DNA of 64,000 nt. Origin: Panopea generosa (lineage: Eukaryota > Mollusca > Bivalvia > Adapedonta > Hiatellidae). The position numbers and the translations under genes are program-made. How positions within the stretch are numbered: position 1 is the stretch's first letter; every line of letters begins with the position of its first letter. Location: assembly GCA_029582155.1 (NCBI GenBank), contig CM055905.1, positions 3,275,920 through 3,339,919 of the forward strand. The letters are read 5' to 3'. Positions 1 through 64,000 of this stretch are shown in pieces. The notes under the pieces are model-generated. The model saw only the letters and a list, made by a program, of their open reading frames with translations. It had not been told where the DNA came from and searched no databases.

Positions 1-2167
1 GTTTCTGTTAACTACCTGTCTGTCTCTGTATATGTGTCCTCGATTACTCAAATCATCAACTAAGTATTCGTTCAGTTAACAATAATTCCTCCAACGTAAT
101 ATTTCTGTTAACTACCTGTCTGTCTCTGTATATGTGTCCTCAATTACTGATTTTACCAACTCAGTATTCGTTCAGTTTACAATAATTCCTCCAACATAAT
201 GTTTCGGTTAACTACCAGTCTCTCTCTGTATATGTGTCCTCAATTACTGATTTTATCAACTCAATTTCGTACAGTCAACAATAATTCCTCCAACGTAATG
301 TTTCTGTTTACTACCAGTCTCTTTCTGTATATGTGTCCTCAATTATTCATTTTATCAACTCAGTATTGTTCAGTTTACAATTATTCCTTCAGCGTAATGT
401 TTCTGTTAACTACCTTTCTGTCTCTGTATATGTGTCTTCAATAACTCATTTCATCAATTTAGTATTCGTTCAGTTTACAATAATTCCTCCAACGTAATAT
501 TTCTGTTAACTACCTGCCTGTCTCTGTATATGTGTCCTCAATTATTCAATTTATCAACTTAGTATTCGTTCAGTTTACAATAATTCCTCCAACGTAATGT
601 TTCTGTTAACTACCTGTCTGTCTCTGTATATGTGTCCTCAATTATTCATTTTATCAAATCATATTCGTTCAGTATACAAGAATTCCTCCAACGTAATGTT
701 TCTGTTAACTACCTGTCTGTCTCTGTATATGTGTACTAATTACTCATTTTATCAACTCAGTATTCGTTCAGTTTACAATAATTCCTCCAACATAATGTTT
801 CGGTTAACTACCAGTCTCTCTCTGTATATGTGCCATCAATTATTCATTTTATCAACTTAGTATTCGTTCAGTTTAAAATAATTCTTCTTACGTAATGTTT
901 CTGTTAACTACCTGTCTTTCTCTGTATATGTGTCATCAATTATTCATTTTATCAACTTAGTATTTGTTCAGTTTATAATAATTCCTCCAACGTAATATTT
1001 CTGTTAACCACCTTTCTGCCTCTGTATATGTGTCATCAACTATTCATTTTATCAACTTAGTATTTGTTCAGTTTACAATAATTACTCCAACGTTAAGTTT
1101 CTGTTAACTACCTGCCTGTCTCTGTATATGTGCCCTCAATTACTCAATTCATCATCTCAGTTTTCGTACAGTCTACAATAATTCCTCCAACGTAAAGTTT
1201 CTGTTTACTACCAGTCGCTCTCTGTATATGTGTCCTCAATTATTCATTTTATCAACTTAGTATTCGTTCAGTTTACAATAATTCTTCTAACGTAATGTGT
1301 CTGTTAACTACCTGTCTGTCTCTGTATATGTGTTCTCAAAAACTTATTTTATCAACTCCGAATTCGTTCAGTTAATAATTATTATTCTTCTAACGTAATG
1401 TTTCTGTTTACTACCTGTCTCTCTCTGTATATGTGTCCTCAATTGCTTATTTGAACAACTCAGTATTTGTTCAGTTTACAATAATTCTTCTAACGTAATG
1501 TTTCTGTTTATAACCTGTCTCTCTCTCTATGTATATGTGTCCTCAATGACTTATTTTATCAACTCAGTATTTGTTCAGTTTACATTAATTCTTCCAACGT
1601 CATGTTTTAGTTTACTACCTGTCTCTGTCTGTATATGTGTCCTCAATTACTCATTTTATCAATTCAGTATTCGTTCAATTTACAATAATTCTTCTAACGT
1701 TATGTTTCTGTTAACTACCTGTCTGTCTCCGTGTATGCGTCCTCAATTATTTATTTTATCAACTCTGAATTCGTTCATTTAACCCTTCTTCTTCTTCTTA
1801 CGTAATGTTTCTGTTTACTACCTGTCTCTCTCTGTATATGTGTCCTCAGTTGTTTATTTTTTCAACTTAGTATTCGTTCAGTTTACAATAATTCTTCTAA
1901 CGTAATGTTTGTTTCTACTACCTTTCTCTGTCTGTATATGTGTCCTCAATGACTTATTTTATCAATTCAGTATTCGTTCAGTTTACAATAATTCTTCTAA
2001 CGTAATGTTTCTGTTTACTACCTGTCTCTCTCTGTATATGTGTCGTCAATTACTTATTTAATCAACTCAGTATTTGCTCAGTTTACAATAATTCTTCCAA
2101 GTAATGTTTCTGTTTACTACCTGTCTCTTTCTCTGTATATGTGTCCCTAATTATGCATTTGTTCTAC
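1..2167. repeat. ~100-bp satellite array
   Basis: About 22 degenerate head-to-tail units of 99-102 bp fill this stretch. Each carries a core like CTGTATATGTGTCCTC followed by TTATCAACTCAGTATTCGTT and an AACGTAATGTTTCTGTT junction to the next unit. Short open frames inside are repeat translations and contain nothing recognisable. The array runs off the left edge, so its true length is unknown. Confidence 0.93.
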
Positions 2168-2248
2168 ACAGAAACATTATATTGGAGAAATTATTGTAAA
2201 CTTTAGGAAATAAAGTTTACAATAATTTCTCCAATATAATGTTTCTGT
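2168..2248. repeat. Perfect 38-bp inverted repeat (hairpin) ending the satellite
   Basis: Arms 2168-2205 and 2211-2248 are exact reverse complements around the 5-nt spacer GGAAA. The right arm resembles the unit junction of the 100-bp satellite (GTTTACAATAATT... GTTTCTG), so the hairpin looks like one repeat junction folded back on itself at the array edge. Confidence 0.92.
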
Positions 2249-2477
2249 TTTCTACTGATTGTCCTCATTTTGTCAACACAGTTTTTATACAGTTTACATT
2301 TACCTGTACCCTATATAATATTTCCGACAGATATTTGCACCTCACTGTTAGTAATCACCGCAACCTATTTTATCCACTAAACTTAAAGATAACCGACAAC
2401 ATGTCCCGAAATGGTTACCATTTGACTAGAAGTTTATAATACTATACGTCATGTTTCTAAATTGCAAATGGTATAAT

Positions 2478-2561
2478 GTCCTCTGTATATTGTCCTCTGT
2501 ATAACGTTCTCTGTATATTGTCCTCTGTATAACGTCCTCTGTATATTGTCCTATATATATT
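2478..2561. repeat. 14-bp microsatellite, six units
   Basis: Six consecutive 14-bp units alternate GTCCTCTGTATATT and GTCCTCTGTATAAC, with a degraded last unit. The stretches 2249-2477 and 2562-2862 hold only AT-rich sequence with no exon or known repeat that I can see. Confidence 0.88.
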
Positions 2562-2897
2562 GTTTCAGTTCTAATTGAAGTAGAAAATTGAAGCTTGAAT
2601 GCATTTCAATCATATCAATACCTCTACAGGTCACCATAACGTTAATGTTTATTATCTAATATTTACTTTCAATGAATGTTAAGTGTTTTATAACAGAGAT
2701 AGAGAATATTTCGTTGTTTCAGTGAAATGTTTTTTATTTCATCCTGTGAGCCACTTATGAGAAATTCACTTTTTTCAAAAATAGATTCATTGAGTTATAA
2801 AAAATGAATCATCAAAAACATAATATAAAAGACGATATATTATTATACATCATGATTGATGTTACAGACCCTAAACCACTCAAGTACCCCATAATTG

Positions 2898-2977
2898 CAC
2901 TCCGTTTGCGCTCAGTTTGCACTCCGTTCGCGCTCCGTTCGCGCTTAGTTCGCGCTCCGTTCGCGCTCCGTTTGCGT
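2898..2977. repeat. GC-rich 11-bp subterminal repeat, left end of the TIR element
   Basis: Consecutive variants of GCTCCGTTCGC contrast sharply with the AT-rich surroundings. The matching cluster at the right end (about 6312-6402) is in the same apparent orientation, not a mirror image. Confidence 0.8.
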
Positions 2978-4004
2978 GCACTCGATTAAACGCGGTTAAT
3001 TTTATGCACTCACAAACGCAAGTATTCGCTCACGAGCGCTGTATAGCTGAGTGCTCTATTTAATACTCCTCTTAGCGTTCGCTTCGTTCAGCGTTCACTC
3101 AACGTTCAGTTCGCTCAGCTCGGTTTCCGGCCCATAACCAATCGCAACATCTCAACTCTTTAAAATGATTCTATATTGACTTTTTAATTTAATCTGTTCC
3201 AATGGAGCAATAAAATGTATCCATGGGATTTAGTCAAGGTAAATTAATTCATAATCCGATTGTTTGTCTACATATTATGTCACCCGCTGTGCGAAAGGTT
3301 GAACTAGTATCGATAGTAGGCATGTTTAACGGAAGTGTCTATGTTTTGATATGTGATCAGTGGTCTGGATGATCAAAGAATATCGCACGTTATACCGGCT
3401 TCTGTTATCCAGACCGACATGTGTTTGCGTCAGTATCTTCTTTGATATACCGTTAGCCGTTTGTTACAGGAAATCAATTAAGTTTGTCCACAAAATTTAC
3501 ATAAACATCATCAACATAAACTAAATATATTGTTATTAATAATTAAATTTAATTAATAATACCATACTGTTGATACCTCGTTGGCCTTATAATAATCCAT
3601 AAATCTGCTCAGTGTAAGCAGTGACTTAACAACATGTGGATATATCACTGGTTTTGTTAATGTTCAAACTAAAATAAGCTTTATAATCAATAATAAGCAC
3701 TGCATGGGTGATAGAAAATTTATTAAAATCCGTGCGATGCAATTCGACATTATAATAAATGATTTTTGAAAAATAATAATCTTGTAGTGTTTTTCTCGAT
3801 TTGAGTCCAAATGTAGCTTCACTAAACTTAGAAAAGATATTCTGATATTTTAAGTTTTATAATTATTTTCGTTATCATTATGTATATAAATATACTTGCA
3901 ATGAACTTTTTTTCAGTGGGTTTCTCAAATTATTCTTTTACTGATAGTATGCTTTATGTTAATACATTATTTAAAATGACAATATATAATAAACTTGTTT
4001 GAAA

Positions 4005-4960
4005 CTAAACCCACTGTGCTATACCGCTAATTATATGACACGCAGCAACACACCCGTGGTGTTAATTACGTTATGTCACATGCCAGTGAGAGCCGTGTCA
4101 ATTAAGTTATATGCTAAAGCGGTGACTTATCGGTCTATTGACCACGGAAGATATGTATGATTTCATTTTGATTGTAATTCGTGCCAGATGGATGAATCTT
4201 AATTGAGCCAACATTATGTGATTGAAAAGAAATGATAAAAAAGAAAAACTGCTAGCCAATTAACAACAAATAAAAAAATCATTTAAGATATTGGTTATTC
4301 GAAGTTTCAGAACGCTTAAGTATGTAAATATCATGATGTTAATATCATTAAATTAACGAACCGAAAACCCCACGCCAGTTCTGAATGACTGGTAGAAAGT
4401 GTGACATACACGTATTAAGGGATGTATATTCAGGGCTGTCATTTTACCGCAGCTGTCATAGCGATTTCTTATAAAAAACAGATCAGAATTGTTAATTTAC
4501 AAAATAAAACAATCCCACAATTTTAAAACTAATAAAAATTAAAGACATGTCTCTAAATAATTCTTTGTAAAAATGTAGTATTTTATTTGTATTATTTTTT
4601 ACTTTCATTATTTGTTTTATTTTTTTAAATATTATTATCATTGGAGCTATTATTATAATATACATATTGACTTATTGATTTGTCACAGCTTTTATATTGG
4701 ATAAGTGCGTACGTGCATCTGGTCAGTCGTTCACAATTAATAAAACAATTTAATTACCATTATGAAGGCAGAGTTACATTGCAATCATCAAAACAGATAC
4801 CCACGGTGAGAACCACATGTGTGTCAATAAATAGTTAATTGGTGATTTATCGGTCCATTGATCACGAAGAACCCTGCCGGTGTGTAATTTTCATTTTGAT
4901 TATAATTTGTGCCCGATGAATAAATCTTTATTTAACCCGCGGCATGTGATTGGATAAGAA
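4005..4960. repeat. Diverged internal direct repeat inside the TIR element
   Basis: About 4005-4222 and 4796-4960 share a run of blocks, including GTGACTTATCGGTC versus GTGATTTATCGGTC and TTTCATTTTGATTGTAATT versus TTTCATTTTGATTATAATT. A further shared block, TCACAGCTTTTAT with a nearby TACGTGCA and GATCAGG-like tail, occurs near 4684 and 5198. The element interior therefore grew by duplication; simple TTATTA sequence fills 5000-5150. Confidence 0.6.
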
Positions 4961-5584
4961 ATATATAGTCACAATCAATACTTAAATATGCAGATTTTTT
5001 ATAATATTATTATTATCCTCATTATTATTAATAACTATTATATATTTTATTATTATTGATAACTATTATTATTAATATTATTGTTATAATTGCTATATTA
5101 CTTTATTATTATATTATTATATTATTATATTATTATTATCTGAGTATTTTTTTTACTTTATTATTATTGTTGTCATTTCTTACTTGTTGCGCCTTTCACA
5201 GCTTTTATGATGGCTTAATTGTTACGTACTTACGTGCACGTGATCAGGCGTATCGATTTTGTAGGAAAGCGGGAAAATAATATATTTACTATTTTATAGG
5301 CAGTGAATACATGTTCTTTTTTGTTTATTTAAACCTTCCTCATGATCAAAAGCTGTTCTTTAGTCAATATAAAATCACAACCTCAAAAAGGTCACCTAGA
5401 AATTTACGTTTACTAGTTTTTATTTCCTGTGTCTAATGTGTTATTTCTGTCTGTCGTGTTAATTTGGCATACACACATTTATTTTACATTAATTTAATTT
5501 AGCTTGATTGTGAAGTAAGCTCGGAGCTTATGCATTCTCCAGTGCATTCCCTTATTAGGTCTGGTACTGAATTGTGTTTCGAGA

Positions 5585-5660
5585 GGTCGGGTAGAGCCTG
5601 GGTCAAACTCGCGACCTCTGCCGTCTGAAGCCAGCACCCTATCCGCTATACTACTGACCC
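5585..5660 (-). repeat. tRNA-like (SINE head) sequence
   Basis: Read on the minus strand it starts GGGTCAGTAGTATAGCGG and continues through GGTCGCGAGTTTGACCC, i.e. an A-box-like and a B-box-like promoter at tRNA spacing. It does not fold into a clean complete tRNA by eye, so it is best read as a tRNA-derived SINE fragment nested in the TIR element, not a working tRNA gene. Confidence 0.5.
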
Positions 5661-6728
5661 ACTTTATATTTTAGAATACAATTAATTTATTACTATTATT
5701 TTAATGAGATGTACACGAGTAAAATGTTTCCACTTTAATTGCAATATAACAGTTTTACGTAGATTTGTTCACAACTAAGCACAAACTCAGTGTAACTATG
5801 TTTGGGGAAAATATAAAACTAAAGTTCAAATTAAATTGAAAATTGGTAATTTTTATTTTGCCGAAATACCCAAACAAACAGAATCATAATCATATAATTT
5901 TCCGCATATCTATGTTTTGTTTGATCAGCTAAATATTGATATTTATGTTATTATTGATAAAGTGTTGACCAAAATAAGTTTTATCATGCGTTTTACAATA
6001 AAACATTTATATAAACTACATGGTTTATATTTATGTAAAAAAAATGTCTTTGTTATCTCGATTTTAAGTATCGACTTCACGATCAAATAATAAAAAAGAG
6101 TGTATCCGAATGAACGAGTGCACTCAGTAGCGCACGAATAGTTCTGTTATCAGTTATCTTACAGTGTCTAGCGTATACTGCATATACTGCGCATCTGAGT
6201 GCACTCAGCGTATCTGAGTGCATTCAGCGTGTCTGAGTGCACTCGATCTATTTCATGCGTTCAGGAGTGCGTTTATTATTCAAAATCCAGCGTTTGCTTA
6301 CGGTCCAGGTCCGCTCCGTCAGCGCTCAATCTGCGCTCCGTTCGCGCTCCGTCTGCGCTACGCTCGCGCTCCGCTTACGCTCTGAGTGCACTCCGTTTGC
6401 GTGCAATTGGGGTACTTGAGCGGTTTAGGGTCTGTACATATTGAATATGCCATGCCTTTTACTGAATAGGTTGTTTAATCTTAAAGACAGAGATAAAAAA
6501 ATGAGTTCATTTCATTTAAACAGAATCGTAAAGCATAAACAACGTTAACAAAGTCGAAAACTACGTAACATTTAGGTTCTTCTCTACGTGCAGATATATA
6601 ATACATAACAGTAGAAATCATATGAAACAGTTATAAACAACAGAAAATTTCGTAAAGCAAACACTAAAACAACGAACAAAACACTTGTTTCCTCTTATAT
6701 CTGATATGTTGGCACTGTTTTTTAATAG

Positions 6729-6899
6729 TTCACGGAGCTTGGAGTTTGTGGTCAAACTAGGGGTCGTGCTCAGTTTCGTGAGATATTGGAATGACAAATC
6801 GCGAACGGACATGCTCCAATCCTTCTCCGAGCAGATTCGGAGACCATTGCTTTGGTGACAGTCGGGATTACAAGCTATGTAATTTAGGAGCATGCGCAA
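6729..6899 (+). pseudogene. Dead TSP1 exon (copy of the main gene's second TSP1 exon)
   Basis: This 171-nt segment has the same length and the same AG/GT borders as the intact TSP1 exon at 46000-46170, and translates as a thrombospondin type 1 repeat (AWSLWSN, then [14 protein letters not shown], then CFGDSRDY). Two in-frame stops disable it: TAG at 6758-6760, where the intact copy has TGG, and TGA at 6779-6781, where the intact copy has TGT (Cys). The flanking intron sequence is not obviously shared beyond a few bases. No further TSP1 exon is seen in the 350 bp downstream, unlike the main gene. It is probably the relic of a paralogous gene whose last exon may be the dead C1q exon at 8648. 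Confidence 0.9.
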
Positions 6900-7580
6900 G
6901 TATGAACACATGTTTTAATGTTATAATTGCTTTGTATATAATTAAAAACAATAATTTACTACCAACTGTAATGAGATACGTATTGTTTAATGATAGGATT
7001 AAGCGTTTAATTGTATTCTGTATGTCTAAACCCAGAATTAAAGTTAAAATTGCTTTATATATTATATATAGATGGATTCAAATTGGCAGGTAAATTTTTT
7101 AAAACATAATCCATATTGCTACAATTGATGGATATACCATTTCATTTACCATGGACTTAACTATATAAAAAAGAATATGCATGTTATCTGGTAAAACTTG
7201 AAATCCTTTCCCAAATGTCTTAACCCATATTTGCAGTTAGAATTTCTTCAAATTTTATAAAAAAAATAAGTTAATAAATAACTTTTTGCCTTATAGGATT
7301 AATTACATGATCAAACTTGAAGCATCACCAATTCTAAACGGAGACATTTTATATAACTAATTATAACGATTTGGTTTCCAAACGTTTTGGACTGTACTAG
7401 ATAAATAAAACTATCTTTGGTAAAAGGATTCATTGGAAGGACAGAAAGAAAATATAACTTGTTTTTAATCAGTTCATAAATAAAGGAATGGAATGCAAAA
7501 CGACACTACCACCCATAGGACCTGCTCAAGTGGTATTATTTTCTCGAGTAACAATGTTCTTTTTTAATTTCAAAATATCA
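6900..7580. other. AT-rich interval, no gene seen
   Basis: No splice-bounded open segment with a recognisable domain is visible. Read as an intron of the dead paralogue it would separate the TSP1 relic from the C1q relic. Confidence 0.5.
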
Positions 7581-7770
7581 GAAATAATATTAACACTGTT
7601 CTCTTTGATTCCAGGGAATCAGAAATAATAACAACACTGTTCTCTTTGATTCCAGGGAACAAGAAATAATTATAACACTGGCCTCTTTGATTCCAGGAAT
7701 AAGAAATAATAACAACACTGTTCTCTTAAATTCCAGGGAATCAGCAAAAATAACTGATTCCAGGGAATAT
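7581..7770. repeat. ~47-bp minisatellite carrying an acceptor-like motif
   Basis: Four and a half units each contain CTCTTTGATTCCAGGGAAT, a pyrimidine stretch ending in CAG that resembles a 3' splice site. GATTCC-AG-GGAATC is also a short palindrome. From 7771 to 8281 there is only AT-rich sequence without visible features. Confidence 0.8.
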
Positions 7771-8647
7771 CATATATACTTACAACTCTTTTTGTTGACG
7801 TACGTTACACCTGTAATGGTATATAGCTGTTAGTATACATTGTGCAGTCTCTGTGAACTGTATTATATTCTCTACCAAAATTGTATCTGTTCTTATTGAC
7901 CAATATTTGGGGAAGGAACAATGGGATCGCATTGCAAATTGCGCTCATAAATATTATAAAATGTATATTCAGTTGTATATGGATATTGTTTATGACATTT
8001 GTAAGCGCTAAACTATCAATTAGTTGGACCAATCTTCGGTAAGGTTTACCATGTATACCATGACTATGAACATATTGTAAAATTTATTACAAACTTTCTT
8101 TTTTTAAAATTAGTTTTCTTCAATGTTATATGTATGTTGTAGCTTTTATGTTATGTTATGTAAAACGAACAACATAATTATAAAATTTTACACCATAAAT
8201 GTTAAGTTTGAACACGAAAACGAGATATACACTATTGCAACGTTTGGCATGCCATGAGTGGGCGATAAAAGGTTTTTATAGGAAACATTATATATACACT
8301 GAGAAAATAGACACTCGTATCATATAATCAATGTTAAATGTCTCTATCGACTCATCGAGGTATCAACGCTTGTACTATATTTTAGCTGATTTATCACTCT
8401 ACTTTAATTTTTGTATGTTGCATTTACATAATAAAACAACCGAAGCACGGGCCATTAATCCGTTTAGCGTATATAATAGAATTTAAATTTAATTTTTCTA
8501 ATAGTATGTATTTTTGTCTTAAATTGAATAGCACAAACATATGTAATGTCTTCATTATAAGCCTTGAGTTAGATTAGTCTACTAATATTTAATTACAAGC
8601 AGCAACAGTTTTGTATACATTTAACATATTATGTAATTGTTTTACAG

Positions 8648-9001
8648 AACAACAAGTGGCATTCTCCGTTACTTCCCAAAACACCCACATTTTGAATGGT
8701 GTATCACTATTCAACACAGTCATCACCAATATCGGAGGTGGATACAACGTACAGACGGGACAGTTCACGTGTACCTAACCCGGAGTTTATCTCTTCTCAT
8801 TGACAATCCTGGTCACCAGTAACAAAGTTGGTACTTACTGTCGTATCAGACTTAATACAACAAAGCTATCAGCTATGCTAACACAGCCATGAGTTAAATG
8901 TCGGAGATGTAGTGGATGTTGGTGGTTGTTGCGCCTGGAATTATGTCCAAACGTCTGCTGGATACACCGTGTTTAACGGTGTTCTGATTACTGAAGGTTA
9001 A
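8648..9001 (+). pseudogene. Dead C1q-domain terminal exon
   Basis: An acceptor TTTTACAG precedes a segment nearly identical to the intact C1q exon at 17308-17696. It is broken by an in-frame TAA (8776-8778, where the intact copy has GAG) and, further on, by a frameshift plus a deletion of roughly 40 nt that removes the stretch after the conserved ISYA region. The last conserved segment (FNGVLIT, then a stop at 8999-9001) is still recognisable. The copy is 35 nt shorter overall than the intact exon. Confidence 0.92.
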
Positions 9002-9500
9002 CCAACAACGTCTACAGAGTCACTCCATGACCTTACACCTGATGTTATGTTTGTAATGAAATGTTTGATTCATTCTTATAATGAGAAAGTATTTGAATAA
9101 ATGTTATCAAACAAGTATTTTTGTATATTTATTTATCATATTGTCGAACAATACTGATCGCATGTAATATGTTTTACCTTACCATCATCAATGTGATATA
9201 TCGAACAGAAGACAGAAAAACTATTCTTAAACATTGACATGCTTCTATTTCCTTAATTAACACCCAATCGTGTTGGTTTTTATAATTATTAATACACAAA
9301 ATCATAGTTTCTAGTTCTGGTCGTATATCTAGTACATTCCTATTGTCTTAATGTTCTATACAGCTGCCCACCTCTCCGTAACTATTCTGAATAAGGGTGT
9401 TCTTTGTTAAACCAACAAGCTGGGTAAATACTTCAGTACTTAAGGCACATAGAGGTAAATATTGAATTAAGTCAAATAAATTTAGATACTTAAAATTATC

Positions 9501-9570
9501 GATAGTGCAGCAGGGGATATCGTGTTGGCGGCTGATGCCAGAGGTTGCAGATTCGATCCTAGGCACGACA
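9501..9570 (+). repeat. tRNA-like head, family 1, copy 1
   Basis: The segment GATAGTGCAGCAGGGGATAT, then GTTGGCGGCTGATGCCAGAG, then GTTGCAGATTCGATCCTAGG has tRNA-like spacing and a B-box-like GATTCGATCC. The same segment recurs at 18077, 49721 and (minus) about 59905, each time followed within about 0.2-0.8 kb by satellite A, so it looks like part of one mobile unit. It is not a functional tRNA. Confidence 0.6.
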
Positions 9571-9779
9571 CGATGACACAACACAATGTGCTTATTGAAC
9601 TCAGGAAACGGACTCAAGAGCGATATATAGCCTCTGGTTTCATTTCGCAATCGAGCCAAACTGTATAAGTATAAACAAAATGAAACTGAATAAGTATAAA
9701 CTAAATGCCAATGTATGTAAACACGAATAGAAGTTTGAAATAACTCCTGGTTATGTCAATGTTGGTGACATTTTATCCA

Positions 9780-10680
9780 AGTCAATAATAATTGTTAGTA
9801 GACACATAATGTAGTAATGATTATCACGAGTGACACATAAAATGGTAATATTTATAACGAGTGACACATAATGTGGTAATAAATATCACGAATGACACAT
9901 ATTGTGGTAATAATTATCACGAGTGACACATACTATGGTAATAATTATCACGAGTGACTCATAATGTGGTAATAAATATCACGAATGACGCATGTTGTGG
10001 TAATTTTTATCAAGAATGACACAAAATGTGGTAATAATGATCGCGAGTGACACATAAAATGGTAATAATTATCAAGAATGACACATAATGTGGTAATAAT
10101 TATCACGAGTGACATATATTATGATAATAATTATCCCGAGTGACTCATAAAGTGGTAATGATTATTAATAAACACACATAATGTGGTAATAATTATCAAG
10201 AATGACACATACTGTGGTAATAATTATCACTTGTAACGCATATTGTGGCGATGATTATCAATAATGACACATAATGTGGTAATGATTACCAATAATGACA
10301 CATAATATGGTAATAATTATCAAGAATGACATATACTGTGGTAATAATTATCACTTGTAACGCATATTGTGGCGATGATTATCATTAATGACACATAATT
10401 TGGTAATGCTTATCAATAATGACACATAATGTGGTAATAATTATCAAGAATGACATATACTGTGGTAATAATTATCACTTGTAACGCATATTGTGGTAAT
10501 GATTATCATTAATGACACATAATTTGGTAATGCTTATCAATAATGACACATAATGTGGTAATAATTATCAAGAATGACACCTAATGTGGAAAAAATTATC
10601 ACTTGCAAAGCATCTTGTGGTAATGATTATCATTAATGACACATAATGTGGTTATGATTATCAATAATGACACAGAATGA
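9780..10680. repeat. Satellite A array 1 (~31 bp units)
   Basis: Degenerate head-to-tail copies of a unit like GTGACACATAATGTGGTAAT + AATTATCACGA. Within each unit CACATAATGTG and (across the junction) GTGATAAT/ATTATCAC are self-complementary. The same family recurs at about 18360, 49920, 54440 and, in opposite orientation, 56120-59110. Confidence 0.93.
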
Positions 10681-10683
10681 CCC

Positions 10684-11130
10684 AAGTATGTACAGTATCA
10701 ACCTGTGACGAAAATTCGTTCAGAAAAGATCACAGGTCTTTCTCGATCAGATGCCCAACTGGTGTGATTGTGCCGGTTTTTATAATAGCCTTTCACCCGT
10801 GCCCTTGTCATTCTTTAACGATTCCCGTCCCTCTGATTATATTTTTATTGATGTCATTTGAGATATATACTGACACATGACATAGAACTTGAATATTGCG
10901 CTGTTTTCATTTTGCATCTAGCACATCGGAGAAAATATACAGATCGGGAATTGAAGTTATAACAGGAAAATGGCCTACACACTTTGGATAAATCAAGCTG
11001 AAAGTCTTCCAGGGTAGAAACAGTACTACGGAAATGCGGATAAAGTGTTTTGCATAAGGACAACACACATAGCCGTTGTGGATGATCGAACTCATGACTC
11101 AGCGATCCTGGGTCTGTTGCTTGAGCACTG
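10684..11130. repeat. Second duplicated block, copy 1 (matches about 20101-20475)
   Basis: TACAGTATCAACCTGTGACG and the following approximately 400 bp match 20101 onward, ending in a tRNA-like segment and then satellite B in both places. The order satellite A, this block, satellite B is kept in both copies, so the two blocks belong to one larger duplicated segment. Confidence 0.85.
11045..11115 (-). repeat. tRNA-like head, family 2, copy 1
   Basis: On the minus strand the segment reads AGGATCGCTGAGTCATGAGT then TCGATCATCCACAACGGCTA, with a B-box-like GAGTTCGATCATCC. Related segments lie at about 20393-20465 and 36553-36632. In the first two cases satellite B begins immediately after it on the plus strand. 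Confidence 0.55.
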
Positions 11131-11489
11131 GAATATGTCCTATAATAGCATGTAGTGTAATACAGGATAATACAATCACATGTGCTGAAATACAAGTAAA
11201 CTACATTTACATGTACTGTAATGCAAGTAAACAATAATCGCATTTGCTGTATTGCAAGTGAACTACAATCGCATGTACTGTTATACAGTAAACTACAAAC
11301 ATTGGTGCTGTACTACAAGTAGATCACAATCACATGTTCTATATTACAGGTAAATTACAAATGTACTGTCATACAGTGAAACTACAAACAATGGAACTGT
11401 CATACAGATTAACGGCACTCATTTGAGCTGTAATGCTGAAAACTTAACACAAGTACTGTCTTACAAGTAAACTAAAATCGCATATAATG
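11130..11489. repeat. Satellite B array 1 (~31 bp units)
   Basis: Units resemble ACATGTACTGTAATACAAGT + AAACTACAATC. This short array stops where the LINE region begins; the related array at 20475-23270 is about eight times longer. Confidence 0.9.
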
Positions 11490-11637
11490 TGCATTGAGAC
11501 TAAACTTCCCATGTTTCTATTTATAGAACAATACGATAGGTCATGGAAAATGACCTCCTTAAATTTATGAGGAAAAAATGGAAATTTCGATACAAAAAGG
11601 ATTACGTTTGGATTAAACTTGTGTGATTTAACTTTAT

Positions 11638-12734
11638 ATGACATTACCCATGCCTGGTCGAAGAAATAAAACAGGAAAGGGAACTGGAAAAGACAAAAAA
11701 AAAAACACACACCAAATCGGAAAGTTATATCACCGCTCAGCTTGGACATTACACGCGATAACAGACAGGGCGGTGAAACCGGTTTTACCAGCAGTAGTCA
11801 GACCATTACACGGGCAAAACAATCACAAAAATGTAAACAGCAAAAGCGATTTCATACGTCAACTGGATATTTTAACTTTGATAAAGCAAGTGACGCTTTC
11901 CCTAGCTATATTATGGCCACTAACATGAGCACGAATGGAACTTTGGCTGGAATGAATTTCCCACAACCAAATTATGGTGGTCATTTCATGCAATCTCCGC
12001 CATTTACACAGAAGTTTACACCACAGTTCAATTCAAATGTTGCATCCGCACCTGCTTGGGAAACAGAAATTATAGAGGATATCAAAATGATAAAACAATC
12101 AGTGTCCACAATCGACATTATGGAGAAAATAGTTAATAAAATAAATCAGAAAGTTGATAATCTCGAATCCAAAGTTAAACATATGGACACCAGAATTGCA
12201 GAAGTTGAATCGTCATGTTCTTTAACTTCACATGAAATAGATTCTACCAAGAAAACTATGAACGCTACTAAAACTGATATAGGCCAAATTAAAGAAAACC
12301 GTACAAAATTTGATGAAAATATAAAAACAATTGAGATGCAAAGCCAAAAACTCGACGCCAAGCTAAATGATCTCGAAGCCCACAGTATGAGTAAAAATAT
12401 GTTATTTTATGGTGTAAAAGAAAATGACGGCGAAAGTTGTGAAGATCTAATCTCAGACCTTATAAAAACAAATCTCGACATAAGCAACAACATCAGCCTT
12501 AACCGAGTTCACAGAATTGGAGCACGGACGGACAGAGGGACTATAGTTGCCAAATTTCACAACTATAAAGATAGAGAGCTAGTGAGAACTACCTCTTACA
12601 ATAAATTAAAAGAACTGAAAGCACTAAACTTGGGGATAGGCATCCAGCAAACCAAATCTGTTTTGGAAAAACGACGCACATTATATCCAGTAATGAAAAA
12701 GCAGCCGGAAACACCGTTAAATGGGCAGGAGTGA
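11638..12734 (+). pseudogene. LINE ORF1 (coiled coil + RNA-binding protein)
   Basis: The long frame from about 11742 to 12734 has a Ser/Thr-rich N-terminal part, a heptad-patterned coiled coil (roughly residues 105-215, DIKMIKQSVSTIDIMEKIV) and an RRM-like part (NMLFYGVKE, then LNRVHRIGAR, then TIVAKFHNYKDRELV), typical of LINE ORF1 nucleic-acid chaperones. No good ATG exists at its start. An upstream frame beginning at ATG 11638 or 11650 encodes a Lys/Arg-rich start (MPGRRNKTGKGTGKDKKK) and would join it through a run of 11 A at 11695-11705, so a slip in that run probably broke the ORF. At the 3' end the conserved KWAG continuation is in another frame, a second frameshift. Confidence 0.8.
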
Positions 12735-12816
12735 AACTTCTTGTGTGCAGTAGCAATGGGGGCAACTTTCAGGAAATTGCGAACTAGGACGGGCAGGAGG
12801 AATTTCAAATCGTAGC

Positions 12817-15800
12817 TTGAACATTAACAGGTTGATACGAAAAATAACAGATGATGATTTCATAACATTTATCAATGCATACGACATCTTATTACTTTGT
12901 GTAACATGGATTAATAAAAAACACAAACTTGATCTTAATATTAAAGGATATAACTGTTTCCATTTGTATGGAAACAAATCTCATGGAATTAAAAAAGGAC
13001 GTTTTAGCGGTGGAATTTCCGTTTATTTTCGTAGTAAACTTAAAGGTAAAATTTCACTTGTTGAAAAAAAAAATGAAAATGGTATAATTTGATTAAAAAT
13101 TAATCATCATATTTTTTTTTAATGAAGATGTTTATATTTGTAACTCATACATTCCACCAAATAACTTAAAAGTTTTTATTGATAAAGATTTTGAGGTTTT
13201 CGAAGAAACTGAAAAAGGCATAGTAAAATATAGTAAAATGGGTAAAACATATGTCACTGGGGATTTAAATAGCAGATCTGGGCAATTACTAGATTATTTA
13301 GAATTTGATAAGTATCTTGATAATGATGAGGAAGGGTTATTTTCAAGTGAAGATAACATTACACAGCGAAGTAACATTGATCACGTGGTTGACAACAATG
13401 CACGTAAACTTATTTCCATGTGAAAATCTACTGGTCACATAATTGCAAATGGTCGATTACATAAAGATAAGAATGTTGTTAACCATACATTTTGTTCATC
13501 ACGTGGTCTAAGTGTAACGGACTATTTACTATTCGACACGCTCAATATAAACACTATTCATAACTTTGAAATAATTGATTGGTCACCTTTTTCCGACCAC
13601 GCAGCAATTAGTTTCTGTTTTAAAAAATGTTATCGTGACAAACATGAGCAGCGCTCAAATGATATTGATATACAAAAACAAACTATTTTGGGATGAAACT
13701 AAATTACAAAATTTCAAAGATCTACTAGAAATTAAAATTGATAATCAAAACACTGAGGACATAAATGACGCGAACATTTCAATAGATACTCACAGTTGCA
13801 ATTTAACTAACTTCTTACGTGAAAATGCAATGAACATTTTTGGTGAAAAATTATTTATAAAAAACAAACACAGTAATGCAAAAAATAAAACACGATGGTT
13901 TGATGAAAATTGTGTTATGGCAAAACAAAAGTTTAAAACAGCAATAAATATTTTTTTAAAGAATAAAAATGATGAAAATAGAATAAAGTTTTGTAAATCG
14001 CGAACAAAATATAATAGAGTTCGAAAAGGGGCAAAGTTTAAATAAAAGAAAAAGCATAGTCAAAGGTTAGAAAGTATTGCTAAAACACAGCCGAGGAAAT
14101 TTTGGAAATCGGTTAAAAAAATGTTATAAGAAACCTAATGTTGAAAGCGATAATATAAAAATAGAAGATCTCTTTGATCATTTTAATCAACTTTACGGAG
14201 TAAATGATAATATTCCTGAACAAAAAGAATTTAATGATTTGATTGATGAGGAGCTTGATATGCCTATAACGGAACCAGAACTGCATCAGGCAGTATTCAA
14301 ACAAAACAATTTTAAATATGTAGGCCCTGACGAAATAACCGTTGAAATCATTAAAGCCTCATATGATATTATATCGCCTCATCTTTTACTATTATTTAAC
14401 AGATTATTTCAGAATGCAGAATATCCTAATAACTTGGGCACAGGTTATATTGTTCCCATCTTTAAAGGTGGTGACCCTTGGCAATCAAAGAATTACCATG
14501 GTATAACTTTAAATAATATTCTTGCAAAAATATATTCGCAAATTCTTCTAAATCGCTTGACAGTTTGGAATGAAAAATATGAAAAGATATCGAATTGTCA
14601 ATTCGGATTCCAAAAAGGAAAAAGCACTTTTGACTGTGTTTTCATTTTTCACGCCATAATTACCAAACTTTTAAATACAGGCAAGAAATAATACAGTGTG
14701 TTTATCGATTACGAGAAGTGTTTTAATAAAATAAATAGATCATTTTTATGGCAGAAATTATTGACAGGAGTGAGCACAAAAATGATTAAAGCAAAAAATC
14801 TATTCACTCAGTTGTACGCTCAGCAATTAAATATAATGATCAGACAACAACCGAACAAGTTCATTCGCAACTAGGGGTAAAGCAAGGGGACCGAAGCTCT
14901 GCTTTAATGTTTATGATGTTCGTAAATGATATAATGGCTAATATAAATACGAATTTAAATGATATTTTCTCAATTGAAGATATCAAACTTTTTCTTATTC
15001 TCTATGCAGACGACCAAGTGTTATTTGCAACGTCTCCGTCATCGTTACAGATTATGCTTAAGGACATAAAAAAATATTGTAATACGTATAGATTAAAAAT
15101 CAATACAAGTAAACCTGAAGTTATGATATTTCAAAAAAGTGGCAGGCACGTATCATATGACTTCTACTTATACAATAGAAGATTAGAAACAGTATCGTTG
15201 TTTAAATACTTGGGTGTTACATTTTTCAAAAACGGTGTTTGGAATAGGACACAAAAATGTATAGCGGAACATGCATCTAACTCTATGTACCGTCTGTTTT
15301 CGATTTTTAATCAATACGAATTTAAAACGAAAGAAAAATGTAACATGTTTGATAAACTAGTCTCTTCTGTATTACATTATTGTTCTGAAGTCAGGGGTGC
15401 AAATGGTGGAAAAGATATCAAACTTACAAAATTTTGCAGAAAAATACTTATTGTTAATAAGTCAACAAATCTTGAAGGCCTGTATGGAGAATTAGGTAGA
15501 GTACCACAAAAAATAATAAGAAAAATAAATATGATACGTTACTGGATACGAATTATAAAATTAAATAATAACTCTATTGTAAAAATAGTATAATATATGC
15601 TAAAGGATGACGCAAATAACAACATCAATTATAATGGTCTTAACTGGGCATCTCAAATAAAAAATATCCTGGAAACCCTAGGGCTGAATAATTTATGGGT
15701 AAACCAAGAACATAATACTGATATGATATTAGAATTACGTAAAACACGTATACTTGATCAATATAAACAATCATGGTATAGTACGATAAATAACTTCAAA

Positions 15801-16214
15801 AGACTATTATCTTATTGTCGATTTAAACACAATTTTATCTTAGAACCATATCTTGATATCATACAAGAAAATAAATTTAAAATTGCACTAAGTAGATTCA
15901 GGCTATCGTCACATAACTTAGAAGTAGAACGAAGGCGATATACAAACGTGGCTCGAGTCGATAGAGTTTGTAAAATATGTAATTGCAATTGTATTGAAAA
16001 TGAGTATCATTTTTTACTTGTTTGTCCTTCATACAGAAACTTACGAAAACAATACATGAGGCCGTATAATTGCAAATGGCCAAGCTTAAATAAATTTGAT
16101 AATCTCATGACATCAGAAAATAAAAAAGAAATATTAAATCTTTCGAAATTCATATACTTTGCAAATAAACAAAGAAATTACTTAGAACAACAACATTACC
16201 ATTCCCAGCAGTAA
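12817..16214 (+). pseudogene. LINE ORF2 (endonuclease-reverse transcriptase), broken
   Basis: Pieces in order: an AP-type endonuclease (GRFSGGISVYF near 13000; VTGDLNSRSG near 13252; SDHAAISF near 13594), reverse transcriptase fingers/palm (YVGPDEITVE near 14317; PIFKGGDPWQSKNYHGITLN near 14455; CQFGFQKGKST near 14600; FIDYEKCF near 14700; LGVKQGDRSS near 14873; catalytic YADD at 15003-15014), and a C-terminal knuckle CKICNCNCIENEYHFLLVC near 15970. Breaks include the stops at 13090, 13421-13423, 14043-14045, 14689-14691 and 15591-15593, plus frame changes. The palm Asp pair is intact, but the ORF cannot be translated through. Confidence 0.85.
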
Positions 16215-16540
16215 ATGTAATCACTAATTAACAATCATGTCTTTTATAACCATTTAACAATCTTTTGAGTATTTAGTTTAAAGCTTTCTCTTAGTTGTAA
16301 TTTTAAAATAAAAGTCTATGTTTTCTATGGCATTGTATTGTATGTAATATGTAGGCTAAAAGCATATTGTGTTTGCTTAATGCTGTATAACATTTGTTCT
16401 TGTTCTTGTTTAAGATTTATATGGTAACATTGTATGTGACACTCTTTTCTTTACTTTTCAATGTTTGCAATATAAATTGGTTTTATTTTGATTTCATCTT
16501 AAATTACAAAAACAAAATCAAATTAAGAATCAAATTAACT

Positions 16541-16937
16541 TAATTAATGCAACATACGGTATACAATTAAAGCAAACGTGTAACCAATTATAAACACACT
16601 CGCCAAATTATCATAACAAACTTCTCGCTCTTTAAGACAGTGGGAATATTATGAAAGGTAAAAATTTCGTCACACCTTTGAATGCGTGAACAAATATGGC
16701 AAACTTCTCTGATTTTCTTTATCTTTGATCAGCTGTTCGACCGAAAGGGGCGAAAAACACAGGTAGGTGTGTTGGCAGGACCTAATTTCTAATTCGACTG
16801 TTCAAGCTAACAGTGTTCTAGCCATCGGTGGTAGAACAATAGACATTAAATAGGAATTTGACTGGGACCGAGTTAGTTTTTCGAGCGATCTGTGGTGTTC
16901 CAGCCAACCGAGTTCGAAATATCGAAGTTCTACTGTA
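16541..16937. repeat. Interval after the LINE; dispersed-repeat-like sequence
   Basis: It contains GACCGAGTTAGTTTTTCGAG, then CCAACCGAGTTCGAAATATC and ends at the abrupt start of the duplicated block. The phrasing of near-repeated CCGAGTT blocks looks like the end of a dispersed element, but I cannot define its borders. No gene seen. Confidence 0.35.
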
Positions 16938-17307
16938 TATGAAACATTATGAATACACTAAGAAAATAGACGCTCGTATTATATCATCAATGTTAAATGT
17001 CTCTATCGACTCATCGAGGTATCAACGCTTGTATTATATTTTAGTTGATTTATCACTCTGCTTGTGTTTTTATATGTTGCATTTACATAATAAAACAATC
17101 ATAGCACGGGCCATTAATCCGTTATAGCGTATATAATAGAATTTAAATTTAATTTTTCTAATAGTATGTATTTTTGTCTTAAATTTAATAGCATAAAACT
17201 ATGTCACGACTTCATTGTAAGCCTTGAGTTACATTTATCTACTAATATTTAATTACAAGCAGCAACAGTTTTGTATACATTTAACATATTATGTAATTGT
17301 TTTACAG

Positions 17308-17696
17308 AAAAACAAGTGGCGTTCTCCGTTACTTCCCCAAACACCCAGCTTGTGAATGGCGTTTTACTATTCAACACAGTCATCACCAATATCGGAGGTG
17401 GATACAACGTACAGACGGGACAGTTCACGTGCACCGAGCCCGGATTTTATCTCTTCTCATTGACAATCATGGCCAATAGTAACAATGCTCATACTTACTG
17501 TTACATCAGACTTAATAAAACAAAAAAAGTTATCAGCTATGCTTACACTGCCGTGTATCAATCTTCTTCTGTGGATGTGATACCTGAGATAGATGTTGGA
17601 GATGTAGTGGATGTTGGTTGTTGTGGTTCCAGAAATTATGTTAACACGTCTGCTGCATACAACTTGTTTAACGGTGTTCTGATTACTGAACGTTAA
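17308..17696 (+). CDS. C1q-domain terminal exon, intact
   Basis: This exon encodes a complete globular C1q domain ending in a TAA at 17694-17696. An acceptor TTTTACAG ends at 17307, and the frame opens in phase 1 (two bases, then AAACAAGTGGCG...). Recognisable C1q features in order: VAFSV at the start, NIGGGYNVQTGQFTCTEPG (the Y-x-G-x-F-x-C-x-x-P-G core), FYLFSLTI, and the closing LFNGVLI. C1q domains assemble as trimers and bind diverse ligands; in bivalves they are an expanded family of secreted recognition proteins. AATAAA lies at 17765-17770. No collagen stretch, signal peptide or upstream exon can be assigned to it with confidence. The nearest upstream module is the dead TSP1 exon at 6729. 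The exon is exactly as long (389 nt) as the minus-strand C1q exon at 60510-60898. Confidence 0.9.
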
Positions 17697-17764
17697 TCAC
17701 CAACATCTACAACTTATGTTTGTAATAAAATGTTTGATTCATTTATATAATGAGTAAGTATTTG

Positions 17765-17770
17765 AATAAA
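17765..17770 (+). terminator. Poly(A) signal after the C1q exon
   Basis: AATAAA, 69 bases after the stop codon, within TTTGAATAAATCTTATC; the dead copy keeps the same context near 9097. Confidence 0.6.
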
Positions 17771-18076
17771 TCTTATCAAACAAGTATTGTTGTTTATTTA
17801 TTTATCGTAGTGTCGAACAATACTGATCGCATGTAATATGTTTCACCTTACCATCATCAATATGATATATCGAACAGAAGACAGAAAAACAGTTCTGGTC
17901 TTACATCTAGTACATTCCTATTGTCTTAATGTTCTATACAGCTGCCCACCTCCCCGTAACTATTCTGAATAAGGGTGTTATTTGTTAAACCAACAAGCTG
18001 GGTAAATACTTCAGTACTTGAGGCACATAGAGGTTAATATTGAATTTAGTCAAATAAATTCAGATACTTAATAGTA

Positions 18077-18147
18077 TCGATAGTGCAACAGCGGATAGCC
18101 TGTTGGCGGCACTGACCAGAGGTTGCGGATTATTGATCCAAGACACG
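18077..18147 (+). repeat. tRNA-like head, family 1, copy 2
   Basis: Counterpart of 9501-9570 within the duplicated block, with a more damaged B box (GATTATTGATCC). Satellite A starts about 215 bp downstream. Confidence 0.55.
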
Positions 18148-18359
18148 ACCCGATCCCACAACACTGTGTCCTTATTTTACTCAGGAAACGGACTCAAGAG
18201 CGATATATAACCTCTGGTTTCATTTCGCAATCGAACTAAAATGTATAAGTATAAACTAAATGACAATATACGTAAACACAAATAGAATATTGAAGTCACT
18301 TCTGGTTATGTCAATGTTGGTGACATTTTAGCATATAAAGTTCATAATAATTGTCAGTA

Positions 18360-19125
18360 GACACATAATATGGTAATGATTATTACGAGTGACACATAAT
18401 ATGATATTTATTGTCACGTGTGACACATACTATGGTGATAATTATCACGAGTGACACATAATGGGGTAATAATTATCACGAGTGACACATAGTGTGATAA
18501 TAATAATCACAAGTGACACTTTATATGGTAATTATTATCAAGATTAAAACAAAATGTATAGATAATTATCACTTATGACACATAATGTGGAAGTCATTGA
18601 CAAGAGTGACACATAATGTGATAATTATTGTCACGAGTTACACAAAATGTGATAAGAATTGTCACTTTGGACACATAATGTGGTAATACTTATCACGAGT
18701 GACACATACTGTGATAATAATTATCAGGAGTGACACATTATGTGGTAATAATAATTGTCACATGTGACACATAATTTGATAACAATTGTCAGGTGTGACA
18801 TATAATATGATAATAATTGTCACGTGTGATACATTATGTGGTTAAAAAATTATCACGAGTGACACATAATGTGGTAATTGTTATAAGGAGTGACACATAC
18901 TGTGATAGTTATTGTCACGTGTGACACATTATGTGATAATAATAGCCACTTGTGACACATGATATGATAATAATAGTCACGCGTGACTCGTAATGTGGTT
19001 ATGATTATCATGATTGAAACAAAATGTGGAAACCATTGACAAGAGTGAGACATGGTGTGGTAATCATTATCATAAGTGACACATAAAGTGGTAATAATTA
19101 TCACGAGTGACACAATGTAGTACTT
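18360..19125. repeat. Satellite A array 2 (~31 bp units)
   Basis: Same family as 9780-10680 but more diverged, with many GTGTGACACAT and AATTGTCACG variants. Both duplicate copies carry the array at the same place, but with unit order and length changed. Confidence 0.9.
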
Positions 19126-19390
19126 GTCATAATATTCGATCGCTCCCTTTGGGTTTCTTAATTGTTAATGTTTTATTCAATAAACATTAACTATTACATA
19201 ACCATGCCTGCCTGTAGCAGGGTACAGCAATGACGTAAATGACGTTGTTCGGTGACGTCATTTTACTGTTTTTTTTCTCAAAATATTCACCTGTGCGGTC
19301 AGCACACTTCCTGTGGCGGACTACCAATCTCAGATGACAAATCTGTTTTTGTGCCACTCCACCGTGAGTTGACGCCATATGTTGTGGGCG
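19126..19390. other. Linker with a 10-bp-arm hairpin and a CRE-like palindrome
   Basis: GTTAATGTTT (19164-19173) and AAACATTAAC (19182-19191) form a perfect hairpin with an 8-nt loop. TGACGTCA at 19253-19260 is a perfect CRE-type palindrome, with two further TGACGT half sites just upstream. A 63-codon minus-strand frame here (19187-19378) matches no family I know and is probably chance or repeat sequence. Confidence 0.5.
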
Positions 19391-19670
19391 GCAGTAGTTC
19401 TACTAATGAAAATGAATGGTAGTTATTGGTGGTTGTTAATTATTCAAATGAAGTTTGGTGGTAGTTAAATTTACTAATGAAGTTCGGTGGTAGTTAATTT
19501 TACGAATTAAGTTTGGTGGTAGTTAATTTTACTAATGAAGTTTGTTGGTAGTTAATTCTTCAAATGAAATTTGGTGGTAGTTAATTTTACTAATGAAGTT
19601 TGATGGTAATATATTCTAGTAATAAAGTTTGGTGGTAGTAAATTCTACATATTAAGTAAACGTAATCCCA
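19391..19670. repeat. Satellite D array 1 (~29 bp units)
   Basis: About nine units resemble AATGAAGTTTGGTGGTAGTT + AATTCTACT. The same family fills 47930-49440. Both arrays are followed by a related single-copy stretch starting AAGCTGTCT. Confidence 0.88.
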
Positions 19671-20100
19671 TTAAGCTGTCTCTTAATTTCTAGAATATCG
19701 GTGAATATGCGCTATGTTTGAGTAAAGTTACTTCAGTTATGTCGAGTTGTGTTGCTTCTACCTCGTGAGATATGGAACGTTGTCCTTATGCAGGATGAAA
19801 TCATAAACTGGAATGAGAGTCTTTTCTTTGCAAAACAATCAATTATATGTTAAGGTGGATAAATGAACAATCTCTTATAAGCATTATTAAATGAGTCTTT
19901 TGTTCACACTGGCAGGGATGATTGCTGGTTCCTGTTTTGTCCCAGAGTCGTAGAAACTCAACCAGTTCTCAACGGTTATCATTATCCTGTCTAATGTGTT
20001 TCGCCCTTTATCCCGTAACGTCACACGAGAATATTTTATCCCTCTTTTTTCCGTGATCCTTTAGAAGTCCTGGAACAAATCGAGAATGCATCAAGTCTGT
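19671..20100. other. Linker after satellite D
   Basis: No gene seen. A block with AAAACAATCA at about 19833 resembles the stretch after the other satellite D array (about 49551), which suggests both arrays belong to the same repeated unit. Confidence 0.45.
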
Positions 20101-20475
20101 ACAGTATCAACCTGTGACGAAAATTCGTTCAGAAAAAATCACAGGTCTATCTCGACCAGATGCCCAACTGGTGTGATTGTGCCGGTTTTTATAATAGCCT
20201 TTCATCCATGCCTTGTCATTCTCTAGCGACTCCCGCTCCTCTGATTATATTTTATTTGTTGTCATTTGATATATAAATACTGACACTCGACATAGAACTT
20301 CATGATTGCCCTGTTTTCATTTTGCACCTAACATATCGGAGAAAGTAAAACTGAAATATACAGATCCAGTACTACGGAAATGCGGATAAAGTGACTTGCA
20401 TAAGGACAACAGACATAGCCGTGGTGGATGATCGAACTCATGACTAAGCGATCCTGGGTCCGTGAAATATGTGCT
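20101..20475. repeat. Second duplicated block, copy 2
   Basis: Matches 10684-11130 and again ends in the family 2 tRNA-like segment (about 20393-20465, minus strand, with GATGATCGAACTCATGAC on the plus strand) before satellite B. Confidence 0.82.
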
Positions 20476-23270
20476 TTTATAACGTGTAGTGTAATACATC
20501 ATAATACAAGCACATGTGCTGTTATACAAGTAAACTACAATCACATGTACTGTAAAACAAGTAAACTACATCACATGTACTGTTATACATGTGAACTACA
20601 TCACATGTGCTGAAAAACAAGTGTACTGCATCACATGTGCTGCAATACAAGTAAACTACAATCGGATGTACTGCAATACAAATAAACTACGTCACATGCA
20701 CTGTAATACAAGTAAACTGCTATCACATGTACTGTTATAGAAGTAAACTACGTCACATGTGCTGTAATACAAGTAAATTACAATCACATGTACTGTAATA
20801 CAAGTAAACTACAGTCACATTTGCTGTAATGCAAGTAAACTACAATCAAATGTACTGTAATAAAAGTAAACTACATCACATTTGCTGTAATATAAGTAAA
20901 CAAAAATCACGTGAACAGTAATACAAGTAAACAAAAATCACATGTACAGTAATACAAGTAAACTTCATCACATTTTCTGTACTACCAGTAAACAACAAGC
21001 ACTTTTACTGTAAAACAAGTAAACTACAATAACATGTACTGTAATGCAGGTAAACTATAATTACAAGTAATGTAATACATATAAACTACATCACATGTAC
21101 TTAATATAAATAAACTACACCACATTTGCTGTAATACAAGTAAACTACAATCAAAAGTACTGTAATACATGTAAACTACAGCACATGTACTGTAAAACAA
21201 GTAAACTATAATCACATGTACTGTAATACATGTAAACTACAGCACATGTACTGTAATACAAGTAAACAACAATCACATGTGCTGTAATACAAGTTAACAA
21301 CAATCACAAGTACTGTAATACATGTAAACTACATCACATGTACTGTAATACAAGTAAACTAAAATCACAAGTACTGTTATAAATGTAAACTACAGCACAT
21401 GTACTGTAATACAAGTAAATTATAATCACATGTACTGTAATACATGTAAACTACAGCACATGTAATGTAATACAAGTAAACAACAATCACATGTGCTGTT
21501 ATACAAGTAAACTACAATCACAAGTACTGTAATACATGTAAACTTCATCACATGTACTGTAATACAAGTAAACAACACTCACATGTACTGCAATATAAAT
21601 AAACTACAATCACATGTACTGTAATACATGTAAACTACATCACATGTACTTAGTACAAGTACTCTACATCATATGTACTGTAATACAAATAAATTACAAT
21701 CACATGAACTGTAATACTTGTAAATTACTCCACATGTGCTGTAATACAAGTAAACTACACCATATGTGCTGTAATACAAGTAAACTACATTACATGTGCT
21801 GTAATATAAGTAGACTTCATTACATGTGCTGCAATAGAAGTAAAGTACATGACATGTGCTGTTATACATGTAAACTACAGTACATGTACTGTAATACAAG
21901 TAAACTACAATCACATGTACTGTAATACATGTAAACTACAGCACATGTACTGTAATACAAGTAAACAATAATCACATGTGCTGTAATACAAGTAAACTAC
22001 AATCACAAGTACTGTAATACATGTAAACTACATCTTATGTAATGCAATACAAGTAAACAACACTCACATGTACCGTAATATAAATAAACTACAATCACAT
22101 GAACTGTTATACTTTTAAACTACTTCACATGTGCTGTAATAAAAGTAAACTACACCATATGTGATGTAAAACAAGTAAACGTCATCACATGTGCTAAAAA
22201 TACAAGTAAACTACATCACATGTACAATAATACAAGTAAACTACATCACATGTGCTGTAATATAATTAAACTTCATCACATGTGCTGCAATAGAAGTAAA
22301 CTACATGACATGTGCTGTAATACAATTAAACTACATCACATGTACGGTAATACAAGTAAACTAGATCACATGTACTGAAATACAAGTAAACTACATCAAT
22401 TGTGTTGCTTTGCAAGTAAACTACATCACATGCACTGTATTACCAGTAAACTACATTACATGTGCTGTAATACAAGTAAACTACATCATATGTTCTGTAA
22501 TACAAGTTATCTACATGACATTTACTTTAATACAAGTTAACTACATCACATTTACTGTAATACAAGTAAATTGCATCACATGTGCTGCAATACTAATAAA
22601 CTACATCACATGTACTTTAATACAAGTATACTAAAACCAACTATGCTGTAATACAAGTTTACTACAGTCACATGTACTGTAATACAGATGAACTTGAATC
22701 ACTTGTATCGAAATACAAATTTACTACATCACATGTGTTTGAATAAACTACAACCTTATGTCCTGCTAATTAATGATATACAGATACATTAAATGGTAAG
22801 TACTGTTATTCAATAAGCATACAATCACATGTACTGAAATACAAGTAACATACACTCAGATACACTGTAATGCATGAAAACTACAAAAGCATGTACTCTA
22901 ATACAGATAAACTACTATCATATGTAATGTAAAACAAGTAGTATACATTCACATGTACTGAAATATATGTTACATACACTCAGATGTACAGTAATGGATG
23001 TAAACTACAAAATCATGTACTCTAATACAGATAAACTACTATCACATGTAATATAATACAAGTAGTATACAAACACATGTACTGAAATACAAGTAGCATA
23101 CACTCAGATGTACTGTAATGCATGTAAACTACAACCATATGTACTGAAATACTAATAACATACAATTGCATGTACTGTAACACAAGAAACATACACTCAG
23201 ATGTACTGTAATGCATGTAACTAAAACCACATGTACTGTAATACCCTGTCAGATAAACAGCAATCACATG
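20475..23270. repeat. Satellite B array 2 (~31 bp units)
   Basis: Roughly ninety degenerate units of ACATGTACTGTAATACAAGT + AAACTACATC. The right third (from about 22740) is more diverged, with unit variants ending in ACTCAGATG. Frames called here on either strand are repeat translations (for example repeated YYSTC on the minus strand). Confidence 0.93.
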
Positions 23271-24067
23271 TAGAGATAAACGTTCTTTCCCAAACTACGA
23301 ACATATACCTGTGGAGAAAGATAAGCGAATTACTTAACACAACATGTAATATATGAAGTAACATTTAGCAATCTGTAAATAACTGATACTGTTAAACAGG
23401 TAATCTACAATTACCTTCATTATACTACAGGTATATTACAATCACAGGTACTGTAATACAGGTAAACAACAATCACCTGCATTATTGTAACAAAATAGTT
23501 AGGTTGTTGTGGCCTAATTTAGTATCGTACGATGTTTGAGAGTTTGTTGTTTCATGATTTACACGAAATTCACTAAGGTATGTCCAGTATACAGCAAAAT
23601 CATCTTTGGGTGTAGTTGTGACGAGATGGATTGAGCATGTTACTGTTCCAATACATAACGGCAGATGGGTATGTGTATTTTATATTATTTAAATGTCTGA
23701 TATATATATTTTTGACATAATCAGATCTAAATAAGGTGTATAAATTGTTCATATCCATTCCGACGATAATGTCTGTAATTTACTACACATCCATGGTACT
23801 GAGAAGCGTTATGTTAGAATACAGGCCGAGGAATCTGAGAACGTATTTTGAGCTGTTGATATTGTGTTTACGATGAAGTATTGAGCTTCACCATGTTAGA
23901 ATTGATTGATATGTGTAATTAAATTTTGTAGTTGCTTATTCTGATATTCACAAAGTGAATAGATACAGAATTGATCTGTAATTGTTGATTTTATAAATGA
24001 GGGTCATGTAGAGATATAATTGCTATTCTGAGATTGACGGAGGGTCGTATATGAGATGTTGTTTAAA
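23271..24067. other. Interval without recognisable features
   Basis: Degenerate satellite B traces occur up to about 23480. The rest is AT-rich sequence with no exon, RNA gene or repeat that I can name. Confidence 0.45.
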
Positions 24068-24240
24068 CTGCCATGAAACTGTTAGATGGTAAAAATTGAA
24101 TGAAATGTTAAGATATGTTGATGAATCTACCATGAAACTATTAGATGGTTAGAACTGAATGCACTATTATCATATATTGATAAAAATACAATGAAACTGA
24201 TAGATGGTAAGCAATAGACGCCATGTCATTACATATTTGA
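24068..24240. repeat. ~60-bp tandem repeat, three units
   Basis: Three copies share CCATGAAACTGTTAGATGGT-like cores at about 24071, 24129 and 24190. Confidence 0.75.
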
Positions 24241-24271
24241 GTAACTAGTAAATCTGAGTTTATATATATAT

Positions 24272-24874
24272 TGTAGCAGTTTTTATACGTAAGCGAGAAA
24301 TGTTTCCGCTACGTCAACGACGTATCTAGACGTGACAGGAAGTCAGCTGGTGGTAGTTCTGTCATAGGACAGCAACCCATATATTCGTCATATGGACCAC
24401 TTGACGGCCCTGACGTCGGAGTACAGTCGAAATTCGGTACGAGGCGACGTAAAGCCAGATACTCAGTATAGAGTTTTAGGGAAGATAACATAGTTTATAT
24501 AGCCATCGCCGCATGGGACGTGTGATGCTGAATCTACGAAAATCCGGACGCGGGTAGTAGTATCTAGTGCATTCTTACAAACAGTTTTTACATTCAAATG
24601 ATATAAGCAGTTTGGATCGCGATGTAGATTACGTAACCTGTAGAAGATAGAACTGTGTGAAAAAAGTGTTAATACCATCATAGGACCTTTTTTAAAGCCA
24701 GCTGTGTTTGGTTTTTCTCTGTGTTGAGTAATTATTTAATTATCTTTAATTTGTATATACTGTATAATTGTATATTTGTAATTTTATCCATGTAAAATTA
24801 AAATTGTAAATTTTACTTTGTGTATGCTTGTATTCTACCCTTATGAGTTGTTGGCCCTTGGTCATTTTGCTACA
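24272..24874. mobile_element. Possible solo LTR
   Basis: A 603-bp segment begins TGTAGCA and ends TGCTACA, a perfect 7-bp inverted end pair with the TG...CA termini of retroviral-type LTRs. The first half is GC-richer than the surroundings and the second half is AT-rich. The flanks are AT-rich and give no convincing 4-6 bp target duplication (ATATA against TTATA at best). No internal retrotransposon genes are present. It could also be another short inverted-repeat element. Confidence 0.4.
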
Positions 24875-24879
24875 ATTAT

Positions 24880-26410
24880 AATACAGGTATATTGTACTCA
24901 TATATACTGTAATACAGGTAAGAAACAGTCAATTGTACTTTTATACATATAAATAACAATCTCATGTACTGCAATGTAAATGAACGGTAATCATTTAAAC
25001 TTTAATACAAATTATCTAAACACTGGTACAGTTTTATAGTTAAACTCCAAACACTTGTAAAGTAATACAAGTAAGCTACAATCGCATGTACTGTGATACA
25101 GGTAAACTACAAACACTGGTGCTGTAATATAAGTAGATTAGATAAATTACAAACACATGTACTGTAATACAGTTAAACTACAAATACTGGAGCTGTAATA
25201 CAGATAAACGGCAATCATTTGAGCTGTAATTAAAAAACTAAACACTGGTACTGTCTTTAATGCAATACGGGTAAACTACAAACACTGGTACGGTAATATA
25301 GATAAACTACATATTCATATATTGTTATACACGTAAACTACAATTACATGTATTGTAATACAAGTAAACTTATTATCGCGTAGAATGTAATACAGGTTAA
25401 CTACACTTATTGGTACTGTATTAAAGTAAACCACAACCACATGCAATGTAATACTGGTAAATGACACATACTGGAACTGTAATACAAATAGACTACATGT
25501 ACAGTTGTATGAACAAGTAAAGGTCATACATGTAAACTACAAATACTGGTTCTGTAATACAAGTAAACTACAATCGCATGTACTGTAATACAGATACATA
25601 ACAAACATGGTAATTCTTATAAACTACAAAATTAATACTGAAACTGTTGTACAAGTAAACTACAACTACATGTATTGTAATACAGGTAAACTTATTATAG
25701 CAAGTTCTGTTATGTAATACTAGTAAACCACAAATACTGGTACTGTAATACAAATAAACTAAATTTACAACAATCACATGAACAGATAATTTAATACATG
25801 TAAACTACAAATACTGGTACAGTTATACAAGTAAACTATATTCGCATGTACATACAGGTAAACTACAAACACTGGTGATTTAATTCATGTAAACTATAAA
25901 ATTTCATGTACTGTAATACAAGTAAACTACAATCGCATGTACTGTAATACAGATACATAACAAACATGGTAATTCTTATAAACTACAAAATTAATACTGA
26001 AACTGTTGTACAAGTAAACTACAACTACATGTATTGTAATACAGGTAAACTTATTATAGCAAGTTCTGTTATGTAATACTAGTAAACCACAAATACTGGT
26101 ACTGTAATACAAATAAACTAAATTTACAACAATCACATGAACAGATAATTTAATACATGTAAACTACAAATACTGGTACAGTTATACAAGTAAACTATAT
26201 TCGCATGTACATACAGGTAAACTACAAACACTGGTGATTTAATTCATGTAAACTATAAAATTTCATGTACTGTAATACAAGTAAACTCCAATCGCATTAA
26301 ATTCAATACAAGTAATTTAGAATTACATGTTCTGTAATACAAGTAATCTACAATTTCATATGTTGTAATACCAGTAATTTACAATCACATATCTTGTAAT
26401 ACAGATGGAA
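24880..26410. repeat. Satellite B array 3
   Basis: Units related to TACTGTAATACAAGTAAACT, more diverged than array 2 and with frequent CAAACACTGGT variants. It includes the exact duplication at 25560-26277. Confidence 0.9.
25560..26277. repeat. Identical 359-bp tandem duplication in satellite B
   Basis: 25560-25918 and 25919-26277 are identical over their full length as far as I can read, although neighbouring 31-bp units differ widely. This marks a very recent duplication of a higher-order block. Confidence 0.9.
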
Positions 26411-27165
26411 TTAACGTTCGTTCGAAAGGTAATCGAATTCCTTAACACAACATGTATATGAAGTAAACTTCAGTAATATGTATAAAATTGACACCTAATG
26501 ACGTGTATAACATACAGGGTAATTTGTCAGCTCGTTGTTTATAATTGTATATAATATAAGAAATGAAACGACTTATGTACTACAACATATCTTAATAATT
26601 CAAAAGCGATAGACATTATTTCTATCCAGGTCTAATGAAATGATTTTTAAATTTAAATTTATTTCTTCAAAAAATATTTTGTTGAAAGATCCAATGAGTT
26701 AAAAAGGCAAAGTTAATGACACTGTCACTTAAATCTTCTACTAAACCAGGTTTACAGATGTCTCAAAATATCTTATCAGATAGAGTTCAACATTTGTAAC
26801 GTATAGGACTTAATACGAAAAGTAGAACAACAAATTAAACCGATTTACACTCAACGATTTGGAAATAAGATTCCTTATCAAAACAAGTTTTAAACAAGGG
26901 TTATCAGAAAACAACAAAGCTCACCTCTGGGTGTCTAAGTAAAAAAAGGGCCATAACTGTGCAAAAATGCAATCCATAGTGATGGTTCTTATCTGTATGT
27001 ATTCCATTGATAATGGTGAACACAAATGCTAAGTTTCATTCACATCAAATTAGTGGTTACAAAGATATCTTAAACGCAAACTGGATGTCTACGGACGACG
27101 ACGACGAAGACGTCGGGGTCATGGCAATAGCTCTCCTTGGACTTCGTCTAGGCGAGCTAATAATT
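26411..27165. repeat. AT-rich spacer and the end of a dispersed repeat
   Basis: From about 26880 the sequence reads like a dispersed element tail: GGGCCATAACTGTGCAAAAA, then a (GAC)n-like stretch ACGGACGACGACGACGAAGA and a terminal hairpin AGCTCTCCTTGG...AGGCGAGCT near 27129-27160. A related hairpin end (AGCTCGTCTTTTTG...) occurs at about 43720 and 44169. No gene seen. Confidence 0.45.
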
Positions 27166-27220
27166 AGTATGTTCTTATACCATACTAGAACTTAGTAATA
27201 AACCAATGTTTGAAAGTGAG

Positions 27221-27300
27221 ATGGTAGTGCAGTGTATAAGCGCTTAAGGGTGTGGTTTCGATCATATGCTCGACCAGAGCGGGTTCTTCTAAGGAAACAG
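27221..27300 (+). repeat. Weak tRNA-like segment
   Basis: GATGGTAGTGCAGTGTATAA followed by GGTTTCGATCATATGCTCGA loosely resembles A and B boxes. It may be a worn SINE head. The interval 27301-28400 holds no recognisable feature. Confidence 0.3.
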
Positions 27301-28405
27301 CAAGGAGAGAGATAGATTCATATAGGCATGTCATTTACTTGGCAATCAAGCTGAAATAAATGTGCATGAAACTAAATCAAATAAGACTTAGACAAGGAAG
27401 GTCGAAATTGTAGTTTCATAGAAATAGACAGTGGTTGTTCAAGATGCTGTGAGCATCAAAATACACTTCACAGTTAATATTGAAATGTAGACTAGTTACA
27501 GAGTAAATGGTTCTTTGTGCAAATTGGAAAGAATTCCTAGCTGCATGTATAACAAGCAGATTATCTGCTGTAAGAATTTTGCATACTTTTCTGTTTTGAC
27601 CCTTGTATGTTGAACTATTGACACATACACTGAGCATAAAAGTGAAATTGAAAGCAATTGATGCCAATCTATAATAACTAATAATAAAGACAACTCTGTA
27701 TTATATTATGTTTGTTTAGAGTAATGTCGCTTGTTAGTGCATGGAGATAACAGTTGTAAACCTTCAATGGTGTTTGGTATTGGTTTAATCCTGTAAATAC
27801 CGAGAGATATTGCTTCATCAATAGACATATACTACGTACCTGGTATGTTGTTTTCGTGTTCTGCTTAAACTGAATATACATTCTATCATGCAGTTATTAG
27901 TTTCATGGGAAGTGCTACCAATTATAGAGTTAACATAACGGTTTATACGAAATTATTGGTGGACCGGTTCCTGTATGAACTTTCACGTTTGCCTTGAACA
28001 GTCCTTTCTATATCTTTATCGTAGATTGACCTAATTAGTATATCACGGTGTTTAAGAGTGCCATCAGTTATTCTAAAATAGTGACTTAGTTTTTAACCGG
28101 GCTGTGGAACGTTGCGTCAACTGATTAAATACCAAACTATTGACATTATTCCTGTACTCAATTCAGTTCAAAGTCGTGTCCATGTTGGACTCAATTTCTT
28201 AATATATCAGTCTAAGATAATTTCGACCAAAATCGCGTAATTAGACGATCATCATATGTCGTATTTGCGTCTATTCACGTACACCAATGCTTATCATTGC
28301 AATGGTGCACTTCATTTAAATTACAAGCCAGACAGACATCTTAGATAAAATTCGGTCATTAAGTCCAAAAGATCCTTAAATGGAAAACTAGTTGCTTCTT
28401 TCACC

Positions 28406-28442
28406 TATAAATGCCTGATAACGGCGTAATTATTCGTCAGTT
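28406..28442 (+). promoter_or_regulatory. Core promoter of the Ly6-ShKT-TSP1 gene: TATA box and initiator
   Basis: TATAAA at 28406-28411 is followed 31 bases later by TCAGTT (28437-28442), a good match to the metazoan initiator with its A at 28439. The spacing is the usual TATA-to-start distance. The predicted start gives a 57-base 5' leader before the ATG at 28496. Assignment rests on sequence and position only. Confidence 0.55.
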
Positions 28443-28495
28443 GTCCATAACAGAGCAACATAATCTTTGGTAACATACGTTCGCACAGCACTGAG

Positions 28496-28514
28496 ATGAA
28501 GGTTTACAAAACAA
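28496..28514 (+). CDS. Exon 1: start codon and first residues
   Basis: ATG at 28496 in context CTGAG-ATG-AAG opens six codons, then donor A|GTAAGG in phase 1. The ATG was chosen because the next exon completes a signal peptide in the same frame. Confidence 0.75.
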
Positions 28515-31500
28515 GTAAGGTTTTCATTGCATGTATTTGCTAAACATATTGAACATGTACCATTTGACTCTATACTTATATTAAAGATTGTGTAGTTGTT
28601 AATACATCAACATTTTATCTAAATACATACTGAACGGAACAGCTAACCCGTCACTTTTGTATTTCCAATATCTTTGTTAAAATACTGAGTAGCGTTTAAA
28701 AGTTATATACGACATTATCATACAATTATGTCTTGATTTTACATGGTCTAAATTTTCGTTCAAGTCAAAGCTTCAAGGAAATTGCTTTGATACTTTGTGA
28801 GAAACTACATACAACTGTAATGTACATAAAATGTCAGGTGGCTGGTTAGTTGTTCTGTTCAGTACATTGTAATTTAATGTGCAATATGCTATCGTCCAAG
28901 TCTTTCATGACATCAACCCAATTTATTTATTTTTATTTTATTTCAGAGATATCGCTCCTGTTTGCTGTTTTTCTGTTTTGTGTTAGAAAAGCTGGTAGGT
29001 CTTTCAATGCAGTCATCTTTGTTTTGTTATTTAAGTTATGTGTTTGCATAAACTACAAAGATTGATGTATGGCAGAATCAAATGGGTTGCACTTTAGCTC
29101 ATCACAGCTTTATTCATGTCAATGACAGCGATCGTTCATGTTTCATTTTGTTGCTACAGTAGCCAGGTAAATTGTATGTATTATAATATCAGACGGTTTA
29201 ACCGTACATATACTTAGTATATATACTTAGTTATATTGTATTCTAATAAACTATGAGCTAATCGTACATATTTCATTATAAATAACTATTTGTAAGTTCT
29301 CTGACAAATACATATAGGATATACCATAACGTTCCATACATTCATAAAGGTGTAACTTAGGTATGATATTTACACACATATATTTGTACACGTCAAAGAA
29401 GAATAAGTTCGGCTACGTTCTACTGTATTGTACTAAACATTATTGTTAATCTATATTGAAGGTTTCTGAAAATGTTGTTCTACGGTATGGCTTGAAATGT
29501 AGATATTATTCATAGATATGATATTGACATTTTAACTGATCAAATATGGTCAATCAAATCCAAGTTATAATAGACGAGCGCCTTACTGATTCTTATTGTC
29601 GGCCTTGTTGTGCCATTCACTTCTAAATTCACACTATCGGGACTGATTTGTGTGAGATCCAACTTTATCGTTTTTTATGTGAAGTTAATTTAGTATACGG
29701 GGCGTTATCAAGAAGTATGCTTAATGCTTTGTTAGATGATTGCTCCATATGCACTTGCTTGTCTTTCGGCAGAAACACTGACATGCTACCATTGTTTAAA
29801 TGTGACGCTAATCTCTGACTGTCAAACTGAAACGGATTGCGGATCAGGAGAGGTAAAACAAGTTTATCAGCTAAATCAATATTGTTACCAATAGCACATT
29901 TAGATAGAGATCAAATAAGAAAAGCTATGGTATATGTACATCGGTATGTAAACCTGTGTTATTGAATAGAGCTCACGTCAGAACTATGTAGTAATCGCTA
30001 TATGTAAACTAATGACTGAAGCTCACACCCGAAACTCTACGGTTACCGCTTTTATATTATAGTACACCATTAAAAAAGGCTTTAAAGCTATATCAAAATC
30101 TATAATCTATATATACAACAGTTAGTCTACTTCGATATATTCCACGCAGTAACTTGGAGATCAATTGGTTCACGATGACACAGTTTTTACAATGTTCGTC
30201 ACATACGTTTAAACAAATGCCGATCATACGTTTGTCCCGTGTCAACAGGTGTATCTCGCCATGTCCGACCAAAACTTTAAGGCGATCACTGTGTTCCATT
30301 TTGTAACCTAAATGATACGACCTGCACTCTTATCTTACGTGTATACTTATCAGCACTATAACACATCGTTACTGAACACTGTGGTGTATTTATTACTGTA
30401 AGATATGTACAACATTTGTTCAGAAATTTGAAAACGGTAACTTGGACAATATACTTACATGTATGTGCGGTGTTTCGGATATTTGTTATAGCACAGCGTT
30501 TTGAGATTAAGCTTAACATTTCACACTTAATTTTACAACTTTTTAAAACTCACACAGGCATTTGCAAAATTTACTTTACATTTATAGCCAAATTGTTTGT
30601 AAACAGTGTTTGTTTTTAACCGTAACGTTTATCAAGCACTAATTTGTATTATAATCATGAAAAAAAACTTCTTTATGCTACCCAATATTACCACTGGTTT
30701 GTTGATAGTGTGCCTCATGGAAATTCATTTTTGACCAGATGCTTATAATAAACCTCCATGGTTAACACGGTCATCTGTTTTACAATTTAGGAGTATTGTT
30801 TGAAGCACAATATTTTTTTGGTATATATATTCGTTTAAACCAAACCGTTTCACAAACCTCCGAACGAGATCATGAAAGTGAGTGTTGTACTATTACGGGT
30901 CATAGTTGCTGACGTTACAATAACTACCCATTGGGTTTAAGGGACAATTTACTTATAATATAATTATGTTATACAGCTGCTGGTACATTACTACTACTTA
31001 TGTTTGACATAATCATGCTCGTGTTTTGTTTGTGTTTCATGCTGGGTTGGTTGTAGCCCTAAAGAATTACCTCTTTTTGCGATATCAAGATGCATTTGCC
31101 TAAGAAAGTTTGGCTGTGTAAAGCGGTTGTGCATTATTTTTGTCGAAAATGCTTATCATTGTCATATTTCTTTGTGCATATGAGAACATTGGTGGAACAT
31201 TTATATGATTTTTGCCAAGTTTTGTTGACAATGGGCACTGTTCTATGAAGTCATAATAGTTTAAAGATGCGTAGTGAAACACTGCAACAAATGGGCAAAA
31301 TTGTCAAAAATGAAGGGGTGTATTCAAACCATCGAAATTATGAAAAAGCAACCGGATCAACCCCTTGTTTTCTTTAACATACGTGGACAAACAAAGGTAT
31401 CTATGGGAACAAGACACTTTTTAGAACGACTGGTAATGAATCCAGGGTTCCAGAACTGCATTTCTCTATATGTATTACAGTGCAAAATTATTTGTTGTGT

Positions 31501-34500
31501 GAGACGTCGTGTGAGTGGTCGGACAATACATTATTAATTTTTGTCTTACATCAGTGATAACACTCAGTACAGTTGAACGCACAATGGTTTGTATACCATT
31601 TTGGAAAACCTGCATTCTTTTAAATACCAGGCATAAAGTTGCTTTGTCCTACAATGTTCAATGTGTTCTACATTTTGCAATATGTACCAATGTTACTTCA
31701 CACCGAAACTAGAAGTATGCAAATACTGATAAATCTTCTTCTGAGTTACCATATTCATGTCCTGTGTATGCTTTTTGTGTTGGACTCTGGAGGTTATTCT
31801 ATTTCTGGTATGGGTAGTTTATCTTTGTGACAAGAACGTGATTTTTCACATTTGCTCAACAAATGTTTACCATCACCAAATGCACTTTTCAGCTCATCTG
31901 GATACATTTCTTCATTGAAAAGAATCAATTGAGATAGTTAATCGCTTTTCAATATTTCGGCATTGGCAGGGTAACCCTCTTGCATTTTCATTTTGTAACA
32001 GCCGACGGACTACAAATTGAATTTTACCACTACTTTCTTCTTCTAAAATATATTATAAAAGTAAGACAACAATGGAGAATATGATGAATAACACAACAAC
32101 AATAGCCACTCAACCACACAAAAAAACAACTTAAAAATACACAAACAAACAAATAAAGCACGACGATAACAAAACATGATAACTTTAAAATTGACAAATC
32201 TCATTTTGTAATATTTCATTTCAATGACGTAGTTTGGTTCATTTATGGTTGTATACTCTGCTACTCTGCTATTATCTGACAGCTGATTTAGACATCTGAA
32301 ACAAGTGAACATAAATGTTTAAGTACCTACTGCAATTGATAGTTGTTTTATATTAAAATAAACTTTATTGCAATTGTTTCACTATATTATTCGTAATTTG
32401 GTCAGCGTATATATATCATTAACTAATTGACATTTTATATATTTTTAAACTTCAGTCATGTTTCATGGATCTAATACATACGTCACAAGGTGTCCGATAT
32501 TCTCTGGGATGCCGCAACGATCAGGTATCCATTTACCTATAGCTACATCATAAACATCGCATTCAAATGTAGGATTTAAGCTGGATACCAAAACTCTTAT
32601 TCTAAGTTACTTCTGTAAAATAGGCAAAGTGGACATCAAGGTGACACATATTTTCCTGTTTTTGCTTAAATATAGCATGTAAATACCTTTAAACCTATTT
32701 GACAAAACGGAAACTAATATACGCGTTTTTGTCTCATTCTTTATAGAGGTGGTCTGAAAACTTATATGATAAAATGAGATTTACATTCGTGGACAATTAT
32801 TAGTGATTTTGCAATCATGAAACGACCATCTACAGAGTCTCGCATATTATATTTTTGCCAACTCGTTTTATAAGTTAAATAATACAAAAGCAATCATAAA
32901 AGATCATATTTGTATTTGATAAGACTATGACATGTGTACACAGTTATTATTTAATCTATATGTTTTACGATCAATAGCAATGTCACAGTAACGGTAATAC
33001 CGGGTCAATTGTCGGACGTTCTGTGTCAACACAGGATACAGATAACTGCCAAGATTGTTGTCCAACTACAAGATGTAACAAGAAACTTTGCTCCAACGGT
33101 AATTATAATTTGTCTAATAACCCATAGAAGATATATATCGAAAGTTTCTACTTGTTGTTTAAAACAATGTTGCTAGGTTTTACTCCTTGGTTTTTAATGC
33201 GACGGATTGTCTGTTACCCACAGAAACAAATGACATGGACAGTTTAATGTGTGCCTGTGTTACTCCATCAGTGTCTAACTTTTAAATACAGATGTAACGG
33301 TGTATATGTACAAATCAGTTTGAAGTCAATATTTAGGTTTTGTTACCGGTTATATCACATATGTTTATCAGTGTGGATCTTAGGATATCACTTAAGTTAT
33401 AAACGATATCAATTATGCACATATATTCTTCATGTAATATGAAACGTTTTTAAACATTCGAAAATATGCCAGCTATTGTTCTAACGTTCATGAGATGTTC
33501 AATACTTATTCTTCAACTTACTTCAAACTGTATTTGAACAATTCACTGTTAAAACAAACAAGAAGGCCAAGATGGCCCTATATCACTCACCTGACTGACA
33601 TTGAGTCACCCAACATAAGTAGATTATATAATACATGTACACTCAAAATTCCAGAAAGACAAGATTGGCAAGTAGTTAGAATTTTGATTTGTTTTGAAGA
33701 TGTAACAGATGCGTAGAAGAGTTCAAACTTGGTAGAGGTTCACCCATGGTAAATGTCAGTGAAATTACGTCAAAATCAGGTCAGTAGATTCTGACAAGAA
33801 GGCTTTTGAAGTTTTTACTATAGCTGCTAAGTCTTCGAAATAAGATAAAAATCCAGTTCCAGCACAAAACTAACCTGTTATGTTTGAGAACGGTTTCAGA
33901 CTAAAGCATCAGACTAAACTATTGTGCATGAAACAATCCATAGTTCAAGTACAATAAATATTCCTATGAGTTTCAAACACAAGCCTTCCCAAAGTCTATC
34001 GCTTGAAAGAATTTTGTCGCAGTGCACTCTCTTCCAAAAAAAAATTAAGCTCCTCCTCCAAGATTTCAAGTACACTTTGGCACTGAAAATCTCAAGCAGA
34101 CCTCTTGCTGTAATGAAACTAGCTAAAATATGGCATTGCTTTATTATGAAGCAGTAAACCATCCCTGTCTGAACCATAAATACTCTGACTTTTATATTCA
34201 GAAAAAACACCTTTTTTTAAAATGGTTCATGATATATGAATAATATAATAATATTTCAGTCATTGATTATAATTGTATCATTCATCTTTTCATGATGAAT
34301 TATCTTTTAAAACTTATATCTGGTATAATATTGTATAATAATAGCAAAAAAAAAGTTTATTTAAAGAGTTTATTACCTCTTCTTATAATAATTGCTATAT
34401 ACAGGCATTTATGCTATAAAACAAGGGAAGTAATTTGGCATAAAACTAACCCCACCCCCTGGCTGCCATGTTTTTTGACGAATCAAGATGGCTCAAACAA

Positions 34501-37500
34501 ACTTGGTAGAGAGTCACCCAAGAAACATTTCTGTGAAATTATTTTAAAATGGAGCAAGTAGTTTCTGACAAGAAAGATTTTAAGTTTTTACTATAGCTTA
34601 TATATCCCCTGGCTGCCACGTTTTTTTACGAATCAAGATGGCTTGAACACACTTAGTAGATGGTCACCCAAGGAACATTTCTGTGAAATTATTTTAAAAT
34701 CAAACCAGTAGTTTCTGACAAGAAGATTATTTAAGTTTTTATGATAGCTTATGTAGTAAACTAACCCCACCCCTTGGCCGCCATGTTTTTTGACGAATCA
34801 ATATGGCTTGAAAAAACTTGGTAGATGGTCACTCAAGGAACATATCTGTGAAATTATTTTAAAATCCAACCAATAGTTTCTGACAAGAAGATTTTTTAAG
34901 TTTTTATTAATTAAACTTGCCCACCCCCTGGTGGCCATGTTTTTTGATGAATCAAGATGACTTGATCAAACTTGGTAGAGGGTCACCCAAGGAACATTTC
35001 TGTGAAGTTATATCAAAATTGGCCTGGTGGTTTCAGAGAAGAAGTTGTTAGAAGCTAAATGTTAGACGGACGACGGATGACGGACGGCAGACGACGGACA
35101 CCAGGCGATCACAAAAGCTCAACTGTGAGCCTTTGGCTCAAGTGAGCTAAAAATGAAACACGCCACTTCTGTAACCATGCAAATTATATTTAGCTCAAAC
35201 AAACAATTCTATACGATATATACATGCTGTAAAATGTGTCACATATCAGTTTACATGTAAATTGGAAAATAGAAAGAATAGCATCCTCAAAATATTTTTT
35301 TAAAAAGGAAAAAGAAAAAGTGTTCAATTGCACTAATGCTACAGGATATAAAGAACGAGATAATAAATAAGCAGTACATTAACTTTATTTCCTTGCCGAC
35401 TTCCAGATGTCACGTGTACAGACAGTACAGACATGAACTGTGAAACAACCAACGCTATGGTAGATATATGTATAGATACACACCACGTCAAGACATTGTG
35501 TAGACGATACTGTGGACTTTGTAGTCTGGGTAATTTACTATAACACATACAGACAACATATGTGTACATGTAACATTCAACATAAATAGTCTTTGTTATG
35601 GTATGGTGAAAAAATGCCCATTTAGTAAATGATTGAATTATAAATAAACTGTGTTATACAGATTAATGTATGTAATGTGTTTTACAAAATGAGTGTATTG
35701 TGTTGTAAAAATAGATGTATTATGTTGTTAAAATGAATGAATTATGTTTTAAAAAGAAAATGTCTTAAGTAAAATATATTAATAACAATTCACCAGAACA
35801 AATATTATTGACTACATTGGGATGTTGACGTAATGTTTTAAGACAATTACCTGAAGTACACAGTTAAATACATATGAGGGAGACATATACGTCTAGCAAA
35901 ACACCTTTCAGGAGCACCGGATTAACGAAGGAAACTTAAAAGATAAAAATAGTAAATACAATACAGAGAATTACGACTTTACAGTACTAAAACGTATATC
36001 AAAATATCCTAGCTAGCTTTCGACTTTACCCCTTCATCAGAGGACGATATATAAAGAGAAAAGAGCTTAATATGTTTAAATAACGTTTGTTTCCTTCCCA
36101 AATTTCTTAAATCATGCTATTACATAATTAATGGTATACGCGTTTAATTGAAGAGGACGGTAAATGGTCAAACTGGTCATCATGGACATCATGCACGGCC
36201 ACATGTGGTAATACAACACAGACTCGTACCCGGACATGTACAAACCCTGCCCCTGCAGATGGTGGATTAGACTGTACAGGCAGTAAGATGGAAACCAACA
36301 CTTGCTCGTTAGATCCTTGCCCAAGTAAGAAGTATGATAAGTGTATGATACTTAAATACATAATACATACTCAGTATATAATATTGTACGTAGTGAAACA
36401 TTCCCCAGCCTTTAATATTTGATACAGTAATAGATTAATTGTTTTTAGTTTAAACTTATTTATTTTGCTTCGAATGTGAAACATGTTTTTACAACTTAGA
36501 CAAATCACGCTCGAACTCTTCCTGGTTAGAACCAGTACTAAGCATATGCGGAAAAGTGTCTCGCTCAACGACACTACACATAGCCGTGGCGGAGGATCGA
36601 CCCACGATCCTCCGATCATGGGTTAATTGCTATATATTAATAGATATACAACTGTAATAAGTATATAATTCTTGATATAGTAGCGCGTATATCTTATACT
36701 TAATCTGTAACACTTAATATAAAGTTGTGTATACCATTTAACTTAAAACATTTATATATAACTCTTATTAAACTTTATATGTAATATCAAAATATAGTAA
36801 CAGTTAATATTTAATACGGTAATATATATAAACTTAGTCTTATTCGTATAATACTTACTGCAGTAATTTAACATATATATTTATACTTATTACAGTAATA
36901 TGCATACATTTTTACATCGCAGCATTAGTGCAAAACGGTACCTTCTTAATCTATATAGTGCTGAATACGTTTATTTTACATGTAAACAATATAAATACAT
37001 AATAGTTTATATAGTTACATATATATACACTTATACTTAATATATAATAGTTTGTAAAGTAGCACGTAAGCACGTATACTTAGTTCTTAATACTTTATAT
37101 AAGGACACATGGACAATTAAACTTAGTAAATTATATGTAGTATTATACGTTTAACCTACAATACTAAATCTGTAATAAAAGTATCCTATATAGAAATGCG
37201 CATACAGTTATACTAAGTACACTATGTGTTTTGATATACGCATAACTTATAGGTCTCACTACACAGTTGAATTTTGTTCTCTGTTCTATATAAAATAAGG
37301 CCTAGGATTTCACTGGTAATTAAAGAATTCCACATAGAATTATTTTAAAAGTATTTTTTTTCATAGCAGAAATGTATATACACATATAAATGCACAATAA
37401 CTGGTAGGTTGTCCACGTTTTTTTTTTTTAAAGAGGGTGCAGTGACACCCTGAGTTTTTTTTTTTGAAAAAGAAGTACTCAAATGCTCATAAATACATTC

Positions 37501-40500
37501 ATACGTTGAAATCCTATAAAAGTCACATTTTTAACATCAGTGATGTCTTTTTGCAGTATATGCTATGCCAACTTTTGCTCTACACATCTACAGCAAGAAA
37601 TCACAGCCACTATGAACCATTTTGAAAATATTTCATTACCAAAGTACATGGGCCTATTTTTAAGAGTAAAATCTTGCTACCGTGTGAAAAAAGGGGCATA
37701 ACAGTGTAGTGAGACGTTATAACACTCAGTCTTTAATACTAGTATCTAATATAGAAATGTGCATACAGTTATACTTAGTACACTATTCGTATTGTTATGC
37801 GTATCACCTATACTATTAAGTATTTTATACTTGTATCTCATATAGAAATGTACATACAGTTAAACTAAGTACACTATGTGTATTGTTATACGTATCACCT
37901 ATAATACTTAGTCTGTAATACTAGTATTTAATATAGAAATGTGCATACAGTTATACTAAGTACACTATGTGTATAGATATATGTATTACCTATAATACTT
38001 AATCTGTAATACTAGTATCTAATATAGAAATGTGAATAGAGTTATAATTAGTACACTATGTGTATTGCTATACGTATCACCTATAAAACTTAGTCTGTAA
38101 TACTATTATCTAATATAGAAATGTGCATAAAGTTATACTTAGTACACTATTCGTATTGATATGCGTATCACCTATAATACTAAGTCTATTAAACTTGTAT
38201 CTCATATAGAAATGGCATACAGTTAAACTGAGTACACTATGTGTATTGTTATACGTATCACCTATAATACTTAGTCTGTAATACTAGTATTTAATATAAA
38301 AATGGGCATACAGTTATACTAAGTACACTATGTGTATTCATATATGTATAACCTATAATACTTAGTCTGTAATACTAGTACCTAATATAGAGATGTGAAT
38401 AGAGTTATACTTAGTGCACTATGTGTATTGCTATACGTATCACCTATAAAACTTAGTCTGTAAAACTAGTATCTAATATAGAAATGTGAATACAGTTATA
38501 CTTAGTACACTGTTCGTATTGATATGCGTATCACCTATAAAACTAAGTCTATTATACTTGTATCTCATGTAGAAATGGCATACAGTTAAACTGAGTACAC
38601 TATGTGTATTGTTATACGTATCACCTATAATACTTAGTCTGTAATACTAGTATCTAATATAGAAATGTGCATACAGTTATACTAAGTACACTATGTGTAT
38701 TGATATATGTATAACCTATAATACTTAGTATGTAATTCTAGTATCTAATATAGAAATGTGTATACAGTTATACTTAGTACAATATGTGTATTTTTATACA
38801 TATAACCTATAATACTGAGTCTGTTATACTAGTTTCTAATATAGAAATGTGCTTACAGTTATACTAAGTGCACTGTTTGTATTGCTATACGCATAACCTA
38901 TAACACTAATTCGGTAATACTAGTACTTATATAGAAATGTGCATACAGTTATTTTGAGTACACTCTATATATTGTTATACGTATAACCTATAATACTGAG
39001 TCTGTAATACTAGTATCTTATATAGAAATAGAAATATGCCTACAGTTATACTTAGTGCACTATGTGTATTGCTATACGTATAACCTATAAAACTAAGTCT
39101 GTAATACTAGTATCTAAACACTATGTATTGATGAACGTATAATATATAATACTTTGTTTGTAATACTATTTCCTTATATAGAAATGTGCATAGAGTAATA
39201 CTAAGTACAATATGTGTATTGCTATACGTATAACCTGTAATAATAAGTCTGTAATACTAGTATCTAAACTATATGTATTGCTATATGTATAACCTATAAT
39301 TCTTAGTCTGTAATGATAGTATCTAATATAGAAATTTGTATACAGTTATACTTAGTACACTATTTGTATTGCTATACGTATAACATATAATATTTAGTCT
39401 GTAATACTAGTATATTAAATAGAAATGTGCATACAGTTATACTTAGTGCACTATGTGTATTGCTATACGTATCACCTATAAAACTTAGTCTGAATTACTA
39501 GTATCTTATATAGAAATAGAAATGTGCATACAGTTATACTTATTACACTATTCGTATTGATATGCGTATCACCTATAATACTAAGTCTATTATACTTGTA
39601 TATCATATAAAAATGCGCATACAGTTAAACATAGTACACTATGGGTATTGCTATACGAATCACCTATAGTACTTAGTTTGTAATACTAGTATCTAATATA
39701 GAAATGTGCATACAGCTATACTTAGTAAACTATGTGTTTTTTATACGTATAACCCTTAGTCTGTAATACTAGTATCTAATATAGAAATGTGCATACGGCT
39801 ATACTTAGTAAATTATGTGTATTTTAATCGTATAACCTATAATACTCAGTCTGTAATTCTAGTATCTAATACAGAAATGTGCATACAATTATACTTAGTA
39901 CAATATGTGTATTTTTATACATATAACCTATAATACTGAGTCTGTAATACTAGTATCTAATATAGAAATGTGCTAACAGTTATACTAAGAGCACTGTTTG
40001 TATTGCTATACGCATAACCTATAACACTAAGTCGGTTATACTAGTACTTATATAGAAATGTGCATACAGTTATATTGAGTACACTATATGTATTGTTATA
40101 CGTATAACCTATAATACTGAGTCTGTAATACTAGTATCTCATATAGAAATATGCATACAGTTATACTTAGTGCACTTTGTTTATTGATATACGTATAACC
40201 TATAATACTTTGTTTGTTATACTTTTTCCTAATGTAGAAATGTGCATAGAGTTATACTAAGTACAATATGTGTATTACTCTACGTATAACCTATAATACT
40301 TAGTCTGTAATACTAGTATCTAAACTATATGTATTGCTATATGCATAACCTATAATACTTAGTCTGTAATACTAGTATCTAATATAGAAATACGATAAAG
40401 TTATACTTAGTGCACTTTGTGTATTGTTATACGTATCACCTCTAAATCTTAGTTTGTAATATTAGTATCGTATATAGAAATGTGATTACAGTGATACTTA

Positions 40501-43500
40501 GTACACTATGTGTATTGCTATACATATCACCTATAATACTCAGTCTGTAATACTAGTATTTAATATAGAAATGTGCGTACAGTTATACTTAGTACACTAT
40601 TCGTATTGTTATGCGTATCACCTATACTACTAAGTATTTTATACTTGTATCTCATAAAGAAATGTACATACAGTGAAACTTAGTACACTGTGTGTATTGT
40701 TATACGTATCACCTATAATACTTAGTCTGTAATACTAGTATTTAATATAGAAATGTGCATACAGTTATACTAAGTACACTATGTGTATTGATATATGTAT
40801 AGCCTATAATACTTAATCTGTAATATTAGTATCTAATATAGAAATGTGCATAGAGTTATACTTAGTGCACTATGTGTATTGCTATACGTATCACCTATAA
40901 AACTTAGTCTGTAATACTAGTATCTAATATAGAAATGTGCATACAGTTATACTTAGTACACTGTTTGTATTGATATGCGTATCACCTATAATACTAAGTC
41001 TATTATACTTGTATCTCATATAGAAATGGCATACAGTTAAACTGAGTACACTATGTGTATTGTTATACGTATAACCTATAATACTTAGTATGTAATACTA
41101 GTATCTAATATAGAAATGTGCATACAGTTATACTTAATACAATATGTGTTTTGTTATACGTATAACCTATAATACTGAGTCTGTAATACTAGTATCTAAT
41201 ATAGAAATGTGCTTACGGTTATACTAAATACACTGTTTGTATTGCTATACGCATAACCTATAGTACTAAGTCGATAATACTAGTACTTATATAGAAATGT
41301 GCATACAGTTATTTTGAGTACACTATATGTTTTGTTATATATGTAACCTATAATACTGAGTCTGTAATACCAGTATCTCATATAGAAATATGCCTACAGT
41401 TATACTTAGTGCACTATGTGTATTGCTATACATATAACCTATAATACTCAGTCTGTAATACTAGTATCTAAACTATATGTGTTGATAAACGTATAATCTA
41501 TAATACTTTGTTTGTAATACTATTTCCTTATTTAGAAATGTGCATAAAGTAATACTAAGTACAATATGTTTTTTGCTATACGTATTACCTATAATAATAA
41601 GTCTGTAATACTAGTATCTAAACTATATGTATTGCTATATGTATCACCTATAATATTTAGTATGTAATACTAGTATCTAATATTGAAATTTGTATACAGT
41701 TATACTTCGTACACTATTTGTATTGCTATACGTCTAACCTATAATATTTATTCTGTAATACTTGTATCTCATAGAAATTTGCATACAGTTATACTTAGTG
41801 CACTATGTGTATTGCTATACGTATAACCTATAATACTAAGTCTGTTGTACTAGTACCTAATTTAAAAATGTGCATATATTTATACTTAGTACACAATGTG
41901 TATTGCTAGACCTATAACTTATAATACTATGTCTGCAATACTAGAACCTAATATAGAAATGTGCATACAGTCTTACTTAGTACACTATGTGTATTGTTAT
42001 ACGTATAACCTATAATACTAAGTCTGTAGTACTAGTATCTAATATAGAAATGTGCATTCAGTTTTACTTAGTACACTATGTGTATTGATATACTTATAAC
42101 CTATAATTCTTAGTCTGTAATCTAGTACTTATATAGAAATGTACATACTGTTATATTTAGTACACTGTGTGTATTACTAAACGCGTAACCTATAATAATT
42201 AGTTTGTAATACTACTACTTATATAGAAATATGCATACAGTTATACTTAGTGCACTATGTGTATTGTTATACGTATAACCTACAATGCTAAATCTGTAAT
42301 ACTATTATCTAATATAGAAACGCGCATACAGTTATACTTAGTACACTATGTGTATTGTCATACGTTTAACCTATAATGCTAAGTCTGTAATACTAGTATA
42401 TAATAAAGAAATGTGCATACAGTTAGTACACTATGTGTATTGCTTTACGTATAATCTATAATAATTAGTCTTTAATACTAGTATCTAATACAGAAATGTG
42501 CATACATTTATACTTAGAATATAATACTTAAAATATATTTACATACATGTAAACCTTTTCTATTTGATAAAGTAACATGCATACATGTATATTAAGTCTG
42601 TAATTCTTTAAACAATACTCTGTATACAATCATTTTAGTCTATTATACTTAATATGGTATTATATACACATATATGTGTAGCTGATACATACTACTTAAT
42701 ATATATGAAATATTACATATACGCATACAGTTATACGCGGTCTATAGTTTCAAACTTAATTCACTATAGTTACATATATACAATAACATTGTATACTATG
42801 TCTGTAATACATGTTCTTAATACAGAATTACTTATGAATTTATACTTTATATACAGTTATGTATACACTTATATTTAGTCTATAATACTTTATATAGTAT
42901 GGCGTTAGCAATTATAAGTAATATATATATATAGTACTTAATATACATACAGCACAACATGATATACAATTAAACTTAGTCTAAAATACCTAATAGAATA
43001 TTACGTTTTCAATTAAAATATAATATTTAATGTATATCTATATATATCATAACATCCACATATACTTCTATATTTATTTATAAAACTTAACTCAATATAG
43101 TTACGCGTACATACTAACGCTTAGTGTATAATTCTTAAATTAATATTATTATTCGTATAAAGTATACTTAAATTAATATATAATTAATATAGTTACACAT
43201 ATAATCAAATTGTGTCTGTAATGCTTATTATTATATGATCTATAAATAAATGAATTCTGATTGGACAGAATGGTTCCTCATTAAACAAAATACTAAATGA
43301 TATTGAACAGTTTTCAGTTTGGGTTTTGTAAAACTGTGCATGGAATTACGATATACCACGGTTATTAAAAATAGTCGCTGGGAGTTCCAAGTGTTAGAAA
43401 AACGCAACGATGAAAACTGAAGTGTTCCGAATGCGGCGTTATTTTCAGAAAAAATAGTCAACAATAAAGATGCCATTACGACGAAAAAATGCAACCGTTC

Positions 43501-46500
43501 AATCGATTAATAAGTTTCACCTTTATTTACGAGAGAAACAATTGGAAGATTAGTTTGAATATAAAGATAACTAGTTGTCAAGGTGTGTCCGTGATCGAGA
43601 AGTTAAGACGTTCAACTTATGTAAGATTGTTTTCCGTCATGCGGGTTCGAATCCTACCCGGCGAATTTTGTTTTTAATAAAAGCAAATTAATAAAACTTA
43701 TTTCGTTATATTTATCAGTTCGTCTTTTTGAAAAAAAAAATTGAAGAGCAATTGTCATGACCCTTGCGCCGTCGGCATCGTTGTCGTCCGCTGGTTAAAG
43801 TTTTATGCGCCAAAAACTGTTATTGGGTATTTATATGATTTTTTGTACATGCAAATGTATCCAAATCGGTAAATAGATCACAGATTGGTAAAACTTTGTA
43901 TCATTGTTTGAATTTGCCAGGTCAATTGTCCCATATCTACTTGGCTATTTGTTTTGTAGTAAATAAAAAACTCTGCCACATTTCAACTTTGTTACCGACC
44001 CCAAGACCATCACCCCTACCCCGCCTCCCCCACCCCATCCCATCCCATCCCCGCCCATTTTTTTTTAAATTTTGTTTTGTATTTAATCAAATACTCTGCC
44101 CCATTTCAACTTTGTTACCGACCCCAAGACCCTCACAACTACCCGACCCCCGTCCCTGTCCATTTTTTTAGCTCGTCTTTTTGAAAAAAAAACGAAGAGC
44201 TGTTGTCATTACGCTGGCGTCGTCATCGTCGTTGTCGTCGTCCGCTGGTTAAAGTTTTATGTTTAGCTCAGTTTTTTTCTCTGTTTCTGAACAAACAACT
44301 CATGTTACGGTGACTAAACTTCATAAACACATTCACATCATATTATACAAACAATGTAAATAGCTAACTTACCTAAATTTTCATACTTTTGACTCTAAAT
44401 TCTTCGGTTAAAGTATTATGTTTAGCTCAGCTTTTTCTCTGTTTCTGAACAAACTTCTCATGGTTTGGTGACTAAATTTAAAAAACACATTTATATCATA
44501 CTATAGAAACAATGTATATAGCTAACTTACATAAATTTCCATACTTTGGGCTTTAAAACCTTAGGTTAAAGTTTTTTGTTTAGCTCGGGTTTGAACTCTT
44601 TTTATTTTTTTTTTTTAAATCAATTCTATTTTTCAGTAATACAACTATTTCTGTAAGCTGATCACCATCAAATAAAAAATAGTTTACATCACTGACCTTG
44701 ACATATTTAATTTTTTTTTTTAAATTTGTTTTGTATTAAATCAAAATACTCTCAACTTTGTTACCGACCAAAAGACCCTCACACCTACACCCATCCCAAC
44801 CCATTTTTAAAAAAAAAAAAAAAAAAGTTTTGTATTAAATCAAAATACTCTGTCCGTCCCATTTCCACTTTGTTACCGACCCCAAGACCCTCACACTTAC
44901 CCCCATCCCAACCCACTTTTTTTTAAAAAAAAAAATTGTTTTGTATTTAATCAAAGTCTCTATGGAGAAGAACTTTATAAGATTTTATCTTCCGTTCTAA
45001 TCCATATTTATACTTTTAAACTGATTTGTATGTGTAAATGTGAAGGAATAAATATGTTTAAACTAAATAAAAAACTCTGCCCCATTTCAACTTTGTTACT
45101 GACCCCAAGACCCTCACCCCTACCCCTCCCTCACCCTTATTTTTTTCTTTTAAATTTTGTTTTGTATTGAATCAAATTCTCTGCCCCATTTCAATTTTGT
45201 TACTGACCCCAAGACCCTCACCCCAATCCCCCATCCCACCCATTTTTTATATTTTTTTTAAATTTTGTTTTGTAGTAAATCAAATACTCTGCCTCATTTC
45301 AACTTTGTTACTGACCCCTCATCCCTACCCTACTTTTTATAAATGAAGTTAAAAACTTTGACCCCATTTAAACTTTGTTACTGACCCAAAGGACTACCTC
45401 CCACCAAGAACCCTCGCCCAGCTGTTCCTCTGAGCCCCACCCCCTGTAATGGTAGAGACATACCGTATATAGTGAATGCATATGATAATTTTATTGATGT
45501 CTGTGTCTAGCAGTTACTAAGATATAAAATATATCAAATATCAAAGTAGAATTATCCCGTTTGTCCCATTGAGATTATTTGATGTTAATAAAGCGGATGC
45601 CAGTTTTCATCATTGTATAGCAAGTAGTTGTGATATTTGAGAGTTAGAGATATGATATTTCAATAAAAATAACTAAATGATTTTCAAAGCATAAAAGCAA
45701 TATTTCTGCCTTACAAACCAAACATGGTTATCCAACGTGTCCCATTGATGTATTACTATAATATTCAAAGTAGAAGTTTGTTAACAACATTGTATTTTAT
45801 ATTATACTTACCATCCATATGAAGTAATTTTATATACTATTACCATTTCTACTTTCAAGGACATATATTCAAAGAAATAAAAAACTGAAGTATACTTAGT
45901 AAGAACTGTGTTGTGTTTATGAAATACTCACACGTGTATAACGTTTACACATTATGTATAAATTTAATAAATATGGAAATGATCTTCATTTTGAAATAGT
46001 TCACGGAGCTTGGAGTTTGTGGTCAAACTGGGGTTCGTGCTCAGTTTCGTGTAGTATTGGAATGGAAAATCGGGAACGGACATGCTCCAATCCTTCTCCG
46101 AGCAGATTCGGAAATCATTGCTTTGGTGACAGTCGGGATTATAGAATATGTAATGCGGGAGCATGCGCAAGTATGTCCACCTTCTAGCTGTCAATTTTAA
46201 TCGGGTTTGTTAACTGGTAGAGATTCAATTCATATGATTTTATAAGAACAAAATACCAAAACAACTTAAAATGAAGCAATGAACGGAAGTGTTATTGCTT
46301 GATTTACACCAGAGCGTAGAATGTTTATAAAACAGAAACATTAATTTTTTATTTTATTTTATATCATATGGTTTTATATAGAGTTCAATAATAATTGAAA
46401 ATAAGAATAGTTCGCAATTAGTTATAAAGGTCTCAAGAACTGAAACAATGACGTTATTATCGTTTTGCAACACGACTATGCTCAATAAAGGTTGATATAC

Positions 46501-49500
46501 ATTTACACTGTTTTAGATGGTGGCTGGTCATCCTGGAATACTTGGAGCACCTGCTCGGTCACGTGTGGAGGCGGATTCCAAACCCGTAAAAGGTTGTGCA
46601 ACAATCCTACACCGTCAGCATTTGGACAATATTGTCAGGGCGACAATAAAGACATCAGCTCCTGCAGTAATAAAATATGTCCCGGTAAAGATGTCTGGTT
46701 TTATTAAACTTTATTGCTATGATACGAAGGATATCTATGAAACTCCCGTGTGTTTATAGATCGTTTCTCAACAATGCCTAGCGAAACATTGGTATACTAT
46801 GCTGACATCGTTCATAAATGACTTTGTAATATTCTGGCATCGGTCATAAATTTCTATTATATATAATATTCTGACATCCACTCAAATGTTAAGTAGTGTG
46901 TATGGTATAAATTATGTCAGCCTACACACCATTCTAACGATGAAATATCTGTTTACAAAAGTAGTCTCCTGAACCCGTCATAATTACAATGACGGATTAG
47001 TAAGATTCCATAAGGCTATACACATGTATTGTACACGAGGATACTCCAATGTACCGTGCTTAGAATACTGTCGTTAATAGACAAATAGTGTTGAAAGCGA
47101 CGTTAAACACCATAAAACAACAACAATAGAAAGGATAACTTAGTACCAGGACTGGTCGCTCCCTGTAAGTAAATGTCTGGATGAAGTATAATGTAAAAGG
47201 AACTTCGTCATATCCGTGTTATCCGAGTATATAAATAAAAAAGAAATGAAAATATTAATAATATTTATTTAATTCACATATAAACTAGTTTGGAAGTTTG
47301 TGTTTAAATTTCTTCGTTCACTTTAAATTGTTTTCAATCAATTCGATTTTTATACTTGTGTACATCTGAAGTTCACTATTTTAAAGTCACTGTTTGTAAT
47401 ATATATGATAAATATTATGTATAAAACATGATTTAATATAAAAAAAGTTTGATGTTCAGAAACTATGGTCGCTGACAGTATAAAACAAATTATGAATATT
47501 TACTTATATACAATGAGAACAAAGTATAAAACCTTTTTTATTCAAGCAGTACCAACAGTCGTTTGCTTAACTAATGCCATTTAGTGGTATTTAATTTAAA
47601 TAATGAGGTTTGGTATAGTATAGTATTATAGTTGATAGTAAAAAGTCAACAGCAAAATAACGCGAATTGTGTTGCTGTGGATACTATCCATTCACCGACA
47701 GTAACAGTCGAATTTCGGGAAGCTTTTATACTACACTCAATGACCAGCATTAAATTTTGTAAAATACTGCATGTGTAAATCAAGACTTGCGTAATAGAAT
47801 GTTTGAACGATTCGTTTGAAAACATAAAATCTCTAAAAAATTACATAATTTACACATCTTTTAATCTATATATGTTTATATTTTCTTCTTTTATATATTT
47901 TGACACGTACAATTTGACTGATGTAGTTTGGTGGTAACTCTTTCTGTTATTGAAGTTTGGTTGTAGTTAATTCTGAAATTTGATGGTAGTTAGTTCTACT
48001 TATAAGGTTTGCGGTTTGTAAGATTTACTGATTAAGTTTGATGGTAGTTAATTTTCCAAATGACGTTTGGTGCTAGTTAATTCTACTAATGAATTTTGGT
48101 GCTAGTTAATTCTACTGGTTTGGTGCTAGTTAATTCTACTAATGAATTTTGGTGCTAGTTAATTCTACTGGTGATGTTTAGTGTAGTTAGTTTAACTTAT
48201 GAGGTGTTCGTGTTAGTTTATCCTATTTATAAAGTTTGGTGTAGATAATTCTACTAATAATGTTTGGTTGTGATAGATAATTCTACTAATTGTGTTTGGT
48301 TGTAATTACTACAAGTAATGAAGTTTGGTCGTAGTTAATTCAATTAATCAAGCTTGATGGTAGTTAATTGCACTTATTTTTAATTTTACTAGTGGAGTTT
48401 GGTGGTAGTTAATTTTATTAAAATCAATGACGTCTTGTGATAGTTAACATTACTTATGACATTTGGTGGTAGTTAGTTCTTCTTATGAAGTTTTGTTGTA
48501 ATTAATTGTACATATGAAATTTAGTAGTAGTTGATTCTACTTATAAATGTTAGTTACTTTTACTAATGAAGTTTGGTGGTAGTTTGGTCTACTAGTGTAG
48601 TTTGGTGTTGTAAGTTCTATTAATGAAGTTTTGCGCTAGATACTTTTCCTAATGACGTATGATGGTAGTTAATTTTACTCATGGAGTATCGTGGTCGTTA
48701 ATTCTACCAATAAAGTTTGGTGGTAGTTAATTCTACTAATGCAGTTTGGTGATAGTTAGTTTGACTGATATGTTTTGTGGATAGCAAAGTCTATTAATGA
48801 AGTTTGGTTGAAGTTAATTCTAACTATGAAATTTGATGGTAGTTAGCTCTACTTAAGGCGTTTGGTACTAGTTATTTCTACTAATTAAGTTTTGAGGTAG
48901 TTATCTTAACTAATGACGTTGGTGATAGTTAGTTCTATAAAATGATGTTTGGTTGTAGTTGATATTAGTTATTACGTTTGGTTGTAATTAATTCTACTAA
49001 TAAAGTTTGCTGGTAGTTAAATTTACTATTAAAGTTTGATGGTAGTTAAAATTATTTATGAAGTTTGGTGGTAGTTAATTATACTAATGACGTTTGTGGT
49101 ATTAAGTCTACTAATAAAGTTTAAGCTATTTTAACTGATGAAGTTTGGTAGTATTTGATTTTTACTAATGAAGTTTTGTGGGTAATTCTATAAATGAAAT
49201 ATGGTGGTAGTTAAATCTATTCATGAAGTTTAGTGGTAATTAATTTTACTAATACAGTTTGGTGATATTAATTTATACTAATGAAGTTTGGTGATAGTTA
49301 GTTTTACTTATGAACTTTGGTGTAGTTAATTCTGTTAATGAAATTTTATGATAGTTGGTTTTATTATCGCAGTTTGGTGGTAGTTAATTTTGGTAATCAA
49401 ATGTGATGGTAGTCAATTCTACTAATGAAGTAAATTTCATCCCTTTAAGCTGTCTGTGATATTCTTGAGAATCGGCGAAATCCATTGGAGGGAAGTCCGA

Positions 49501-52500
49501 TGACTATTGGCTTTAATGGAACCATGACATGGAATGTGTGGTATTCTGGAAAACAATCAAACTATGATAAGGCTGCAATATTAACAATCATTTCTAAGCA
49601 GTTTTAAGTTGTTCTAATGATATGCACAACAAGGGTGTTCTTAGTCAAACCAACATTAACGTAGCTAGTTAAATACTTAATATCTGCAGGTACACACATA
49701 TATACTTAACATTATCTCTACTGCAGTGGACTGTGGTTTGGCGGTTCACGCCAGAGGTAGCGACTCCTTCGCCCGGCCCGTTGACACAATACTAAGTGCT
49801 AATTGTACTCAGGAAACTCGAGCGCATCGATCTATATAAGATCTGGTTTCATTTCCCAGTCGAGCTTAAATAAATAAGTATAAATTAAATACCAATATAA
49901 ACACGAGCAGACGATTGGCATATAATGTGGCAATAATTATCACGAATGACACATAATGTGGTAATTAGTGTCGTAGTGACACATAATGTGGTAATAATTA
50001 TCACGAGTGACACATAATGCAGTGATAATTATCACGAGTGACACATAATGTGGTAATACGTGTCACTGGTGACACATAATGAGTTAATAATAATCACGAG
50101 TGATACATTATATGGTGATAATTGTCACGAGTGACACATAGTTACGTAATTGTTATCACCAGTGACACACACTGTGATAATAAATGTTACGAGTGACACT
50201 TAATGAGGTCATACTTATCACAAGTGACACGCAATATGGTAATAAGTATTACGACATATAATGTGGTAATATTTATCACGCGTCACACATAATGTGGTGA
50301 TTATTGTCACGAGTGACACATAGTGTGGTTATTATTATAATGTGTGACTAGTGACAAGAAATAACGCATTACGTGTCACTCTTGACAATAATTACCACAC
50401 TATGTAGTATTCGTGGTAATAAATATCACGAATGAAACATAATATGGTGATAATTGTAACGAGTGACACATAATGACGTTATTGCTATCACTATCACAAG
50501 TGACACATTATGTGATAATAATTGTCACGAGTGAAACTTAATGAGTTAATAATTGTCACGAGTCACACATAATGTGGTAAAAATTACCACGAGTGACATA
50601 TAGTGTTGTGATAATTCCTACGAGTGACAAATGAAGTGGAAATAAAAGTGACTCATAATGTGGTGATAATTACCACGAATGACACATAGTGACGTAAAAG
50701 TTATTTCGAGTGACACCTACTTTGGCAATAATTGTCACGATTAACACATGTTGTGGTAATAATCTATACGAGTGATAATGTGATAATAATGTGTGTCACG
50801 CATGGCACGTACTTTGGTAATAAATGTTAGCTCAAATGGAACATAATACAATGATACATAATGTGGTAATAATTGTTGTCAAGAATGACACATATTGTGG
50901 TAACAATTGTAGTCATGAATGGCACGTAAAGTGATAATAATTGTTGTAACGAATGGCACGTCATTTGTCACGAATGGCACAATTATATTCAACATGTACC
51001 ATATATTGATTATAGCAACATTCACAATACAAGAATAACAATTTAACTTATATTCATCCAGTACCAAGCATTTGTTTAGGTAACATTCACCATACAATCA
51101 CCATACTGTCCACTTAAATTCATTCCGTACCATACATTTGATACAGCAACATTCACCATACAATCATCATACTGTCCACTTTTATTCATCACCTTCCATG
51201 CATTAGTTACAGCAACATTCACCATACAATCATCATACTTTCCACTTGTATTCATCACGTACCATACATTTGTTACATAAATATTGACCATACAATCATC
51301 ATACTGTCCACTTATATTCATCGTGTACCATACATTTGTTACATAAACATTCACCACACAATCGTCATACTGTCCACTTATATTCATTATGTACAAAGCA
51401 TTTGTTGCAGCAACATTCCCCATACAATCACCATACTGTCCACTTAAATTCGTCACGTACCATTCATTTGTTACATCAACATTCACCATACAATCACCAT
51501 ACTGTCCACTTAAATTCGTCACATACCATTCATTTGTTACAGCAACATTGATCATACAATCACCATACTGTCCACTTACATTCGTCACGTACCATAAATT
51601 TGTTACAGCAACATTCACCTTACAATCACCATACTGTCCACTTATATTCGTCACGTACCACCCATTTGTTACAGCAACATTCACCATACAATCACCATAC
51701 TGTCCACTTATATTCGTCACTAACCATACATTTGTTACAGCAACATTCACCATACAATCACCATACTGTCCACTTATATTCGTCACTTACCATATATATG
51801 TTACAGCAACATTCACCATACAATCACAATACTGTCACTGATTCTCATCACGTACCATAAATTTGTAACATATACATTCACCATACAATCGTCATACTGT
51901 ACACTTCTATTCATCACGTACCATACATTTGTTACAACAACATTCACCATACAATCACCATACTGTCCACTTATATTCGTCATGTACCATTCATTTGTTA
52001 CATCAACATTCACCATACAATCACCATACTGTCCACTTATATTCGACACTAACCATACATTTGTTACAGCAACATTCACCATACAATCATCATACTGTCC
52101 ACTTATATTCGTCACGTACCATAAATTTGTTACATCAACATTCACCATACAATCACCATACTGTCCACTTATATTTGTCACCTACCACCCATTTGTTACA
52201 GCAACATTAACCATACAATCACTATACTGTCCACTTATATTCATCACGTACCAAACATTTATTACAGCAACATTCAACATACAATCACCATACTGTCCAC
52301 ACATATTCATCACGTACCATACATTGATTACAGCAACATTTTCCATAAAATGACTATACTGTCCACGTGTATTTATCATGTACCATACATTATTTACAGC
52401 AACAACCATCAACCATACAATAACCATACTGTCCACTTATATTCATCACGTACCATACATTGATTACAGAATATTTTCCATACAATGACTATACTGTCCA

Positions 52501-53129
52501 CGTATATTCATCATGTACCATACATTTTTTACAGCAACAACCATCAACCTTACAACACTATACTATTCACTTATATTCATCACGTATCATACAATTATTA
52601 CAACAACATTCACCATATAATCACTATACTGACCACTTGTATTTGTCACGTACCATATATTTATTCCAGCAACATATATCATACAATCATCATACTTTTA
52701 TTCATTACGTATATTCATCATGAACCATACATTTGTTACACCAATAACCATCAATCATACAATCAACATACTGTCCTCTTATTTCATTATGTGCCATATA
52801 TTTGTTACAGGGACATTCACTGCTGTAGCGCATTGCGAAGACGTGGACAGCGATTGTGCTATATACGGAAGAGATTACATTTGTTTTGGTGACTATATAC
52901 CCTGGTCAATGATTCACTGTGCTAAGTTTTGCAACTTTTGTACAAGTACGTACAACTTTTACAATGTTATATTTCTGTTTAGTTGAATAGTGAAAAACGA
53001 AACACAAATTAACTTAAGTCTTCATGCATTGTTTATATTTGTAATATTATGCTGACTGTCTTATCAGATGGAACAGATGGGTGGCAGATTCTATACCACA
53101 ATGTAACCTCATCGGCATTTTGGAAGTAA
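28496..53129 (+). CDS. Secreted Ly6-ShKT-TSP1(x3)-ShKT protein, 11 coding exons
   Basis: I assembled this gene from splice sites and phases; it has no long open frame. Coding exons: 28496-28514, 28947-28994, 29773-29852, 32456-32524, 32978-33098, 35407-35529, 36154-36324, 46000-46170, 46517-46684, 52811-52945, 53068-53129 (1,167 nt, 388 residues). All introns are GT...AG and all phases join. Predicted protein: signal peptide 1-22; Ly6/uPAR (three-finger) domain about 27-111; ShKT 116-151; TSP1 repeats 154-210, 211-267, 268-323; ShKT 332-367; tail to 388. All parts are Cys-rich and extracellular. N-glycosylation motifs occur in the Ly6 domain (NVT), first TSP1 (NTT) and tail (NVT). A role in extracellular recognition or adhesion is inference. 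I know of no described family with this exact order. Additional exons inside the 9.7-kb intron 7 cannot be excluded. Confidence 0.85.
28947..28994 (+). CDS. Exon 2: signal peptide core
   Basis: Acceptor TTTATTTTATTTCAG, then [12 protein letters not shown], a hydrophobic run following the Lys-containing start from exon 1, ending at VRKA near the probable signal-peptidase site. Donor G|GTAGGT, phase 1. An alternative acceptor two bases downstream would break the frame. Confidence 0.78.
29773..29852 (+). CDS. Exon 3: first third of the Ly6/uPAR domain
   Basis: Acceptor TCTTTCGGCAG (phase 1). The exon encodes [10 protein letters not shown] ... [12 protein letters not shown], the C-x2-C start and the CxxGE turn that open three-finger Ly6/uPAR domains. 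Donor GAG|GTAAAA in phase 0, the usual internal phase for a split Ly6 domain. Confidence 0.88.
32456..32524 (+). CDS. Exon 4: middle of the Ly6/uPAR domain
   Basis: A 23-codon exon between ATTTTTAAACTTCAG and CAG|GTATCC, phase 0 on both sides. It encodes SCFMDL ... [12 protein letters not shown], matching the central C...GC strands of the fold. Its phase fits exons 3 and 5 and no other frame is open with Cys spacing. Confidence 0.85.
32978..33098 (+). CDS. Exon 5: end of the Ly6/uPAR domain
   Basis: Acceptor GATCAATAG, phase 0. The exon ends with [16 protein letters not shown], the diagnostic CC-x4-CN terminus of Ly6/uPAR domains. Donor AACG|GTAATT returns to phase 1, the phase used by all following modules. 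No GPI-type hydrophobic tail follows, in line with a secreted protein. Confidence 0.88.
33099..35406 (+). repeat. Intron 5, with a ~150-bp tandem repeat (about 33700-35060)
   Basis: Units contain CTGGCTGCCATGTTTTTTGA, then CAAGATGGCT, CTTGGTAGA, TCACCCAAGGAACATTTCTG, TAGTTTCTGACAAGAAG. Clear starts lie near 34454, 34604, 34766 and 34919, with a worn unit at about 33730. The segment from about 33560 (AAGGCCAAGATGGCCC) to about 35150 (GAGCCTTTGGCTCAAGTGAG) looks like one dispersed element ending in a GACGGACGACGGATGACGG stretch. Confidence 0.7.
35407..35529 (+). CDS. Exon 6: first ShKT domain
   Basis: Acceptor CCTTGCCGACTTCCAG, phase 1; donor CTGG|GTAATT, phase 1. The exon encodes a six-Cys ShKT domain: [11 protein letters not shown] ... 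DIC ... [10 protein letters not shown]. The C-x2-C ending and the Asp/Asn before Cys2 are standard. ShKT is a small disulfide fold found in many secreted animal proteins, often as an accessory module; nothing here suggests channel-blocking activity. Confidence 0.9.
36154..36324 (+). CDS. Exon 7: first TSP1 repeat
   Basis: The exon encodes a TSP1 repeat: [17 protein letters not shown], then [13 protein letters not shown], then [16 protein letters not shown]. All six Cys and the W-x2-W-x2-W ladder (sites for C-mannosylation in this family) are present. The acceptor is weak (TTTAATTGAAG), but its phase 1 joins exon 6 exactly. Donor CCAA|GTAAGA, phase 1. Confidence 0.87.
36325..37246 (+). other. 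Start of intron 7: tRNA-like remnant and worn satellite C shoulder
   Basis: A family 2 tRNA-like segment lies at about 36553-36632 (minus strand, CATAGCCGTGGCGGAGGATC on the plus strand). From 36640 the sequence consists of AT-rich, very degenerate satellite C-like words (AATACTTA, TATACTTA). No exon seen. Confidence 0.5.
37252..37716. mobile_element. 465-bp MITE-like element inside satellite C
   Basis: Ends carry a 12-bp inverted repeat (GTCTCACTACAC and GTGTAGTGAGAC), flanked by TTATA on both sides (37247-37251, 37717-37721). Satellite C sequence resumes directly after it, so it inserted into an existing array. The interior holds homopolymer T runs and a GGGTGCAGTGACACCC hairpin, no coding sequence. 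Confidence 0.7.
37717..42540. repeat. Satellite C array (~91 bp units) in intron 7
   Basis: Roughly fifty units of GCATACAGTTATACTTAGTA, then CACTATGTGTATTGCTATAC, then GTATAACCTATAATACTTAG, then TCTGTAATACTAGTATCTAA, then TATAGAAATGT. Variant units recur at about 364-bp steps (four monomers), such as the TATTCGTATTGATATGCG variant near 37780, 38145 and 38505, so higher-order repeats exist. Shoulders at 36640-37246 and 42541-43240 are worn versions. Confidence 0.93.
42541..43582 (+). other. Intron 7: worn satellite C shoulder, then featureless sequence
   Basis: Up to about 43240 words like TATACTTA and TCTGTAAT persist without clear period. The rest is AT-rich and I see no exon in it. Confidence 0.45.
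43583..43665 (+). repeat. tRNA-like (SINE head) with an exact B box
   Basis: GTGTCCGTGATCGAGAAGTT ... GCGGGTTCGAATCCTACCCG resembles a long-variable-arm tRNA; GGTTCGAATCC matches the B-box consensus exactly. The acceptor stem does not pair well and the copy is followed by AT-rich sequence, so a SINE head is more likely than a working tRNA gene. Confidence 0.5.
43720..44280. repeat. Two ends of a hairpin-tipped dispersed repeat
   Basis: TCGTCTTTTTGAAAAAAAA followed by GAAGAGC occurs at about 43722 and 44170 and folds back on itself (AGCTCGTCTTTTT with AAAAACGAAGAGCT). Each is followed by GTCGTCCGCTGGTTAAAGTT. The same kind of end appears at about 27130. Confidence 0.55.
43925..45430. repeat. 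C-rich ~110-125 bp repeat in intron 7
   Basis: About seven irregular units share AATACTCTGCCCCATTTCAA, then CTTTGTTACCGACCCCAAGA, then a CCCTCACCCCTACCCC-like run and a poly-T tract. The densest C runs (44012-44056) make the minus strand a strong G-quadruplex candidate. The interval 45431-45999 holds no recognisable feature. Confidence 0.8.
46000..46170 (+). CDS. Exon 8: second TSP1 repeat
   Basis: Phase 1-1 exon encoding [18 protein letters not shown], then [14 protein letters not shown] and [16 protein letters not shown]. Acceptor TTCATTTTGAAATAG; donor GCAA|GTATGT. Its broken twin lies at 6729-6899. The short intron 8 (46171-46516) holds nothing else. Confidence 0.9.
46517..46684 (+). CDS. 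Exon 9: third TSP1 repeat
   Basis: Phase 1-1 exon encoding [19 protein letters not shown], then [15 protein letters not shown], then [22 protein letters not shown] is the classical TSP1 core. Acceptor TTTACACTGTTTTAG; donor CCCG|GTAAAG. A roughly 90% identical exon lies on the minus strand at 63813-63980, and the first ~75 bases of the following intron are also shared. Confidence 0.92.
46760..47929 (+). other. Intron 9, left part
   Basis: AT-rich sequence with no exon or repeat I can name, apart from the start (46685-46760), which is conserved with the minus-strand paralogue. Confidence 0.45.
47930..49440. repeat. Satellite D array 2 (~29 bp units) in intron 9
   Basis: About fifty degenerate units of AATGAAGTTTGGTGGTAGTT + AATTCTACT, the same family as 19391-19670. 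It is followed by a stretch starting AAGCTGTCTGTGATATTC that has a counterpart after the first array. Confidence 0.92.
49721..49790 (+). repeat. tRNA-like head, family 1, copy 3
   Basis: CTGCAGTGGACTGTGGTTTG, then GCGGTTCACGCCAGAGGTAG is a worn copy of 9501-9570. The upstream phrase AAGGGTGTTCTTAGTCAAAC also matches that found upstream of copies 1 and 2. Satellite A follows about 130 bp downstream. The rest of 49441-49920 is linker. Confidence 0.5.
49920..50985. repeat. Satellite A array 3 in intron 9
   Basis: Units of GAGTGACACATAATGTGGTA + ATAATTATCAC with numerous deletions. Around 50340-50410 a short segment is inverted (GTGTCACTCTTGACAATAAT), giving a local head-to-head arrangement. Confidence 0.9.
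51050..52810. repeat. 66-bp satellite E ending at the splice acceptor of exon 10
   Basis: About 26 units of ACATTCACCATACAATCACC, then ATACTGTCCACTTATATTCG, then TCACGTACCATACATTTGTT, then ACAGCA. Period is exactly 66 for most units. The last unit ends in ATTTGTTACAG, the acceptor of exon 10, and the exon start GGACATTCAC matches the repeat start CAACATTCAC. About two thirds of units keep the acceptor-like TTACAG. Because 66 is a multiple of 3, long frames stay open on both strands; these are repeat translations. Confidence 0.95.
52811..52945 (+). CDS. Exon 10: second ShKT domain
   Basis: Phase 1-1 exon between ATTTGTTACAG and ACAA|GTACGT. It encodes [10 protein letters not shown] ... YICFGDYI ... 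[10 protein letters not shown]: six Cys in ShKT spacing with the C-x3-C-x2-C end. It differs clearly from the first ShKT exon, so it is not a recent copy of it. Its 5' edge is homologous to the adjacent satellite E unit. Confidence 0.9.
53068..53129 (+). CDS. Exon 11: C-terminal tail and stop
   Basis: Acceptor CTGACTGTCTTATCAG, phase 1. It encodes [19 protein letters not shown] and a TAA at 53127-53129. The tail has one N-glycosylation motif and no hydrophobic anchor. Phase 1 joins exon 10 exactly, which makes the total coding length divisible by three. Confidence 0.72.
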
Positions 53130-53480
53130 TCAATATTTGAGTATAACCTTCGTAAATGATTATATTCTATTACTACACTCACTTATGCCTTACACAAACT
53201 GTCTGTTTTTTTTGTGGTGTCATACCATTGGTCAATTCCAGCAACACCAACCGCCAACTCACCACTACGTAGAATGACAAAACCCAAGGTGCAAGTCACT
53301 ACGACCGCTCATGAATAAGTGGACAAAGGAATGTGACTCTACCGATTATGTTTATGACTATATATATATGTATATATATTCCGTGGTTTGAAATAAATTG
53401 TGCAAAATACTTTGGCTTTTGTAAATATATCAATGAATAAAAGCAACAGTAATACTACTATAGCATTATCTTGTGTATTG
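53130..53480 (+). terminator. 3' untranslated region with poly(A) signals
   Basis: AATAAA occurs at 53392-53397 and 53436-53441, 263 and 307 bases after the stop. Either could end the transcript. Confidence 0.55.
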
Positions 53481-53559
53481 TGTTCAGTTGTATAGGCCAT
53501 GTTTTTGCACTAGGAAATCATTAAAATTAATCTATATGGCAGTTTATGGCTGTATAAAA

Positions 53560-54310
53560 GGGTGTGGATTAGTTCCAAATGAGCGTCAATCTAACAGGCC
53601 AATTAGCCTTACCTCCCTTCCAGAAAAACTGATGAAACGGATGATAAAAGTTCGTTCAGAACATAGTGCTTGAATCAAAAATATAATAAATCCCTTTCAA
53701 TATGGCTTCAAATACGGTAGGAACAAGCTCATACGGTTATACCATCAGGTACATTTTGCAAAAAATGTATGACACTCTGTTTTATCCACTCTTCTTTCTG
53801 TTATCCTTATTTATGGTCTCCCTGTAACACTGGATTAGACAGGGATGGTTGTCGTTTTGCCCATTTCATGAAGGCACACATAGACATGCCCAACGAAGCT
53901 TATACTGAAGATCTGGTGGAAGAATATGGTCTCGAGAGGGTCAGTACATTAGACCCAAACTAGATCCGTCCTAGTATTAGATTATCACTCACCGCCGAGT
54001 TATATAAAAGTGGCATGCCAACATTCATAAAATATATTACGTCAAGTCATATTGACCGGCATCGTGCTGAACACACACACATGTATATATATGATAATAA
54101 GGACTCGGTAGCTGGGAAAGTTGCCGCTGCCACTATCATTCCATCCCTTCATATATGCGAAGAGACTCAGCAACAATTTGGCAATGTACACAGCTGAACG
54201 AATCGTAATACCAAATTCTTTGTGTTGGATTATAGAAAATGCACACATGCAACTGTTATCATTTCGGACACACTTCCAGCTCTTAAATCACTGAGAAAAA
54301 TCAACAGGCG
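53560..54310 (+). pseudogene. LINE remnant with RT and RNase H pieces
   Basis: Pieces on the plus strand: SNRPISLTSLPEKLMKRM near 53594 (the N-RPISL RT motif), NPFQYGFKYGRN near 53692, then YIYDNKDSVAGKVAAATIIP near 54083 and IISDTLPALKSLRKI near 54260, which look like the first and third parts of an RNase H fold. An RT followed by RNase H suggests the I/Jockey group. Frames are broken, so this is a dead fragment. Confidence 0.55.
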
Positions 54311-54439
54311 CATGTATAATACAAGTATAACGACAATATTTGACGCAATGACATTTATTTCCACATTATCTTACATTTTGACATCATTTAACCGTCATGA
54401 CATTCATCATAACGATATTGTAACGGGTAAATATATTAC

Positions 54440-54610
54440 AAAATTATGTGTCATTCGTAGCAATAATTATCCCCAGTATGTGTCACTTGTGATAATTATT
54501 GTCACGTTGTATGTCTAAGTTGACAATTATTGTCACGTTGTATGTCTCAGTTTCTCAGTTGACAATTATTGTCACGTTGTATGTCTCAGCTGACAATTAT
54601 TGTTACGTTA
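54440..54610. repeat. Short satellite A-like array
   Basis: Four or five units of TTGACAATTATTGTCACG + TTGTATGTCTCAG, orientation as in 56120-59110. The stretch 54611-54999 holds AT-rich sequence only. Confidence 0.8.
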
Positions 54611-54999
54611 TCAATTCAATTCAATTCATTTTTTTGGCAAACTATGAGCAAACATATGCCTTTGACCATTTACAATATTTTTAAATCATGACATGACAAT
54701 AACATATTGAAATCATACATTTTGAATTGTTTAAGTATCATAGTATGTATGACATAGATACGAAACACTAAACAAATGTAACTCACAAAAATGCACACTG
54801 TCACGCGCATATATACTCACTTTTTTCTACGATTTAAGCAAAGAAAGAAATGTGAAATTAGATATTATTCAGATGGTTACGAACCATAAGTGCTTCATAT
54901 ATAAATTTAGTAATATTAACAAGTAGTTTTCGTCTTTTTGTGGATAATAAATTTAATATTGTTTAAATTCTTTGAGCCTAGCTCTGTTTATTATTATAT

Positions 55000-56110
55000 A
55001 TGTTGATTTATTGTTCCAGGATAACTCGATGGATAAGAGAACCAGGATTGCTTTTGATTTTTATCCTAAATTTAATCGCTTGTTCTTTACAAATAATCGA
55101 TTAAGGATATCTGCGTAGATCATCCAGTACAGAAAGATTAGGTGTTTGATTTTTAACTCCTAAAATACGCTTAAAGAATTTTATATGTATTTTATCGATA
55201 TCTTAATAGTCATCTCTGAGCTGTATAAGAGAATAGGTACTACCATTGTATCAAAAAGAGATAATTTTGTTTTAGTATCGATTTTAATTCATGTGAACAA
55301 TGATAATAAATTATTCATAGCTCTAACAGCTTGATTTACTGGAGCTTTTGGAATTATTTTCATATTACCGTTATCCATAAATTTGGTTCCTTAGTAGCAG
55401 AAATTGTCTACAATATCCAAATTTTCACGTTTTATGAGCCATTCTAAGTTATGATCTTGTTTTCTGTTTTCGAAAATACAAACTTTAGTTTTATTGATAT
55501 TTATTTTTGATCCGTACTTAAATGAATATTCATAGAGATTATTTAGTTGCAATTGTAGACTGTTTGGATCAGTAGTAAACAAAACAATATCATCTGCAAA
55601 TAATAATAAGTATAAACACAAGTTATTAATATCCGATTCAGTCAGATTATCTACGTTAAAAGAATTGTTCACATCATTAACAAACAGAATGAACAAAAGA
55701 GGAGAGAGTGGCTCCCCTGCTTCAATCCAAGCGTGACATCGAAAACATCAGATAATTAGAAGATAATTTTATGCAGGCTGAAACTCGCGAGTACAGTGAT
55801 TTGATAATTGTTATCATTTTACAGCTTACACCGTTTTCAATAAATTTAATTCATAGCGCCTCTTATATCCGTATCAAATGCCTTTTCGTTTTTAATAAAA
55901 AGCACAATAAAGCTTAGATATATTTTGTATTACACAATGTAATATGAAAATGCAACCAGTTATACTTTTTTATTTCTAAAACTAGTAAATCGTTAATCAT
56001 ATGCTCTGGCTTTACACCAAGTATTAAGTCTGTTTTTAATACAGAGTGAAAATATTTTAGGAAGAGAATTCATTAATTTAATTCCTCTTTTATTCGCTGT
56101 ATCCAATTTT
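55000..56110 (-). pseudogene. LINE reverse-transcriptase remnant
   Basis: Minus-strand pieces in order: KNEKAFDTDIRGAMN (about 55890), LGLKQG then, after a one-base frameshift, EPLSPLLFILFVNDV (about 55730-55670), catalytic FADDIVLFTTDP (about 55600), KININKTKVCIF (about 55500), then IPKAPVNQAVRAMNNLLSLF (about 55350-55290) and FFKRILGVKNQTPNL (about 55170-55130). The order is right for a LINE ORF2 RT and C-terminal part. Stops and frameshifts make it dead. It resembles the element at 11490-16540 but is a different copy or family. Confidence 0.75.
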
Positions 56111-56119
56111 CTCACCTGT

Positions 56120-57055
56120 TTTATTATTGTTGTGTTACAATAGACAATCACTCGTGACTATTATTAACACGTAATCGTTTTTCGGTCACTCGTGACTATT
56201 AGTAATACGTTATTAATCACTCGTGACTATTAATATCGTTATCGTTATGGGTCACTCGTGACAGTTATTATCACGTTATCGTTGTGTCACTTGTGAACAT
56301 TATTATCAAGTTATCGTTGTGGTTACAAAAGACAAATATTATCAAGTACATGTTATCAATATGAGTCACTCATGACTATTATTAACACGTTATGGGTCAC
56401 TCGTGACTATTATTAACACGTTGTCGGTATGGGTCTCTCATGACTATTGTAAACAGGTTATCGTTATGGGTCATTCATGACTATTATTAACACGTAATCG
56501 TTTTGGGTCACTCGTGAAATTATTAAGACGTTATTGGTATGGGTCACTCGTGACTATTATTAACACGTAATCGTTTTGGGTCACTCGTGTCTTCTATTTA
56601 CATGTTATCGTTATAAGTCACTCGTGACTATCATTAATACGTTATCGGTATGGGTCACTCGTGGCTATTATTTACCATTATCGGTATGGGTCACTCGTGA
56701 CTTTTATTAACACGTTATCGGTATGGGTCACTCGTGACTATTATTAACACGTTATTGTTATGAGTCAGTCGTGACAATCATTAACACGTTATCGGTATGG
56801 GTCGCTCGTGACTATTATTAATACGTTATCGTTATATGTCACCCGTGTCTATTATTAACACGTTATCGGTATGGGTCACTCGTGACTATTATTAATACGT
56901 TATCGTTATGGGTCACTCGTGACTATCATAACACGTTATCGGTATGGGTCACTCGTGACTATCATTAACATGATAGAGGTATCGGTCACTCGTGACAACG
57001 TTTATCACAATATCGGTATGGGTCACTCGCTAATTATTATGTCATCGCTATTTGT
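56120..57055. repeat. Satellite A subfamily with 37-bp units
   Basis: Units of GGGTCACTCGTGACTATTAT + TAACACGTTATCGGTAT. TCAC-TC-GTGA and related arms are self-complementary. The period is 37, six longer than in the neighbouring array because of an added CGTTATCGGTAT-like part. Confidence 0.9.
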
Positions 57056-59110
57056 CATTCGTACCAATTATTATTACATTTTATGTCTCTCTTGACTATT
57101 AGTGTCACGTTATCGTTGTGTGTTTCTCGTGACAATAATTATCATGTTATCGCTATTTGTCTCTCGTGACAATTGTTATAACGTTACCATTATGTGTTGC
57201 TCGTGAAAACTGTAATCACGCAATGTGCCACTCGTGACAATTATTATCACTTTATCGTTATCTGTTCCTCGTGACACTATTTGTCTTTCGTGACAATAAA
57301 TGGCATGTTATGTGTCACTCGTGACAACAATTGTCTCATTTTAGTAACGTGTCACTTGGACAATTATTATCACATTATGTGTCTCTTGTGACAATTATTA
57401 TCGCATTATGTGTCACTCGTGACAATTATTATCATATTATGTGAAACTCGTGATAATTATTATCACATTATGTGTTTCTCGTGACAATTATTATCACATT
57501 ATGTGTCACACGTGACAATTATTATCACATTATGTGTCTCTCGTGACAATTGTTATCACATTATGTGTCTCTCGTGACAAATATTGTGACATCATGTGTC
57601 ACACGTGACAATTATTATCACATTATGTTTCACTCGTGACAATTATCACATTATATGTCTCTCCTGACAATTATTATCACCTTATATGTCACACGTGACA
57701 ATAATTATCACATTATGTGTCACTCTTGTAAAGTGCTTCCACATAATGTGTCACTAGTGACAATTATTATCACATTATATGTCTCTCTTGACAATTATTA
57801 TCACAGTTTGTGTCTCTCGTGACAAATATTATCACATTATGTGTCACTCGTGACAATTATTATCACATTATGTGTTTCTCGTGATAAATATTATCACATT
57901 ATGTGTTTCTTGTTACAATTATTATCACATTATGTGTCACTCGTGACAATAATTGTCACATTATATGTCTTTCTTGACAATTATTATCACATTATATGTC
58001 TCTCGTGACAATTACTTTCACATAATGTGTCTCTCATGACAATTATTATCACATTATGTGTCACTTGTGATAACTACTATCATATAATGTATCTCTCGTG
58101 ACAAATTATTTGTCACTTGTGATAACTATTATCACATTATGTGTCTCTCGTGACAATTATTATCACATTATGTGTCTCTCGTGACAATTATTATCACATT
58201 ATGTGTCACTCGTGACAATTATTATCACATTACGTGTCACTCGTGACAGTTATTATCACATTATATGTCTCTCGTGACAGTTATTGTCACATTATGTGTC
58301 ACGTGACAATTATTATCACATTATGTGTCTCTCGTGACAATTATTATCACATTATGTGTCACTTGTGATAACTATTATCACATTATGTGTCTCTCGTGAC
58401 AAATTATGTGTCACTTGTGATAACTTTTATCACATTATATGTCTCTCGTGACAATTATTATAACATTATGTGTCTCTCGTAGCAATTATTATCACTTTTT
58501 GTGTCACACGTGACAATTATTATCACATTATGTGTCACTCTTGTCAATTGCTTCCACATAATGTGTCTCTCGTGACAATAATTATCACATTATGTGTCTC
58601 ACGTGACAATTATTATCACATTATGTGTCACTCGTGACAATTATTATCGCATTAAATGTCTTTCTTGATAATTATAATCACATTATGTGTCTATTGTGAT
58701 AATAATTATCACATTATGTGTCTCTCGTGACAATTATTATCACATTATGTGTCACTCGTGACAGTTAATATCACATTATGTGTCTATTGTGATAATAATT
58801 ATCACATAGTGTGTCACTCGTGACAATTATTATCACATTATGTGTCAATCGTGACAATTATTATCACATTATGTGTCTCTCTTGACAATTATTATCACAT
58901 TATGTGTCTCTCATGACAATTATTATCACATTATGTGTCACACGTGACAATTGTTATCACATTATGTGTCACACGTGACAATTATTATCACATTATGTGT
59001 CACTCGTAACAATTATTATCACATTATGTGTCTTTCGTGACAATTATTATCATGGTAACGTTATGTGACACTCGTGATGATTATCGTCAAGTTATTGTTA
59101 AGTGTCATTC
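57056..59110. repeat. Satellite A array 4, inverted orientation, 31-bp units
   Basis: About 65 regular units of TGTCTCTCGTGACAATTATT + ATCACATTATG, reverse complementary to the arrays at 9780, 18360 and 49920. This is the most uniform satellite in the window, so it is probably the youngest. CACATTATGTG and TGTCACTCGTGACA make every unit a potential hairpin. Confidence 0.95.
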
Positions 59111-59740
59111 GTGACAAAAGAAACCGCAGACTCATTGTGTTGTGAAACATACGGAAAGATATATAACCCAGATTATTAGCAAAGCGTGCTGAATGTTAAT
59201 GCCTTTTGTGACACGTCATTGTTATTCCATCACTAAATCACTAAATTTAACCACGTGGATGACAAAGCAACGAATGTATATTATGTTTCAAGAATATAGT
59301 AGTCTGTTGAACAGACCCAGCTCTCAGGTGAGGCTTAAAAAACAACAACACGGCATTCCCTTTATCTTATCAATATTTCTAATTCGTCTTTTTTATGAAA
59401 TTTAAAATCAGCATCAAACTTTTATTACAGCTTATAGATACCGTTTAGATCAAAATGTATAATTTTACATAATGATGTCATGTGCCTGATAAACTTGGAT
59501 TGGCATGATAAACCTACTTTTATCAGGCAGACAGTTTATCAACAGAAATTAATGTAAAATATCCCTCACTCCCCTTGATCATCCTGAAGAAACATAGCAT
59601 TCTATCTTCGAGCAATATCTATTTTGAGTTTGAAATCGCAAAGGACCGCAATTGAGGTTACTAAGACGACACAGAAACAATTCTACTATTCATGCTTATA
59701 TGACATTTATTATAAATGTATTGCAACCCTGTTGCAAGTA
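59111..59740. other. Linker, no gene seen
   Basis: A single 70-codon frame (59193-59405) has no domain resemblance. No repeats noticed. Confidence 0.4.
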
Positions 59741-59910
59741 AACTCAGAGCTTGTATGAATCGATCTCGGGTCCGTTTTCCTTAGTAGAACAAGTATTGAG
59801 TGTTTATTTTAGTAGTATTTGGCGATCCTAAGATAGAATACAGGACTTTTCTGGCATGACATACACACTACCTACTGCACTATCGGTACGGTTAGGTGTT
59901 TCCGTTTGTT
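59740..59910 (-). repeat. tRNA-like head, family 1, copy 4 (inverted)
   Basis: On the minus strand: CGATAGTGCAGTAGGTAGTG, then TCATGCCAGAAAAGTCCTG, then TAGGATCGCC, with the companion phrase for GGAAAACGGACCCGAGATCG further on. Like the other three copies it lies upstream, in its own orientation, of satellite A (here the inverted array ending at 59110). The stretch 59911-60509 holds no other feature apart from the poly(A) signal of the C1q exon (AATAAA, minus strand, 60410-60405). Confidence 0.5.
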
Positions 59911-60509
59911 TAGCTCAAATTAGTGCACATGTCCTCATACGTTACATTGTAAGTATTCATCTAGCTAGTTACTCAATCCAGAATTAAAAATATTGATTCC
60001 AAACAGCCAGGAGAGGGAGGGGTACGTTTTGCAGGCGAGGCATGACACTTAGGATTGCTGATAAAGTTAGTATTGTTTAATGATTTAACCAAAATAAAAA
60101 AATAACAAAAAATAGTGAAACAAATATCAACTCAAAACATGTTATTGATAATTATATACATGTACCAAAATGTTAAAGAGCAAGATAAAAAGTAGAAGCA
60201 TATATAATGTAATTTTTAAGACTGTAAGTGTGCAAACGTACCAAGTGCCTTCTTACTTCATATATACTTGGTATCTTTTTGCAATGACTGGACGATACAT
60301 CCTTATTTTTTATGTGACATGTTGAAGTGCTAATTGTCGCAGGACGTAAGATAAAACATATAACATGCGATCTTAATTACAACAAATTATTATCTAAATA
60401 ATAATTTATTCAATTTTAGATAGATAAAAAAACCAATCAGGCATATCAATATAAACATAACATAGGTAAATGTAGAAACGGCATGGAGTGTTTGTGTATA
60501 TGTCGGCGG

Positions 60510-60898
60510 TTAAAATTCAGTTACCAGAACACCGTTAAACTCGGTGTCTATAAAATTTGTAGAGATATGATTCCACTCGTTACAATCACTAACATCAACC
60601 ACATCTCCAGCCTTTAACATAAGTATTGCATCCGCAGTGTTAGATTGGAAGTAAACATTGCGACCTTGACTGATAGCTTTATGTATTGTATTAAGCCTGA
60701 TAAAACAGAAAGATAGGGCATTGTTAACTTTTGTCTCGATTGTTAATGAGAAGAGATAAACTCCAGCCACGGTACACGTGAACTTTCCCGTCTGTACGTT
60801 GTATCCGCCTCCGATATTTGTAATGGCTTCCTTGAATGCTACAATATTATTCACAAGTTCTGCGTTTGGAGATGCAACAGAAAACGCGACTGGTTTAT
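60510..60898 (-). CDS. C1q-domain terminal exon, intact
   Basis: Minus-strand exon of 389 nt with acceptor CTAATGTCTTCCAG, phase 1, and TAA at 60512-60510. It encodes a full globular C1q domain: KPVAFSVASP at the start, NIGGGYNVQTGKFTCTVAG in the core, VYLFSLTI, AGDVVDV, and FNGVLVTEF at the end. It has the same length and the same core as the plus-strand exon at 17308, with many amino-acid changes elsewhere. Upstream on the same strand the next recognisable exon is a TSP1 repeat (63980-63813, phase 1 donor), so a TSP1...C1q protein is likely. No ShKT or further TSP1 exon is seen in the 2.9 kb between. Confidence 0.92.
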
Positions 60899-61211
60899 CT
60901 GGAAGACATTAGGCATGACATATGTAAACTTAAAAATTGTGGTTTTATTTTCATTTCTAAAACATGTTTTTAGTACACACTTCTTCCAGTAAACGTGAAC
61001 TATTATCGAACATCACATGCCGCATGAAGTACGGACCCAACTCTCCCAAATTGGTCTGTTAAATAGCAATGTTAGGAAAGCAAGTTGCTTCCATTTAAAG
61101 TTTGAATGACGTAACAGGTTAGTAATCGTTCAATTGCTATTAATTGTAGGACAGACATAGAATTTTCTGCTTTTTTATTAGTGGTTGATAGACCCAATTC
61201 GGGAGATATCG
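60899..61211 (-). other. Putative intron, no features
   Basis: AT-rich sequence upstream of the minus-strand C1q exon; nothing recognised. Confidence 0.4.
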
Positions 61212-61371
61212 GGTTCAGTGATAGACTATGAAACATGCCGAATGGTTCAGTGATAGACTAGGAAACATGACAAATGGTTCAGTGATAGACTAGGAAACAT
61301 GCCAAATGGTTCAGTGATAGACTAGGAAACATGCCAAATGGTTCAGTGATAGACTAGGAAACATGCCAAAT
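61212..61371. repeat. 32-bp minisatellite, five near-identical units
   Basis: Five units of GGTTCAGTGATAGACTAGGA + AACATGCCAAAT, differing at only three or four positions. From 61372 to 62019 nothing is recognised except a worn family 1 tRNA-like tail around 61430-61500. Confidence 0.93.
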
Positions 61372-62019
61372 GTCTTTGCAAGTCTTCGAACCTCTCGATA
61401 ATAATTTAAATGTTTTGTTTTATGAAGCGTTGGCAAGTAAATCAGAGTTATTGCATCTTGATCTCGGTTAATGCGCATGGTCAAACAAGTCCTCTATATA
61501 TTAAGTATAATGAAATAGTGTAATTTGTTAACTGTATAAAATATAAGAAAAATCTTTTTAATTGTATAATAAGAAATAGTTGTTAATTTTATTTCATATC
61601 AACGAAGCTATTTCGCGAGATACTTTCTTAAATTTAAATGAAATGATTTATATGTGTTTTGAAAATATATATCTTCATTATCTCTCTGAATAAAGTCTTT
61701 TTTACAAGTTGCCCCTAAACACCTTTCTGCTCAATTCGGAATATTGCTTCCGGGCCGGTGCATTCAGAATTGATTGTAGAGAACTCGTGTACCATTTAAA
61801 TAATAATCAGTAAATAACCAAGCCACAGACGTAGATTTGCAATCGATTGAACGTTGAAAATGATAATTAAGTTGAAATGATACCAACTACTGGTTAGGAA
61901 ATATAAGCGAATGGTAATCCAACTTATATTTCAAAGGAAAGCTGAATTATACATATTATACTTTATGAATTATGTCAGATTGCAGCAAAACTTATTGGCT
62001 AGCGTCAGAATATAGTAGT

Positions 62020-62400
62020 TAATGACCGATGTCCAAAACTACGTTATAAACGGTGTCAGAATATACATTTAACACAGAAAGTTACGACCGATGTCAAAAC
62101 ATCACACAGGAAGTTACGACCGATGTCAGAATATCACACAGGAAGTTATGGCCGATGTCAGAATATAACACAGGAAGTAATGGTCGATATCAGAATATCA
62201 TATAGTAAGTTTTGACAGATCTCAGCATAGTACACAGTAAGTTATTACCAACATTAGAATATCACACAGTAAGTTTTAACAGACTTCAGAATAGTAAACA
62301 GCAAGTTATGACCGATATCAGAATAATACACAGTAAGTTATGACCAAAATCAGACTAGGTAAGTTATTAAAATGTCAGAATATTACATAATGACCGATGC
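62020..62400. repeat. ~32-bp degenerate minisatellite
   Basis: About eleven units of GTCAGAATATCACACAGGAA + GTTATGACCGAT, worsening toward both ends. Confidence 0.88.
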
Positions 62401-62480
62401 AAAGTTTAACATCACAATTCTACCTCTGGATTTTCACCCAATCTGATTCTATCCATTGATTTCTAAGCATACATTTATAC

Positions 62481-62645
62481 TAGTATAATGTTATCAAATT
62501 ATAAAGTGAATTGGTATTGACCTTGATATTGGGTCGATGGCTGTCACACTGATACGAAGCCGTAGGTCAAGGATCAATACGACAGACAAGGGCCCAATAT
62601 CAAGGCCAATATGAATTGATTTAATTAATTAATAACATTATACTA
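62481..62645. mobile_element. 165-bp fold-back (MITE-like) element
   Basis: Arms of about 50 bp pair imperfectly: TAGTATAATGTTAT ... CCTTGATATTGGGTC on the left with GGCCCAATATCAAGG ... ATAACATTATACTA on the right. No target-site duplication was resolved. The rest to 63812 (about 1.2 kb) shows no exon or named repeat. Confidence 0.6.
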
Positions 62646-63812
62646 TTTTATTAATTAACGTTTACCCTACTTGTCACAGCCGATAGTGCTGTGAGACTTT
62701 AAAGCTGGTAATGTATTTTTAACGCTAATGTGTTTCTTACGCTACACGACTTCAGGAACGTTAGCTCTATATTAAAAAGATGACTTGCACATGTTCGTTG
62801 TTTCTCCAAAGACAATTTGATGTTTTTTTTTTTCTGATTATTGAAACGGAACAGAGGCTAGTAATTGAGACCAAAGTCGAAACAAACATTGTAAAGTGAA
62901 TTCTTCATCGAATAGTACTCGAACTATCGTTTTGTGACATGCATAAGGAATTAACGCGGTGCTTTAGTGTTAAGAGTTTTCGATTTATGTTTGTGCTGAA
63001 ATTTGCAATATTGTTTTTTATTTATTTACAGTTTTACGAATAAATACCGAAATAGAATCGACGTCTTTGACCTTATTGATCAGTCTCTTCTCGAATGGTA
63101 CTGCGTAAGAAATGTACACTCGTGTTAATTACACGAGCACAAGAACGGCAATAGAAATAACGATTAAATATTAAATAACGTTGACATTTACTTAGAGTGA
63201 AATAAAGCCTCGTGAATTTAATAATAGATGTGTTCAAGATGGCGTTGCGTTGAAAAATTGATTTCCATATTGGCCGAGCTTCTTAAACAATCAAATCTCT
63301 TAATTTTCGTATTGGCCAAGTTTCGTTTCGTTAAGCCGCGCTCAGTTTAATATTTGCGTGTTCTTTACCACATAAACGATGTGATTTTCCTCTTGCATCA
63401 TCAAATACGTAATAATAACTTAATAACATGCAGCTGTATTATTCAAAAGAATAGGTAATTTGAAATCGATGGGTTATTAATATTCATAATAGTTATCTTG
63501 CTGATACCATATTAGTTCTGATCAGAACTGACAAGTGATTCTGTATATTCATATAGTTATTGGGAGCGAAAGATGGCGGGTAGAGGCGTATTCTAATATG
63601 ATATCTTAATGAAACTAGGTTGTTAATATATTCATCATATATGAACTGACTAAGTTTTAATGAAACCCACACTTTGTCAAAAAGAATAATGATGATAAAA
63701 TCTCTCCATGTTTCAGTAAACATTGTTGAGCAGCGATCTTTTAACACACGGGAGTTTCGTCGATTTTCCTGGTATCATAGCAATATAGATAAATACAACC
63801 AGAGAGCTTTAC

Positions 63813-63980
63813 CGTGACATTTTGTATTACTACATGAGCTGACGTCTTTACTTTCGCCCTGGCAATAATATCCAAATGCTGAGGGTGTTGGATTGTTACA
63901 CAACCTATCACGTGTTTGGAATCCACCTCCACACGTGACCGAACAGGTGCTCCAAGAATTCCATGATGACCAGCCGCCGT
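63813..63980 (-). CDS. TSP1 exon of a paralogous minus-strand gene
   Basis: Minus-strand, phase 1-1, 168 nt, bordered by TACATTGTTTAAG and CACG|GTAAAG. It encodes [19 protein letters not shown], then [15 protein letters not shown], then CQGESKDVSSCSNTKC: a complete TSP1 repeat about 90% identical in DNA to exon 9 of the main gene. The first ~75 intron bases after the donor are also similar (CTCTGGTTGTATTTATC against TGTCTGGTTTTATTAAAC, then TATTGCTATGATAC). The exon lies 20 bases from the window edge; upstream exons are outside. The following exon in view is the C1q exon at 60898-60510. Confidence 0.92.
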
Positions 63981-64000
63981 CTTAAACAATGTAATATACG

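Follow-up and report, generated by a model that had tools for sequence, protein, structure and literature searches.

A Ly6-ShKT-TSP1 gene of Panopea generosa with a missing C1q exon and a terminal ShKT probably derived from another gene

The window analysed here is a 64,000-nucleotide stretch of the Panopea generosa genome (assembly GCA_029582155.1, contig CM055905.1, positions 3,275,920 to 3,339,919). It contains a gene of 11 exons encoding, in order, a signal peptide, a Ly6 domain divided over three exons, a ShKT domain, three TSP1 domains and a second ShKT domain. The features of this gene, in window coordinates, are as follows.

28406..28412, + strand, TATA box TATAAAT (by eye), about 31 nt upstream of the likely transcription start
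28437-28441, + strand, Inr-like TCAGT, likely transcription start (by eye)
28496..28514, + strand, exon 1, start codon and first signal peptide residues
28947..28994, + strand, exon 2, signal peptide core
29773..29852, + strand, exon 3, Ly6 part 1
32456..32524, + strand, exon 4, Ly6 part 2
32978..33098, + strand, exon 5, Ly6 part 3, with the CxxCC....CN end
35407..35529, + strand, exon 6, ShKT 1
36154..36324, + strand, exon 7, TSP1-1
37718..42517, no strand, 91-bp satellite within intron 7
46000..46170, + strand, exon 8, TSP1-2
46517..46684, + strand, exon 9, TSP1-3
52811..52945, + strand, exon 10, terminal ShKT (start 52829 with the alternative acceptor)
53242..53318, + strand, exon 11, tail rich in Thr and Pro, then stop; the part from 53291 copies donor ShKT exon 3 in truncated form
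53392..53441, + strand, two AATAAA polyadenylation signals, at 53392 and 53436 (by eye)

Translation and a splice-site check showed AG acceptors and GT donors linked by an unbroken chain of phases, with exon 1 opening at ATG, exon 11 closing at TAA and exons 6-10 bounded by phase-1 introns. Re-translation thus recovered the model proposed in the initial annotation, including the division of Ly6 over three exons and the 171 nt given as the upper limit of exon length, which is the length of the longest exon. With the first AG acceptor of exon 10 the coding sequence has 1,182 nt (393 amino acids and a stop) and not the 1,167 nt originally counted; the second AG was considered as the source of that figure and rejected, as a recount gave 1,164 nt. 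The distance from ATG to stop is 24,823 bp, near the 24.6 kb first reported, and the DNA crossed is repetitive. By eye, the N-terminus is signal-peptide-like, and there are 12 cysteines in the Ly6 part and six in each ShKT. The earlier description of all domains as complete fails for exon 11, where one more ShKT begins and is cut short. Reading through intron 9 from exon 9 leads to a stop within a few codons.

Profile searches support the domain assignments to different degrees. On the joined protein TSP_1 matched three stretches with 104.3 bits (3.7e-30; cut-off 21.6), and ShK scored 16.8 bits, under its cut-off of 20.9. When the domains were excised, ShK scored 23.8 bits on the second ShKT, above the cut-off, and 11.5 bits on the first, below it, and Toxin_TOLIP scored 15.3-16.0 bits on Ly6, below its cut-off of 21.2; the protein itself did not reach the Pfam gathering score for Ly6/uPAR. 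The Pfam check suggested with the annotation thus confirmed TSP1 and ShKT2, and left ShKT1 and Ly6 (15.3 bits) under the cut-offs. The Ly6 domain of this protein is divergent and retains the LxCxxC start, the ten-cysteine three-finger pattern and the CC....CN end. The ShKT domains carry the six-cysteine pattern, and the cysteines of ShKT1 are invariant across 22 aligned family rows. At E <= 0.1, UPAR_LY6 matches 15 and Toxin_TOLIP 23 of 29 Ly6 segments of the family, and ShK (PF01549) matches 17 of 22 ShKT1 segments; the family thus supports the two weak assignments. A search of PDB sequences with the ShKT1 profile gave only matches resembling chance. The Pfam scan of the protein returned only TSP1 and ShK families, without the immunoglobulin-type domain and head of FREP/CREP-type receptors, and C1q was absent both from the protein (Pfam) and from the forward strand downstream.

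The C1q domain is present at the 3' ends of four tandem siblings and of four distant loci examined in the same genome (one of them broken). The following sibling features lie within the window.

6728..6898, + strand, TSP1-2 exon of sibling pseudogene B, broken, with two stops
about 8647-8995, broken C1q exon of sibling pseudogene B
60510..60908, - strand, C1q exon of inverted sibling D, whose TSP1-3 exon lies at about 63817-63981

The C1q domain scores 63.3 bits in sibling D and 62.1 bits in an orphan exon (cut-off 23.7). In siblings A, D and E the C1q exon begins in phase 1. TATAAAT recurs in siblings A, B, D and E, the ATG and donor of exon 1 are conserved in A, B and D and altered in E, and exon 2 was found in A, B and E and not in D (E 0.01). 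In five paralogues (A, D, C18a, C18b and C7b), AG acceptors stood at the homologous codon positions in 31 of 32 exon rows and GT donors likewise in 31 of 32, two of the 34 rows, both of exon 5, being excluded for uncertain ends; control shifts of 1-9 nt either way gave at most 4 acceptors and 11 donors. Since the paralogues agree at the true positions and not at the shifted ones, the exon borders are, by this comparison, not chance. Module order and conserved exon phases place the gene in a platform family.

This family extends across bivalves. All three modules were found in 79 of 133 retrieved homologues, always in the order Ly6, ShKT, TSP1 (79/79), which agrees with the module order first proposed. 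Some homologues are complete on contigs whose shortness makes spliced RNA the probable source; from this and the constant order, the Ly6 and TSP1 exons form one unit. The single secreted product that the annotation had assumed is very likely. The heads are C1q, fibrinogen or SRCR, and some predictions lack a recognised head. RefSeq predictions of Ruditapes, Mercenaria, Dreissena and Mya share the Ly6-ShKT-TSP1 platform of our gene but differ in having one of these heads or no recognised one, and no terminal ShKT was seen in them. Members are named 'coadhesin-like', 'thrombospondin-1-like', 'hemicentin-1-like' or 'SCO-spondin-like', names that reflect TSP1 only. On a quickly built tree in which 29 of the 80 inner branches are shown as open, the fewest head changes were 6 without the headless predictions (14 of 85 rows) and 17 with them. 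A genome search with exons 1-6 gave 71 matches, many to ShKT only; against the protein database, the Ly6-ShKT region of this gene alone gave 10 candidates and no match, and that of relative P0031 gave 20. VIA-align on the full-length model returned mostly C1q-type folds, all on the C-terminal domain, and a shorter relative was folded for this reason; properdin was among the best structural matches of relatives (predicted models).

By these comparisons, exons 1-9 make up an ordinary member of a large, mis-named bivalve family of the form Ly6-ShKT-TSP1(n)-head, usually ending in C1q. We found no description of the family in the literature, and it is apparently undescribed. The initial annotation, which knew of no described family with this order, is incomplete in that the Ly6-ShKT-TSP1x3 part is widespread in bivalves and so not unique to this gene. 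Only the terminal ShKT is unusual by this measure, and it derives from another gene. The following features surround it.

46685..47441, + strand, left flank of the lost C1q exon, homologous in pieces to sibling E
47921..49431, no strand, 29-bp satellite at the expected site of the C1q exon
49628..49915, + strand, right flank of the lost C1q exon, homologous to siblings A and E
50983..52820, no strand, 66-bp satellite abutting exon 10
52978..53121, + strand, part of intron 10 with homology (68%) to the intron that precedes donor ShKT exon 3
53291..53432, + strand, homology (73%) to donor ShKT exon 3, largely decayed, now 3' UTR

Homology of the left flank extends to 183 bp before the C1q match of sibling E, and the DNA of the right flank starts 396 bp downstream of the C1q match in A and E. 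As judged from this homology, the C1q exon is missing between surviving flanks, with satellite DNA in its place.

Exon 10 has 84% DNA identity to an exon at C12:63542205-63542336, in a mucin-like gene 60 Mb distant on the same chromosome, where a row of ShKT exons is separated by Thr/Pro-rich linkers. By alignment, exons 10-11 were copied collinearly from two ShKT exons of this donor, and in exon 11 a stop cuts the second copy at the position of its first cysteine. The copy adjoins a related satellite, the 66-bp one, whose last unit provides the first AG acceptor and first codons of exon 10. We prefer the start at 52811 because, by eye, the position that corresponds to the first AG is where the Thr/Pro linker of the donor sets in. 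An exon-10-like match at 53363-53422, not significant as a DNA alignment (32 of 500 shuffles scored at least as well), is supported by comparison with the donor. The donor resembles ShKT (SXC) mucins and secreted proteins in its rows of ShKT domains with Thr/Pro-rich linkers, whereas in our gene a single module of this kind ends a Ly6-TSP1 protein. A limpet study records ShKT for a mucus protein and for nematode mucins, with the channel-blocking dyad absent (PMC7333891).

The breakpoints coincide with satellite arrays and the donor is far away, so that the satellites at 47.9-52.8 kb might have joined two unrelated loci in the assembly; from sequence alone a mis-join within the 66-bp satellite is possible. 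We give such an artefact only a very slim chance. The donor locus exists separately, with differences to the copy at 16-32% of sites, therefore misplacement of that locus does not explain the ShKT segment, and the right C1q flank (49.6-49.9 kb) lies on the gene's side of the 66-bp satellite, therefore the loss of C1q is independent of any join there. It is also quite improbable that the gene ends after exon 9, with exons 10-11 left over from the ShKT gene as an unspliced or separate piece. Their foreign origin would fit such an end, as would the lack of a terminal ShKT in all 133 homologues (searched with the ShKT1 profile) and the restriction of exon 10, used as a query, to ShKT1 regions among the 20 matches listed. 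However, the acceptor and donor of exon 10 are in the correct phase, exon 11 is followed by polyadenylation signals, no other family exon was found on the forward strand between 46.7 and 52.8 kb, and dN between exon 10 and the donor exon is far below dS.

Decay has reached two siblings: B has stops in both TSP1 exons, and in E, besides the altered start context, Ly6 exons 3 and 5 were not found. The gene itself could be an early-stage pseudogene, decaying after the loss of C1q, with ShKT exons in frame downstream by happenstance; the stop in exon 11 is compatible with this. We consider it unlikely, though less so than the two preceding alternatives: exons 1-10 have no stop, frameshift or lost cysteine, all splice sites are intact, exon 1 and the TATA box agree with those of siblings, and dN/dS against A, D and E is 0.21-0.27. 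The pair with broken B gives only 0.38; taken alone, the ratio therefore argues only weakly that a copy is alive. The gene is probably functional.

We therefore favour, with some reserve, a real, working chimera in which the family platform lost C1q and gained foreign ShKT exons. The structural history is very likely. Exons 1-9 would represent the standard platform of signal peptide, Ly6 three-finger domain, ShKT and TSP1 rod, normally followed by a single-exon C1q head (fibrinogen-like or SRCR in other members). The C1q exon would have been lost between preserved flanks, a satellite now occupying the site, and a mucin-like gene segment would have come to lie downstream, comprising a satellite with a splice acceptor, one ShKT exon and a decayed second. 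Heads are exchangeable without frame shift because exons 6-10 have phase-1 introns on either side and the C1q exons of A, D and E begin in phase 1, and with an acceptor-bearing ShKT segment downstream exon 9 can splice to a ShKT.

As to function, C1q members would be secreted recognition proteins whose Ly6/ShKT end may bind host partners and whose trimerising C1q head, carried on the end of a stiff TSP1 rod like that of properdin, may bind ligands. The product of this gene is probably a C1q-less variant of such a protein. It may be monomeric and retargeted or antagonistic, competing for the same Ly6/ShKT partner; we offer this functional part of the explanation tentatively.

Several known systems invite comparison. 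Snail FREPs, CREPs and GREPs combine a constant N-terminal, immunoglobulin-type platform with different recognition heads, the FREP/CREP-type receptors having a fibrinogen or C-type lectin head. The present family shares this plan of constant platform and variable head, but its platform is Ly6-ShKT-TSP1. Properdin resembles the family as a rod of TSP1 repeats and is not known to contain Ly6, ShKT or C1q. The C1q domain of bivalve C1qDC proteins is shared by sibling D and the orphan exon, whereas this gene lacks it. Two studies describe C1qDC genes as often tandemly duplicated, as these siblings are (PMC8905726, PMC6835236). The words thrombospondin, TSP, ShK and Ly6 are absent from the main texts of PMC6835236, PMC10672478, PMC8905726 and PMC5499747.

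These observations bring dozens of mis-named clam proteins together as one family, in which the stalk is shared and the recognition heads differ, and make steps of exon shuffling readable from DNA: a head lost with its flanks kept, an identifiable donor and a splice acceptor supplied by a satellite. It is conceivable, if somewhat doubtful, that heteroconch bivalves (clams, freshwater mussels) use one Ly6-ShKT-TSP1 stalk with interchangeable C1q, fibrinogen, SRCR and ShKT heads through phase-1 exon shuffling, with acceptor-bearing satellite DNA as the vehicle and this gene as a visible head swap. If heads were exchanged often, bivalve immune repertoires would diversify by a route testable in individuals and populations.

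We rebuilt the gene from raw sequence as 11 exons (28,496-53,318) with AG acceptors and GT donors, whose phases chain into 393 codons and a stop. The initial annotation was correct in its coordinates and in the order of its modules (signal peptide, Ly6, ShKT, three TSP1, ShKT), and its coding length of 1,167 nt has to be revised: our own sum is 1,182 nt, 15 higher, or 1,164 nt with an alternative exon 10 acceptor. By eye, the following signals flank the gene:

28,406: TATAAAT box
28,437: initiator-like TCAGT
3' of the stop: two AATAAA signals

In order to describe the family, we collected 133 homologues (the best 120 of 259 protein-search matches and 13 added by a second search) and called modules using profiles built from the first search's set itself. 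Ly6, ShKT and TSP1 are all present in 79 of the 133 homologues listed, with Ly6 truncated in some, and all 79 show the order Ly6-ShKT-TSP1; the other 54 carry TSP1 only (46), ShKT and TSP1 (7) or Ly6 without both others (1). The C-terminal domain after this stalk is here called the head. Among the 79 three-module matches listed, Ly6-ShKT-TSP1x3-C1q is the most frequent arrangement (41), and a C1q end occurs with any TSP1 number in 48. Fibrinogen (8) and SRCR (9) heads are also found among them, and no head was recognised in 14, some evidently cut-off predictions. The named source genera are Ruditapes, Mercenaria, Dreissena, Mya, Mactra and Sinanodonta; taxonomy was checked for Sinanodonta, Dreissena and Mya, which belong to Heteroconchia. 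Several homologues are complete on contigs that barely exceed their reading frame:

P0002: 559 aa, contig of 1,731 bp
P0049: 453 aa, contig of 1,738 bp
P0065: 462 aa, contig of 1,675 bp
P0072: 480 aa, contig of 1,611 bp

Because the modules sit in separate exons in the Panopea generosa genome, these contigs presumably represent spliced RNA. In homologues P0005 and P0014 a second ShKT lies mid-way in the TSP1 array, a further sign of module shuffling.

In the assembly (1.474 Gb, 39 contigs; the window is C12:3,275,920-3,339,919) the gene is surrounded by tandem paralogues, siblings A and B on its own strand and D and E on the opposite one:

C12:3244104-3256931, gene's strand: sibling A (Ly6, ShKT, two TSP1, C1q)
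Window 60,510-60,908, opposite strand: C1q of sibling D (Ly6, ShKT, three TSP1, C1q)
Window 17253-17696, + strand: stop-free orphan C1q exon, also delimited as 17,310-17,690, lying between pseudogene B and the gene

Just two TSP1 exons were found before the C1q exon of sibling A, and therefore the TSP1 count seems to vary even among close tandem copies. In sibling B the TSP1 exons are interrupted by stops and the C1q is broken; sibling E keeps its TSP1s and C1q, its start context is altered, and its Ly6 exons 3 and 5 were looked for and not found. Paralogues at two C18 loci, one C7 locus and one C3 locus on other contigs also end in C1q. The orphan exon comes with an acceptor and with what looks by eye like a polyadenylation signal. 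The stretch around it, 16936-17896, is a repeat of 8277-9227 (84.7%), which indicates that the C1q exon was duplicated with its flanks on its own. Frames resembling decayed retrotransposons, which match reverse transcriptase, lie at 14071-15590 (+), between pseudogene B's two C1q copies, and at 55394-55747 (-), with RVT_1 scores of 63.0 and 44.1 bits (cut-off 29.6); a third piece scored 18.8, below the cut-off.

In the stalk tree sibling A is the sister of the gene (91% identity, SH-aLRT 99), followed outward by sibling D (SH-aLRT 98) and two C18 loci (97), all of them C1q-ending. The dN/dS of the gene is 0.27, 0.21 and 0.23 against A, D and E, respectively; taken alone this is weak evidence of function, since the value is 0.38 even against pseudogene B.

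By comparison with the siblings, the gene very probably once had a C1q exon, since lost, because both flanks remain and C1q was not found downstream of exon 9 on the gene's strand. Intron 9 shares homology in pieces with that of sibling E up to 47,441, which corresponds to 183 bp before the C1q match in E, and from 49,628 homology resumes with DNA starting 396 bp after the C1q match in A and E. Between these flanks lie a 29-bp satellite and, at 49,425-49,610, a block whose counterpart is found farther downstream in sibling A and behind the orphan C1q. The C1q exons of siblings A, D and E begin in phase 1, as do exons 7-11 of the gene. One 31-bp satellite family (GACACATAATGTGGTAATAATTATCACGA...) occupies 9801-10679, 18360-19114, 49911-50775 and 56148-59052 of the window. 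It recurs downstream of several siblings' C1q exons and at the lost C1q site, looks partly palindromic by eye, and might promote recombination.

The peptide of exons 10-11 matches four ShKT exons about 60 Mb off (C12:63,537,289-63,544,470, opposite strand, 63-80% identity); among 88 candidates scored, the next by E-value reaches 8.6e-5 at 40% identity. Because four such exons are found there, this ShKT-rich locus would be the donor and not the recipient. At the DNA level the gene's 3' end is collinear with it, and ~1.7 kb of donor intron sequence is absent:

52,818-52,976: donor exon 2, 84%
52,978-53,121: intron ahead of donor exon 3, 68%
53,291-53,432: donor exon 3, 73%

Starting at 53,291, exon 11 is a copy of the beginning of donor exon 3; its stop coincides with the position of the first cysteine, and the remainder of that copy has decayed into the 3' UTR. 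A 66-bp satellite adjoins exon 10, whose first AG acceptor lies inside the last satellite unit; donor exon 2 is adjoined by a related satellite with a 55-bp period (similarity of 71-80% over most matches), and TTACAG is common to both at the equivalent place before the two exons. One further frame lies in the donor ShKT region, on its stretch L045:

L045:3140-3583, - strand: Thr/Pro-rich repeat frame of 147 aa, resembling a mucin stalk

On the basis of this predicted frame, which shares the region and perhaps belongs to another gene, and of the linkers, the donor locus may be mucin-like. Exon 10 and donor exon 2 differ by a dS of 0.735 (37 codons, 18.5 sites), compared with 0.17 for the gene and sibling A. 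This is at odds with simple recent copying from the donor; the mismatch could be accounted for by gene conversion between sibling A and the gene or by a source copy that was not seen.

No description of a Ly6-ShKT-TSP1 family or of this module order was found in the literature covered, which is mostly other than subscription journals, and word searches limited to the main texts of PMC8905726, PMC10672478, PMC5499747, PMC11312191, PMC7333891 and PMC6835236 returned neither. The domains are already known and the family is present in databases under other names; the new part is the head swap.
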